From contig CM040100.1 of NCBI GenBank assembly GCA_022496805.1, positions 25,077,009 through 25,141,008 on the forward strand: a DNA stretch of 64,000 nucleotides. Direction: 5' to 3'. This stretch comes from Pohlia nutans. Lineage: Eukaryota; Streptophyta; Bryopsida; Bryales; Mniaceae. The notes below the pieces were generated by a model. It saw nothing but the letters and a program-made list of their open reading frames with translations, was not told the origin of the DNA and ran no database searches. The number at the start of each line of letters is the position of its first letter. The stretch's first letter is position 1. Positions 1 to 64,000 of this stretch are shown here, one piece after another. A program made the translations under genes and the position numbers.

Positions 1-424
1 ATGGTTTCATCAACACCACAAAGTCGTCTGCTTTTTTCATCACTTCCTCAATATACGTATTGTCCTGAAGCAGTCCGTGGTCCTTCCCATACTTGGTTAA
101 TACTCCTTGGATATTCCACAAACAATCATTCACCCTCCATTCCAACCACTTTGTGAAATCACGCTTCTCCATCTCCCCGTACCAAATTCCATCCCGAAGA
201 GCCTGCAACATATCCCTCGTCATGTCTTCTTGAAAATTTTCCACGCTATGCTCTTTGTACCGAACAAGTTTACTCTCCAACGCCATAAGCGTGTTGCTTC
301 GGTAAAAATCCACCGTGAACTTCTGGAGAAACTTCTTACACGCTTCCGACGGCATGTGAAGGTCATCTTCAAGAGATTTTTGTTCCGTCGTCTTACCTGT
401 CTTTTGTTTTTTTTCCTTCGGCAT
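1..424 (-). CDS. Partial gene of unknown function, truncated by the window edge
   Basis: An open frame runs from an ATG at 422-424 leftward off the window, about 141 codons with no stop. The start is lysine-rich (MPKEKKQKTGKTTEQKSLED) and is followed by a mixed charged, mostly helical-looking region with several Trp residues (WYGEME, WLEWRV, LWNIQG). No known family was recognised. The ATG lies about 190 bp from the GATCGGACGG motif array at 610-875, which sits upstream of the gene. This resembles the position of palindrome arrays near the gene starts in the two large clusters, so the gene may belong to a third element of that kind. That link is inference. A long uninterrupted frame with sensible codon use supports it being coding. 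Confidence 0.55.
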   Translation of the reverse strand, partial: MPKEKKQKTGKTTEQKSLEDDLHMPSEACKKFLQKFTVDFYRSNTLMALESKLVRYKEHSVENFQEDMTRDMLQALRDGIWYGEMEKRDFTKWLEWRVNDCLWNIQGVLTKYGKDHGLLQDNTYIEEVMKKADDFVVLMKP

Positions 425-609
425 GGTGACGGAGCTCCGGAATTGTAAAGAAAATGGAAAAATATACCCCCCCGGCAACGCTGACTTCTTCCTCCCCGAG
501 TGAGGAGCCAGAGGATGGGATAACCCTGCCAACAGCAACCCCTAACTACTCTCACAATAATGTGAGTAGGGAGGAAAAAGTGAGCTGTCCGCTCTGGTCG
601 AACGGCTTT

Positions 610-875
610 ATAGGCGGACGTGCTCACGTGCTATCCGATTAGGTCGGACACTTGATTGGACGGCCCGCGCCGTCCGCCACCCGATCGGACGGCATCGGAA
701 CTTCGTCGTCCGATCAACCAGCTGTCGGCGATCGGACGGGTCGCGCAGTCCGCCCCTGTATCGGACGGTGGGGTGCGAACGTCCAGATCTAACGGTAGAT
801 CGGAGGCGCGATCGCACAGCTGACGGGATCCAGATCGGACGGCCTCCAGATCGAACGGCCCGCAGATCCGACGGC
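610..875. repeat. GC-rich array of the motif GATCGGACGG
   Basis: About a dozen full or near copies of GATCGGACGG or its complement CCGTCCGATC lie in 270 bp, in both orientations. Clear ones are at 654-664, 681-692 (CCGATCGGACGG), 707-715, 729-738, 760-768, 834-843, 849-858 and 865-874. The stretch is far richer in GC than its neighbours. Such clustered, two-orientation short sites are typical of transposon subterminal protein-binding sites. The motif differs from those of clusters B and D. Confidence 0.7.
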
Positions 876-1523
876 TGACTGGACCCGACACAAAATAACA
901 AATCCTCTTTGTTTTAGAATACTATCAAATATCCAGTGCGCATGATCATCAAATCATGCAGTCTTGTTGGTTAACCCCTAAAGGAACACGGCAGTATTCT
1001 CACAAAAAACCATCACTAGTAGAAAATCATGACCAAATCAACAGAAAATCAACAGATCTATGTTGTTCGGGGCACTGCAATGACCGATTTCACTGATTTT
1101 TAAACTTTTGTAAAAATCAACAGTTTGCTGCCTAACTCTTTGTTGATTTGAATAGTACAATGACCAAATCAACAAATTTTAGTGAACGTGGAGTCTTTTT
1201 TGGAATCTTTTTGGAATCTATGGGAATATTATAGAATCTGTTGGAATATTATTGAATCTTTTGAATCTTTTGCAATTTATGGACTTGATTTTTCAAAAGG
1301 TGATTTTTTTTTTACTTTTGAACAATTTCTGGCACCTACGACAAATAGATCCAATTGGTTTTAATTCTTTATACAAACTCTTAATAAGATTGTGAACATA
1401 ATCTCTAAGGTTGGAAGGCATCAACGCACACAATTATGACTTTCAAAACACTTAAAACATTTAAAACACCCTTATTTGGGCAAAATTTAAACATCATGGT
1501 TGAAGTTCTATGTACTCTGAATT

Positions 1524-2405
1524 TTTTTTACCCCTAAATTAAATGACTGCTCAACCATTTTCTGATCGCAACCCAAACAATAGTGACTACCTATGGACAG
1601 AAAATGACATTTTCCAAGTTTTCATTTTTTTAGCGCATAGTACATAACTATTGGGGTCATATTTACCTCAAACTTTCAGTATCCTAACAATGGGTTGCTG
1701 CATTCCCATGTTGTTGGGCATGTTCCAACACTAGTAGAAAAGGTGGCACTGTCGAAGGAGATGCCCACGTAAGCAATGCTCAAATCCACGCATGCACAGT
1801 GATTTTGCCTAGGCATGTCCCAGGGGTGCAAACTTTTCTACAAGTGTAAGTGCTTGCCATTTCAAAATTTGAAGTCTAGCATATGACAAGATACCAAAGT
1901 CATTTTCTTTTCACATAGAGAACTTAAAATAATATGAGTTTGATTTGTTATCATTTAGTACTAGAATGGATGTTTTATGTAATTGGATTATATAAGTGCA
2001 ATTTTGCAGAATTTTATCATTCCTAACAAACAATATCAAGAGACAAGCAGGTTGATATAATTCTCTAAAATAAAGCTGTTGAGGGTGAATTTTCTTCTCT
2101 AAAATAAAGCTGTTGACTGACTTTCAGCTCCATCAAAAACAATCACAGGGACGCCCAAACAAATAAACCCACCTGAATGGGACGATAGTCAGTCATCTGT
2201 GAACCTTTTTATTTCTTTCTTCTTTGAATCTTTGTGCTGGAAATTTGGAATCTTCTTTTTGTTTCTACACAGTAATCTGTTTTTTTGAAACGTTTAATCA
2301 ATTGAACTCATTAACCCCTAAGTGACCAATCGACCATTTTCTGGTCACACCCAAAATAGCACTGACTATCCATGATTAGGAAATGACATCTTCAAGTTTT
2401 AATAT
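1524..2405. repeat. Pair of related about 95-bp dispersed segments beginning ACCCCTAA
   Basis: Segments at about 1530-1622 and 2310-2402 share the order ACCCCTAA, CAACCATTTTCTG or CGACCATTTTCTGG, a C-rich word, a short GTGACTAC or CTGACTATC word, and GAAATGACAT followed by CAAGTTTT. They are direct copies with many differences. The ACCCCTAA start resembles the ends of the TTAA-flanked elements, so these may be old element ends. Confidence 0.45.
1729..1846. mobile_element. Nested miniature CACTA-like element (118 bp)
   Basis: It begins CACTAGTAGAAAAGGTGGCA and ends, on the opposite strand, CACTTGTAGAAAAGTTTGCA. Flanking bases are CAA and TAA, two of three matching. The ends share the CACTAGTAGAAA core with the 2.6-kb element that contains it, so it could have been moved by the same transposase. 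Confidence 0.6.
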
Positions 2406-2952
2406 CTTGTCGAAATTTGGGGGAGAAAGCATATTCTAGTGTTGTTTGATACATTTCATTTGCAATATTGACGTTTAGTGAGGAATTTTTCAACGACACA
2501 GACCTCAATATTGTCTTAGTGTTATAAAACTTACTACTTCGGGAAACTAATGATCTTTTCTCCTTTGAAAAATTTTCTTTTAAAATTTTAGAATGGAATG
2601 TTTAGTTTTAACCAATCATACCAAATTTCATGCTCTAAATGTAGAATTAGTAATTTTGGTGAATTTCAAATGGTAAATGCATCTAAATTCATTAAATGAG
2701 TATTTATAACACTTTTTGGAAGTTTGACCATACAGATAATTATTAAACATCGTGCTTCTCATTTCCTCTTTTGAACCAAACTTCATCAAAATTGCAGAAG
2801 TAACATCATATAACACATCTAGGTTTTTCCCTTACTCCCTTTGTCATACAAGGGTTAACTTAATCATTCACAATTTTTTTATAAAAAACCGCAAACTTTA
2901 TTGGCCATTTTGTCATAGTAAAATAACTTTTTTCAAAAATCATTGAACAAAG

Positions 2953-3172
2953 AAAAGTTTAGAAATCAAGTTAAGTTTCATCTCCAAAAATCCATTTGTG
3001 ATTTTGAGCCTCCATTCAAAAGTTATAAACAAAATTCAGAGTGGGGTAGCAAGGAATTTTTTTTTGATATTTTCAAACACCCACTTTGATTTTTGTCTAT
3101 AACTTTTGATTGGAGGCTCAAAATCACAAACAGATTTTTGGAGATAAAACTTAACTTGATTTCCCAACTTTT
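2953..3172. repeat. Imperfect hairpin with about 80-bp arms
   Basis: The left arm (about 2953-3040) and the reverse complement of the right arm (about 3085-3172) match over most of their length. For example TTTTGAGCCTCCATTCAAAAG on the left pairs with CTTTTGATTGGAGGCTCAAAA on the right. The loop is about 45-60 bp. It lies inside the CACTA element. It could fold as RNA or be an old MITE; no target was identified. Confidence 0.65.
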
Positions 3173-3299
3173 CTTAGTTCAAAGGTATTTGGAAAAAGCT
3201 AATTTGCTATGTCAAAATCGCCGCCAAAGTATGCTGAGTTCCAAAACATAGAATTGTAAGTTTATATATAAGAAAACAATTGCACTTTGGTCATCAAAT

Positions 3300-3500
3300 T
3301 CAAAGTGCGGTGAGTTGGTTAGAGTGATAAATGGTAGAGGAGAGGTCTCGAGTTCAAAACCGGTTGTAAACCCGCGGTGATAAGGTTGGGCTGTCTCTGA
3401 AATCCGGGTTGTCTTTTGAATCCGGGTAGCTAAAAAACATTATTTTTCCCAAAAAATCCGGGCAGCAAAAAAAATGTTTTTTTTTTTTTTTGTTTTTTTT
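3300..3500 (+). mobile_element. tRNA-derived SINE-like segment
   Basis: An A-box-like word (GTGAGTTGGTTAGAGTG, near 3309-3325) is followed about 25 bp later by a B-box-like word (TCTCGAGTTCAAAACC, 3347-3362), the spacing of an internal RNA polymerase III promoter. After a short body the segment ends in long T-rich runs near 3478-3510. It sits within the CACTA element. No intact tRNA cloverleaf is evident, so a SINE or tRNA relic is the better call. Confidence 0.45.
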
Positions 3501-3734
3501 GTTTTTTTTTGGTGACCAAATCAACAGAACGGATCAACAACTCTCTGTTAATTCATATCCAGATCAACGCGTCCAAAGTCACAGACGCGACCAACGCTTT
3601 CCTGTTGGTTTTTTGTTGATCTGGTCATAGAATTTCTACTAGTGCATGAAAAACGCAGCATTTGGAAGTTGCAGAAGAAATCATATGTTTTTTCGTTTTT
3701 TCATCATTTAACCGTAAGATCTATACCCAACTTG

Positions 3735-4210
3735 AATTTTCATGTGAGCACAAAATTTGAGAGCAAAATGACCATTAGATTATTAGATTATAAGGATCAA
3801 AGTTGCAAATGAAGATTTTTTGGGGTTCAATCCGGTGACAAATTTGAACTTTTGAAATTAATATCTTTTTTTTGAATGGGTTAGAAATTCAATGAATGGC
3901 AAGGCCATGTTAACAATTGAGTTAAGTCTTCAAATATAAAATCTTGTAAGAAAAAAGCTCATATTAATTTTTTCATAAAACAATTACTAGAAGTGGGTAC
4001 AAAGTGAAAGGAAAAAGAAAATCATTAATAAGTTTGACATGGAATTGTAAAATGTCAACCTTAACGCTGAGAATGTTGTACTTGGAAATCTTCACCTAGT
4101 GCCTTTTCTTTCATTTAAAGATAGTGAAAATTGAGTTTAGAAATGAGCTTCAAAGTTTTTTTTGTCCAAACTGCCCAAAAAACAGATCTCTTCATAACTT
4201 TTATCCCATT
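3735..4210. repeat. Dispersed repeat also present at 18655-19490
   Basis: The block starting CATGTGAGCACAAAATTTGA and running past TTCAATCCGGTGACAAATTT to the word CCATTGCTC recurs nearly unchanged at 18655-19490. There it is interrupted by a 351-bp MITE. The uninterrupted copy here allows that insertion to be defined exactly. No coding potential was seen. Confidence 0.75.
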
Positions 4211-5029
4211 GCTCAAAATGGGTACATTTAAAGCTTCATTTGTAGATAAAGATCAACCAATCATGAATCAAGAAAGAAATTTTGAGAAAGAGTAAAAAAT
4301 AAAAAAATTCTTGTTGTCGGATCTCGCTTCAAAAACTTCAAATGCTTATAACTCTTGCAATTATTATCGGAATGACATGAAACAAAGTGCGACATGTAGA
4401 GTGTAGTTTTTGGAAGCTACACTGAAATTTTCATTGAAATTTTTAAAAATATGAGGTCCCTGGAGGCTGCCCAAAAAGTGGAACGACCAGAATATGGTCG
4501 CTCAAAAATATAGGGGTTAATTATGACTATATGTCAGGACTTTGAGACCAAAGTTCGATATTAGTCGAGCACGTGTGATTACTAATGTGATATACACGGC
4601 CTGGTCCGCCACTGAGTGATCATAGGCACTAAATATTTAACAACCATCCCCTTGTCTCCGGCAAAGTGCCATGAAATTGTAGGGTTTATAGAAAGGGTAG
4701 AATTTATGAATTATATGGCTGCCTTTTTCTAGCTAAAGTGGGCCTGCTTATTTATAAGCTCGGTTCTTTTTATACACAAGTATGAAAGGTTTGGAAATAA
4801 GCTCTCACTCTTATGAGTTATAAAAAAGATTGACTTCCGTCAATTTCTATTGTTTTTTTCCAAGAACCACATCTTGTTTTGAAAGATCTGCGCCGTGCAA
4901 TAACTCAACATAATATTGAAAAATCCGTCTCGCAAATTGTAAACCTCATTAAGCACCTAATCAAGCGTTATTTCCATTGGTCATTGATTAAGTTCGTGTC
5001 TCATCAAAAGATATATCAATTTCATTGAT

Positions 5030-6950
5030 GTTCTCTCCGTTCTTTTATCGGACCTTCTATACATGGTTGACAACGAAATGAGTTCACTTTACCCTTAATG
5101 CAATTTGGAGGGTCTGAGTTGATCCTATAACTTGGTGGTGCATAGCACAAAGGCCTTTCCAAGAAGGACTCCCACCGCATTCTCATTTCCTCCCCTTCCA
5201 TAACTACCTTGTACAATGAAAACGTCCATCACGAATAGGGTTATTTCTGAAAAAAAATCTTGCTTTGCTATAGTAAGAAGTTCAATAGGACAATCGAACT
5301 ACCAAAAGTGCACATTCTTCAACCCCTCTTCATTTTTGTTCCATGTTACATACTCCCCACTTGAATCATGTGGCTTCCTATACATACCTTTGGCCCAACA
5401 CTTTCTTCCAACCCTCTTATCATCAAACAACCTCACGAGCTTCTGTGCTCTAAGTGTTGTTCGGCAATACCAATTCTCACAAAAACAAAATCGTGAAGAT
5501 CGGAACGCACACCTTTAAAGTGCATACTCTCGTAGTTTGAGATCCACTTTGCCTATCCTAAACTATAATCTCGATTGAAACGCTAGAGAGGGTATTGCCC
5601 ATTTGTCCCCTGTTTTGTCGACGCATGCTTTGCCTTTTCGCCTTTGAAAAGGGCTGTAGTCGCTAGAACCGAGCTAGTCTCTCACACACTCACCTAGTCA
5701 CTTTCTAAAGGCCCAACTAGAAAAATATGAACATTCTAGGAATTCTAAGCCTTTTGTAGCATGAGGCGTCAGAATGAGGTGACAACCTCATTCCAAATGC
5801 CATGCCGCAAGATTGACACTTGAATACCTTCCTCATAGACTTCATCCAAGCCTTAGTGGTGCCTAATTCTCCCTCATGCACCATGATAGTACCACAGTAC
5901 TACACTCTACCATAGTACTACACCCTTTGACTACACAGGGCAATGCTCTCTGTATCGTTCCAAATTCTCAATGGGACACTAACACTACTAGGGTTTAGGG
6001 TGTCACGGGACTCGGTGTCTAAAGTCAGATTAGAATGTAGTACTATGATACTATCATGACGCATGAGAGAGGACTAGGCACCACTAAGACTTGGATGAAG
6101 TCTATGAGGAAGGTATTCAGGTGTCAATCTTGCGGCATGGCACTTGGAGTTAGGTTGTCACCTCATCTTAACGCCTCATGCTACAAAAGCCTTAGAAACC
6201 CTAGAATGCTCATGTTTTCTAGTTGAGCCTTCGGAAGGTGAGTGTGTGAGAGACTAGCTTACCTCTTTGCAAACTACGTGTGTTTATTATGCTTATGAGT
6301 GACTTAATAAATTGCATGCTCATCTTTTTCTAGAAAAAGCAAAACATGCATCCACAAAGTAGGGGGCGAATATGCAATACCCTCTCTAGTGATTCAATCG
6401 GGACTAAAGTGTAGGGTTTAGGCAAGCTGGATCTCAAGTTACAAGAGTATGCACTTCAAAAGTGTTTGTTACGATCTTCACGATGGTCTTTTTCGAAGCT
6501 CTGATGTTGCCGAACTGCACTTGAAGCACAGAAGCTCATGAGGTTGTTCGATGATGCAGACGGTTCAAAGAAAGTGCTCGGCCAAAAGTAAATACGGGAA
6601 GCCACTTAATTCAAGTGGAGAGTGTGTAGCAAGGACCTAACATAAAGAAGGGTTCAATAAAGTGCACTTTTGGTGGTTTGTTCGCCGCCATGAACTTCTC
6701 AGGATAGTGAGACAAGATGTTTTTCATAAATAACTTTATTCGTGAAGGAGGTTTTCGTTGCACAGGGTAGTTATAAAAGGAGTAGGAAATGAGAATGTGA
6801 TGGAAGTCCTTCTTGGAAAGTCAACTGTGCTATGCACAACCAAGTTCTAAGATAAGCTTCTAGTCACTCCATTGCATGTGAACTAAACTCATTTTGTTTT
6901 CAACCGGGTATGTAAGGTCTACTATAAAAGTCAAGGCGACACCAAGACAA
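5030..6950. repeat. About 1.9-kb imperfect long inverted repeat (foldback)
   Basis: Sequence from about 5030 to 5960 is matched in reverse complement by about 6010 to 6950. Anchors include CTTTCCAAGAAGGACT at 5155 with its complement near 6808, GTGCACATTCTTCAACCC near 5308 with its complement near 6642, CATGAGGCGTC near 5760 with GACGCCTCATG-like sequence near 6173, and the tract near 5580 with that near 6395. The arms diverge by small changes throughout but stay collinear, with a short central loop near 5960-6010. No long open frame exists. It may be an inverted gene-fragment duplication or a foldback transposon. A transcript would form a very long hairpin. Confidence 0.75.
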
Positions 6951-6954
6951 TTTA

Positions 6955-7285
6955 TAAATCTTTTTGTAAGTCATGAACTCGATCTCTTATTCATGGAAAT
7001 AAGGGTGGGTTATGTACTCATGACCAGTTTACTCTTCGTGCTTAGATTATATATGTATATATATAAATATTTATGCTAATAATGTTCACACAATGAGCCA
7101 TACATGCTTTATAAGCCTAGAGCATTAGCGCTAGCAGCCTACAATATATCCAAAGTTTGTAGCATCCAAACAAAATTCAAACTAAGGACATGTCTTGGTC
7201 TATACAAAGCAAAATTGAAGACATTGGATTCTACAGTCTAGGCTAGGTTTCAACTTCCACTGGAGCATAGACAGTCCTATTAAAT
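6955..7285. other. Non-coding stretch between the inverted repeat and cluster B
   Basis: AT-rich sequence with a short TATATATA tract near 7050. No gene, terminal repeat or cluster B palindrome was found. The left end of cluster B is expected around here but could not be placed. Confidence 0.4.
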
Positions 7286-7289
7286 CCGC

Positions 7290-7517
7290 CTAATATCGCC
7301 GATGTCCCCGAAATGTCCCACGTTCCGCGTCCCACTGTTGCTCAAAAAAACGTTGATCTATCAGCCGCCTTTCATTCTCTTCCTCTTCGCTCCGTCTTAT
7401 CGCTTCTTGAAGATCTCTTTCGTACTCATCATCTCGATCGTACTGACTCGATGGCCCAACAGCAAATCCGTCAGGGGGGCCGTCTGCAGCACTATACATA
7501 TCCCTACCAAAACTCAT
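7290..7517 (-). CDS. Small acidic protein or exon with a ubiquitin-interacting motif
   Basis: A 75-codon frame starts MSFGRDMYSA and ends GHRRY. Residues about 29-46 read EYERDLQEAIRRSEEEEN. This fits the ubiquitin-interacting motif pattern well: acidic run, Leu, two residues, Ala, three residues, Ser, two residues, Glu. UIM helices bind ubiquitin in known proteins. It is probably the last exon of a gene at the outer end of the cluster B minus arm, since the same strand carries other exon-like frames to 8.8 kb. Splice joins were not resolved. Whether it is a separate gene is unknown. Confidence 0.45.
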   Translation of the reverse strand: MSFGRDMYSAADGPPDGFAVGPSSQYDRDDEYERDLQEAIRRSEEEENERRLIDQRFFEQQWDAERGTFRGHRRY

Positions 7518-7926
7518 GGGTGCACCGCTTGCTGAGCCTTCGCCGGGGCCAGAACATAATATTCATTAAAATGAGAGAATTCCAGAATAATGAGAGTCCA
7601 AAAAGTGTAAACCCAACCCAAATCGGAGCACTAACGATTCCAAATATAGGCTGAAACAATAGAAAATGGACACACTGAAGATCAAATTGAGTACATTTAA
7701 TACAAGTGGGCAATAAAAGATTACAAAAGTGACATCTATTTATAGTAAGTATAAAACGAATATACATTTTTTGTGTTTTTGTATTGCGGGACAGTAATTG
7801 AATCATGATAATGTCTCATAATGCTAGGAAAAAGAATGAGCGAAGCGCAAAATCCTATATAAAAGCATCAGCTCCACGTTTTTTTATAAGTCTGTATAGT
7901 AATCGCAAATAAAATGCCTAGCGGTA

Positions 7927-8285
7927 TCATGAATGTGATCGGCTCTTAAGTTCAGCTACTGCCTTCAACATCATAGGACCACGACTATAGCCGGTATACT
8001 TTGAACATCGTTGTTGCGCATCCTCTCGCCTCTGTTGCTTCAAAATCCGTTGCTCCCACGCATCTCGATAAGGAGCGGAGCTCCTTATGGGTAGAAGTCC
8101 GTCGTGTGACTGATTCTCTCGAAGACCCTCATTCAATGAAGGGTGACGAGTACGCAAGGGCGCACGAGGAGGCACATCAACACGGGCTTGGATTAGAGGA
8201 GGCGGGTCTGCTGACAGCATCGCAGGGTTCTTTCGGATAGCATTTAAAGTAGCAGAGGACTTGCATCTATTCGGCATGTCGGAAC
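7927..8285 (-). CDS. Exon-like frame, basic protein of unknown function
   Basis: The open frame ends at a TGA near 7927. Upstream lies a plausible acceptor (TATTTGCAAG, exon starting near 8285). The product is rich in Arg, Pro and Ser, with a Gln/Arg-rich helix (EQRILKQQRREDAQQRCSK). No family was recognised. It may belong with the neighbouring frame at 8374-8660, but the splice phases I read do not agree. The gene model is therefore provisional or the gene is damaged. Confidence 0.35.
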
Positions 8286-8373
8286 CTTGCAAATACAAGG
8301 AAATGTTTAAGTAAATCGCACGGCAAGTCTGTCTAAGAGAAATAATAATGCGGGAAAAGTAAGTATTCGTACC

Positions 8374-8660
8374 TCTAGAGAATCAATTGGGCATGCAACG
8401 TCTTCATATAGCTTTCTCTGAGGCACTCTATCAGAGGGAGAACGCGAGCGACGAGACGTAGAGGGTTCCCGTGACCGCAGAGGAGAAAGAGAACACACAG
8501 ACAGAGGCTGCGGCCCACCGTTGGGGGGACTGTCCACTACACCATCCTCAATTGGCCTAGTGGAAAAGTCCATCGTTGACTGGGCCATAGCTGCCAAACA
8601 CAAGAAGTTTCCTTTACTGAGTATAGCATATTGGCCGTAGTCCATGATAGAGTCGTCTGA
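8374..8660 (-). CDS. Exon-like frame with Ser/Arg/Pro-rich linker
   Basis: The frame includes MDYGQYAILSKGN, then a low-complexity stretch with SRRSRSPSDR, and ends at a strong donor (CTAGAG then GTACGAATAC, exon end near 8374). Candidate starts are the ATG of MDYGQY near 8646 or MAQSTMDF near 8588. It lies on the same strand as the other cluster B minus-arm genes. No domain was recognised. Confidence 0.35.
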
Positions 8661-9023
8661 CGCTGTGCATTGGAGGTTAGTACTGTGGACCGGAATCGCA
8701 GTGGCATACCTTGCCTGAAGAGAATAAGTGACAAGGTCAAATCCCAGCAGCGAACTGCAACGAAACAAAATATTCTAAACACTAGAGAAGAGCAAAACAT
8801 GATGCTAATCGAATAAGAAAGCGATGAAGACATAACACATTGAAGGGACAACATTCATAAAATTCATCTCACAAAGTACTCAAGCGGAAATGATGTGAAG
8901 GACAAGTATATTACAAATAGAAGGACATATACAGATCAGTCAAGGCGACCAAAAATTAATATGTAGTCTGGAACGGCTACATCACTAGGAAAAGGGAGTC
9001 CAGCTATACAACACTACAATCAA

Positions 9024-10274
9024 CTAAGACCTAGACAAACTACGGGATGCGTGTACAGCCTCTATAAGGGCGCTGTACTGTCGACGGTCGGGCTCATCGC
9101 AGAGCATACGTCGCCCAATATTATTGTTCATTCGGAATGATGACAACCCTGGGCCAGGACTGCGATGGAGACGTCGAAACCATGCAAGGAGAACATCATA
9201 GAGAAAATTGTCACTCGCACCGTCCCCGAGGTAGGACCAAGAGTCATGAAGAATTACATTCTGGGGCTCATTCAAAATGTGCTTAATAGGGCTATCGTCC
9301 ACTACAATGGTGTTTGCAGACGTGAATCTGCCACCATATCCTGTGAACAACTTGACGAGATTCTTAAGGAACAAGTCCTTATCAATTCCAAGCACTTTGA
9401 ACGAAGACACCCTGCCATGCCTATCCCTACACTTGAGGGTCTCGCACGAGTCTTGGCCAAGTACAAGGGAAGGGAGCTGGATGCCACGGAATAAATATCG
9501 TACTACCAATTCAGTGGTAGACTTCCTCATAGAACTCCAGACGGTAATGTCAGCGATCATGCTCAGTTCCCGGAGGAACGAGAAGCAGAGGAGGCGCACG
9601 TATACAGCTTTGGGCCCCACTACAGCCGGGAGAACGGCTGAGTGCAGCGCATTGAAATCGTTAAAGGGCGTAGGCGTGGACTTGGATTTCCAATCCTCGC
9701 AGACGCAGAGGATTCCATTCAGGTCCAGCACGACATTGAGCCATTTTTTGGGCGCCCTAGGCAGTGGCGAACAAATGACCGCCTCTGAAGAACCTCCATG
9801 AGAAAGAGGAGGACCGGATTCCTGGCGACAACGAGCAGACAAATGTGCAGCCAGTTATGATCCTGAACTGGCACATTTCGGACGACATCGCAAAAAACAG
9901 TAAACGATCGAGGCAAGCACGAAGATAAGCAACCAAAAGACCCAGCCATCACTAAGAAACTACCGAAACGTACCTGAAGGCCGGAGGACTCGATTGACTT
10001 GGCACTGACCACAGGTGTGACCGCCGAAGGTGCAGCTCCGGCGACGTTTAGAGGGCGGGAGGCCGAAGTACGTGTACGCTCATCCAATTGCGCACTCTCC
10101 TTAAGTCTACCAGGTGGCACAAGTGTTTGAGAGGACGGAGGGACGACAGGACAAGGGGGACCCCGGGCGAGGGCAGATTGGGCTCCAAGGACGAACTGTC
10201 CGGAGTAGATTTTGGGAGGGGATGCACAGCAGAAGGCAATTGAACATGAGACACATTGTGGGCACGGATGGAGC
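9024..10274 (-). CDS. FCP1/SCP-like HAD-family phosphatase, cluster B copy
   Basis: Two exons are supported: 9974-10274 (acceptor TCATCGCAG, donor CTTCAG|GTACGT) and 9024-9821 (acceptor GTCGCCAG), joined in frame as SSGLQ|ESGPP. The HAD core shows motif I (VVLDLNGIL), motif II (ITVWSSM), a motif III-like Lys (FLKNLVK) and motif IV (IVVDDSPIKHILN). This is the layout of FCP1/SCP (NLI-interacting factor) phosphatases, which remove phosphate from phosphoserine/threonine in partners such as the RNA polymerase II tail. The second catalytic Asp of motif I is Asn (DLNG), so activity is uncertain. The first exon carries GAAPSAV, conserved in the cluster D paralogue (34403-35243). A further upstream exon with the start codon was not found. 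Confidence 0.7.
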
Positions 10275-10507
10275 CTGCGATGACAATAGATGAACAGAAA
10301 TTCCGAGTGAGGAGTATGTAAATTAAAATATGGGCCAAAAATTTGAAGTACAAAAATTGTTGCTGGAATAAATGTCCAAAGTGCACTTCTCTACAAGGAA
10401 TTGATCTTCCTAAATATTACAGCCGTCTATACAAAAACCTACAGAGTGCAACCTATGATACAAATCAACTCGAGTCAAGCTAAAACTATACAAATGACAT
10501 CGAGTGA

Positions 10508-13500
10508 TTATTGAGAACCACCTACTGCAGCGTCAGTGTCGGGCGAGGCGGCAGTGTCCGCATTTGCACTGCCAGCAGCTCCGCTGAATCCCAGGCTGTC
10601 GTCAGCATCATCAGTAGCGGTCGATGACACTTGCTGGGGAGCCGGTGGAGCACACGCTGGAGCAACTGGAGGCGGAGGAGGCGCAACGACAGGCGAGGGC
10701 GCAGGTGGAGCAGAACCGCCGCTGATGTCTGATCCCGACTGCAGATTACCTAGCAGCAGAGGTTGAAGAGTTGACGGCGGGGGGGTTAATGCGGCGAGAG
10801 GACCCGGCAAAAAACTCGTCATTAATGCCTGCAATGCCTGCTGCATGGCATTCTGTTGCTGTTGCTGTTGCTGTAACGCCTCCATCTGCTGCTTATGCTG
10901 ATCCATCATGAACCTCTGGAATTCTCGCTGCTCTTTCGTCGATTCCGCGTGCATCTTCAGATTCAGCTCCGCGTTCGCCGAGGTCGTCGTAGCGAGAGCA
11001 TGAAACGAGGCACCCATCGACTTGATAAGTTCATTGACAGACCCACCTTTCTTTTTCTTCGACTTCGGCGTGGAGGAAGGAGACGCAGGAGGTTGGCCCG
11101 AGGACGCGGATGAACCGGGCGCATCAGATTTGCGGGGCGTTTCCAAAGGAGGAGGAGTGAGATCTTCATCGTTCAAGTCGTCACCCTCGTCATCGGAAGA
11201 GGAGACCTCATCATCCGCGTCATCCCTCTTCCTCTTAGAAGGACTACCCCACAGATCACTGGCTTTCCTCTTCGATGAAGAAGGCACAGGTCGTGCACCA
11301 GGGATACTCCGATTTCTCTCAACCTGCACTGGGTATCCGTCCTCGAGGAAGTCTGCCTTGTCGAGGTCCAAGGCCTCGTTAGCAATAGAAGTCCAGAATA
11401 CCGAAGTTTGATTTGACCCGACAGCGTAGATGTTGACGCAACTCATCTGCACAAATAGCATGACTGTCATCAAGTAAGTTAGAGAACCATACAGTTCACG
11501 AACAAATAATGTTTAGATCGAGCCGACCTAAACTGTGACGGCCAGAGAGGATACTAGTTTTAGGTCGATCCGAGCTAAAGTACAACATCGATTCCTAGAC
11601 TTGGACACATAACGTTTAGCTCGACTCGAGCTGAAATTCTTTGCAGGTCAAGTTGGACACATCAGACCAGAGCAAAACAGTTAATAGGGAGTTTAGGTCG
11701 ACCTGAGCAAAAATGTTGTAACGCTAGCACTACATAGGATTAGCTCGACACGAGCTGAAGAGCATGTGTCCAAGTGCTGGACTACGTACCAAAGCAGCAC
11801 AGGTGAGCTTGGTTCCCGTGTAGACGGCGAAGACATGCGTCCCTGGCATGCAGAACATCCTCACGACCCACAAGTAGAACTCCATTCTGAGTTCCGCATT
11901 GTACATGCGGTACAACAGCTCATCGTACGCCCTGGGCTTTGTATATACCGCCGTGTCTGGTGCGAAGAAGGCCTCGGGGATAGTGACGTGCGGAATATCA
12001 GTCTTCTGCAAGAAGACGAGGAGAACTTTCGCTCGCGCCCTCTTATGGTTCGCCGGATAGTCTCCGAGACGCTCGTTCTTCGCCGGATAGTAGTCCGCGA
12101 ATTCGATCTTGTATCTGCGGAGGATGTCGTCGTTTTCCGCGAAATGCACAGCCTGGGACTGCTCTATCGCATCTGCGCAGATAAAGAGCCAGACAGGTAC
12201 TTCATGGAAGTCCGGTTCACGTCTCCTTTTCAGGGACGACATGAAGTCGTAAAAGTACGGCATCCCCGTACTCGAAACTTCTTTGTCCTCGACCCCGGGC
12301 AGGTACCTGAAATCGATGACCCCGAGTCTCAAGCCCGTAGGCGTGTCGGCTGTCCAGGCGCCCTCGCTCCAATCGGCATGCTCGTTGTGCTGTCGGTCAT
12401 ATGGCCGGTAGTGAGCTTCTTCGGCCGGTTTCTGAATTCTTTCTTCTTCTCAAGGAAGACTTTGAAGAATTCGGCAGCGTAGGGAGATATTTCCGCGGTT
12501 TTCTTATTCTTGCTCCTGATCTGCTTGGCCTCTTTGAAGTATTGCTCTCCTGGCCGCTCGAGGAGGACATTCATGGTTGCCCTCGTGACGTTGTACTCCT
12601 CCTTGAATTGCCTCCACTTCTCGGGCACTAGGTCCCCCGCCGGATTGAAGAGTCCGAGATCACGATTGATATTGTGCAATTCTTTCTTCACGAGGTGCTT
12701 CCGCTTCCTCCTCTCCACCCACTCCTTGGTCAAATAGCACCTCTCTAGAACCGTGGAGATCGCCTTGATCGTGACCTTTGGATAGCCCAAGGTCCACTTG
12801 GGGTCGTCGTGGTTCAAGATATGTCTTGCAAGCTTCGCGAGGTCCTCGTAGGTTAAATTTCCGAGCCACTTGAAGAACTCGCGAGTGAGATTTCCACTCT
12901 CGGGATTCCAGTTGGGCTTCTTCTTGAACTTCAACCCAGTGTCTGGGTCAATAAGCTCACTAGCACCTGCGCTTGAGATCACTTCGCTCCAAAGATCAAA
13001 CACGTCGTCCGACGCAGTGATTAATTTTAGCTCATTGTGGATGTCGAGAAGTACATCCGCATTACTTTTCTTTGCATCCTTCTGCGACTGCGTCACGTCG
13101 ATCATCGCGAACCGTAGTTTCATAGCATTTTGAAACTCCTGCACGGTTACATACACTGTTAGCTACTATGCAGCATTTAGGTCGACTCGATCTAAAGCAG
13201 CAGAGGTAAGGGAGTGCAAGATATGCATGAAGATTCAATAAGCAAGAAGACGAACTTATGAGCATATTAGGTCGACTCGACCTAACTTGTGTTGGTATCG
13301 ATCTTTTCTATAATTACGGAGTGGATTACTTAGAATGCAAGCATAGCAGCAAGTAATTTAGGTCGAGTCGAGCTGAACATTACGTTGAACTTCTCTCTGT
13401 TCTTTTGGGCGTCCCTCGTCCTCAGGGCCTGATTGACCCTTCCCACCTCCACTGCTTCTTTCGGGTTCTTGGGGCGACCGAGGTTTATCCACACTTGCCG

Positions 13501-14847
13501 CGCTCCCAATATGATTGTGGCCCACGACGGCTTGATGACACCGAAGTGGTTCACGCGGTTGTAGTAGGCGGATATGGAACGAAGAGTTTCACTATTCTTC
13601 GTCCAAACTACAAAGCAGTTCCATTCCGCGAACTCTTTGATGTCGTCTGCGGCCATTCCTTCATCGCGCATCATGTAACTTGCTTTGATGCTGTGCTGCC
13701 CGTTTATCAGCCAGAACTTTCCATCTTTGATGGAGTCCCAGTCCTTCAGCCGCTCGTCCAGGCCGCAAGGCATCACGCACAGAGTCTGCTTGGTGCTCCT
13801 GTCGGGCATGTTGAGGAGGAAGGTCATTATCTTCTTCGCCAGACCCGGCTCGTACGAGCGGATGTTCATGTGCGCAGGGGCATCGACTAGTTGCTCGATG
13901 GGGAGCGAGAATTTTGTCTCGATGCCGAACAGGAACACATCAGTGCATGACGACCAAAACGTCCTGTACGCCTCGGTCGAGCGTGCGGAGTTTGGAGTCC
14001 TGTTCACCTCCAGGGACTCCGGCAATGAGGTCAGAGCGGACGCCAAACTCCCCTCGTTGATGACTGCAGGCGCCGTTTTATCTGCAGTTGGCCTCTTCTT
14101 GGAGCTGGATCCGAGGTGACTCTGGCGTAGTGCCGTCGATAGTGTCTGAGGCGTGTTCAACTTGCGTTTGCCTCGGCTCTGTTGCGGTCTAGGCGAATTT
14201 GTACCCATGGATCCCGCACTTCCATGGCTTCGGTTATCCAGGGACACAGTTTGAGGTGTCATCATTGTCCTCTGCATGTCCAGCTTCATTTTCATGACGT
14301 CAAAATTCTGGATCAGCTTCCGGATCTTAGAGTACAGCTTTGCCCCATGCAACGGCTGTCTGTTGCTGCCCTCAAAGAATTTCTTGTCGAATTGATCCTC
14401 CAGCTCCTTGATCATACCACTGAACTCTGTTGTTTCCAGGGAGGCTATTAAGGGGCTCAGGTTAAAAGGAATGAGAACGGAGTCGAACGTGAGCGTGAAG
14501 TTGTATTGCTTGTGCTTCGTGAAGTCGGTGTTCGTGATAACGCAATGCACGTGTACTATGGATTCATTACCCGCGTTGATGTCTTTCACCTTTTCTTGTA
14601 ATGACAGCGGCAGGAATGGGATCGCATTCTTGTTCTTCGTTATGAAGTTCAAGTCACGGGTCATCGGAATCATGTTCAGACTCCAAAACTCTACCAAGTC
14701 CTGGTCTACCATGTCCCAGAATTCACCAAAGTTTGCGAGGTCGTCGCCTTCTGCGCCGTCCGCGGTTGGCTGCTCCGCAGCTCTCTTGTAGTAGCACTCG
14801 AAGTGTTCTACTTCTACTTCCTTTGGTGTCCTCATCTCTTGCGCCAT
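10508..14847 (-). CDS. Multi-exon ParB/DGQHR-like and possible methyltransferase-like protein, cluster B copy
   Basis: Exons are 13384-14847 (ATG of MAQEM in good context, donor TTCAAC|GTAATG), 11790-13138 (acceptor CCGTGCAG, donor GCTTTG|GTACGT) and 10508-11446 (acceptor TTGTGCAG). Exon 1 has WLINGQHSIKAS at residues about 378-389, the signature of the ParB/Srx and DGQHR superfamily. The end of exon 2 (PGTHVFAVYTGTKLTCAAL) resembles the glycine-rich motif I of N4/N6 DNA methyltransferases, degenerate and placed after the rest as in beta-class enzymes. Exon 3 adds an acidic region, a basic KRK signal and a Gln-rich coiled coil. The frame changes once inside exon 2 (12330-12450), so there is an unseen intron or an indel. 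The D paralogue at 36281-40420 shares domain order and intron positions. Methyltransferase ancestry is a tentative inference. Confidence 0.6.
11512..11760. repeat. Five cluster B palindromes filling an intron
   Basis: The intron at 11447-11789 holds copies of the TTAGGTCGACTCGACCTAA-type palindrome at about 11512-11531, 11559-11579, 11615-11636, 11691-11707 and 11739-11760. Half-sites vary between AGGTCGA and AGCTCGA. Spacing is roughly 45-75 bp. Confidence 0.8.
13176..13378. repeat. Three cluster B palindromes filling an intron
   Basis: Copies at 13176-13197, 13265-13285 and 13357-13378 lie within the intron 13139-13383. The middle copy (TTAGGTCGACTCGACCTAA) is a perfect palindrome. They are of the same family as the array at 14.9-16.3 kb. 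Confidence 0.8.
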
Positions 14848-14873
14848 TTTGTGCACAAAGTGTACATACAAGT

Positions 14874-16263
14874 GTTTAGGTCGATGCGAGCTAAAGTGCT
14901 TACAACACATAGTATGCGAGTTAATGAGTCGCTATAACTTGAATATAGCATGTCATGTACATTTTTAGGTCGACCCGAGCTAAAGAGTAACTATCGTTAA
15001 GGATTTTGGGTTAGTGGGAACTACGTATATCCGCTGTAGTGCTTATGCTGACCTATGTGGTACAAATTAGGTCGACTTGATCTGAATATAAATAGAGTAA
15101 TTGAATATTTCTGGATCATTCTTGCCATATTTATGTACTACTTACCGATAGCGCAAGTCTGGGTCATGCCTTCATTTTATTTTGCATTGCCAGCCATTTA
15201 GGACAATTTAGGTCGACTCAATCTGAATGTGCGTAATGTAAGTGCGTTTTCATGCATATGGATGGGAATATCAGGTAATTTAGGTCGAACCGACCTGAAT
15301 TAACACAGTCATAGTGTTCACCTTTCTTGCAAACTGATTGGTGCTTCGGGTATTCTAAGTCAAACCGAGGTTTATTTTACGCAGATTAGTTCAACTATCA
15401 TGCATTTCCGGTAATTTAGGTCGGCTCGAGCTGAAATCGCACATGGTACATTTCAGTTTTGTAGACATTATATCTTCTATGCGATAAACCTTTATCTTTC
15501 TGTGCTATTTTAGGTCGATGCGAGCTAAACTGGTGAACCGGAGAATGTGTGAGTTTAGGTTGGGTCGACCTAAACAGGCAGAACTGGTGAAACTATATAT
15601 TTGTAATTTTGTTTTGCGTACTGTAAGTGCGTTTTCATGCATATGGATGGAAGTATCAGGTAATTTAGGTCGAACCGACCTGAATTAACACAGTCATAGT
15701 GTTCACCTTTTTTGCATACTGATTGGTGTATCGGGTGTTCTAAGTTAAACCCAGGTTTATGTTACGTAGTTTAGTTCAACTTTCATGCATTTTCGGTAAT
15801 TTAGGTCGGCTCGAGCTGAAATTGCAGATGGTACATTTTAGTTTTGTAGACATTATATCTACTATGCGATAAACCTTTATCTTTCTGTGCTATTTTAGGT
15901 CGATGCGAGCTAAACTGGTGAACCGGAGAGTGTGTGATTTTAGGTCGGGTCGACCTAAACAGGCAGAATTGGTGGAACTATATATTTGTAATTGTGTTTT
16001 GCTATTTCTTTTGTTTAGAACTTAGTGTAGTTTAGGTTGATTCGAGCTGAATCGACCACATATTAGCTGTACTACAGCTGTGGTATGGCACAAATACGTG
16101 TTCTGGGGGTATTTAGATCGATCCGACCTAAAATTGTTGTAGTGCCCTCTGTCACTTTAGATCTGGTCGACCTAAAGTGCCGTCTGTCACAAGAGTTTTG
16201 AGTCCATTTACATCGGCTCGAGCTAAACTGACATCAATCTAAAATGACATCGACCTAAACTAC
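14874..16263. repeat. Main cluster B palindrome array in the first intron of the minus-arm gene
   Basis: About 19 copies of the TTAGGTCGACTCGACCTAA-type palindrome lie between the first coding exon and the proposed 5' exon at 17.4 kb. Positions include about 14875, 14963, 15067, 15206, 15279, 15415, 15510, 15552, 15662, 15798, 15895, 15938, 16030, 16110, 16157, 16208 and 16245. Most are imperfect palindromes with an invariant TCGA-containing core. Sequence between sites is AT-rich and non-coding. Confidence 0.85.
15236..16003. repeat. 385-bp direct tandem duplication within the palindrome array
   Basis: Sequence starting GTAAGTGCGTTTTCATGCAT near 15237 is repeated 385 bp later, near 15622. 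All four palindromes and the spacers of the first copy recur with few changes. The two copies meet near 15618. The high identity indicates a duplication younger than the rest of the array. Confidence 0.85.
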
Positions 16264-17399
16264 CGTTTGTCACATGCAGGTAAACCAAAAACAATTGTGC
16301 TCAAACATAGCAAAACATAGCAAAACTAAAATTATCGTCTATGACATGCAGGTACAGAATGCATTCAGTGCACAGAAGAATGAAACTTATACAATTCACA
16401 GTGGTGAGTACAGCGCGTACCTAATCTCCTGGAATTTGAAGTTCAAACTCCACGAACAACTGCTCCTGATGGCCAAATTTTTCAATCTAAAACATTGCAA
16501 CAAATTCACTCATCAATGAATTGAACTTGTATAGCATACATGAAATTCATTTTTCATTCAATGTTTCAACAATATCACCATTCAAGAATCTCATACACAC
16601 CAAAATGCTAACAAACATGATATATGAGCTTCATTGACTAATATTCAAATACAATAGCGAAGAATGGGCATTTTCACTCAATGTCTATGAAATCGACATC
16701 ACCAAAGCTAAAATTTAGAAATCAAAATCAGGAATTCAAAGCAAGCAATGTCAAATATCATTCGTTAACGGAATTAATCAAACAAATCACACCCTAATCT
16801 CAGAAAGGCCATGCACCACAACCCATGGAATCAAGAAAGACCTCTGACTCTGTCAATGTCTTTTCTTTTGATTTTGAGACATAGAATTCAAAATCACGAA
16901 TTCACTCCGACACGTTCACTGACTGAGATTAGGTTAAACACCTCCATGTTTTTTGTTATTGTTCATAAGCTTGAGTACTTTTGTACTGTCCATAGTATCC
17001 AGCCAAAAAACACACATAATGCAACGAAACTAATTTGTAATTTGTGTCTGAGGAATCTGAAACTGCAACGAAGGTGTTCCTCTTCATGACTCTGATTAAT
17101 GCTCCGACTGCAAAAGTGTGTCGAGCGGAAGATCAAGAAAACAAAGCTCGAATTGCAAAACAACACAGGAGCAAAAATTCGAAAATTTTGAGATACAAAA
17201 TTCAAACCCTAACGAGCCCGTTCCTCCCCGGTATCACGGACCCTAAACGGACAAACAAACAAGCAAAACCCGAAGCCAAAAACTGAAAACCCTAGCAAAC
17301 CCTAGAAAACTAGACAGTAATTTAAACCTCCAACCGACAAAACACAAGCTCGAGCTCCAGCGACAAAACACAAGGTCTATAAGAAACGTATCAACTTAC

Positions 17400-17660
17400 C
17401 AGGCTAACAAGCAAAGCAATACTCTGCCAATTTTCGCTCAATTTGTCTCCACAAAACCGCATCCGCAAGAAGAAGCCAGAGAAACAGAAGCACGAGGTCT
17501 CCAATCCCAGCGACAAATCCACATCACCTCTTCCCTAAATCTAGAGCAACATGAGCGACAAGAGAGTGAACGAAAGGGGAGGGCGCCAACAGCAGCAGCA
17601 CGACAACGAGGGGGGAGAGCAGAAGCAGCAGGAGCAGGAGGAAGGAGGAGAATGAGCTCC
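17400..17660 (-). promoter_or_regulatory. Proposed 5' exon and promoter side of the cluster B minus-arm gene
   Basis: A strong donor on the minus strand (TTAGCCTG|GTAAGTTGA, exon end near 17400) lies at the inner end of a C/T-rich, CTG-rich stretch like a plant 5' leader. The intron it opens runs to the ATG exon at 14847 and contains the palindrome array. Cluster D has the same arrangement at 42153. No clear TATA box was found. Confidence 0.45.
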
Positions 17661-17739
17661 AAACCCTAATCCCGAGCCCCATCCAGAAGCGCTGCCCTGC
17701 CCGAGGGCGAAAAAAATACATGGTGCCCAAGTAGGGCAT

Positions 17740-17935
17740 ACACATGCATATACATGTATATGCATATACATGTGTATATACATGTGTATATACACATGTA
17801 TATACACATGCATATACACATGCATATACATGTGTATATACATGTGTACATATACACGCATGTATGCAGTAGGTAGAAGTATATGTATGTACATATGTAT
17901 GCATATATATGTATATACATATACATACAGTACGT
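17740..17935. repeat. Alternating ATACATGTGTAT microsatellite
   Basis: Runs of TATACATG, TATACACATG and GTATATAC words in both orientations over about 190 bp give a self-complementary simple repeat. Long Tyr/Cys/His/Met-rich frames across it on both strands are by-products. Confidence 0.9.
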
Positions 17936-18097
17936 GGAAGGCAGGGTCGGCAGAAAATAATTCTCCCAATAAATGCTGAAAGAATAAATAAGTTTTGTTG
18001 ATTATACTGTTGAAATCAACAAAAATGAAGTTAACAAAATGCCTTGCATATTAAATAAATCCTACTTTGAACAAAACAGTCAACAAAATTGGATGAA

Positions 18098-18655
18098 CCC
18101 TTTAACGTCCCGATTCAACACTGTTTTCACAGAAGCGCTATAAATGCTTGATGAAAATAAAAAATGGGGTTCATGGTCAAAACAAAGTTGTAAATTTCAA
18201 TGTGATGATCACATCTGTACGATTGGATTTATTATATTTTTGTTTAATAAAGGCCATATTCGTTATATTGAGACTTTTTGCACTATTATTTTTATTTTCA
18301 ATTCGAAGATAAACCATTTTATCTCTTTACTAGTATTTTTTTAGAAATAGGTAACAACATCAACTTTTAGAATTTCATTATAGAATCACTATTTGAGCAT
18401 TATTATTTTTTTGAGGTCAATTACTAGTTTTTAAATGAATTTTTGAATAACTACTAGCATTCTGTCTCAAAATCTGTGAAACGTCTCAATATAACGAATA
18501 TGACCTTAATATTTTTAAATTAATTTTGCAAGGTTTTCTCTTGAAATTCAATTTAAAATCCAGAACGAGCACAATTTTTTTTAAAAAATATGGTAATAGT
18601 ATTGAAATAACATGCACTACGAGATGGTATGATTTCCATTATGTGATTCTGCTTA
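18098..18655. mobile_element. Truncated TTAA-type MITE (CCCTTTAACG ends), partner of 57762-58301
   Basis: Sequence from CCCTTTAACGTCCCGATTCA onward matches the reverse complement of the complete element at 57762-58301, including AATAACATGCACTACGAGATGG. The right part is lost where the block joins another repeat at 18655. It is split by a 256-bp MITE. The flank is TGAA rather than TTAA, probably mutated. Confidence 0.65.
18251..18506. mobile_element. 256-bp MITE with TAA target duplication (Harbinger-like)
   Basis: Inverted ends AGGCCATATTCGTTATATTG and AGGTCATATTCGTTATATTG, each continuing into AGAC, are flanked by TAA at 18248-18250 and 18507-18509. A TAA/TTA duplication suggests PIF/Harbinger-type mobilisation. 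It interrupts the TTAA-type MITE exactly, as seen by comparison with 57762-58301. Confidence 0.8.
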
Positions 18656-18695
18656 TTTTCATGTGAGCACAAAATTTGAGAGCAAAATGACCATT

Positions 18696-19046
18696 AACAA
18701 GGGTTTCGTTAAAAGTGCCTATTGAAATGTGCACTATTTTTTGGGATTATTTTTGAATATTTTAATCACAAATTTTGGTATGTATAAGCAATAATATTGT
18801 ACTTTGGCTAGAGTCTTTTCAGATATATTTTGATAAATCTTAAGGGGTGAGGCACATGCCACACCCCTTATAACAATATTTTGCCTATCTTAAGGGGTGA
18901 GGCACATGCCACACCCCTCATGATGATATTTTTCTTACTAGGATAATTATAAAATGATCATATTTTCAATGAAATTTATAAATTTCCAAAAAATTGTTCA
19001 TGTGCACTTTTACATATTGAATTGCACTTTTAACGAAACCCTTGTT
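18696..19046. mobile_element. 351-bp MITE with AACAAGGGTTTCG ends
   Basis: Ends are AACAAGGGTTTCGTTAAAAG in inverted orientation, flanked by CATT (18692-18695 and 19047-19050). The empty site is visible at 3770-3780. Inside are two tandem copies of the palindrome-like GGGGTGAGGCACATGCCACA (18843 and 18893). A related end (CTTGTTTCGTTAAAAGTGCA) occurs at 29955. Confidence 0.8.
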
Positions 19047-19509
19047 CATTACATTCTTAGATTATACGGATCAAAGTTGCAAAAGAAGATTTTTTGGGGT
19101 TCAATCCGGTGACAAATTTGAACTTTTGAAATTAATATCTTTTTTTTGAATGGGTTAGAAATTCAATGAATGGCAAGGCCATGTTAACAATTGAGTTAAG
19201 TCTTCAAATATAAAATCTTGTAAGAAAAAAGCTCATATTAATTTTTTCATAAAACAATTACTAGAAGTGGGTACAAAGTGAAAGGAAAAAGAAAATCATT
19301 AATAAGTTTGACATGGAATTGTAAAATGTCAATCTTAATAACGGTGAGAATGTTGTACTTGGAAATCTTCACCTACTATAGTGCATTTTATTTCATTAAA
19401 AAATATTGAAAATTGAGTTTAGAAATGAGCTTCAAAGTTTTTTTTGTCCAAACTGCCCAAAAAACAGATTTCCTCATAACTTTTATCCCATTGCTCCAAA
19501 TTTCTTAAA

Positions 19510-22030
19510 AGTTTTTAGGTTGGTAGATATGGAATTGCAACATACTAAAGTCATGAAACTCAAATTCTCATGAATGAGTCATGCTTTAAATTTTTTGCCA
19601 GGATCAAGTGGACCGCTTGGAGATGAATCTAAAATGGGTTTGCATTTTAAATTCTGACATGAATCGTAGAAGTAATGAGCGGATGAAGTTTCAGATTTCT
19701 GATAATTCATCCATCTGTAACATACACATACTTCATCATTTGAAAGAGTGCCTTATATTTCAAAACCCGAACTTCATCCATTGATATCTTTTGCATGCAA
19801 CGTCAACTTGCCACGTGCAACATCATTTCAAAATCCTAGAAAAAGGCACTATGACGTGGAATCTTTTAAAAAGGCACTAATACTTAATATATAAACACTA
19901 CATTGAATGCATGTGAACTTTGAAGTAATGTATACATTTTGAAGATGTACAATGCGTACTAAAATTCAAATTTAGAGCTAGCACTGTCTATAAGCTTATT
20001 AATCTTGCTTGCGAACAGCTATCTAAAGAATACCATGTGAACGGTACATTCCAGGATCTAAATTTTTTATTTTAATTGGTTAGCTACATAAACTTCTATG
20101 ATCTTAAATAGTGAATATGGTGGCATGATATGGGTACCCCTCCAAAAATAGTGTGATTTTCGAAAAATATCTTTTTGGTAAGTAAAAAACATTGTAAATT
20201 TCCAAAAATTAGAGGGTTTTATAGGCACCATGGATGCATCTACATACAATCATGATGTTAATGATGAAATTTCTAGCATACGTTACCTACATCTCTTTCA
20301 ATTTCGTCAATTTCATTTTTCATCTACTTGTGAACATAACTTTTTTTTACGTTAAACATAATTTTGATATTAAATTTGTTAAAAATTGATCTTTTACTGA
20401 GTTTTTATTTTGTAAATCAAAAAAGTTGTAAATGCTTTCATGTATTTGAATAACCCAATCATAATTCAATATAATTATTATATAATTATTTGGAAAGCTA
20501 TTGAAAGGGTCTATAGCGTGAATGTATTATTTTAAATGAAAGTATTTGAAATCCTATAGACAGTGGTCGTATTAAATGTGGATGATTTCAATGACACATG
20601 CTTTAAAATATTACCTTAAACGTTTTATAATATGCGGATCGTTTAAGGTTACCTTCAATTTGGACCTTTGTGATTCTAATAATAATGTCTTAATTTTCAC
20701 GAAATTCCTAGATCATTGGGTGATATAGAGCTGTATCATTCGAAAGTCATGAAATATTTGGTATTTACAATTTAGTCATGCTTTTAACGATTTTGGTTTG
20801 TTGAAGTGGACCGCATGGACATGAGATTAAAATGATTTTGTATTTAATATTTGGACGTGAATCGTAGAAGTTATGAGCGGATGAAGTTTAACATATCTGA
20901 TAATTCATCCATCGGTTAGAGTTTAGGGTAGTGTAATTTTATTAATGCTTTCGGCGTATTAAAAATTATTTACAACTTGTACATTATTTTTTAAGATCAT
21001 GCTTTTGGATCATAATCTTTTGACATTTAGGGTTGAGGCCCCATAAAGTACAGCAATTTGCGATTTTGAATATTATTTACACGTAAAAAATAACCTAAAC
21101 ACTTGCAGGACTTCAAATAAATGTAATAATCATGCATTTGACATATTAAATATGTTTACAACTTGTTGGTTAATTATGATCATGCATTTGGAAGCTAATT
21201 ATATGACATTTATATATGACTTCGAGTCCCTATTTAAATTGCTGCTATCACTGTTAGTATGATAATAATATTCATTAATTTTCACTTTAAAATCGCACTA
21301 CAATAAAAATACGAATATGGCAATAATTAGGATTTGGAAAATTATGGGTTGATATGGGTACCACTTTGAACCGTGAGTGAGTCGCGCAATGTGTGACTTA
21401 TGTCTAAGTCATTTTAATATGTGTGCTAGACATTCTGTCTTTGATACCAAATGTATATTTGCATGCGCCATGGTGTCTATAACGCCCATAGTTTTAATAA
21501 TATTTCAAGATTTTACAAGATTTTTGTCACTCGTAAATCTATTCCTTATGTTCTCATTATTTGTTAATTCACGTATTTAACGCCAAATATATATTGCACT
21601 AGCTACACGGTCATGTTAATATTTAATTAAATGTGAATTATTTGCAATTATTATGTAAAATGCTTGTATATATTTAAATTTTCCATATATCTATTTAATA
21701 TATTTCATTATTTTGTAATTAACGTGGTTAATGCTTTTAAACTCAAGAACACAATGAAATAACACATTAAATTTAATTATAACGGAATTACCTCCAACTA
21801 TACTGTTAATTGCTTTCATATATTTCAAACACTCCTCATTACGACAATTAGATTACATTTGTCATTAATGTCACTGACTATAATAATAGTATGAACGTGT
21901 TGTGACTAATAAATGGATTACATTTTGACTTACTATATTGCAGGCTAAATACTACAGTGAAAGATACATAGATACACTCGGGGAAGTCACTTAGTGTGAA
22001 TTTTGGGTACATATGTCCGTAAAAAGGTTA
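19510..22030. other. AT-rich non-coding stretch with diverged repeats
   Basis: No gene was recognised. Segments near 19555-19710 and 20745-20915 are diverged copies: each contains TCATG, AGTGGACCGC, GAATCGTAGAAG and GAGCGGATGAAGTTT, then TGATAATTCATCCATC. The rest is AT-rich intergenic sequence between the cluster B promoters. No cluster B palindrome occurs in it. Confidence 0.5.
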
Positions 22031-22037
22031 TTTACTA

Positions 22038-22787
22038 GGGGGCTATGAAACAATTGGAATATGCTACTATCTGTAGTATGTTTAGGGTATATTCTAAGTA
22101 TATTCCAAAAATTCCAAGAATATTCCTAAATTGGTTTTATCACACCTTATATTACTTTTACAAATTTTTATCTCAAATGAATATAATGTTCAGTAATTGA
22201 AGTCCTTCACAGACTACGCCAAAGTTCAATTGATAGTAGTGCAATACTGAGTTGCAAAAATGAGGTCATAGATTTAAGAAACACGACAATCATTAGAAGT
22301 CACCATGTTTTGAAATATCTACTTTACAATTATTCTTAAGAAGTCCTACTCAACAAATATTAAAATTTTGTAATGATCAAATGTAGACTGAATTTTTAAT
22401 TTTAACTTTGAAAATTTATAATTAAATATCGGTGATAGAATCAGTAAATCCTACCGTACGGATGGAATCTAGAAGTCAAAATGGTGAACTTCCATTTCTA
22501 TAAAAAATCCAAATTATTCTTAGTTATAAATAGTAGTTTCTGATGATGTTTAAATAGATATGTTCAGTGGTTACCTCGGCGGAGTGAATGTCGAGAATTT
22601 TGATATCTATATGAGAACAAATATTGGGTGTCCTTTTTTCATTTAAGATAAACATAATAAATTTATAGAAGTAATATAGGGTGTAAGGTGTTTTAAAACT
22701 ATTCAGAGAATATTCTAGGAATATTCTTAGAATATACCATAACTAAACTATAAATAATAGAATATGTAAAATTACTTCATAGCCCTC
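22038..22787. mobile_element. About 750-bp element with inverted GGGCTATGAA ends
   Basis: The left end (GGGGGCTATGAAACAATTGG) and the reverse-complemented right end (GAGGGCTATGAAGTAATTTT) match. So do the next about 60 bp, including GGTATATTCTAAG. The interior is AT-rich with no open frame. Target duplication could not be settled. Confidence 0.6.
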
Positions 22788-22799
22788 GATTAAATACCC

Positions 22800-23185
22800 T
22801 AAAACCGCTCATGAAATTTATAAGAAGTTACCTCCCTGAGGTGGTTATTTTATTGTCAACTACATTTGTACTTTCTACAAATCCAACAAAGTGCAGTTTG
22901 AATGATATTATTATTATGATATACAATTTAATATAGAGCAATGTCTCACTGTAGATTTTTCCGTTTCCAATTTTCGTGTTACATAGGGATGGAATCTATA
23001 TTTGAATGAAGTATTCAAATACCGTATAGAACTCTATTATTGTCGCGTATATATTCAGTAAGCTTTTGTCCTTGACAGTTGTAAAGTCCACCAAACTTCG
23101 TGGATGATATGATTTTTCAGTGGATGAAAAGTCACGGTTCAAAAATCTCCCTTGCTCTTCCCGCCACATCGTTCCCGCCTTATTG
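22800..23185. other. Upstream region of the cluster B plus-arm gene
   Basis: AT-rich at first, then richer in GC toward 23180. No open frame and no palindrome of the cluster B family. Likely promoter-proximal DNA for the transcript starting near 23200. Confidence 0.35.
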
Positions 23186-23399
23186 TCTATAAATCTTGAA
23201 AGGAGACTGAAATTTTCCTTTTCTCGTTTCATTGCGTGCTCATGCTCCTCCGTTCACGTACTCCACCATTCCGGTTCATGTACTCTCGCATAGTCGAAAG
23301 GAGGATTTTCTTTTGCTGAAGCTTTGTGGAGAGCGCGTGTAGTTGCGGGCTGAGGCTGTTGAATCGTGCCAAGACGCTCTGTGTTTGCGACATTTTCCG
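23186..23399 (+). promoter_or_regulatory. TATA box and 5' exon of the cluster B DUF7869-like gene
   Basis: TCTATAAATC at 23186-23195 is a good plant TATA box. About 200 bp of leader-like sequence follows and ends at a strong donor (TTTCCG|GTAAGAGATC, GT at 23400-23401). The intron contains the palindrome array and ends before the ATG at 24890. The cluster D gene starts the same way at 49084-49367, also with GTAAGAG. Confidence 0.55.
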
Positions 23400-23649
23400 G
23401 TAAGAGATCACTACCTATCCACAACTTCAGGTTCTAGGGTTAGCGTGCACCATTTAGATAGGTCGCATTTTCAGTTTCATCTCATACTGTGCTGGTATTG
23501 TAAGCATTCGGACGGCGCCTTCTTTCCCACAATTGTATGTGGCGTAGCTTTCATTTGTAATCCACAGTGCAGTTGCTCTTGCTTCAATTCGAAATGCAGC
23601 ATGTACATGCCGTTGATTCCCGACATTGTCGCCGTAAATCCCGGGACAT

Positions 23650-24802
23650 ATTAGCTCGAGTCGACCTGAATATGATCCCAGTTCCTCGACAATGGATTCC
23701 CCTGACCATGTACAATTAGCTCGACTCGACCTAATGTGCAACAGCAGTACTTACATTCAGCCTTGTACGTGAGCGTGATCCTTCTTCCAATTTAGCTCGA
23801 CTCGACCTAATGTGCACCAGCGGTACCTACATTCAGCCTTGTATGTGAGCGTGATCCATCTTCCAATTTAGCTCGACTCGACCTAATGTGCACCATCGTT
23901 ACCTTCGTTTAGCCTTGTCCTGGAGCGATATTTATCTTCCAACTTAGGTCGACTCGACCTAATCTGCACCAACGATGCCTACATGTAACCTTTTACTGGA
24001 GCAAGATTCATTGTTCAGTTTAGGTCGACTCGACCTAATTTGCACCAACGTTGCCTACATGAATCCTAGTACTGGAGCGAGTGTCAGCTTCAATTTTAGG
24101 TCGACTCGACCTCAATTGTAGGAGTTCATAAAACTTGATCACCTGGCTTCTTGTGATAATTTCAGCTGGACACGTAATGTGATAATCCAGATTCACGTCG
24201 AACCGACCTAAATTATATGGATCCCTTCCATTCTGGAGACATTCTAAATTGCATTCCGTGCCATTTGTGCTCCTCAAATTAGCTCAAGGCGAGCTAAATC
24301 GCGAGGGCACTTATATCTCATACGAGCCACTGCATTCCCTCCCGTATGGGTCTTCCGTCTCGTCATTTTAGGTCCAGCCGACCTAAACTACCCTGGCTAG
24401 TGATCTTCGTTTGAGAACCTAGAAGTGAGTCATATCTCTCACCCCAATATTTCAACTTAGCTCGTGTTGATCTCATCTGGGAGACCCCACCTTGTACTTA
24501 TATGAAGTAACCGGATGGTGGATGAAATTCTTCACAACAAGTTAGCTCGGCTCGACCTAAAATGAGATGATGATCGGATCTATGTCTCGACAATTGTGGG
24601 ACGACACTTTTTTGGTCTGTCAGACCGAGATTGAGTCATAGTCCACACAATTGAAGTCAAGTCGACCTAAACAAAATCTAGAGATTGACCATACCCTTAC
24701 GCTCGGGCCTCCATGTGTATTGACCCTACATCTTCCAAATCCCTCTAGTTACGAATGTACATCTTCCCAATCCCTTGTCATTTAGCTCGCCTCGAGCTAA
24801 TC
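23650..24802. repeat. Cluster B palindrome array in the first intron of the plus-arm gene
   Basis: About 14 copies of TTAGCTCGACTCGACCTAA-type palindromes lie at about 23651, 23714, 23790, 23866, 23942, 24019, 24094, 24190, 24277, 24366, 24455, 24541, 24654 and 24780. From 23714 to 24116 spacing is a steady 75-77 bp. The spacers there are similar too (TGTGCACCA followed by CCTACAT), so this part is a 76-bp tandem repeat with one palindrome per unit. Beyond 24120 spacing is 80-125 bp and sites are weaker. Confidence 0.85.
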
Positions 24803-24889
24803 AAGCACATAGGAGCCATCTCCACTGTATTATATTCTAACTTCAGGGCATGCAATTGTTCAGGTATCTTCAGGTCCTCTACTGGTGCC

Positions 24890-27109
24890 ATGGACCCTAC
24901 TCGCATGACGATTGCTGGAATCGGCTCCTCCGACGATGAAACTGAGGCCCAATATACACTGGATGTCGAGGTTCCAGATTGTGAAGGCATCCCGCGACGT
25001 CGGTGGAATACTTAGTGTGAAGCTCTGTTCAATGACGCCGGCTTGCATGTTGGGGACGGAACCTGTCATAGCGTCAGCTCTGACCTTGTCCTCGGTGCGA
25101 ACGGACCACTTGGAGACACTCACGTTGTTGTTCACATAGTCCGGAGTCACTCTGAGGTAGACATCCCCCGCGACTGGAGGTACTCGTTGCGGGCTTGGCC
25201 GATTCGGCTTGTCCATATCAATGGAGCTAGCCTCCATGATCATGAAATTCGCGACAACTACAACCGTCGCCAAGCTAGTCTCACGGAGCCCTCATCCTCT
25301 AGGTCGTCAAGATATACTAGTACAGTGAGGAATCCGCCCCGGGAGACTTCCGTCAGATCGCAGCAACTCCTCACTCAAGACTCTATCAACTCCGTCTCTA
25401 GCAATGTCTGTTGCAGCAAGAACTGCGTTCAACCCTTTCCGAGGGACAAGATTCGTGCCTTCCGCGAACGTATGTATCAGGGAACCTCCTTCCAGTTCAG
25501 ATTCCACATGAAGATGGACATCCACAGGCAGATTCACCGCGATTCTCAAAACCGGAGGGTTGTGACTATCGAAGGTACTGATGTTTGCGTGCGAGCATGG
25601 ATGCATATTGCAGGTGTCCCCGAAGCTACATTCTAACGTTACCAAGCATACGCAGTGCAGGGGCGGCAAGCGCATCCTCATGGAAATTCGGGAATTAGGA
25701 AGCCTCGTAATCACACCGTTCAAGCCACCGCGACGCTGCGATGTATTCTAGAGAAATCCGCGGACCACATGCCCCACCGTACGAAGACGCTCAAATCCGG
25801 GGACAAGGTCGTTTCCATGATTCTGCCGGCAACCTTTCAGTGGAAAGACACCATTCCCGAACTCAAAGCAGTGAATGCAGCGTTTGGGTTGAAGGAAGTC
25901 TCGCCTTCCAACTTGAGCAAGATTAGGACATCCACCTTCAGTGAGTTCGACGCAAAGAAACCAGGTGACAATTTCGCTCGATGCGCAACGTGCAACATAT
26001 ATCATTCTCTTAGGAGGGGATCAATAGCTGGATCCCAACAAGCGTTGCTCTGGGCTAAGAAATTAGACAAACATCTGGCTCTTGCGCGTGCGCACCGGGA
26101 GTTGTATTACGCCAACCGCACCCGATCCTTCAACTTCCCCCACAAGTGTCTCACGATCATGCATGACAAGATGGACCACGCGAAAACGACTTCTCCGGTT
26201 TTCTCCCACAAGAGCAAAGAGATTGATGGCCTTGTGAAGTTGCCCGTTTCCGTTACTGGTATGCTTGCACATGGCCACGCCAATGTGCGTTATGCGCATT
26301 ACGGCTTGGATCTATTCTCGCATGATTCCAATTACACTATCGGCTCAATGGCCAGGTTGTTGCGGGATCTAGAGTTGCCTCCTAAGTTTGCATCTCGGGA
26401 ATTGTTCGTGGGATCAAAGTCATCTCCTTTGTTTGATGTTGTGCTTAAGGGAGCAGAGACTTGTGAACCATCGTTGCATCCGACCGCTGGAACCTCTCCT
26501 CTAGCGACTCCTTTGCCACCCGTTCTCCATGTGCAAATGGACAATGCTACCGGGGACAACAAGAATAGATATGTTTTTTGTTTTTGGTCTCTTCTCGTTG
26601 CAAAAAAAATATTTCGTGAAGTACATGTTAATTTTATGCTAGTGGGTCACACCCACGACGACATCGATGCGTTGTTCGGAAGGTGGAGCATGTTGTTGCG
26701 GAAGGAAAACTTTCCTATGATTCCTTTGCCCATGAAGTCCTTCATGGACGTGGAATCTATCCCCACTATCCCAAACCTTGTTGAAGAAGTGCCCGATTTC
26801 AAAGGTTTCATCGAAGACAGTATTATGGAGGGAGATGAAGCACTCATAGGATACACCAAGGCACAACAATTTAAGTTCCACCTTGACTCTACTGGTTGTC
26901 TGGTGTTGAAGTACAAGATTTTTTGCACGGACGTAGACTGGTTGCCCAAAGAAGGTGGAGGGATCAAATTGTGGAAGGAGGATTCAGAAGGTAGGAGTTT
27001 GTGGCCCCGTGGAGTGCCCATTCCAGTTGCGCATCGTCCGATGAGGAACGTGGAAGACATCTCGAAAGGTTTATGTGAGCTCAAAAACCACCTTGGAGGT
27101 GGCCTTTGA
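24890..27109 (+). pseudogene. DUF7869-like putative transposase, cluster B copy, two in-frame stops
   Basis: From the ATG at 24890 one frame runs to 27109, broken only by TAG at 25013-25015 and TAA at 25634-25636. The D copy reads through the second site (STFHSY). Shared features, in order: a Cys pair region (CCSKNCVQPFP), a small-motif region (RCATCNIY), IMHDKMDHAK near 26160, GMLAHGHANVRYAHY, QMDNATGDNKNRY near 26535 and LVGHTHDDIDALF near 26640. The spaced acidic residues look like a DDE/D RNase H-fold catalytic set. The LDN...KN and GHTHEDID signature is, to my knowledge, that of the DUF7869 family found in plants and invertebrates. Both stops could arise by C-to-T change of Gln codons. 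The C-terminal domain lies beyond an insertion, at 28440-29060. Confidence 0.7.
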
Positions 27110-28410
27110 TCACAAGGGGTTATTAAAACAAAGGGAACAAGATCACATAAAGAGAAGAAGAAGAGAGAAGAAAAGACAAGAAGAAGATAGGGAACAAGGA
27201 AGAGAAGAAGAAGAAAACCTCCCGCCGGACTCCCTTTGAGCCCCTTTCGGTTTTGGGTCGCCATTTCTTCATCCTAGCTCGGAATTGGGCGTGCTTTGGC
27301 TTTTTGGAAAGCCAACTTCATTGTGCATCTACCCTCAAAATCTCAACAGCATAGGATTCAAGACCTAGGACTGATTGCGAAAGAACTGGGGCTCTTTTTT
27401 CTATTGCCGGCGGGGGAAACTCCTTTGACACCCCCAACTTTGGGAGGCAATATCTCCCTCTCTATAACTCGGAATTGGACATGCCATATACCGATGAAAA
27501 GCTCTACTCACAAGCTACCTACCCTAGAAATTTCAAATAACTTGGACAAGAAACAAGGGACTGGTGGGGAAAAAACCGAGAGACCTTCAATGGAGATTAA
27601 CAAAAGACATCACACTATACTTGAGTTCAAAGCAACTACTAACACAATGGAGGAGGAGATCAAGAGGAGTGAGATCAAGAGGAGTGAGAAGGAGCCCGAA
27701 GGCCTTCCTTCTCTTATCAATTAGCCATCACAAAGAGAGAAGAAAGAGAAACAAGATGAATCAATAAACAATGAGAGGCTGGGATTGATGTTTGAAGCTT
27801 GAAAACAAGCTCTTAAGTACAAAAGAAGAAGCCGTCAAAGAGGCGGCTCACCCTAACCCTAAGGCTTAAAAGCCCTAATCTAAGGCGTTGACGGAATGAC
27901 GGATGAATGAAGCTCCAACCTCCACGGCGCTCCATCTTGAAGAACTTCCACGAATGAATGTAACTCACACACCACCACGAAGTCAAATGGAAAGAACCAA
28001 AACAATCAAGTCACAAACACAAACATGAATATCAAAGTTAATCGCACAAGGCCAACGGTAAACATATTCAACTCTAAATCAAACAACTAACCCTATTCCT
28101 AATTTTAGGATTCACTAGGGGGGATCTTCCCTCCTCTAGTCGTTCTCCATCCTTCATTGCATTCACTAGGGGCTAAACCTTCCCTAGTCCTTCCACACTA
28201 AATCTAACCTAAAGCTTAAATTAGTACCAAACGACCTACCCAAGGCCTTGCAACAACTATCCTCTAACATGCATATTGTATTCACAACTTAATTAACTTA
28301 AATTTTGTCAAATTACCTTAAGATGATATTGCTTGTTAACATTATATTCATAAAAGTAACGAATAAACAATAACAAAACAAGAGAGCAATATCGTGCTCT
28401 CACAATGGAT
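27075..28410. mobile_element. About 1.3-kb insertion in the cluster B DUF7869-like gene
   Basis: Homology to the cluster D protein stops near 27070 and resumes after about 28430. TTTAT occurs at both edges (27070-27074 and 28411-28415), a plausible five-base target duplication. TGTGAG near the left and CTCACA near the right edge also form a short inverted pair. The interior is purine-rich (GAAGAAGAAGAGAGAAG near 27150) and carries two related CTCGGAATTGG words at 27280 and 27470. A solo LTR or unclassified retroelement is possible; no reverse transcriptase is present. Confidence 0.45.
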
Positions 28411-28439
28411 TTATCAAATACTAGGAGAATTTGTGCAAT

Positions 28440-29060
28440 GAGGACCTCACCGGAGAATTCAAAAGACGCTATGAGCACTTGATTCATTATTGGCGAGCTG
28501 TGAAAGTAGCGCTTTAAGAGCCTGTGCAATCGTCCAATGCTTTGAAAGACGGCTTCTGACCCACAACTCGGCTTGAAGCGATAGTGGAGGATCAATATGC
28601 AGAGGATGGTGACATTCGGGAAGAGTTTGCAAAGGATGACGTTTACGTTGGGCAGATGCGGGGTCGTCCATTGCCATCATTCAGGGTGGGCCGTGACCTT
28701 TACGAAGGCTACTTCGTTGCAATCCGACCAGCAGATGGTGATACTCGGCCAGTTTGGATTGCGAGAGCGTTGTTTGATCCTAACTCTAACCCTGAAAGAC
28801 CAAATTGTGTCCTCATTCAGTACTTTCGTCCAACATCAAGGGATCAAAATGTCCAGGACTACTACACTGGATGGGACACCACGAGAGGTTTGCGTTGGAT
28901 GGTTGATGAAACGGAACCTCCACTTTGGGAAGAAACAAATGCTTTGATGATAGCATGGAAGTCTAGGATCAAACGAGGTACTGTCGAGTGCATGATCAAA
29001 ATTCCATCAGCTCAGATCGAAGTCATTAACCAAAGTTTGGCTTTGTATAATTCTACTTAA
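28440..29060 (+). pseudogene. C-terminal barrel-like domain of the cluster B DUF7869-like gene
   Basis: A frame open from a stop at about 28558 to 29060 encodes YFVAIRPADGDTRPVWIARA, then CVLIQYFRP and a Trp-rich end (GLRWMVDE, EPPLWEE). The pattern suggests a BAH- or Tudor-like beta barrel; this is weak inference. Upstream in the same frame KRRYEHLIHYWRAV aligns with FEPYVQYWSRV of cluster D. Two stops intervene (TAA near 28534 and TGA near 28558), where D has Gln (LQKP) and Trp (GFWPL). Both are single-transition changes. So this is the displaced tail of the gene at 24890-27109. Confidence 0.55.
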
Positions 29061-29427
29061 GCCGCTGTTGATTGGAGGCGATGGAGAATATCGCTTTTTT
29101 GCTAGCTCTATGTGATAGTTTGTATTTGACTATTATTGTGATACTTTGCGCTTTGATGTAAGCGATATACAGTCTGTACTATGACTAGTTCATTAGACGT
29201 TGTAGAATTTTTTTTTTATATTTGCGTGTTTTACTTTGTTGTTGAAGATTTCCATTTCAAAGACTAAGTGTTTTGATTTTGAAAAAAATAGTGGTTGCAA
29301 GTGCAATATTTATACTTTATTAATATATTTACTATTACATTGTACGTTTACTTCTTTGTATATTTGATCCGTTTTCCTTCAAAGATTAACTGTATGTATT
29401 TGATTTTAAAAACAAGTACATATAAAA

Positions 29428-29662
29428 GGTTTAGTGGTTAAGACCACTGTTTTTTTGTTAGCGCGTTAAGCACTTGTCACAGTTTAGGGTACGGGGCTGG
29501 TTGGTTGTTACAAATTTCCTGCCTGCCGAGGCTCACTTAGCAGCACCAAGTCATGCATATCTCAGATCTGCTCAAACGAATTCAACCGGAATCGAACCCG
29601 GACCACCTATATGAGATAAACACCCATTCACAACCAACCATTGAGCTCATGACTTGGTGTCC
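29428..29662 (-). mobile_element. tRNA-derived SINE, copy 1
   Basis: Read on the minus strand it begins ACCAAGTCATGAGCTCAATG with an A-box-like GAGCTCAATGGTTGG. A perfect B-box-like GGGTTCGATTCCGG lies at 29586-29601, followed by CATGACTTGGTG, a body with CAACCAACCAGCCCCGT, and an end with TGGTCTTAACCA. A second copy on the other strand at 44024-44272 shares all these blocks in order. The tRNA-like head is enclosed by the inverted pair ACCAAGTCATG/CATGACTTGGT. Confidence 0.75.
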
Positions 29663-29944
29663 AGGAGATGAGAAACCAGTCCCTTATACATAAGCCTTAT
29701 TTTTATTTCAGATGGTACTATATTAGTTTGGAAACAACCGTTCTTTTCATGACTCTCATTTTAATGGAAACTCCTCTTTCCAATTGGGAGCGGTCATTCT
29801 TTCCATAACTCTCATTTTAATGGAAATTCCTACTTCCATATGATATATGTACTAACTATCCACCTAAATTGACAACCCATTTAGATTCAATCCTCCCCCT
29901 TGAAAATGAGAGATATGATTTTGAGAGGTCCCTATTCTCTCATT

Positions 29945-30020
29945 TTAATGAATATTAACACTTGTTTCGTTAAAAGTGCACATAGGTATGTGCACTTTTT
30001 TTTTGTGTAAATTGTACCAT
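29945..30020. repeat. Fragment related to the 18696-19046 MITE end
   Basis: AACACTTGTTTCGTTAAAAG followed by TGCAC resembles the terminal AACAAGGGTTTCGTTAAAAG. No matching right end was found nearby, so this looks like a fragment or a diverged relative. Confidence 0.4.
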
Positions 30021-30296
30021 TAACTCTATATGATGTCAAAAAAGAACCTATATTCTAGATATGCATATACTAAAATAAAATAAAATCATGCATGAAATAT
30101 AAAGGCATTCATTTCAAACATATGTGTATATTGAAGTTGTTGGGCAATTATTGAGTAGTTTAGATTCTACATAAAGCTACAAATTCTCCTTTACATCTTA
30201 TTTTTTTCAATGTAAATGTGGATCCATACGATGATCCCATGGAAAGAATCTATTGCAAAAATATTTGATAGCCAGAGTGAAGTACGCACATGTTTA

Positions 30297-31705
30297 CCCA
30301 CCTCCTAAAATTCCCTTCCAAAAAAGTTTGATAGCAAAGGGGGAGGGCACAAGGAACCTTAGCCATTTTTGTATGTTCCTAGTAATAGTAACTTGCACAT
30401 TTGAAAACATCAAATTAAATGAAGAAAATATACAAATTTCATTTTTTATAAAATGCACACATATAACACAATCTAAATCATGATGTTCTCTCAAACCTTT
30501 GACATGTCAACAATGATATATCCATGTTCCTCTAATTACTGTAAAAAATAACTAATTCACCTTTCCCATTCTCTAACCTCAAAGAACCTAACCCTAAACT
30601 ATAAAGGTCTTCCATAGGTGAATACACTACTACATTCTTTGCAAAACTTATAGCTATGGCACTACAAATGAGAAATCTGAGTGAAGAGACAGGCATGTTT
30701 CCACCCCTCTTGTAGCAAGTTACAAAATGAAGAATTTGTTTCAAGGAAGGTGGGCATGTTCCCACCCCTTTTGTAACAAGTTATAAATGAGGAATTTGCC
30801 TCAAGGGAGGTGGGCATGTTCCCACCCCCCAGGTTGTAGCAAGTTACGAATGAGGAATCTGCCTCAAGGGGGGTGGGTACATGCCCACCTCCTGTACTTC
30901 TTCAAAAAATAAATTGAATGAAGGGATGGGTATATTCTCACCTCCTTTGTGGCAAATTCTCATAAATGAGAAATTAGCCACAAAGGAGGTGGAAACATGC
31001 CTACTTCCTATACTATAGGTAGAAGACAAGATTGGTAGCTTTGTGCTAAATGATTAAATGTAATTGAATTTTTTTGATTTAGTATCAAATATTAAAAACA
31101 ATAAAATTTAGATATTTATAAATGAAATTTAGACATAACCAAGTGATACATCAAAGATATATGGAAAAAATACATTGTTCCTTTTTAACTCCCTCTTGGT
31201 TGCTTAAAATATTTGAGAAATGTGAAGAGGGTAATTTTTCTACATTTTGATAGTTTCAAAAAGTAGTGTATGTGAGATTTGACAAAATTTATTTATGATT
31301 TTAAATAAGAAGAGACTTTTAATTTTAGAATTATTTTTTGTTTTCCATGCCCTTCACCTTCAATTTTTTAATAAAATATTAAACTCCAAAGGACCAAAAA
31401 GCCCAAATTGGGCCTCATGATTTTTTTAGCAGTTTTGAGTAGGTCATATGTGGATTTCTTTTTGTTCAATTTTTTATTTTTATACCCACATACATGCAAT
31501 GTTCTTCACCGATTTTTTGGAGATATAAAATTTGGCTCATCTAAATTATATTTTTCACAATATGGTCAATTGAATTTTACATTTCAAAACTACAAATCTT
31601 TGGTCCTTTGGGGGTTAAGGAAGGGGTAGGCATGTTCCTACCCCTTTTCAAAATTTAGAGGTAAAGTTTTTAGTTACAAAGGGGGGTGGACATGTGCCCA
31701 CCCTT
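30297..31705. repeat. Array of the palindrome GGTGGGCATGTTCCCACC
   Basis: Near-palindromic copies lie at about 30700, 30750, 30810, 30873, 30925, 30983, 31622 and 31684, with a half-site near 30297. From 30700 to 31010 they are 50-60 bp apart. Spacers there are related (CAAGTTA, AATGAGGAAT, TTGCCTCAAG), so this part is a degenerate tandem repeat. The palindrome resembles that inside the MITE at 18843-18918. It differs from the B and D palindromes. Confidence 0.7.
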
Positions 31706-32038
31706 GGCACTAGGCGCTCCTCAATTGCTGAGGGCTGCCTTCCCTGCCCAAAATACGCCTGCCCGCCAGGTGATCCAGCCGCCCTGCTGGCACCGCTTGT
31801 ACCCGGACCCGGCCGCCCATGATGCCCGCCCATGCATCTCCCTCCCCACCTGTTCCGCCCATGCATCTCCCTCCCCACCTGTTCCGCCCATCCTTTCACA
31901 GAGAGCTCCACAAACAGTTTGCAAAGTCTGTGGCAAAGCATGAACACCACAAAGTGTGAACAAACCATTTGGCTTTGATGCGGTATTTAACTAAATATGG
32001 ACTTTGGCGTCAATTCTGGACTGAACATGGTGCAAGGG

Positions 32039-34158
32039 ATCGGGGGATCTCCCGATTTCCTACAAAAAATAGGACAAATGATATAACAATACACGAGATC
32101 AAACTGAAAAAGCCATGTATACCAAGAAATACTGTAAGTATTTGACTATGTAATGGCTCTGCTAAGAATACGGGGATCCCCCGATGACCTTTGGACGTTT
32201 AGTGTCATTTGGACGATTCATAGTATAACATGTAGCAATGGTAATTGAAGGACATGAAGGAAACGTGTGATCGAATTGAAGACGTAAATCCTTAAAAGAT
32301 AAGGAACTCTGAAATTATTCTACATAGAATTATTATATTCTAAAGTGAATTGAAACAATTTTCTAAATAAAAGTGACAAGTACCAATGCACTATGACTAA
32401 AAGAGTTAGGAAAGAAAATTATAAACCTCACTCACTAACAGTATTCAATTTGAAGGTTTCAAACTAAGAATTTATATTGAATATATGACAATATCCCCGC
32501 CTGGAATTAATGGCGATAAATTGTACAAATTTTGAATGGTGGACCTCTCCATCTATGCCATAAACGAACTATCGGGGGATCCCCCGATAAAACCGTCAAA
32601 AGCTATATACTCATTGTAATGACTGCCTTGAGCGTCAATTCCATCTATACATACAGACTACAAGCGCGGCCTAGCCTCGCGCAAGAGTCGGCGACGGAAT
32701 TTGCCATCCATCTCAGAGTTCAAGAGGAATTGACTAACACTTTCATAGGAGAAAAGAGGCATAATAAAGGGCAGCAACGCTGTAGAGATATTTGGAATGA
32801 CGTTCCAAGAATTTGGAAACTCCAGCTCCCCTTTCCAGGACCTCGGAAAATAGCAGCACAAATTTCCATTTGGCCTATTCCTCCATTGGCTGTCATCCAC
32901 CATCAATATACGATCCGGACGACAAATTTCCCGAGTCCTGAAATCTTTCGTCAGGCGCTGAATCCGCTTCTCGCAGTAAGGGTATCAGTCTGGGTTATGG
33001 CACTTATTTCGTCCATAAACAAATAATAGTTGAGAGGTAATGTCCCGTGGCAGCAAAAATTGAATAACATGCCGGAGTCGTCCAGCAGGCATCGAAGACC
33101 AGATGCCGATATGAAAATAGTTGAGGAGGTTCCGGAAAAACCATGCAGTCTGGGACGTCCACGGATTCTCTTCGAGTCGAACACCGCAGGGTTGATGCCC
33201 TCGTAATCCTCGAAGCAAAGTACACCGTTGACAGAAAACACAATCACATTCTGCAAGAAGTCGATGCAAAGTGTCAACGTGATATCAATTCCGTAATGAG
33301 TTACAATAGCAGAAGAATATCGGGGAATCGCCCAATCCTCTGAGACCAAGCGGATCAATATATCCCACTGTCCTAAACTTCAATAAGAAAAAAACAAAAG
33401 ATATTTGCTGAAAAATTGTGATAGGAAGACGTATTCAGACGCTCCGCACCATAATACTAAGTTCAAGAAAAAAACAAGTATGTGTATCATCGATACAGTG
33501 CTCAGCTTCATTCCAGTGTATAAAACTCTTAGATATTATAAAATAATGGTGATCATGCATCTGCATGCCCAATCAGACTTCCTACAATTGGTATACGTAA
33601 TTAACCTTTCAACTATAAAATTCATTCCATTAAGCATTGCACAAAAATGAAAATTAGACAACATTATGCTACGGCGAGGCACAGAACAACGAAACCAATA
33701 TATTTACTCCCTTCGTCCCAAAGTTATTGTCCAACATGTTGGCTTGGAATTTCCTTGAGCCAATTTCATTGATCATATTCAAAGAAACATGATTAAGAAA
33801 GGTTCCAAATTATGTCACTAGAATGATTCAAGAACATTGCGTATGTAAATTGCACACTAAATAAAATTAGCCACAAGGAAGTATTTCTTTGACCAATTTA
33901 TGAAAATACTATTCCACGATAGGTACCAGTAAACATATCGAGCAATAGCCCATGATTATGGTCAACATCCTAAGAAGTGTAATTAGGAGTAAACTTCACA
34001 GCTAGTTATGAAATTTGAATTCCACGATAGGAACCACTCAACATATCAGGGGATCGCCCGATGTAGGGAAGCAACCACAAAATCCGGCAGGGGTCAGCGA
34101 AGTCCAAGAAAATAGGACTATGAATAAACAACAGTAAATCCATCGGGAGATCGCCCCA
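32039..34158. repeat. Outer cluster D palindromes
   Basis: ATCGGGGGATCTCCCGAT-type sites occur at 32039, 32171, 32571 (perfect ATCGGGGGATCCCCCGAT), 33318, 34047 and 34141, spaced hundreds of bases apart. They mark the outer left part of cluster D and surround the HAD pseudogene. Confidence 0.8.
32660..33250 (-). pseudogene. Degenerate third FCP1/SCP-like HAD gene
   Basis: After an acceptor (CTTCTTGCAG, exon from 33250) the frame reads VIVFSVNGVLC, a motif I with the catalytic Asp lost (Ser). It then needs a one-base shift after RPRLHG to reach FFRNLLNYFHIGIWSSM (motif II). A TGA follows HNPD. The same frame continues to motif IV, RILMVDDSQWRN. The order and spacing match the intact HAD genes at 9024-10274 and 34403-35243. 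With a frameshift, a stop and a missing nucleophile it is almost surely non-functional. Confidence 0.65.
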
Positions 34159-34400
34159 TCGACGTCCGTGGCCGCGCTAGCTCAGACTACTCAGTTCAAA
34201 GTACTGAATACACGTAACAAAAACTGAAACATTTAACAAAAACTGCACAAGAACACAATTACATTTATCAATTCACATCACTTCCTACTTACTGTTTTCA
34301 AATTCGTCTGAACATCCATTTCTGACGGCAACTGCTGGCCATCTGTAAGCGGATTGGTCTTCGAAAACTGCACACGAGCCCAATTACATTTATCAAATTA
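33360..34400. other. Non-coding stretch between the HAD pseudogene and the intact HAD gene
   Basis: AT-rich sequence with no supported gene. It holds the palindromes at 34047 and 34141. A duplicated about 70-bp block at 34250-34370 and 34370-34490 (AATTACATTTATCAAATTAC; CTGTAAGCGGATTGGTCTTC) repeats the 3' end of the HAD gene. Confidence 0.5.
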
Positions 34401-34402
34401 CA

Positions 34403-35243
34403 TCACTTCCTTCTTACTGATTTCAGAATCTTCTCAACAACCTCCTTTGACGGCAACTGCTGGCCACCTGTAAGCGGATTGGTCTTCACATAATCCTTAA
34501 CTGATAATCCTGACTCGAAAAGGCCTCGTAGCCAAGGCCTTAAGACGGAATCTAAGAAGGTATCAGCTCCGTTATCCTTCCAAGTTGGAGGGTGGATTGC
34601 AGTATGCTTCACGTTCAGGACAGACTTCGTGGGAGTATCGTCAACTAATAGAATATGATCAAGAGTACTTAAAGACAGTCGCCTCTGCACTACGGTTAGA
34701 TCCTTGAGAAACAGCGGTTTCTTTTCATCGACCACGATATCCGCGACCGTGCAATCATCTTGAGTTAGCCGAAGAAGCTCCTGTGGGTTGAAGGAGCAAC
34801 CCTTGGTGGTCTCATTGACCATGTCCGTAACATTCCTCACGTTGGCGGAACTCCAGATCACGATTTTCGCATTGCTATTAACAAAATTCAAGAACTCCGC
34901 ACAACCAGGTCTAGGATGTACTATCCGCGTCTTACCCTTTTCAAAGGGGCTTCTAGAACAGGGGACCCCATTCAAGTCAATCACAACTATGTATCGCGGC
35001 GGCGGTACCTGGATTTTTTCTTCTGGGAGCTTGGGCCCAATAACTGCATCTGGGAGATTCCCTGCGATAAATTCAAAAGTTTGAGACAACAACATTGGGA
35101 TAGGGCAGGATTAATGAGCAACGTAACAAGACAAGCCGTAATTATGTGCAATATCATGCAGGGATTAAACAAAAACTACGTACCCTTGGGATCATTACAC
35201 AGTTTCACCACTTCAACAGGCCTAACCGCACTTGGTGCAGCAC
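34403..35243 (-). CDS. FCP1/SCP-like HAD-family phosphatase, cluster D copy
   Basis: Two exons are supported: 35184-35243 (acceptor GATCTCAG, donor CCAAGG|GTACGT) and 34403-35061 (acceptor TTATCGCAG), joined in frame as NDPK-G-NLPDA. Motif I is VVIDLNGV, motif II VIWSSANV, motif III Lys in FLKDL, motif IV ILLVDDTPTKSVLN. As in the B copy the second motif I Asp is Asn. The short first exon encodes GAAPSAVRPVEV, matching GAAPSAVTPV of cluster B, which supports a common gene structure. Upstream exons are unresolved. The frame is intact. A role in regulating phosphorylated host or element proteins is possible but unproven. Confidence 0.7.
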
Positions 35244-35376
35244 CTGAGATCGGGCGACCCCCCGATAAGGTGTTTACATCGTGTAAGTGCTCCCCCTGGG
35301 AACCAATAGTTGTTAATCCCAGATTCACATTTACAAGTCAGCCCTAGAAACATTTACAAGTCAGCCTAACAAACAT

Positions 35377-36327
35377 TTACAAGTCAGCCTTAGGAAACAA
35401 GTTAAGGCTAAAGCATTCATGTTCATCATAAGCAGACAGGCTTTTAGTCTTGAACAGATCTTCTATAGCCGCCTCAATTGCACAAACCTCATCCGACTTA
35501 ACGCGCAATACCTCGGAAATAATTTTCGAACTGTCCTCTCGAAGTTTAGCCGTGAGGGGAGTCCTTAGCTTCATCCTGACTTCTTCCTCCCGCCACATGG
35601 CAGACTTTTCAGCTCTCATGAAGTCCTTGACGTTCCCATTACGCTTGCTCGAAACCTCGGACTCGTGCGACTTTGCCAGGGATTTTTCCGGAGATGATGC
35701 GTCCAAAGCAGGGCCTGCAGGAAGAGCTGTGGCGTCCGGCTCCATCTCCGCAGCATGATGAACCTCCATTATTTTGCCAGAAGATTCCTCCAGTCCACCA
35801 ACTCCATCTTCCGCTGGATCGTCCTTCCCCATAGGAACTATCGGGCCACCGCCCGATACTGATTCTGGACCATCCTTGACGACGTCGTCTCGGATGACTT
35901 CTTCCCCTGATACTGAATTTGGACCATCGTTGACGACGTCGTCTCGGATGACTTCCTCTACAGGCATGCTGGAGTCTATCTTCGACAGGTCATCCCGATT
36001 CTCTTGATCTGGAGTATCAGCTTTATCAGGACGCGCAGTCTCACAATTGCGAGCTGGACTCATTCTGTCGAGGTCACGCATAGAGTCAACCAAGCATGGA
36101 TCGAGAGGTTTTGCCTGGCCCACACCATCATATACTTCAATTGACGGGGCAGAGTCGCCAGAGAGTATCATGGGGGGATCCCCCGATGACCCCTCTACCG
36201 TCTCCACAGTTTTTGGCAATGAACCCTCAATATCCAGTGATTGCCCCTGAACAGAAGCCTCAACATCGGCATTCCCATCATTAAAGGGGGGACATTGGCG
36301 CAGGTGGACCGTCGATGGCATCCGCAA
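35377..36327 (-). CDS. Acidic, disordered protein of unknown function
   Basis: A 316-codon open frame, rich in Asp, Glu, Ser and Pro, lies between the ParB-like gene and the HAD gene. It has an internal duplication of about 18 residues around EEVIRDDVV. Its C-terminal third is more charged and helical (MWREEEVRMKLRTP, SDEVCAIEAAIEDLFKTKSL). Two cluster D palindromes sit inside the frame (35840 and 36169); the second reads as GDPPM. The 5' end overlaps the last ParB-gene exon in another frame, so it could be an alternative last exon. No homologue was recognised in cluster B. Confidence 0.5.
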   Translation of the reverse strand: MRMPSTVHLRQCPPFNDGNADVEASVQGQSLDIEGSLPKTVETVEGSSGDPPMILSGDSAPSIEVYDGVGQAKPLDPCLVDSMRDLDRMSPARNCETARPDKADTPDQENRDDLSKIDSSMPVEEVIRDDVVNDGPNSVSGEEVIRDDVVKDGPESVSGGGPIVPMGKDDPAEDGVGGLEESSGKIMEVHHAAEMEPDATALPAGPALDASSPEKSLAKSHESEVSSKRNGNVKDFMRAEKSAMWREEEVRMKLRTPLTAKLREDSSKIISEVLRVKSDEVCAIEAAIEDLFKTKSLSAYDEHECFSLNLFPKADL

Positions 36328-39300
36328 CTCCTTGCGATGCCCCGACGTCGATTGAATCGGATGATGATTTCCTCTTTTGTCCGACTCGACGCACCTGTAT
36401 TGAGGTCGATGTAGTGGGGTTAGCTACCTCGTCACCGACTGAATGAAGACGTTGCACTTTTATATGCATGGATGTGCATAGGCGGCTGCGTTCTCCGAAC
36501 TGCACCGCAAAATTACTATCTATAGAGATGGGATCCCTGTAGCCGGATCCCGGCAACTGAGCCCAAGAAATCTCATCAGAGAGATCAACATCACACTCAG
36601 GTAGATCCCAGACATACATATTTGCACGGAATGACTCAGCCTGCATTGACCAGTACATAGTAACATATAAACTCGGGGAATGCTCATCAAATATGAATTG
36701 AGATTTACACTTTATTACAATTAAGAAATGCATAAAAGTCATCATCATACCGGGCTTGAGTCCCTGCCAGCACCGATTTCACTTTCATCATTGCCCGGTC
36801 CAAAGAGATTCTTAGCCGCAGACTTGGTAGTGCCTGCACTTGGCTGTTCGTGCGGTACATGATCGGGGGAATCACGCCAGATGCGTTTCCTGGCAGTCTC
36901 GTCGCCCTCGCTTTCGATCTCGTCCGAATCATCGCTGTCAGTGTCGGAATAGTTATCCTCCATGACAGGGGAAGGTGATCTGGTAGTAGTAGGCCTTGAA
37001 GTTGTGGCAGCATGTGGGACAATTGCGTCTATAGTTGGCCGGGGAAGAGTTGGAGGCACGAGATTCTCAAACAAAGCCTCTTTGCTGATGACGTCCCACA
37101 TTCTCTGTGTTCGACTTCTGGCGTCGTCGAGCCTACTATCACTCTCCACAAACTCCAAGACACTGGCGTTGTTTCTCTGCGCAAATCAGTCCCAGCGTCA
37201 TCGGTCGATCCCCCGATCTAGTAACAAATAGTCTCAACATAGATGGGGCGATCCCCCCATGAACAAGCAGATATTTTCAACATAGATGAAGCTAAATAAT
37301 ATAAATCTAAACTATTGAATCGTGAAGGAATTTGAGAACATACCAATCCCACGTATGTAATATTGGGGCCCCCATGCAAATTGATAAGAAGTATATCCTT
37401 CTTCAGAAAACATCTGAACATTGCAGAAGCAGTGCTCAAATTCAAGGATGCAATTCCTTGAATTCGCCATTGTCGGTCGACGGTTTCATCCGAAGAGTTG
37501 ACGGCGGAATACACTGCCGAAAGTCTATCCCTCTTCCCTCTGTCCCTCTCGAAGAAGAAGTCGAAGTCTGCACGTCTCCCACGCCCACTCCTCCCGAATA
37601 TAAAAACAGCATACACTATAACTTGAGTGCTGATTTTGCATGGAGGGAATTCATCATCAGGCTGTGGCACGTAGTGCACGACATGATAATCCCATGCAGA
37701 ACAGTTCGATCTTCTCTTCCGCACTTCGATCTCCTTCGCAATCTGTGTCATCCCGTGCACGTCCGTGATGAGGATTGCTGGTGAGTGTATAGTGGTGGTC
37801 CCATTCTTTTTCTCCTCGCATGCGTCAAGAATCACTGAAAGTCTTTTGTCTTCCAACAGTCTAGCCTTAGTCTTACCAGGTTCTAAGGTTGCAAAGCAGA
37901 AACATACAAAAAGAAACCTAAAATCTTCCGAATTGTCATGCATCCAGGCCCGAACGTCGGCATCATCTTTCATTGCTGCACTCAGGTTCCTTTTGAACCA
38001 GGCATAAGTGACGCATTTGTACTTTTTGGAAAAATAATCAACGGCTTGAAGTTGAGGATGGTCTGAATCCTGTGCACTGAATGACATATATACGCTCTTG
38101 ATGTTGTTGGGGAGGTCGCCGGGTTTGGGATTCTTCACCAGATTGTCAAGGCGCTTATTGAAGTATGCCTCTCCCTCCGGTAGTTTCAGTATTCGCGGAA
38201 GAAGAGCCATCATGGTCACGCGAGTGTAACCCCGTTCCGTTGCCAGAGCATCCCAATCCGCAGCTGAATATGGGACGTACTCCTTCTTCTTGCTAGGTAG
38301 GGGTTTATTCTTGAAAAGATTCAATAGCTCATCTTTCATGGCCCTTATTTTCCTTTCTTGATTACAGAAATCCACCAATGATATCATGGTCGCATGTGCG
38401 CTCTTGGAGTTCGTGCTCTTCACGCAGATTTTCCTCTCCAGGATCTGAGTTGCAACAAAATCGACGTCCTCATTCCGCATCCCATGCAGAATCTTCAAGT
38501 CGTTCTCTACGAAGTTCTTCCTCCCGCTAATTCCTTGAGCATGCGGAGCAACAGATCTTCCCCATTGGTCAGGAAGTGTGCCTGCTAACCACTTGTTCTC
38601 AATCGAAACCCACTTGTCAAAATCGACGTCCTCTAGATATAGCAATGGAAGTCTTCCATCACCTACATTCTTGGATTTCACTGATTTACCCGCGAATATA
38701 AGCTTTACTTTCGGGAGGAAGTCATTCTGAAAACAAAAGAGGAAACGCCATGAGAATGCTTCCATGACATGGGGGGATCGCCCCATGATATTGCTTACTT
38801 ATCAGTGAATCTCCAGAAGCATGGGGCAATCGCCCCATAAGATATTTCAATTACAGTAGGCTCTAGAAAAAGGTTTTAGATTTCAAGAAATACCATGGGT
38901 TCAAGAGGGAATCACCTATTGAGTATATCGGGCGATCGCCCCATGATGTATGTAAGAACTCAATTTAGCAATGCACAATCGAAATTGAGATGCATGATGA
39001 ATTCATCTCACCTTAAATTTCGAGGAATGCACGCGTCCACATAACGCAGGCATGGGCCGATTCATCTTGTGCCACGCCACTCGAGCGTTTCCGAGCTGTT
39101 GCATAAATGTCTGTTCCGTTCTCTCGCCCGCTACATCTTGATTCAATACTCGGGATAGAAACAGGAGCTTCTCGAAATTACTCTCCTCGCACCAGATTGG
39201 GATGATACTAAATTTTGACAGCAAGCCTATCTTATGGTCAGAAATATGGTCCTTCTTGCTCAGGACCTTTTGATGAGCTGCTACGGTGTGCTGGCCCCCA

Positions 39301-40420
39301 ATGATATAGTAGTGGGTGCTTGCGGTAATGTCCTTCTCCGGTCTGCTCGAAAAGTAGATCGGCTTCTCGTTAGAAAAACCCTTAAGGGGCAACACGATCA
39401 CCTGAGCTCTGACAAGGCTAATATCCGGAACTATTTCCACCTGCATCGCAATGCGATCTACTCTGTCCTGGACGAATCCTCGGTAGACGATCGTCCCCGG
39501 CTCTGCCCGGTGAAGATGGTCGAAGTGCACGTGCAGCTCCTGGCCTGCTGGATTTTTCCATGATTCCATCCCGATTGAGTTCTCTGAATGATGAATATAA
39601 AGTGGGGAGAACTTGGTATCGTAAAGCTTCCTGATTTCTTCTCTCAATTCACGAGTCAAGCGTTTACTGTCGTCTGAACCGAAGTTCACAGCATCTGCGA
39701 GGGATAACCCCGGTTTCTTCCCAGCGTCATCTTTATCGATTGTAGGCTTCTTTGGACGCTTCGGCTTTATTGGTGACTTGCGCTTCTTGCTCGAAGTTGG
39801 AATATTTGCCGGCGGGTCCTCTCCTACAACAGCAGATTCGTTTTGGGCATCCACCAGAAGATCCCAAGACTTTTCCAAATCCCCGACTGTGCGCTCCGGA
39901 TCCTCGTAAATTTCAAACCCCCTCTCCGTCACAGATGTGCATAGTGCTGAATCCAATTTGTATGCATTTACAAGTAGTCCATACATTCGGGTATCTTTGT
40001 CCCTCCCAAGTGGCTGTTCTTCGATAACTAAGAAAATATCGAATCTACGATTGTGAGGCACATGTACCCCCAATACTTGGACACCTACAGCAGTACTCCT
40101 AGATTTCCCCCCGGCTGCAACCATTACTGACACGATTCTCGCACGCTGGTCCGACTTCTTTTGCCACATCAACCCCCACGAATGTAGATGTGGATCGGCC
40201 CTGAATGTAATTCTAACGGGGGTCCCATCTTCCAGCACAATGTTTTCATTTCGCAACCACACATCGACATACCGAGATAACCGTTTAGAATGAAGCTCAG
40301 GAGGTGCCTCCGAATACTTTGGATGCCTGCGTGGAACACTCACTCTCATTAGATTTGTCTTCTTACATACTATGAACTCCGGCATTCCAATCCATCTCAG
40401 CCAAATGAATGCTACCAACT
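36281..40420 (-). CDS. Multi-exon ParB/DGQHR-like and possible methyltransferase-like protein, cluster D copy
   Basis: Exons are 39012-40420 (acceptor GTTTGCAG, donor TTTAAG|GTGAGA), 37344-38726 (acceptor GTTTTCAG, donor GGATTG|GTATGT), 36751-37176 (acceptor TTGCGCAG, donor CCCG|GTATGA) and 36281-36640 (acceptor CAATGCAG). Exon 1 has IIGGQHTVAAHQ near residue 375, the ParB/DGQHR signature, after a Lys-rich linker (KKRKSPIKPKRPKKP) that could be a nuclear signal. Exon 2 aligns with cluster B around YTRVTMMALLPR and ends KKDILLINLHGGPNITYVGL at the place of the methyltransferase-like motif I. All exons are open. The protein was probably once longer at the N terminus (see 41623-41783). Intron positions after GQH(S/T) and after the motif I-like segment agree with the B copy. 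Confidence 0.65.
37200..38945. repeat. Cluster D palindromes inside two introns
   Basis: Sites at 37200 and 37241 lie in the intron 37177-37343. Sites at 38769, 38820 and 38926 lie in the intron 38727-39011. Examples are ATGGGGGGATCGCCCCAT and ATCGGTCGATCCCCCGAT. None is in the intervening 1.4-kb exon. Confidence 0.85.
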
Positions 40421-40455
40421 CTGCAAACGCTCTTAGTATCAGATGCTTAACTGCA

Positions 40456-41360
40456 TCGGGCGACCCCCCGATCGTAACTGACTGAACCTCTACTGATGGA
40501 AATCTATCTCATGCAATAATTAGCATTGAGCATCGGGCGACCCCCCCATGGTCAATGATTGATTTTCTAATGCTCTGAGATTAAGAGGATAGCCTCATCT
40601 TCTCATGGGGGGGTCGCCCCATCCTCTACAATCGTCGGGGGGTCTCCCCATTATCCCATCGGGGGATGGCCCCATCTTCTCTAGTAGAGTGCTTAAGTTC
40701 TACACTGGAGACATGAAATATAGCTCTGGCTAGTACTGACAAATTATCATCGAGTGACCCCCCCATGCATAACGACTTACAATCTATTGATTTTAATTCA
40801 GTCATGCGCACTGCACATCGGGCGACCGCCCCATGAGGATTGAGCTAAATGGTATATTCTACAAAGATGGCAAATTATAATTTAGACGGTATTGTGAACG
40901 CCATTCCAATTCACTCTCAGCCTAAAGAATGCTACCAACTCTTACCCTTGCCAGACACTCATAGTATCAGATCCATAATTCCATCGGGGGATCCCTCGAT
41001 GGTCACTGACTGAATCTCTACAGATGGAAATCTATCTCATGCAATAATTAGCATTTAGAATCGGGCGACCCCCCCATGGTTAATGACTAATTTTCTATTG
41101 CTCTGAGATTAAGAGGATAGCCTCATCCTCTCATGGGGGGGTCGCCCCATCTTCCACAACCGTCGGGTGGTCTCCCCATCATCCCATCGGGGGATCGCCC
41201 CATCATCTCCAACAGAGCGCTTAAATTCTACATTGGAGGGATGGATATAATGCTCTGGCTATAATTGAAAATTTAGTATCGGGCGACCCCCCGATGCATA
41301 ATGACTGACTATCTAATTAGTTCACTCCTGCGCACTTCACATCGGGCGACCGCCCCATGA
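40456..41360. repeat. Cluster D palindrome array in the first intron of the minus-arm gene, with a 528-bp tandem duplication
   Basis: Fourteen sites of the ATCGGGCGACCCCCCGAT type are present, about seven per duplicated unit. Their positions are about 40457, 40533, 40603, 40634, 40657, 40749, 40816, 40983, 41059, 41133, 41163, 41186, 41277 and 41340. The segment with GCAATAATTAGCATT at 40513 recurs at 41041, an offset of 528 bp, and site order is the same in both copies. Many sites end CCCAT rather than CCGAT. Confidence 0.85.
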
Positions 41361-41412
41361 AGATTGAGCTAAATGCTAGATTCTACAAAGAAGGCGAATA
41401 ATAATCTAGACG

Positions 41413-41505
41413 TTATCGGTTTAGGGTTTAGGGGGATCTCTACCCTAAATCCTAAACCCTAAACCCGAAACCCTAAACCCAAAACCCTAAACCCTCAAAC
41501 TGGCA
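41413..41505. repeat. Telomere-like TTTAGGG/CCCTAAA tract
   Basis: TTTAGGGTTTAGGG is followed by about nine CCCTAAA-type units in the opposite orientation, with variants. The arrangement is a small head-to-head palindrome of interstitial telomere-like repeats. Short CCCTAAACCCTAAA words recur near 42010. Confidence 0.85.
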
Positions 41506-41622
41506 GTTTTCCCGAATGAACGGTACGGATCCAGCATCCGTGGATCCCCTGGTATACTCTACCGTCTGTTTCACAGTGATTGAACATCAGAATAGGAGCG
41601 CGATTTGGCAACTTACTCCATT

Positions 41623-41783
41623 TCTGGTCGATCCTCATTGTCGGTGGATTCTTCGACTACTAGCTTTCGCTGCTGCTCAAACACCGTTTTGATTTTGTCA
41701 GGGCTGGTCCTCGTTATCCGAGCGGTTTTCTTTGTTCGCGCCAAACTTGAATGCTGGAAGTTGCTGCCGTTCTGACTTCAGAA
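41623..41783 (-). CDS. Possible N-terminal exon with a histone H3 tail-like sequence
   Basis: An open stretch on the minus strand ends at a strong donor (AATGGA|GTAAGTTGCC). It encodes LARTKKTARITRTSPDK followed by an acidic segment (STDNEDRPEME). ARTKKTAR differs by one residue from the start of histone H3 (ARTKQTAR). It lies between the proposed 5' exon at 42153 and the array before 40420, so it could be an early coding exon of the cluster D minus-arm gene. Against this, its donor phase does not match the 40420 acceptor and no ATG was seen. The likeness may be chance. Confidence 0.3.
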
Positions 41784-42152
41784 TCTATACATCAATCCTG
41801 CGTGATCACAATCTCACACTCAGTCCTGACATCTATCCATATGGGTGCACCGGATTCTGCATTAGATCTATGCTTTTGGTTATCATGGATCATTGAATCA
41901 ATGAAACCAACTCGTATAATCCAGTTCAAATGAATAACAGTGAAATGTCAACACTAATACTTCAGTAACAATTGAGGCTGCAAAGCAACAATGACCGCAA
42001 AATTCACCCTAAACCCTAAACCTACGTGTTCTGGCCATTGCTAAGTGATGAATGATCGGCATTAAACCCTAAACCGCGTGCGTGAGAGAAGAATCCAAAC
42101 CCAAGAATAAAGCACAGATCAGAATAGCAAAACCCTAGAACTACAGACTTAC

Positions 42153-42350
42153 CTTGTGAGATGCAAATCAGAGCCTTCAACAGCAGCAGCAGCAAGCGTC
42201 CATCACCAACAGCAGCGCGACTTCAACCGCAACCAATAATAAGTGAAATTCAAGCACTAAACAAGCTAAGCAAGCACTAAACAAGCTCCCTGAATCACGC
42301 AGCAAAAGCGGAAAAAACTGGAGTTTGGAGGAAACTGGAGGAAGGAACAT
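42153..42350 (-). promoter_or_regulatory. Proposed 5' exon of the cluster D minus-arm gene
   Basis: A strong donor (CTCACAAG|GTAAGTCTG, exon end 42153) ends a leader-like region rich in GCTGCT. It matches the position of the 5' exon of cluster B at 17400. The intron leads toward the palindrome array and the exon at 40420. No clear TATA box. Confidence 0.45.
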
Positions 42351-42445
42351 TCAGAGTGAGGGAGCGCGGGAAATTGGCTGTACGTACGCCCGCCCCCGTC
42401 ACCAGCCCCTCTCGATCCCATGAGTTGGAAATTCAATCATTTAAA

Positions 42446-42660
42446 GTAATTAAGCTACTAATGAGGTAATTAAGCTACTTATGAGGTAATTAAGCTACTT
42501 ATGAGGTAATTAAGCTACTTATGAGGTAATTAAGCTACTTATGAGGGATGTGATCGACCAAGAGTCAAGTTAGTTAGAACACCAAAATACTAGTCTAGTT
42601 AGTCTGTACATATTCTTAGAATGTACACAAACGGTACGAGGACTATAAGTGTGGCTTGGT
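42446..42660. repeat. 20-bp tandem repeat and left copy of a 190-bp inverted pair
   Basis: TAATTAAGCTACTTATGAGG is repeated about five times (42450-42547). The following sequence (GAACACCAAAATACTAGTCT, GGTACGAGGACTATAAG) recurs in reverse complement at about 45235-45385, where only one 20-bp unit is present. The pair may be the ends of one about 2.9-kb element or two copies of a smaller one. Confidence 0.8.
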
Positions 42661-43124
42661 GGGTGAAGGATATACGATTGTTTATCAAACAAGATCTCAT
42701 GGTTGGGGGGCAAGTCACATAATAATCATTGTTTACCTAAAGTCTAGAAGATAGATAGATAGATATGAACACCGGACCCCTTAAGTTTCAAGGCCGGCGT
42801 GAATCAAGTGTCTGTTCGTCCTGACAATGAGCCAATGCCCACCGGACAAAGGTCCATTGGTACAAGACTACTCACCTCTTTCGAGAATAGACACTTTAGT
42901 GACCAGAGATAAATACTAGTAACACTAGTAAAATACGCTCGGGAGGTTTACTCTTAGTATATTTTGCGTATCATGTGTGAAAAAAGGTACTTAAAAGTAC
43001 CCTTAAGAATAAAAGTAATTTTTACTATAATTAGTAATATTTCAAGAATATTCTCATAATTATTCTTGTAATTTTTCTATAGTTAGTAATATTCTCATAA
43101 TTTTTAGCATCCTGTATTAATGTG

Positions 43125-43892
43125 AATTATTAATTTATTAATTTATTAATTTATTAATTTATTAATTTATTAATTTATTAATTTATTAATTTATTAATTT
43201 ATTAATTTATTAATTTATTAATTTATTAATTTATTAATTTATTAATTTATTAATTTATTAATTTATTAATTTATTAATTTATTAATTTATTAATTTATTA
43301 ATTTATTAATTTATTAATTTATTAATTTATTAATTTATTAATTTATTAATTTATTAATTTATTAATTTACTAATTTATTAATTTATTAATTTATTAATTT
43401 ACTAATTTATTAATTTATTAATTTATTAATTTATTAATTTAGTAATTTATTAGTTTATTAATTTATTAATTTATTAATTTACTAATTTATTAATTTACTA
43501 ATTTATTAATTTATTAATTTACTAATTTATTAATTTACTAATTTATTAATTTATTAATTTACTAATTTATTAATTTACTAATTTATTAATTTATTAATTT
43601 ACTAATTTATTAATTTATTAATTTACTAATTTATTAATTTACTAATTTATTAATTTATTAATTTATTAATTTATTAATTTATTAATTTATTAATTTATTA
43701 ATTTATTAATTTATTAATTTATTAATTTATTAATTTATTAATTTATTAATTTATTAATTTATTAATTTATTAATTTATTAATTTATTAATTTATTAATTT
43801 ATTAATTTATTAATTTATTAATTTATTAATTTATTAATTTATTAATTTATTAATTTATTAATTTATTAATTTATTAATTTATTAATTTATTA
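43125..43892. repeat. 8-bp minisatellite (TTTATTAA)n, about 95 copies
   Basis: An almost uninterrupted tandem array of ATTAATTT. Variant units ACTAATTT are concentrated between 43365 and 43640, often alternating with normal units, which shows local unit spread. The flanks are homogeneous. No coding potential. Confidence 0.98.
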
Positions 43893-44023
43893 CCTTCCTA
43901 GATTTATTTGGACCCTATATTTTTTTGCACGCCATTTGTAATTTTTTGGAAGTAAACCCCCCGAGAAAATACGTTAGATTATAACTTGCACGGGTATAAA
44001 TTGGTATTTGTTTTGCTAGAGGT

Positions 44024-44272
44024 CGCCAAGTCATGGTTCCAAGGTTGGTCGGAGAAGGGTGTTTATGTTACAATTGTACGGTCCGGGTTCGGTTCCCGTG
44101 GAGTCCGTCTGAGCATTTATTGTGATATACATGACTTGGTGTTGCTAGTGAATTATTCATAAGCAAGAAAGTTTGTACCAACCAACCGGCCCCGTCCCAC
44201 CTACCTGAGACAAGGGTGTACTGTGAGCTAATCAAAAAATTCAAAAGAAATAAGTAGTGGTCTTCACCATTA
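44024..44272 (+). mobile_element. tRNA-derived SINE, copy 2
   Basis: It begins GCCAAGTCATGG, has the B-box-like GTCCGGGTTCGGTTCCCG at 44081-44098, then ATACATGACTTGGTG, CAACCAACCGGCCCCGT and TGGTCTTCACCA. This is the order of copy 1 at 29428-29662. It abuts the 3' side of the LINE remnant in opposite orientation. Confidence 0.75.
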
Positions 44273-44302
44273 CCCTCCTTTTGTTTGTTTGTTTTGTCTT
44301 AA

Positions 44303-45064
44303 TCAGTAATCTATTGGGAGTGGTTGATTATTTTTTATTTTTCTTTTAATATGTAGAATAATTGATCCGGCATGATGTATAGCAATGGTGTTTATTTCTT
44401 TGAATGTGTGTTTAATGGCGGTTTCTGGTAGTTTAAATTTTGTTTCAAGGAGTTTCATTGAGGGGATATGTGTTGTGCCTCTAGCTCCTGCCGTGATGAC
44501 TATGAGTGGGTCAACTTTCCATCCTAAATTAATAATGCTGTTAATAAGTGGTTGGTATTTTTTATTTTTGAATTCTATTGTTGGTTGTGGGAATCTGTCA
44601 TTACAATATGTAAATTCAATAAATTGAATTGTGAGATGGTTTGATGGATGTGATGGTGGGTCATTTTTGTATGGGAGTCCTTTTACATAGAAGATGTCTG
44701 GTTTGAATCTAGCGTTGCAATGGCATCTTTGTTGTTCACATGTGCATGGGAGTAGCCATGGGGGTACTGTGTTTTCTTGGGGGTTATTGTTGAATGTTCC
44801 TGCGTTCATGAGGGTGTAACATCTAGATTTTTGTGATGAGAGGATTGGTTTCCTGATTTCCCAAACTGCTTTGTTATGTCTTTTGACTCTAATGGCGTGA
44901 ATATGGTGATGACTACATTTTAGAAGTGCATGTAGCCATGTGTCTGCGTCTGCAGAGTTGCAGATAGAACATGATATTGAGGTGAATCTTTCTCTTCCAA
45001 AAAATAGTTGTTTTCTAGCATTACCCATATATTGGCCGGTACGAAGTTTTAATATCAAAACCAT
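44303..45064 (-). pseudogene. 3' part of a LINE: zinc knuckle and restriction-like endonuclease region
   Basis: A 253-codon frame lacks a reverse transcriptase core, so the element is 5'-truncated. Near the N terminus a CX2C...H...C knuckle (CSICNSADADTWLHALLKC) is followed by RHN. Then come FKPDIFYVKG, IQFIEFTYCND and KKYQPLINSI. This series (PD, a downstream acidic residue, KYxPL) is typical of the restriction-like endonuclease C terminus of R2-like non-LTR retrotransposons. The end is KRKIKNNQPLPIDY. The frame itself has no stop, suggesting a fairly recent insertion. Clade assignment is inference. Confidence 0.65.
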
Positions 45065-45537
45065 TGTTCAAATAATTAGTTTATCCGATTAGAAGATAAG
45101 AATTGAGGTCTCAATAACTACCCATGCTCCACCCATTTCGAGACAAATGAAATATATACTCTTGAATCCTCCCGTTTCCACCCATTTCGGTGGAGCTTCC
45201 TCCTTTTAAGGACCGGCCACCCACTACCCCCATACATGGAAGGAGGCCCTTATAGTCCTCGTACCGTTTGTCTACATTCTAAGAATATGTACAGACTAAC
45301 TAGACTAGTATTTTGGTGTTCTAACTAACTTGAAATCATAGACTCTTGGTCTATCACTTCCCTCATAAGTAGCTTAATTACCACATGAAAAACTTAATTC
45401 CAACAAAATGTATATTTTCACTACGTGCTAAAATCAATGTCAACTACACTTTTAGAAATGGATGCAAGTACAATTTTCAACTAAATCCATATTGCATGTA
45501 CATTCTTTTTTACTTTACATGATTCAATTTCATTTAT

Positions 45538-46375
45538 CATTAACCCTTTAACGCGCCAACATCTATATTCTAGATGTTGGATGCTTTCTAATGCGCCCCA
45601 TTACCGTTAACTTTGCAATGGTGTTTTTTATCCATCCAATTTTCTATGGGTTCTTAAGTCAGTTGACTACCAAATTTCTATTGGTTCTTAAGTCATATGT
45701 ACAATATGGATCTTCAAAATAAGATAATGTGATTTTTTAAAATTAACAAAAGTAGTTTATGTCAAGTTTCATTCTTAGTTCCAAAAAGCGAGATATTAAA
45801 GATGATTTTTTAAAATAAGTGGAATCAAATAATGGAAATTATAGCATTGGGTGATTGCAAGCTACGGTCTACCAAGTGGTGAGTGCACCTTGTGCAGCTA
45901 AAGGCCGTGCAGCTCGTTAGGTGCATAGTAGTGCGCACCTCTCAACTTTCAATGAGATCAAAAATTTCACCATCCCAAATAGGGTTTATGCTAATACTTT
46001 CACTTTAGCAATTGTTAAGTTAATTTCAAGACTTTGGGCATTACTCAATAGCCTTTTCTGTTTTTTACCAAACAAGGGTAATTAGAGCCTTTTTTACATA
46101 ACATCCTTAGCTAGGTTTTATGAAAAATGCACCATTATTTCATTTCCAGAAAAATTGAAATTTTGCAAAATTTATTATGGTAGACATCGTAACTTTGGAA
46201 TTATAGAAACAATGCAATTTGTTTCGTCACAAAATTCCATTCCAATATTTATTAATGATTTTCCAAAGATTGGGTAAATGCCCAAAAGTGTAGACCGCGA
46301 CAAAAAGTTTGGGTGACCGTAGCTTGCAACGACCCCATTTCATAGTGCATATCAATCCAAATTCATCACAAGAAT
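45538..46375. mobile_element. Partial TTAA-type MITE (CCCTTTAACGCGCC end)
   Basis: TTAA followed by CCCTTTAACGCGCC at 45542 starts a block resembling 57762-58301 (shared AAATAAGATAATGTGA, GAATCAAATAATGGAAA and TAGTGCAT words). A nested MITE splits it at 45849. The right end was not found. Confidence 0.6.
45849..46336. mobile_element. 488-bp MITE with GGGTGATTGCAAGCTACGGT ends
   Basis: The left end GGGTGATTGCAAGCTACGGT and the right end, on the other strand, GGGGTCGTTGCAAGCTACGG, each continuing GTC or TC, are flanked by ATT (45846-45848 and 46337-46339). It interrupts the TTAA-type MITE. The family is unknown; a three-base duplication fits Harbinger-like transposition. Confidence 0.75.
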
Positions 46376-48105
46376 TGTAGATGTGAGATTTATCGTAGCC
46401 GTCTATCACAATGAAGGGCTCAAATTGCACGAGCACTTGCTCGAACTCGAGAGGGGTCAGTCGCTAGGTACGCCGCCATCTTTTCCATCATTTGCACATA
46501 TCAAATCACTTCCATGTCAACTTCAGTCAACCTCGAAGCCACCAGAATCCACCACTGAGGTGCGGCCACGTGGAGGCCATCAAGTCACCTTTTCGTCTAT
46601 AATTTTCCAAATTAAACGTATTAATCAATTACGGTATTACATGTGTATTTACTATTAACGGATTTACTATTAACTTATTTACTACAAACCATGGTAAATT
46701 AACCTAGTAAAAACTTAACCAAAAACTAATTTTTCTATAATTATTTAGTAAGTTCGACAAATTGAATTATTTTACTTATTACAAAATTAACGAATGGCTC
46801 GGTGATAGGTGACGGTCTACACCGCTATCAATCTCGATAATAAGTTTGCTTCCCACTAGTTTGTACCGTCACCGTGTACACCGAGTCATGGTACTTTAAA
46901 ATATTTTCTACACATTTTAAAATTCAAATATCGCTCTCAAGTTTCTGATTCAAGTAGCAAGTGTTGCCAATTATTGAGAGTTTCTCTCACTCAATTTATA
47001 ATTCTTCATTATAATTTATTTATTTCTAAGAGATGTTTTGATGCTATACATGAATGATGAGTATCTGTCATGATAATTATACATGAGTGATGAGTTTCAT
47101 GAATCATGACATAAATTATGGATGATGATTGCACAATTATCTATGAATCTAGGGCAATAATTGAGTCCACAAGTTGCAAATAGCTTGGACCATTGAGTGA
47201 TGTTGTTGCTTTTAAGCAAACTTGTCACCATAGCTTAAATTTGCCATGCAAAAATTGAAAACACAACTTTCTTGTAAGTTGACTGCAAATATAATGAACA
47301 TTCTAGAATCATTCACTAATGAAGTCTTTCATGTCATGGAGTACTGAATTGTCATGAATCATTCATAATTATGAGTATTATATTTGATTAATAATCATTG
47401 TTTTCTAATTTGAATCATGCATGATTTATCTTTTTGGAATAATCCTATTACAAAATACCCTTTTTGGAATAACCCTGTTTTTGGAATAATCCTATTACAG
47501 AATTCACAAACTCCAGAAATCAGCAAATGGTGGATATAGAAGGATTTTGGCCAACGGAGGATCCTCCGATAGATCACCGCATACTTGCAGCTTGACTATA
47601 GACTGAATTCGACTACCGTGTAAATTCATGAAGGCCAAAGGATTCTCCTAGAGGGCAACGTCTGCGAAAAGACAAGCACCATATAGCAAAAAGTCTCAAC
47701 AGTGATACTAACAGTGTCTTTCATGAATAGGGAAGGAAAGAATAGCTTCGAAGTACAATGTGAAATGCTAACTTGTAATCAGCTGAGTTCTATTAATTGT
47801 GGAATATTAATTATTGTGGAATTCATACATATTAATTGTAGAATATTCACTCCATTTATGTTCATTAAAGCAAATATTCCATTTATTAATTAAATATTAT
47901 GGAATTAATTAAAGCGAATATTCCATGATTTATAATTGTGAAATAATATCCCATTTATAATTGTGAAATAATCTTAGCAGCGAATTCATGTTGTAGCACT
48001 TGTAATCTTCTAAGTTCTATTTGTGCTCCTAAATTCATACATATTAATTGTGTCATATTCCATTTATGTTAGTTCTTAGATTAATTTTCAAAGATCCTAC
48101 CTTAT
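46376..48105. other. AT-rich stretch without recognised genes
   Basis: Holds short local repeats such as TTTTTGGAATAA(T/C)CCT (three times near 47440-47490) and ATGATGAGT words near 47050-47120. No supported gene, no cluster D palindrome. Confidence 0.4.
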
Positions 48106-48111
48106 CCTAAA

Positions 48112-48193
48112 CCCTAAACCCTAAACCCTAAACCCTGAACCCTGAACCCTAAACCCTAAGCCCTAAACCCTGAACCCTAAACCCTAAACCTCA
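48112..48193. repeat. Interstitial telomere-like CCCTAAA tract
   Basis: About eleven CCCTAAA units, some changed to CCCTGAA or CCCTAAG, in one orientation. It lies just upstream of a TTAA-flanked MITE within the central region of cluster D. Confidence 0.9.
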
Positions 48194-48229
48194 GAAAATT
48201 AAGTACTCTCATACACAATCAAGTATTAA

Positions 48230-48798
48230 CCCCTAAACGTCCTCGCCCTTGTCCAGTTTGGGCAGTTTTGAAAAGATGAATTATAAAATGCAACTCAGAT
48301 GAATATTTTGAACTTGATATATGAATAAAAGTTGTACACTATGAATTTTAGATTCTATCCATATGGTTAGATCTACGATTGCTTTCACCAATATTTTTCT
48401 ATAAATTCTGAAATATAAAATTCAAAATTATTTTGTAATTTGATTAGGAATATGATATTGACAATCTGTGGATGAAATTTGTTGTGGTGGGTTAAATTGT
48501 AATACTCTAAGTGTAGTGATTTTTGGAGATTGTTTGGTTGCTTAATTTTATGAGCTTTCCTTTTCAAGAGCACTTTTAGACTAAAATCTTCAAATTTTTT
48601 GGTGAAACAGTACAACTTAAACTGAGGCATGAAGTTCCACAAATCATCCCATTTCTAATCGGATCAAACATTCACAAAACTAACTTCCCATAATAAAATT
48701 CAGTAAAAAAAATTTATTGCAAAAAGTGCAGGATGGATGTGAAATCGAAGTTTGATTCTGTACATCATGCAAAATATGCATGGTTGGGCAGTTAAGGG
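48230..48798. mobile_element. TTAA-flanked MITE (CCCCTAAACG end), copy 1
   Basis: It is flanked by TTAA (48226-48229 and 48799-48802), with ends CCCCTAAACGTCC and, inverted, CCCTTAACTGCCC. Nearly its whole length matches 57081-57649, for example TATTTTGAACTTGATATATG and TATCCATATGGTTAGATCTA. Non-coding. Confidence 0.8.
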
Positions 48799-49083
48799 TT
48801 AAAAAAGGCCTCCAATGGATTTTACACATTGTCCCTCGGGCCCTTGCCAGGGAATTTCCCTCCGTTTCTGAATTACTCTTGGGAAGGAGACTACTTCCTA
48901 GGTGCAATGACTATGAGGAATTGAAATATGAGCCATGGTACTTGTACTTGTACATGACACTCATGAACTAAGCCGAAGTGCGGTTGAGGGTGACTCCCAT
49001 GTTTTGTAAATATGCTTATTAAATTTATCTCCCAATGTCCTAGCTATAAGAGACGGCTCCGTCCTTTTTTTAAAAGCGGAAAA

Positions 49084-49367
49084 GAATATAAAAAACACAC
49101 TCTCTCCCGCTAAATCTCTCATCACTTCATCAAAACTTCAGCTTGTCTTCTTGTTTTACTTCACTTTCAGACTCAAGTTTGCAGTTTCAAGTTTCATTCC
49201 GTTTCAAGTTTCATTCCGTCGCAATTGCTGCTGGTGTTGCTGTTGGTGGAGTTGCAGCTGTTGCTGCTGTAAGTTGCTCCAGTTGCAGCTGCTACTGCTG
49301 CTGTTGATGCTGTTCCTGCTGTTGCTGCTGAGTTTGGAAGCGACACCCCACATTCTGATATATCGAG
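49084..49367 (+). promoter_or_regulatory. TATA box and 5' exon of the cluster D DUF7869-like gene
   Basis: GAATATAAAAAAC at 49084-49095 is followed by a CT-rich leader, a GCTGTTGCT-rich stretch and a strong donor (TATCGAG|GTAAGAGTC, GT at 49368-49369). The intron runs through the palindrome array to the ATG at 50550. The layout equals that of cluster B at 23186-23399. The Leu/Cys-rich frames over the GCT repeat are not supported as protein. Confidence 0.55.
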
Positions 49368-49865
49368 GTAAGAGTCACTTCATGAATCACATTACCTCAG
49401 TTACATATTCTTTACTTAGTGAAATCTAATTTGTTTCAGCCGCACCGCTGAAGAAATGTGATAACTGTTTAAGTTAGCATGTATCGGGCAAATCATGAGT
49501 CAAATTGTCAAAAATGGTTTCATGCAGTTTAAGTATGGGAGAAATTTATGCAGCACTAGTATAGCAAAAATTTACTCAGCTCCAGTATTAATAGCAGAAT
49601 TGTCATCGTTGAGCGCAAGTAAAACTCCAATACTATTCAAATTATTGTAGGCCTTTACATCCAACAGCTTGGAATATTATGATAGGACTCGCGGAATCTT
49701 AATACATCTTCCACTATTTAGAGATATTAGTAGTCTCTAAACCATTCAATCAACAGTGAATTGTGTCTTTCCTCCAAGCGGCTGTATAAATCATCAGTTT
49801 GCAATGTCAAAATTATAGAGATGTGATGACGTGGACATGTACGGATACCATCCCGAGTTTATATC

Positions 49866-50535
49866 ATCGGGGGATCACCCGATGATAACTCTCAGACTAG
49901 GAATGCATGTAGTTTTGATACATCGGGCGATCCCCCGATGCACAAAGTTGAGGTGGTATTGATCTCGTACTAAGACATCGGGCGACCGCCCCATACAATA
50001 TGTGGAGGAAGTGTAGCACGACCAACCTAAACATCGGGCGACCCCCCGATGCAAGTCAGACGTAAAGCTTGCAGATTAGCATCGGGAGATCCCCCCATGC
50101 ACGAATCAATTTATTGAGGCCGCTGCAGCATCAGGCGATCCCCCGATCCACCTCAGGACGTCAGGCTGGAGACCAGCATCGGGCGATCCTCCCATACACC
50201 ACAGAACTACGTGTTCAAGACATGCATCGGGCGATCCCCCCATGCACCTGAGCTCTGCTGGTTGCCGACCACCATCGGGCGATCCCCCGATCCTACTCAG
50301 AACTACAGTTTGCATATCTGCATCGGGCGATCCCCCCATCTACCTTTGGCCTCCGGGTTACAGACCAGCATCGGGCGATCCCCTAATACTCCTCAGCGCC
50401 GTAGGTTACATAGCACCATCGGGAGATCCCCCCATCCTGCATAGGACTACTTGTTGCATACAAGCATCGGGCGAACCCCCGATCTCCATTGGGGGTAAGG
50501 GCTGCAGAACACCATCGGGTGATCCCCTGATACCT
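49866..50535. repeat. Phased cluster D palindrome array, about 48-bp period
   Basis: Fourteen ATCGGGCGATCCCCCGAT-type sites lie at about 49866, 49922, 49978, 50031, 50082, 50129, 50177, 50225, 50273, 50321, 50370, 50417, 50464 and 50511. From 50082 on, spacing is 47-49 bp. Spacers of about 30 bp are diverged but share a pattern (CACCTCAG, then ACT, then GGTTGCAGACCAG). This indicates an old 48-bp tandem repeat whose palindrome is better conserved than the spacer. It sits in the first intron just upstream of the ATG. Confidence 0.9.
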
Positions 50536-50549
50536 TCTGACGCCGGGGC

Positions 50550-53500
50550 ATGGCCTCTGGGAGCGGCTCGAATTCTGACTCGACCTATGCGAGGTCTGCA
50601 CCCGGAATTCAGCTCCGCAATGGGATGGACGTCACACTCCTATATCCCGATATCGGTGAGGTCGGATCCGGTTTTATCCTTGAAGCTCGACCAGCTGGGA
50701 TCTGGCTTGGAGTGTGTTATCCGGACGATATTCAGGAATATGTTCTGCTACGGCCATCTGAGTTTTTTCCAGAGTTCGAGACTCTTCCATTACATCCTCG
50801 CCATCTTGGCATCAGTGTGATTGGCCAAGCCTTAGATAAGACTGTTCTCTGGAAAGTTGTCGATTTGATCATACCATCGGGCGATCCCCCGATCGATGAG
50901 GATGTCGCCAACGCGGATTATCCCTTCCTTGCAAGATCGCAGTGGGTGGGGCATGAAATCCTGAAGAAGGTGGAGATTGGATGGGTTGTGGCGTCGGGAA
51001 GAATCAATTGCTGCTTGCCAACGGATCATTTCCAGGACAGTACTTTGGGCGATGGGTTTGTTGGGGTCACTGTCCTTCAAGTAATGGACGGTGACGTAAT
51101 GACAATCATGACGCATCAGAAGTGGCCAATTTCAGAATGCTCTTTTGCTTTCGGTGGTCGCGGTCTCAATGCCACTCTTCTTCACCTTGCTTCACTTCCT
51201 GAAGTTGACGACCCTGACGCATATCTCGGAGGAATTCAGAAAGCTCCGTATCGATTTCTCAATAGAAAGCGATGTGAAGATCCAAAGGTATCCCTGTATA
51301 CCAAGAAGACGGAAGACGCTGAGATTCGATTGGTCAGCGCTGAGAAGTGCTGCAGTTTTCGATGCTGCCAGGTATTCCCTTGGGCTGATACTCGCTCTGT
51401 CAGACAGTTGTTCTATCTGAAGAGTTATGAGGATAGTCGTGAGTATGCCATCGCGGCTGGTGGACAGATGCACGCAAAGGAGGGGGTGAGAATTAAGTAT
51501 CTTACACTCATGGGAAGTGAGGTTTGCGCAACGGCTTGGTATAAAATTCATGGTATTGCAAAGTCCACATTCCATTCGTACATGGAGAAGTACAATGAAG
51601 GTGTACTTTCTGGTCAGCATGGAAATAAAGGCTGCAAGCGTCCCCGGATTGGGACAGTTCAGGCCATGGGCACAATTGCGGCGATCGTCGCTGAGAACGC
51701 TGATCAAATGCCTAACCAGATGCGTGGAACAGGAAAGCACGGCCAAATGGATACTTTGAAGTATCTTCCGTCTGGAAACAATTGGACTCAAGTCCACGCT
51801 GATGTAAATGAGGTACGTTCCATGAGCTTTTTACTATTGGTATCGGGGGATCCCCCGATGCTTCCATGGAATTGTGTCCGTGATTACGATAATTTCCATT
51901 CATTTGTTTTGTAAGCTAATTTATACACTATTGTCACTCACAGACAAACGTGTCTTACGGCCTTCCGCCGGTCAGTCAGTCTGCAATTAGCCGGATCAAG
52001 AAAGGCATGTTCAACAACGTTGCTATCAAACCTGTTGGAAGCAGTTTTGCCAAATGTACTGAGTGCGACATACTTCAGCAGTTTCTTCTAAGGTGTTCCA
52101 AGGGCAGCCCCGAATATGTTTCATTTCTGAAACAACGAACCTCGCATTTGAATCATCAGGCATCATGCCGTCGACTCTACGCTACTTGGCGAGAAGAATC
52201 GAAGCGAAATCCGCAGGAATTTCTTTGCGTAATTCACGACAAAATGGATACAGCCAAGACAGCTCTTCCAAGGATGCGGACTACAACAAAGGCAACCTCC
52301 GGCTTGGGCCAGCTTCCTATGAACGTTACTGGAATGGTTGCTCATGGCCACTGCGACGGCGCGTACGCGCATTACTCACCCGATTGCTGGCCGTGCGATT
52401 CCAATGCCACCATCTCTTCTCTTGCCAGATTATTCAGGTAGCTTTTAGAGCCACCTCTCCGAGAATCACGGGCGCTTTTTCCCCATCCCCCAGCTAATGC
52501 TCTATTTGAAGCATTGTTACGCGGAAAGTCCATGTGCATCGATGCTTTGACGGTGATGGATCCAAACAAATGTACTGGCCGATCCCGGCTTCCTCCGAAC
52601 TTGTATCTTCAGTTAGATAATTCCGCGAAGGACAACAAGAACCAGTTCCTGATGACCTTTCTATCATTGCTCACGGCAAAGGGGGTGTTCAAGGAAATCC
52701 ACGCGGGGTTCTATTTGGTGGGACATACCCATGAAGATATTGATGCGTATTTCAGCCATCTCTCGAAGGCACTCAAAAACAAAAATACTTTTGTGCTAGC
52801 GGACCTCATGAAGGCATTCATGCAGTCCCAGGAATTGTCATTCATGCCAGAGTTTGTGCAGGAGATTGCAGATTTCAAGTCCTATATCAAGGGCTTCCAA
52901 TGCGATGGGGCAACTCGATTAATTGGCCTTGGCGACATGCACCTCTTCAAATTCTATGTTGACTCTGACGGCTGGCCGGTCATGAGATGGAAGAAATCTA
53001 CAGTGGATACCGAGTGGCAACCGCAGAACAAGCCAGCAATTCGACTTTGGAAAGAGGATGACAACGGGCGCCCGTTACTACCGTATGGTCCGTTAAACCC
53101 AGTCCCTTTCAAGCACATGTGGGGCAGCGAAGTTCCATCAGCAACGAGGAATCAGGAGAAGGCAAGAGAGTCTGCAGCAAAGGCGACAGAGGCGGACTTT
53201 CATGATGCACGGAATCCGCAAGTACATTGAGTACTGGGAGAGTGGTCGGAGAAGGTGCTCGACGTTTGCTGCTGCATTCGAACCTTATGTGCAATACTGG
53301 TCTCGAGTCCTCGATGAGCTGCAGAAGCCTCTCCCGCCAACACCGTCGCGCCTTGTGGAGGGCTTTTGGCCCCTACACGATTGGAGAGGGCCATCGTTGA
53401 CCATCCCACGCTTGACTCTGTTACCATTCGACGAGACTCCTGAGGACGAAGAACCTCAGGCGTACTGCGGGCCAGCAAACGAACGGCCCGAAGAACGATT

Positions 53501-53870
53501 TAATCCCTGGCGCCAGATCGCCCTTCTCTGGTGGGTCATTCTCAGACCTGAAAACCCAGTAGTGTGTCCTGTGTAGATGGGAAGGGCTGTGTCTTCAGTG
53601 TGTAGGGATGAAGGGGACGATAAATATGGAAAGTTCCTTATCCAGTACTGGGAGCCCCAGAACGCAGCACGAGATATGGCTAAAAAGTATGAGAATTGCT
53701 GGTCAGCTAAGTGGGTTGTGGAGGACCGCCGTCCCGAATGAATCGACGTTGCTACTGTATTGTACGCGTCTTATTCTAGGATCGCTAATCCAAAGTCACG
53801 TACCATACCCAAGAGGGATAAAGCTCGTGCGTTAGACAACTTGACGAGAGCGAACATTGCAGATCCCTGA
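50550..53870 (+). pseudogene. DUF7869-like putative transposase, cluster D copy, with several stops
   Basis: Exon 50550-51813 (donor AATGAG|GTACGT) starts MASGSGSNSDST in reasonable context and includes a Tudor-like N-terminal region and a Cys region (CCSFRCCQVFPW). After an intron with one palindrome, exon 2 starts near 51943 (acceptor ACTCACAG). It carries VIHDKMDTAK, GMVAHGHCDGAYAHY, QLDNSAKDNKNQF (52610) and LVGHTHEDIDAYF (52720). In-frame TAG at 52439 aligns with Asp in B. Near 53205 the frame shifts to one encoding YIEYWESGRRR and VQYWSRV. TAG at 53574-53576 replaces the Trp of VWIARA, and TGA at 53739 replaces another Trp. The gene was once over 1000 residues and is now broken. A palindrome at about 50875 lies in exon 1 and reads SGDPPI. 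Confidence 0.7.
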
Positions 53871-53907
53871 TTGGGATTTCCGTGACAGTGCAACTGGGTG
53901 GTGCATC

Positions 53908-53926
53908 ATCGGGGGATCCCCCGATG
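53908..53926. repeat. Perfect cluster D palindrome just after the DUF7869-like gene
   Basis: ATCGGGGGATCCCCCGAT, within 60 bp of the last stop of the reading frame. It is isolated. Confidence 0.85.
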
Positions 53927-54285
53927 AGCACTATGTCATATTTCTGACGACCTACTACCGTCATTCACGCCGAGCTATCGTGGACTGGGGTTCACTTCTC
54001 AGGGTTTAGTGTGGATTTATTTTCTGTTTTCCTTTTTGGCATTTTAGGGTTTTCTGTAGTACAGTACTTTTGCACCCAACCGTATTACATATTGTGGGGA
54101 ATATAATTATATCCCAACTATGAATCCATGCGATTTTATATTATTGAACTTAATGTTCTTTACCTCGTTGGATGGGATGTTCATTTTTCTTTGCTGTTAG
54201 ATGTTTTGTGCAATAGGGTTGTGGCAGGTTTAGGGTTTTGGGCCTAAAGCCACCACAGTGTAATGTTGTCCACTGAGTTCTCCAC

Positions 54286-54591
54286 ATGGCATCCAGCAGA
54301 CGACGTAGTACATGCATCACCGGCGTGCTTCTCTGTTTAAATTCGCATTATGTCGTCGTGTTCATTACTTGTATGCACTCACTTGATGATTTTACTTTAG
54401 CGGCCAGGTTTCTTGAGATTCTAATTCTGTTGTGCATTGCTTTGCTTGCGCGGGATCAAATTCTCAGGTTGCACGTGCTTAGAGTTGTCTACTGGGTGCT
54501 TCTCATTGTGGTTCACTTACTACTAGACTATTGTGCTGTGTTGCGAACGAGGGCAGGTCCACAATATATCAGGGATTTGGCGCTTCTCTGA
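54286..54591 (+). CDS. Doubtful hydrophobic ORF
   Basis: A 101-codon frame with ATG in fair context (CCACATGGCATCC) has two or three hydrophobic stretches (VVVFITCMHSL, LEILILLCIALLA, VYWVLLIVVHLLL), which could be membrane segments. No homologue or exon structure supports it, and it lies in AT-rich sequence downstream of the pseudogene. It may be noncoding. Confidence 0.2.
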   Translation: MASSRRRSTCITGVLLCLNSHYVVVFITCMHSLDDFTLAARFLEILILLCIALLARDQILRLHVLRVVYWVLLIVVHLLLDYCAVLRTRAGPQYIRDLALL

Positions 54592-55071
54592 GTTTGTATC
54601 TGTACTTTAGGAATCCTGCTGTTACTGTCCACTAATATTAACCTTGTCTATTAGCCAGTCTTACCATCATCAAGGATAGTCTATTTCTTTTTTTATTTAC
54701 TCTCACTTGTGAATATGTAGTACTGAGATTTCATATGTATAATTGTCTAGCATGAGTTTTGGGAATTAGATCTGCAATTGAATACAATTGGGGACAATTA
54801 TTAGCCGTCATTGTGATTGCATGCAATTGAGAGGGCTACGTACATAGCCTATTGTAGGGTAATCTACGTACTTTGTGTAGAATGGCGGCTCACATGAGAG
54901 TGCAATTCATTTGAAGTGTGAGCTCCCCTCTTCCTAGACTTTTATATCTGGATGTCTGAGTTTCTTCTCCTTCACCATTCACTGCATTCCCTTCCTCAGT
55001 CACCTCCCTTGCTTCTGTTGTTCAACATCTGGCCTCCTCCATATCTTTGCATCATCTGCGTAGCCATCTCC

Positions 55072-55539
55072 ATGGACTCTAGACTCCCTCCCCAAGCTGA
55101 GCCACCTCTCCCTCCTCATTCAGGGACTCGGGGTGCATTGACTGGATACCTGTGGTTTGTCTACAATTCTGATGCAGTTGGTCGTCTTCCTCCTCATCCA
55201 TTGTTGCAAGGGCTTGTTAGTGGCGAGCCCTGGCACTGGAACTACAACTATACTCTAGAGATGGCACGTCTGGAGGCTCATTCTGACATTGCATGGGATG
55301 ATGTTTCCGACCTTGTGAATCGTCCATCCTCAGATATGCTTCGGGCCATGTCTGTGATATACCAGGCTTGCGGGTGCGTGCTCCTTGATTTCTGCGACTG
55401 TTCTTCGACATCAGCGCCTGAGAGCACCATGAACGAAGTCATTGACATAACATCGGATACATCTGTCCACATCACGGAGCAGAACGATGAGGCAGGAGCT
55501 TTGGATACCGCATCGGTGGGGAGCAACCGCCAAACTTAG
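55072..55539 (+). CDS. Small cluster D protein with a possible SUMO-interacting motif
   Basis: A 155-codon frame starts MDSRLPPQAEPPLPP; I chose this ATG over the one at 54952 because its context (CTCCATGG) is better and the upstream part is leader-like. A TATA-like TTTTATATCTGG lies near 54938. The middle has WHWNYNYTLEMARLEAH and a Cys cluster (CGCVLLDFCDCS). Near the C terminus NEVIDITSDTS fits a SUMO-interacting motif (hydrophobic V-I-x-I with acidic and Ser/Thr neighbours). It is flanked by cluster D palindromes, so it may be an accessory gene of that element. Function unknown. Confidence 0.45.
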   Translation: MDSRLPPQAEPPLPPHSGTRGALTGYLWFVYNSDAVGRLPPHPLLQGLVSGEPWHWNYNYTLEMARLEAHSDIAWDDVSDLVNRPSSDMLRAMSVIYQACGCVLLDFCDCSSTSAPESTMNEVIDITSDTSVHITEQNDEAGALDTASVGSNRQT

Positions 55540-55799
55540 AATTCACATTGCCACCCTCAACCGGATTACTCGTCTGGCGTTTGATTTTGGGATACGACCG
55601 GCTGTTTTCGGGTTTGCGCGTAATAGAGTTTTGCCCTGCTCATACCAGTATTGCGAATTTTGAGGCACCAGGGTATTTTAATTTTGCTGTTGTGAAGTAT
55701 TGTATGATTTTTGGTTCCCAGCTTGGTGGCCTTTTGCTCACTGGTGAGGAGCATGTACATCTGTTTTATGAATATACTGTAATTATACTACTGCTGTGA

Positions 55800-56960
55800 T
55801 CGGGTCGGGGGATCGCCCGGTGTGTAATCAGAGCTTTGTGTTCTTCTTTTTAGACGTTCTTATTTTATCCTGCATCTGATGTTCCGAAGAGTATCGGTGG
55901 ATCGCCCCATTTCGACAGGATACTGGAGTTCGATATTCGTAATGGACTGAATTTCCTACTTCGGATCGGGGGATCGACCCATGGGATCCTGTGATCTGTA
56001 GCGGCGGTTTCTTATTAATTTCATTACTCATTATGGAGATCTTCTAGTAAGAAGAAGTCATTTTCTGGTACCACGCCCATGAAGCTAGTGCATGGTGACT
56101 GGTGTCTGTGGTTTTGTTCTGAGGAATTCTTTTCTCTTCCTGCATCTGATGCTCTGTAGAGGATCGGTGGATCCCCCCATGTGATTTGCATACTGGACTT
56201 CTTTGTTCTCCATGCACTAAATGTCCTACTTAGGACCGGGGGATTGACCGATGTGTATTATTTCCATTTGATATTTTGCAGACTATCGGTGGTCCAGATC
56301 GGGGGGTTGCCCCATGTTTACAGGGAACTCTCTGTTCTTATTCTAAGGAATTCTTGTATGTACCTGCATCTCATGCTCTGGAGAGGATATGCAGGAACAG
56401 ACAAGAATTCCTTAGATGCATCTAATGCTCTGCAGTGAGTATGTTCCTGCATCTAATGCTCTGCAGTGAGTATGTTCCTGCATCTAATGCTCTGCAGTGA
56501 GTATGTTCCTGCATCTAATGCTCTGCAGAGGATACCTATGAGGTATTGGAGGCGACGTGGAGCTCGACAAATGTGCTGGGGCGTTTTATTTTTGAATCTT
56601 GTTACTGGAATCGATTCTTTACATTTTCCACTTTCACACGTAAGATAATGAAGCGCACTTCATTATAGTTTCGTTGTTTTAGACTCGCTCTATTTCCAGA
56701 CACTCTCCTGTAAGTATAGTCAATCACCGGGGGATCTCCCCATAATTCTCAGAATATTATATGTTTATCTTTAAGGTTAGAGTCCATTTACTCACAAAAT
56801 TTCAGAAATCAATGTATCGGCTAGGAGATCTTGGTGCCCACACTCAATTGAAGAATTTTAGAAGTTTGAAAATTGTCACTCTGAATTTCCAAGGTTTAAG
56901 TTTTAGGAAACTCCTTCAATCCCATTACATCGGGGTATCCATCGGTTCGTGCCCTCGCTC
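55800..56960. repeat. Right-hand cluster D palindromes, decayed
   Basis: Sites at about 55803, 55893, 55966, 56163, 56236, 56284, 56300, 56728 and 56938 (for example ATCGGTGGATCGCCCCAT and ATCGGGGGATCGACCCAT). They are spaced irregularly and more mutated than the intron arrays. They mark the right outer part of cluster D. TGCATCTGATG words recur just before several. Confidence 0.75.
56425..56530. repeat. 31-bp tandem repeat, about 3 copies
   Basis: The unit TGTTCCTGCATCTAATGCTC followed by TGCAGTGAGTA is repeated at 56441, 56472 and 56503. Diverged versions of the same words (CCTGCATCTGATGCTCTG) precede palindromes at 55870 and 56140. Confidence 0.9.
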
Positions 56961-57080
56961 GGTGCATTACCGGTTGATCGATATATTATGGCTGTTTGTT
57001 ATTCCTGGACTCTGGACTGTCCATATTTAGTTAAATAACGCATTTTGGTGTTTCATGCCACATTAATTTTCATATGTTAT

Positions 57081-57649
57081 CCCCTAAATGCCTAGAGCCA
57101 TCTCCAAATTCGGCAGTTTTGCAAATATGCATTATAAAATACAACTTAGAGGGATATTTTGAACTTGATATATGAATGAAAGTTGTACATTATGAATTTT
57201 AGATTTTATCCATATGGTTAGATCTATGATTGCTATTACCAATAATTTTGTATAAAATTTGAAACGTGAAATTCAAAATTATTTTGTAATTCAATTACGA
57301 ATAAGATATTGACAATCTACGGATGAATTTTTTTTTGATTGGTTGAAATGTAATATTCTAAATGTAGTGATTTTTGGAGATTTTTTGGTTGCTTAATTAT
57401 ATGAGTTGACTTTTTTTAGAGCACTTTTATACTGAAATCTTCATTATTTTGGGTGAATCACTACAACATGAAATGAGGCATAAAAATTTCACAAATTATC
57501 CCCTTTCTAATTAGATCACATATGCATGAAGTTAACTTCCCATAGAATCTATAGTAAAAATTCCACACTGCTAAAAGTGCATGACGGATGAGAAATTATG
57601 GATGAAATCTGTACATCGTCCAAAAAATGGACGCTTAGGCTGTTAGGGG
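57081..57649. mobile_element. TTAT-flanked MITE (CCCCTAAATG end), copy 2
   Basis: It is flanked by TTAT (57077-57080 and 57650-57653), with ends CCCCTAAATGCC and, inverted, CCCCTAACAGCC. It matches 48230-48798 along its length. The TTAT duplication shows that the 4-bp target need not be exactly TTAA, or that both flanks share a rare site. Confidence 0.8.
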
Positions 57650-57761
57650 TTATTAGGGTCCAATGTTGTTTCTTTTAAATGTATTTGTTAAATTTAATTT
57701 GAGTCCTTTGGATTTATCAAGAATTTAATTGGAAATTAATAATTTCCAATTGCAATATTAA

Positions 57762-58301
57762 CCCTTTGACGCGCTAGCGTCCATACACTGAACGGTGGAT
57801 GATTTCTACTGCGTCCCTTCCCCACATACGGTGATGTTTTTCAATTATCAAAAATTATCTTGATTCTTGTGCTAGTTGACTACCATTTGTACGGTTTGGA
57901 TTTTCAAAATAAGATAATGTGAATTTTTGAAAACATTACACAAGTGGTTTAAGTAAAGTTTCAATCTTAGTTCAAAAAGTGAAACCTTAAACATGATTTT
58001 CCATAATAAGTAGAATCAAATAATGGAAACCATACCATCTTGTAGTGCATGTTATTCCAATTTCATTACAATATTTTTATATTTTTTGTGTTACTTTCGT
58101 ATATTAAATCGAATTTCAAGAGAAAACCTTGCAAAAGTAATTAAAAACTATTAATAATAAATATGATGAATCCAACCGTATAAATGTTATCTTCACATTG
58201 ACATTTATAACTTTGCATTGCACATGAACTCCATTTTCGTATTTCATCAACCATTTTATTACAAATCAATGAAAACAATGTTGAATTGGGACGTTAACGG
58301 G
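57762..58301. mobile_element. TTAA-flanked MITE (CCCTTTGACGCG end), complete copy
   Basis: It is flanked by TTAA (57758-57761 and 58302-58305). Ends are CCCTTTGACGCGC and, inverted, CCCGTTAACGTCCC. It is 540 bp, AT-rich, non-coding. Partial relatives lie at 18098 and 45542. CCCTTTG-type ends at TTAA sites are reminiscent of piggyBac-class MITEs. Confidence 0.8.
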
Positions 58302-58829
58302 TTAAAATATTCAAATTATCTTTAAATTAGTGAAAAATTTACGAGTAGAGTCACAAACATGGAATGATAAGTAACATCAATTTCTAGCACATAATTCATA
58401 CCATTATTAGTAATTTCTGAAAATCAGAATAAGTATCCTTACATAAAAATGAATAAGGAGAATTGAAGTTGTTATTGAAAATTGAAATTGAGAATTGAAA
58501 TTGTTACGCACTCGAATCATTGTCACCTCGTCATCAACTAGAAAGACATGTCTTTTTATATCCCATAGAATAAGATGACACCTCAATTTCAAATTAAAGC
58601 GTTTGAGACCTCACTCATCACATCTAGGGTTTAGGGATTAGGCACACACTCCATGAGCTCTTCCTTTTTTCTTGACTACTTGTACTTCTTGAGTTAGAGA
58701 GTGTAGTGGAGGGAAACATGATTAGGGTTTGAAGTTCATGAAGGTGTCTTTTACTTCCTTCTCACTTGAGTAATAGAATAGTAAGTGTGTTATTTTGTGT
58801 GTATTTCTTTTGAAAAATAGTCTTGTAGC

Positions 58830-61800
58830 ATGGAGGAAAATAGTGAGTTCTTGGGTGATGATTGCATTTATCCTTCCGATTTTGAAGAAGAGTTATTTGA
58901 TGTAGTAAGTGTAGAGGAGCTACTCCAAGCACCACAAGAAAGCAATGATTTTGCTTCATGTAGCACCGTCCGAGAGACCTACTTTCACATGTCCGACTAT
59001 GAATCAGAGTTTGAAGAGGATGAAGAGCAAAGAGGAGAGTGTGAAGGAGGAGGGAGAGATGCAAGCTTCACTTCTTTGATTGGGAACACTCCCATTTTGT
59101 AGATGAGCCTACCTTACCTTCTTTTGTGGATGTACCTATTGAGTCTTTTCCAAAATTTGTTCATTTTACAAATGCTAGTAGAGAACTCATGATCAAGTGT
59201 TTACAAGGTGGGTTTGTTCCAACATTTAATGAAATTCGTGAAAGTGATGCAAGTTTTAGACCACCTTTTCACTCTCATGGACGTCCCATTGATTCAAACG
59301 ATACTCATCATATCATTGAACAATGGCAAAAAATCCAAGAGAGTGTGAAAGTCATAAACATTGGTGATAGACTTGGTCTATCACCGTTGAAGGATTCCAA
59401 AGATAGAGAAATTCCTTCTATTGAGAATTGGAGCTTCATAGTACAATCTTCTCATGTGGATACTTGTGGGAAACATTTGACGTTTTGCACAATGTTACCC
59501 AAAATTCGGAAGAATTGGAGTATGGATCCTAGAGTAGGAGGCATTTCTTCAACCTATGTTGAAATATGTCTTCAATCTTGTGAAACTTGTTTGAATGATC
59601 AACTATGGGATGAGATGCACAATGTCCCAATTGAAGAATTGGATGTGACCTTAGACAAATTGTGTGAGAGTCACCTTGTACTACGACGATGACTTCGTAC
59701 TTATCAAGGTAAAACTCATGTTGTTAAATACTACCGTTGTCATAGAGGTGGGAAAAAAAGGGCATCAACTAAACCTAAGGTGAAGAAGTGCACAAGTAGT
59801 ATCACCCAAGAAAGGAGAGAAAGGAAGTCTAGGTTATGTAATTGTTCATTTCAAATTAGAACAATGGAACCTCTAAACAAAGGGAAACAAATCGAAGGTT
59901 CAAGCGCCGGAATGGCTACTATATCGTTACATACAAAGCATAGTGGACACCAACCCGGTACGGACACTAATAAACTATTGCTACCGGTGCACCCGATAGT
60001 TGTGTCCTTAGCTATGGAGAATTTGAAGCGGATGGTGTCCACATCCACGGTTGCATTAGCATCCAAAAACGAAGAAAGAAAAATCATGAGCATGGTTAGA
60101 GGATTGGAACGAGTCACTTTTCGATTCTATCTTATTGCAAAGGAGGTGGAACAAATGATATATTCAATGAAGTTGAACGGTATGTTTCATTCTCTATTTT
60201 TTTATGTTTTGTGAATTACTTCATGGTATGGTTTTCATTCTTATTCAAGTGTTGATTTGGTTTTTTTAGATTCTTTAAGAGTTGATGATTGGGATTCCGC
60301 TCAAGTGAAAGTCATGAGGCTACAAGAACAGGCAAAGTCATCTTTCACCAACCATATGCACCAAAGCACCCGGAGAAAACGAAACGACCGTTTGTTGTAG
60401 TTATTCAAGTTGAGTTCATGAGAGATGTGGCAAAGAAATTATCTAAGGGTAATGCACGGGCATTAGACTCTACTTTCAAAACAAACCAATGGGACTTACC
60501 TCTATATGCGGCTATTGTTCCTAATCAAGATGGAAAGGGGATGCCGGTATTTTATATGTTGTGTACAAAAGACAAAAATGAAGGACATAAAGGCATTGCC
60601 ATAGAGTTGGCATTATCCGCGGTGTTTGCTTCTACCGGAGAGGTAAGACCCTCCGCAATAGTCATTGACAAACATAAAACGTCTTTGAACTCCATAAACA
60701 AGGTCGTTACCAATGACATTCATTGTTGGAGCTTTATGAATGCCACAAAAGTTCAAATTGCGGGGAGAATTCTCTTTTGTCATTTTCATGTGATGAAGGC
60801 TTGGACTGAGAACTTGCTTACTCGCGTTCCGGAACCGGATAAAGAGAAGTTATGGCACTCATTGCATGTTTTGATGCATTGCCCCAATGAGTCTCATTTT
60901 GAGGTTCATTTAGAAAAGTTGTACAATGATTTTCAACATATTTCAACCGTAAATGTTTATCTTCGATCGGGGTGGAGTGATCCGGATGTTCCATGGAGAG
61001 CTTTATGGCTAAAATTTGTTTTCTTATGGCGGTATGGATACTAATCATGTTGAACGCCATTGGGAGTGGATCAAATATACTTTGCTACAAGGCAAAATAA
61101 ATCGTTCACTCCGAGATCTAATTGTTGCAATCATTGGAAGCGCGGCGGACAGAACCCGTGTTGGGGGGCCTACCTTGTTGGATCACTTTCAACAAGTTCA
61201 ACTCATAAGTGAGTTTAGTCTAAGTTGTTTACATTTTAGTCATGGTTAATATGTTATGGTCTAGTATGACAATTTGTTACATAATGCGATATTCATAAAA
61301 TTAAGAACAATGTTTTTTTTTTTTTTTTTTTTTGTTTTAGGTGATTCGGGAAGGTATTCAAGAAGAGTAAATGATCGACATCATCAACGCCAGTTGAAAG
61401 GAGGAGAGAGAATACTCAAAGCATTGGACCCGGAAAATACTTTGGAGGTGATAAATGAAGAGCAATCGTTATTCCGTCTCAGAAGTGAAAGTTGCCATAC
61501 CATAAAGTACAATGTCTCTCTACAAGCGTATTTTTGTGATTGTGCGGCGCGCGTATCGAGTTGCAAGCATATCTTGGGAGTTCAAATGATTGTGAATATG
61601 TACTTATTTCCATGTACACACAAAGATGATGCGGTCAAAATACTTTCGCCAATAGAAGGTACGTGCGTTGCAACAACAAACTTGGATGTGACGAATGAGG
61701 AGAACATGGAAGATGCATTACTAATGGAATCAAAGGAGCAAGAGTTATTTGTCTTACTCCAAGAATTAGAGGTTTTAATGCAAGAAAGTAAACTTTCAAT

Positions 61801-62191
61801 TCACAAGTACAAAAGAGAGGAAGTTCTCCACAAAATCGAAATAGGTAGAAAGTTTTTGGCTTCGTTCAAAGAGCCATTTACATTTGACCGCCCTCAAATA
61901 GTTCATCTTCCTTCAAGGGGATCCATAGCTTCTCTTCAAGCAAATGTACAACGAACAAGAATGGGACATGAGAAAAAAAGAGCTATTGAGGACACACAAA
62001 AGGAAATTAGTGAGAGACCGCCTTTGAAACACACTTCTCACGTGTTAGTCTCCGTTGCCAAAAGAAAAAGAGCAATTTTTCCTAAAATTCTCAAAGTTAC
62101 TTGTGACCTTTGTAGCACAAAGACAATGGTAGAAAAAGATGATGAAGTGGTGACATGTCGCAATTGTGAACGTACTTTGAAAGTAGAATAG
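58830..62191 (+). pseudogene. Mutator-like (MULE) transposase, broken
   Basis: An acidic N-terminal frame starts at 58830 (MEENSEFLGDD). The main frame then has a TGA at 59690, where Arg (CGA) fits. After an intron (donor AACG|GTATGT at 60177, acceptor TTTTTTAG near 60269) the frame must shift to reach the DDE core. The core has ALDSTFKTNQWDLPLYAAIV, PSAIVIDKHK and the conserved CHFHVMKAW. Another shift near 61012 leads to NHVERHWEWIKY. A last exon from about 61340 carries a SWIM zinc finger (YFCDCAARVSSCKHILG) and a C-terminal CX2C pair. The domain order is that of MULE/FAR1-type transposases. At least one stop and two or three frame changes make it a pseudogene unless further introns exist. 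Confidence 0.75.
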
Positions 62192-62306
62192 CATTATCAT
62201 AGGGAAATTAGCATTTAACAATGCTATGTACAACAAATACATAGATTCAAATCAATTGCTTTCACTATGATAGCTTTTGATAAATACAGTACATTTTGCT
62301 TCAAAG

Positions 62307-62501
62307 TTATACCTTGCGTTTGCCTTGTGTTTTGCCTTTAGCTTGTGTCTTGCTTTTGACTTGATTTGTAGCCTTGCCTTGTCCCTTACGCTTTACTATC
62401 TTCTTGCATTTCGCATTAGTTTCTGCTTCTTCTCGTTTTCGCTTAAGTCTTGCTTTGGTTTGTTGACTCCGGAGGGGATAAAGAAGTGGCCACTTCCTCA
62501 T
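62307..62501 (-). CDS. Lys-rich C-terminal exon candidate
   Basis: A frame of about 64 codons, very rich in Lys, Gln and Thr (KARLKRKREEAETNAK, QAKGKTQGKRKV), ends at 62307. It may be the last exon of the gene starting at 63277, converging on the MULE gene. The connecting splice was not resolved. Low complexity limits confidence. Confidence 0.3.
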   Translation of the reverse strand: MRKWPLLYPLRSQQTKARLKRKREEAETNAKCKKIVKRKGQGKATNQVKSKTQAKGKTQGKRKV

Positions 62502-62862
62502 CTTTTTTGTAATCCATGTTTTCTTCTATGCTTCTTCATCATCCTACAAAGACTTGGCATAGTTGTACTCATTGGCTTGGAGTACACAAACAAGAGCATT
62601 TGCCCTCCGAACTTGTTTATCTTTGTTGTTGAACGTTTCTTCTTCTCCTTCTTATGAGCAGAGTACAAAATTCTGAATGAAGGCTATACTATGTACTTTT
62701 AATTGAAATTGATATAAGATAATGACTGTTGAAAATGAAATGAAAATGAAAATGACATGTACATTCTAATGAACTAAAATTGATTGCATAAACATTAAAA
62801 ATTTACACATGTATGAAAAGAAATGATGAATGAGAGATAGAGATTTTCATTTGAATACTCAC

Positions 62863-63277
62863 CTAAGAAGCCCCACTCACATTTACTCAAACTCTTTCGA
62901 ATCTCATCATATCCATCTTCATCGCCGGTCAAATCGTCACCATAAACACTCAAAACATCTCGAATTGCTCTAACGTGGGGGTCGTTGTATTCGAAGAGTA
63001 CATTCACAAGGAATGCCTTGTTCTTCATTCGGTAGTGTATTAGAAAATCAAGTCTCCCATCCTCCATTGCGGTGACCAAACCACAATATTTGACTCCTTC
63101 ACTTAATTCTGTTGGCCTTGGGTATTTCACACGCTCACTTTCCAATTTCGCCATCACTGTATCGTTTGCTCTTTTCAAAGCTTGATTGTGAGAGTTTCTC
63201 TCATTTTCCGCCAAATGATTCTCCCTCCTTTTTTCCTTTTCTTCCTCGGTTTTCCACTCCTTCTTGGGAGGAGCCAT
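62863..63277 (-). CDS. First exon of a small gene convergent to the MULE transposase
   Basis: The ATG at 63277 in good context (TTCAACATGGCTCC) starts a charged protein (MAPPKKEWKTEEEKEKRREN). A more globular part follows (CGLVTAMEDGRLDFLIHYRM). The exon ends at a strong donor (CTTCTTAG|GTGAGTATT, exon end 62863). Downstream exons lie to the left. A second gene facing the transposase recalls the mudrA/mudrB layout of MuDR, but I see no sequence likeness. It could equally be a host gene. Confidence 0.5.
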
Positions 63278-63908
63278 GTTGAAGAAAAAAAGAAACCTTC
63301 ACAATCCACAATGTGTCATAGTTAGATTCTAAACGATTATCAACAAATTTGTAGACCTCTAATTACCTAAACCCTAAATCTACAAACATTTTTATACCCA
63401 TTCTAATCATTACTACAAAGCTTTAGGCTTCATTAAAGGACATCACAAAAGTGGAAAGAAAAAACACACGTAGTACCATAAAAATTCGAAAGGAGAACCC
63501 TAAACCCCTAAAATCAATGAAACAAATGTGTATATGAATGGAACTATGAATGGATTCAAATGTCCCGAAAGTCCCAATTCCAAATTCAAATCATCACAAT
63601 TCTAAACCCTACACTAATCCTTGTATGAGCTTAACTAACGATTTCAAACAAGCTGAACCCTTCAAAAAATACATCATCAAACCCTAAGCTATTAAAATTG
63701 GAATCTAAACCTCAAATTAAAAACCCTAATTTCAAACCCATCCAACCAAACCCTAAATACTATACATTTTCCACAATATCACCCCTAAATCCTAAACCAT
63801 TACAAAGAACCTTGGAAATCAATTTCTAGGGTTCTTCAATAACATACAAGAACAAAAGTCACAAATTTCAAGAAGAAGAACTCAATACAAAAAAAGTCAC
63901 ATACTTAC

Positions 63909-64000
63909 CTCAATGCTTGTGGTGCTCATTAGACACACCCTAAACCCTTGGCTAACTAGAGCAAATGCTTTGCTACACACCTTGTTCGTTCTTTGTGGTT
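63909..64000 (-). other. Possible upstream exon with donor site at the window edge
   Basis: On the minus strand ATGAGCACCACAAGCATTGAG is followed at once by GTAAGTATG, a near-perfect donor (exon end 63909). It could be a 5' exon of the gene at 63277 or of another transcript. The region 63280-63900 between them is AT-rich with scattered CCCTAAA words and no open frame. Confidence 0.35.

Follow-up and report, generated by a model that had tools for sequence, protein, structure and literature searches.

Two giant transposons and their genes

The analysed window, a 64-kb stretch of the Pohlia nutans genome in which all positions below are counted, contains two mobile elements with their own terminal inverted repeats (TIRs), and these were compared with other copies in the genome. 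Element B (7553-29956) is a DUF7869-type TIR transposon of ~22.4 kb whose right end is short of its final 5 bp (GTGTT) in the window copy, and element D (31978-57043) is one of ~25.1 kb, flanked by the target site duplication (TSD) TTTG. A preliminary description of this DNA had proposed a family of large mobile elements, which is borne out by the many copies, their target duplications and ends that could be defined; the two elements it had placed at 7.3-29.1 and 32-57 kb are retained with these corrected limits. The left boundary of B is given by 35 of 39 other scored places, which start at query position 260-266 (about window position 7553), and the right boundary by 10 of 11 fetched right ends, which terminate at 29954-29957. 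Its left TIR (AACATAATATTCATTAAAATGAGAGAATTCC; 7553-7583, plus strand) pairs with a right TIR at 29934-29956 (minus strand). For D, where several match rows come from each copy, 34 of 77 other rows start at query 469-479 and 26 of 105 terminate at query 2544-2553; its TIRs are at 31978-32002 (ATGCGGTATTTAACTAAATATGGAC; plus strand) and 57019-57043 (minus strand). A 4-bp TSD was present in all eight other B copies with both ends and absent from the B window copy, and that of D was read from the window copy alone. A MULE gene at 60289-61041 lies beyond the limits of D. A viral insertion is ruled out, as no capsid or replication gene was found in the 16 scanned B and D ORF pieces and the TIRs and TSDs mark a transposon. 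Rfam gave no match in the window at gathering score.

The gene order NIF, ParB-like, DUF7869 is the same in both elements, as the preliminary description had it. The NIF (HAD/FCP1-like) phosphatase ORFs are found on the minus strand at 9027-9854 in B (PF03031, E 6.9e-12) and at 34406-35110 in D (E 1.4e-15). The DUF7869 transposase-like genes, delimited by homology (in B by tblastn of homologues) and the ORF table, are on the plus strand at 24926-29051 in B (PF25273, E 2.6e-40; domain ORF 25637-27106 by Pfam) and at 51300-53860 in D (E 9.2e-36; domain ORF 52442-53227), and the compared piece is 39% identical between the two. A DUF7869-domain protein is encoded within elements with TIRs and TSDs, as in a DUF7869-type DNA transposon. 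The B gene has in-frame stops at 25013-25015 and 25634-25636, and its homology to known proteins breaks off at about 27100 and picks up at about 28374. The D gene has an in-frame stop at 52439-52441 and a homology gap at about 51822-51937, which contains one palindrome and is probably an intron. Homology to known proteins runs across the stops at 25634-25636 and 52439-52441. Because of the in-frame stops in the transposase frame the two window copies are not themselves autonomous. The predicted structure of a piece of the DUF7869 protein has a mean pLDDT of 63.5 and gave no match at E ≤ 0.001 in a PDB structure comparison; by our own reading of the model, its strand order and conserved acids (D180, D302, and D342/D344) would fit an RNase-H-type DDD domain. 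PDB sequence searches with the DUF7869 alignment, the B second exon and the D ParB exon returned nothing useful.

The ParB-like gene is on the minus strand in both elements. In B, its first exon (FWLINGQHSI; 13384-14898, 5' end approximate), which has five protein homologues, is followed by intron 1 (13139-13383), one or more second exons terminating in VFAVYTGTKLTCAAL (11790-13138, with an apparent frame change near 12332-12449 in the window copy) and intron 2 (11447-11789). In D, the corresponding parts are the first exon (YYIIGGQHTVAA; 39012-40508, supported by profile comparison, 5' end uncertain), intron 1 (38727-39011), a second exon terminating in LLINLHGGPNITYVGL (37344-38726, by the coding model) and intron 2 (37177-37343). 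The two genes are recognizably homologous by profile comparison only (hhalign probability 95.9%, E 5.7e-9; single-sequence BLASTP, E 0.015). The two introns occupy homologous phase-0 positions, in agreement with the preliminary description, and both are found at the same protein positions in a third family, E. The label ParB/DGQHR given earlier is a putative one that derives from the motif GGQHT or NGQHS only: the motif is present, but no ParB/DGQHR domain model matched in Pfam, NCBIfam or PHROGs other than weakly and below curated cut-offs, and no DNA-binding domain was recognizable by HMM. B and D are best explained as two families of a single kind of giant TIR transposon, related but long diverged.

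Private palindromes in the window and across the genome

When the 64 kb were scanned for palindromes at up to five mismatches, the B palindrome TTTAGGTCGANTCGACCTAAA was found at 37 sites (11512-24781), all inside B, and the D palindrome CATCGGGGGATCCCCCGATG at 52 sites (32038-56928), all inside D, which confirms the earlier claim that each element has 30 or more copies of its own palindrome and none of the other's. Across five Markov controls of the window (first order), the site counts were 0, 0, 0, 0, and 0 for the B pattern and 0, 0, 1, 0, and 0 for the D pattern, and an origin by chance is ruled out. Genome-wide, at up to two mismatches, there are 5371 B and 5258 D sites, whereas the reversed patterns give 13 and 2, respectively. 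Judged from approximate coding models, the limits of which were our choice, the palindromes lie mostly outside coding sequence, with one coding site among the 37 of B and one among the 52 of D (the D site at 40454 is within the ORF just upstream of the model start). In one D-lineage relative, L052, the palindrome falls within an open frame and is possibly coding.

Many sites are clustered in arrays upstream of the two genes. In B, 16 sites at 14875-16227 (minus strand), the first at the ORF edge, precede the ParB-like ORF and include a 385-bp tandem duplication (15230-16002), and 13 sites at 23650-24801 (plus strand) precede the transposase ORF, with a 76-bp unit repeated 5.2 times at 23716-24112. 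In D, the array upstream of the ParB-like gene (40380-41416, minus strand) lies within an approximately 520-bp tandem duplication, and that upstream of the transposase homology (49861-50894, plus strand) consists of 48-bp units and is partly within an open frame too. The arrays had been assigned to a first intron of each gene; they are located just upstream of the ORFs, where such an intron would presuppose a non-coding 5' exon. The introns of the ParB-like gene carry further sites, each of the class of its own lineage: three and five in introns 1 and 2 of B, two and two in D (plus a third in intron 1 at six mismatches), and one and two in E.

The site-carrying tandem units behind the arrays (76, 385, 48, about 520, and about 60 bp) are mutually unrelated. 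As many sites lie within tandem repeats, the palindromes could be functionless remains of a few old insertions, multiplied by tandem duplication and element copying, but this is highly unlikely: sites recur at homologous intron places in three families, are better conserved than their surroundings and are found in geneless elements that differ in the rest of their sequence. Aligned palindromes were more conserved than random non-coding 21-mers in two comparisons (0.694 v 0.530, reached by 2 of 2000 controls, and 0.615 v 0.447, reached by 0 of 2000), a test in which repeated sites are aligned and the alignment of palindrome on palindrome may be favoured. Palindromes were present in all three fetched relatives with a ParB-like gene (L058, L059, and L060), and each relative of B (about 70-86% by segment) shows 21 sites in the left arm, compared with 24 in the window copy. 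In the D lineage the palindrome is nearly unchanged in E, the protein of which is only 36% identical to that of D over the first ParB exon, a point against a joint change of site and protein.

Palindromes without the genes, named at the outset as a case that would speak against a mobile element family, do occur genome-wide for the B type, but at least four of six fetched B-type places outside full elements are geneless elements of 0.4-0.6 kb with B-like TIRs and 4-bp TSDs. The complete ones have 2 or 6 sites, mostly with 0-2 mismatches, the outer ones about 50 or 140 bp from the ends. Carriers of this kind, with B-like ends and TSDs, strengthen rather than weaken the reading of the palindrome as a site acting in cis, and it is probably as such that it has been kept in them.

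Possible roles of the palindromes

The known system that the two elements resemble most in the placement of their sites is VANDAL21 of Arabidopsis, a DNA transposon that carries other genes besides that for the transposase (PMC5735166, PMC10398659). VANC21 is described as binding motifs in tandem repeats, in the VANC21 and VANB21 introns and upstream of VANA21 (PMC5735166). B and D likewise have a short family-private motif that is present many times over, within tandem repeats, in their own introns and upstream of their own genes, and the VANDAL motif too is described as varying between related families (PMC5735166, PMC10398659). There are also clear differences: the B and D transposase is of the DUF7869 type with a TSD of 4 bp, the site is a palindrome of 20-21 bp rather than the 9-bp VANDAL motif YAGTATTAY, a ParB-motif protein takes the place of the DUF1985/DUF287 proteins, and the B-type motif is also found in small geneless elements. 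VANDAL elements are MuDR-type, and among the 16 scanned B and D ORF pieces there was no MULE, DUF1985 or DUF287 domain, Pfam giving DUF7869 and NIF.

We therefore propose, with a confidence a little short of even, that palindrome and protein may form a self-recognition (anti-silencing) system like that of VANDAL/VANC in an unrelated giant TIR transposon. The DUF7869 transposase would cut and paste the element at its TIRs, making the 4-bp TSD, and a second element-encoded protein would bind the palindrome of its own family as a dimer. The most likely candidate for it is the ParB-motif protein, whose C-terminal part, judged by eye, resembles a methyltransferase of the Rossmann type in which the catalytic motif is altered. 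The dense arrays in introns and upstream regions would gather this protein onto the element's own copies, and it would be gathered on the small geneless relatives as well. Promoters and ends would thereby be shielded from host silencing and stay open, in the way that VANC acts on VANDAL elements, possibly with an effect on methylation, and lineages in which site and protein change together would cease to recognize one another. Such a joint switch had been suggested from the outset, and the part of the suggestion that stands is the private class per lineage; coevolution of site and ParB-like binder would rest on one switch, because only two palindrome classes were seen (B, and D with a variant in E), and the site could follow the transposase instead, because B and D are unlike in their TIRs and transposases as well.

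Spm/En TnpA recognizes a repeated subterminal motif with sites at both ends. The palindromes could in the same way bind an accessory transposition protein or the DUF7869 protein itself, pairing the ends and aiding excision, with the gene-proximal arrays serving feedback. The D sites at 32038 and 56928 (3 and 5 mismatches) are about 60 and 95 bp from the ends of D, a placement expected of subterminal transposition sites that counts against self-recognition, and the geneless elements have retained TIRs together with sites near their ends. The outermost sites of the 22-kb B (11512 and 24781), however, lie some 4 kb and 5 kb inside its ends, in introns and upstream arrays, which is poor for end pairing and unlike TnpA, and we regard a role in transposition as somewhat unlikely. 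No TnpA-like protein was found among the scanned B and D ORF pieces. TnpA is itself a transposon-encoded protein tied to activation and DNA demethylation (PMC10398659).

The arrays upstream of both genes and the sites in their introns would also suit operators at which a repressor or activator controls the two genes and so sets copy number, a role unconnected with silencing or end recognition. This is improbable, since sites, many of them perfect, are kept in elements without genes, where gene regulation is pointless. The half-sites are asymmetric, with a weaker 5' half in B and its relatives and the opposite bias in the right arm of D and in E; a rule for their orientation relative to transcription was dropped, as the direction of the bias differs between B and D/E.

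Both palindromes contain a four-base palindrome, TCGA in B and GATC in D, the adenines of which might be marked as a self label by the methyltransferase-like part of the ParB-like protein. By eye, a motif-I-like stretch followed by a second strand can be seen in B, D and E, but the expected DPPY-type position reads DFRY, DVHG or DAAG in our reading, no methyltransferase domain was recognized by HMM (Pfam, PHROGs), and the fold predicted for the second ParB exon of D, with a pLDDT of 39, could not be used. Such modification is most improbable.

Relation to known transposons and significance

Sola elements have a 4-bp TSD and a D/D/D-type catalytic domain, but they are not known to reach 22-25 kb or to carry ParB-motif genes, NIF genes or palindrome arrays. 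The 4-bp TSD of the B copies and of the D window copy is like that of Sola. Sola1 is a DNA transposon reported from Physcomitrella (PMC9033089). A literature search, with limited coverage of subscription papers and preprints and thus weak as evidence of absence, found no mention of DUF7869 and nothing on palindrome arrays in moss transposons.

By what means a transposon distinguishes its own DNA from the rest and evades silencing without harm to the host is an open question, for which VANDAL/VANC is the worked example that was found. We suggest, tentatively and with considerable doubt, that B and D may represent an independent equivalent of VANC anti-silencing, in which a ParB/methyltransferase-like fusion would bind a private palindrome, the pair would have been replaced at least once, and geneless elements would ride along by keeping the palindrome and the terminal repeats. 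If true, this would be a second such system, in another transposon family and a distant land plant, and would suggest convergent evolution; with a candidate protein, a clean palindromic site and tiny natural derivatives reduced to ends and sites, the question would then become directly testable.

Ends and copies of the two elements

Cluster B, at 7553-29956 of the window, is a single transposon. When the genome (698 Mb, 332 contigs) was searched for copies and sites, a query of the B left edge gave 40 scored places out of 646 candidates, and in 35 of the 39 besides the window the match started at query position 260-266, i.e., at about window position 7553. A right-arm query gave 40 scored places out of 2066, and similarity to the window ended at 29954-29957 in 10 of 11 fetched right ends, a breakpoint followed in other copies by GTGTT or a variant. 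The termini carry inverted repeats (AACAYAATATTCATTAAAATGAGAGAAT), and a 4-bp duplication was seen by eye in all eight copies with both ends available (TTGA, ATAA, TAAA, ACAA, CTAT, CGTA, TTTA, and AGAT). The window copy lacks the final 5 bp and shows no target duplication; from 29957, behind the shortened right end, it continues with AACACTTG, possibly through a later insertion or rearrangement. Element D (31978-57043) has ATGCG[G/T]TATTTAACTAAATATGGAC at each end and TTTG on either side, the target duplication being read in the window copy. Among the other match rows, 34 of 77 begin at its left end and 26 of 105 stop at its right end, with several rows per copy in both searches. The preliminary description of B and D as large mobile elements is supported, and both have definable ends marked by recurrent breakpoints and terminal sequences.

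The centre of D holds a 766-bp AT-rich array (43127-43892) with the 8-bp unit TTATTAAT. An ORF between the arms (44306-45067) resembles, by eye, the C-terminal region of LINE-type proteins, and nothing in Pfam matched it. To the right of D, the ORFs at 59045-62188 belong to a separate gene, which encodes a MULE transposase domain (PF10551, 60289-61041). Copies found with the B right arm and the D left end mostly separate into two groups according to chromosome. Identity to the window is 94-98% on contigs C1, C4, C5, C9, C12, C16, C17, C20, and a few others, and 86-93% on C3, C7, C10, C11, C15, C18, C19, C22, and C23, with exceptions such as a copy of 82% identity on C17 from the B left-edge query. 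This grouping may stem from two sets of chromosomes whose transposon histories were separate, perhaps in an allopolyploid.

Gene content and intron positions

The matching gene sets first proposed hold: in each element the minus arm carries a NIF (HAD/FCP1-like) phosphatase gene together with a ParB-motif gene, and the plus arm has a DUF7869 gene. Identity between B and D is 39% for the DUF7869 pieces and 27% for NIF, and homology of the ParB-motif proteins is detectable by profile only. No ParB, DGQHR, or methyltransferase model matched the latter, so these names rest on motifs. Two introns of this gene occupy identical phase-0 places in B, D, and the related family E, the first at ...KFN/EFQNAM, ...KFK/NDFLPK, and ...EFL/DFVPAL, respectively, and the second at ...TCAAL/MSCVN, ...YVGL/RNNAS, and ...THLGL/ENQTM, as had been claimed for B and D. 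The transposase has in-frame stops in both window copies (ORF tables; homologues align across the stops), which are therefore decayed. A B transposase piece had 376 protein matches; among the 120 listed, three carried an organism name, and all three belong to mosses (Physcomitrium patens and Ceratodon purpureus), which makes a moss the probable host.

Private palindromes and their conservation

At up to 5 mismatches, all 37 B sites in the window lie within B and all 52 D sites within D, so that each element does carry its own palindrome and none of the other's. The sites are mostly outside coding sequence (exon limits being approximate) and are concentrated in introns and upstream of the ParB-motif and transposase ORFs; some of the D array that precedes the transposase overlaps an open frame as well. 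The two ParB-gene introns hold 3 and 5 B sites in B, 2 and 2 D sites in D (plus one at 6 mismatches), and 1 and 2 D-like sites in E. In D (41442-41500 and 48106-48190) and E (L060:2014-2133), short telomere-type (CCCTAAA)n arrays occur close to the palindrome arrays, on their promoter side, and B has single telobox-like motifs around 17204-17661.

Two relatives of B, L058 and L059 (6.5 kb each; about 70-86% identical in blastn, depending on the segment), each have 21 left-arm B sites, compared with 24 in the window copy. In pairwise alignments, 22 and 23 aligned window palindromes had identities of 0.615 and 0.694, whereas 21-mers drawn at random from non-coding sequence had 0.447 and 0.530, and 0/2000 and 2/2000 control draws, respectively, attained the palindrome value. 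This is moderate evidence of conservation, because the aligner may favour matches between repeated sites.

Family E is represented by 6 kb of one copy (L060), a stretch that adjoins L052 and carries a D-like ParB gene, 36% identical to that of D across the first exon. It has 11 D-class sites, of which seven form an array with about 60-bp spacing ahead of the ParB ORF, and no B sites; the D palindrome class is thus stable despite substantial protein divergence. The palindromes of B and D are wholly different. This amounts to one switch of site between lineages; the protein may have switched with it, as first proposed, but a single case does not establish coevolution.

Sites without genes and the role of the palindromes

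At up to 2 mismatches, the B core occurs 5371 times in the genome and the D core 5258 times, while the reversed patterns occur 13 and 2 times, respectively. Among the matches listed, all on contig C1, there are at least 13 B-site clusters: six no more than about 24 kb from a match to the left end of B, on the expected side, six that were fetched (L045-L050), and one at C1:32883506. L045 and L047 (95% alike) represent one geneless element of 0.56 kb with six sites each, 51-52 bp apart; L046 is a truncated copy of it with three sites and no right end. A second geneless type, of about 0.4 kb and with two sites, comprises L049, L050, and L048, the last being more decayed. Scattering of palindromes without genes, named beforehand as evidence against such elements, does occur for B sites, but at least four of the six fetched loci are geneless elements with B-like terminal repeats and 4-bp duplications (L045 GAAC, L047 GTTA, L049 AGTT, and L050 TAAA), L048 being ambiguous in this respect. 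Their similarity to B extends over at most 50 bp, and this stretch falls at the terminal repeat. Seven D-site loci away from the listed D copies included no small geneless elements of this kind: L052-L055 are one diverged family with the D site in an open frame resembling the acidic linker of D, L056 resembles the right arm of D, and L051 and L057 (86% alike) are only weakly similar to the phosphatase region of D.

In the Arabidopsis transposon VANDAL21, as two papers describe it (PMC5735166, PMC10398659), the motif of the anti-silencing protein VANC21 is private to the family, has spread via tandem repeats, and lies in introns and upstream regions of the transposon's own genes. The B and D palindromes are likewise family-private, spread through unrelated tandem repeats, and placed in introns and upstream of their own genes. 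Membership of B and D in VANDAL is ruled out by protein content, but they may still work like VANC. An anti-silencing or self-recognition role for the palindromes, which we propose tentatively, is favoured by the distance of the B sites from the ends; a role as transposition sites, which is less likely, is favoured by the near-terminal sites of D and by the geneless elements. As the geneless elements keep their sites, the palindrome appears to serve the DNA that carries it, beyond the genes alone.
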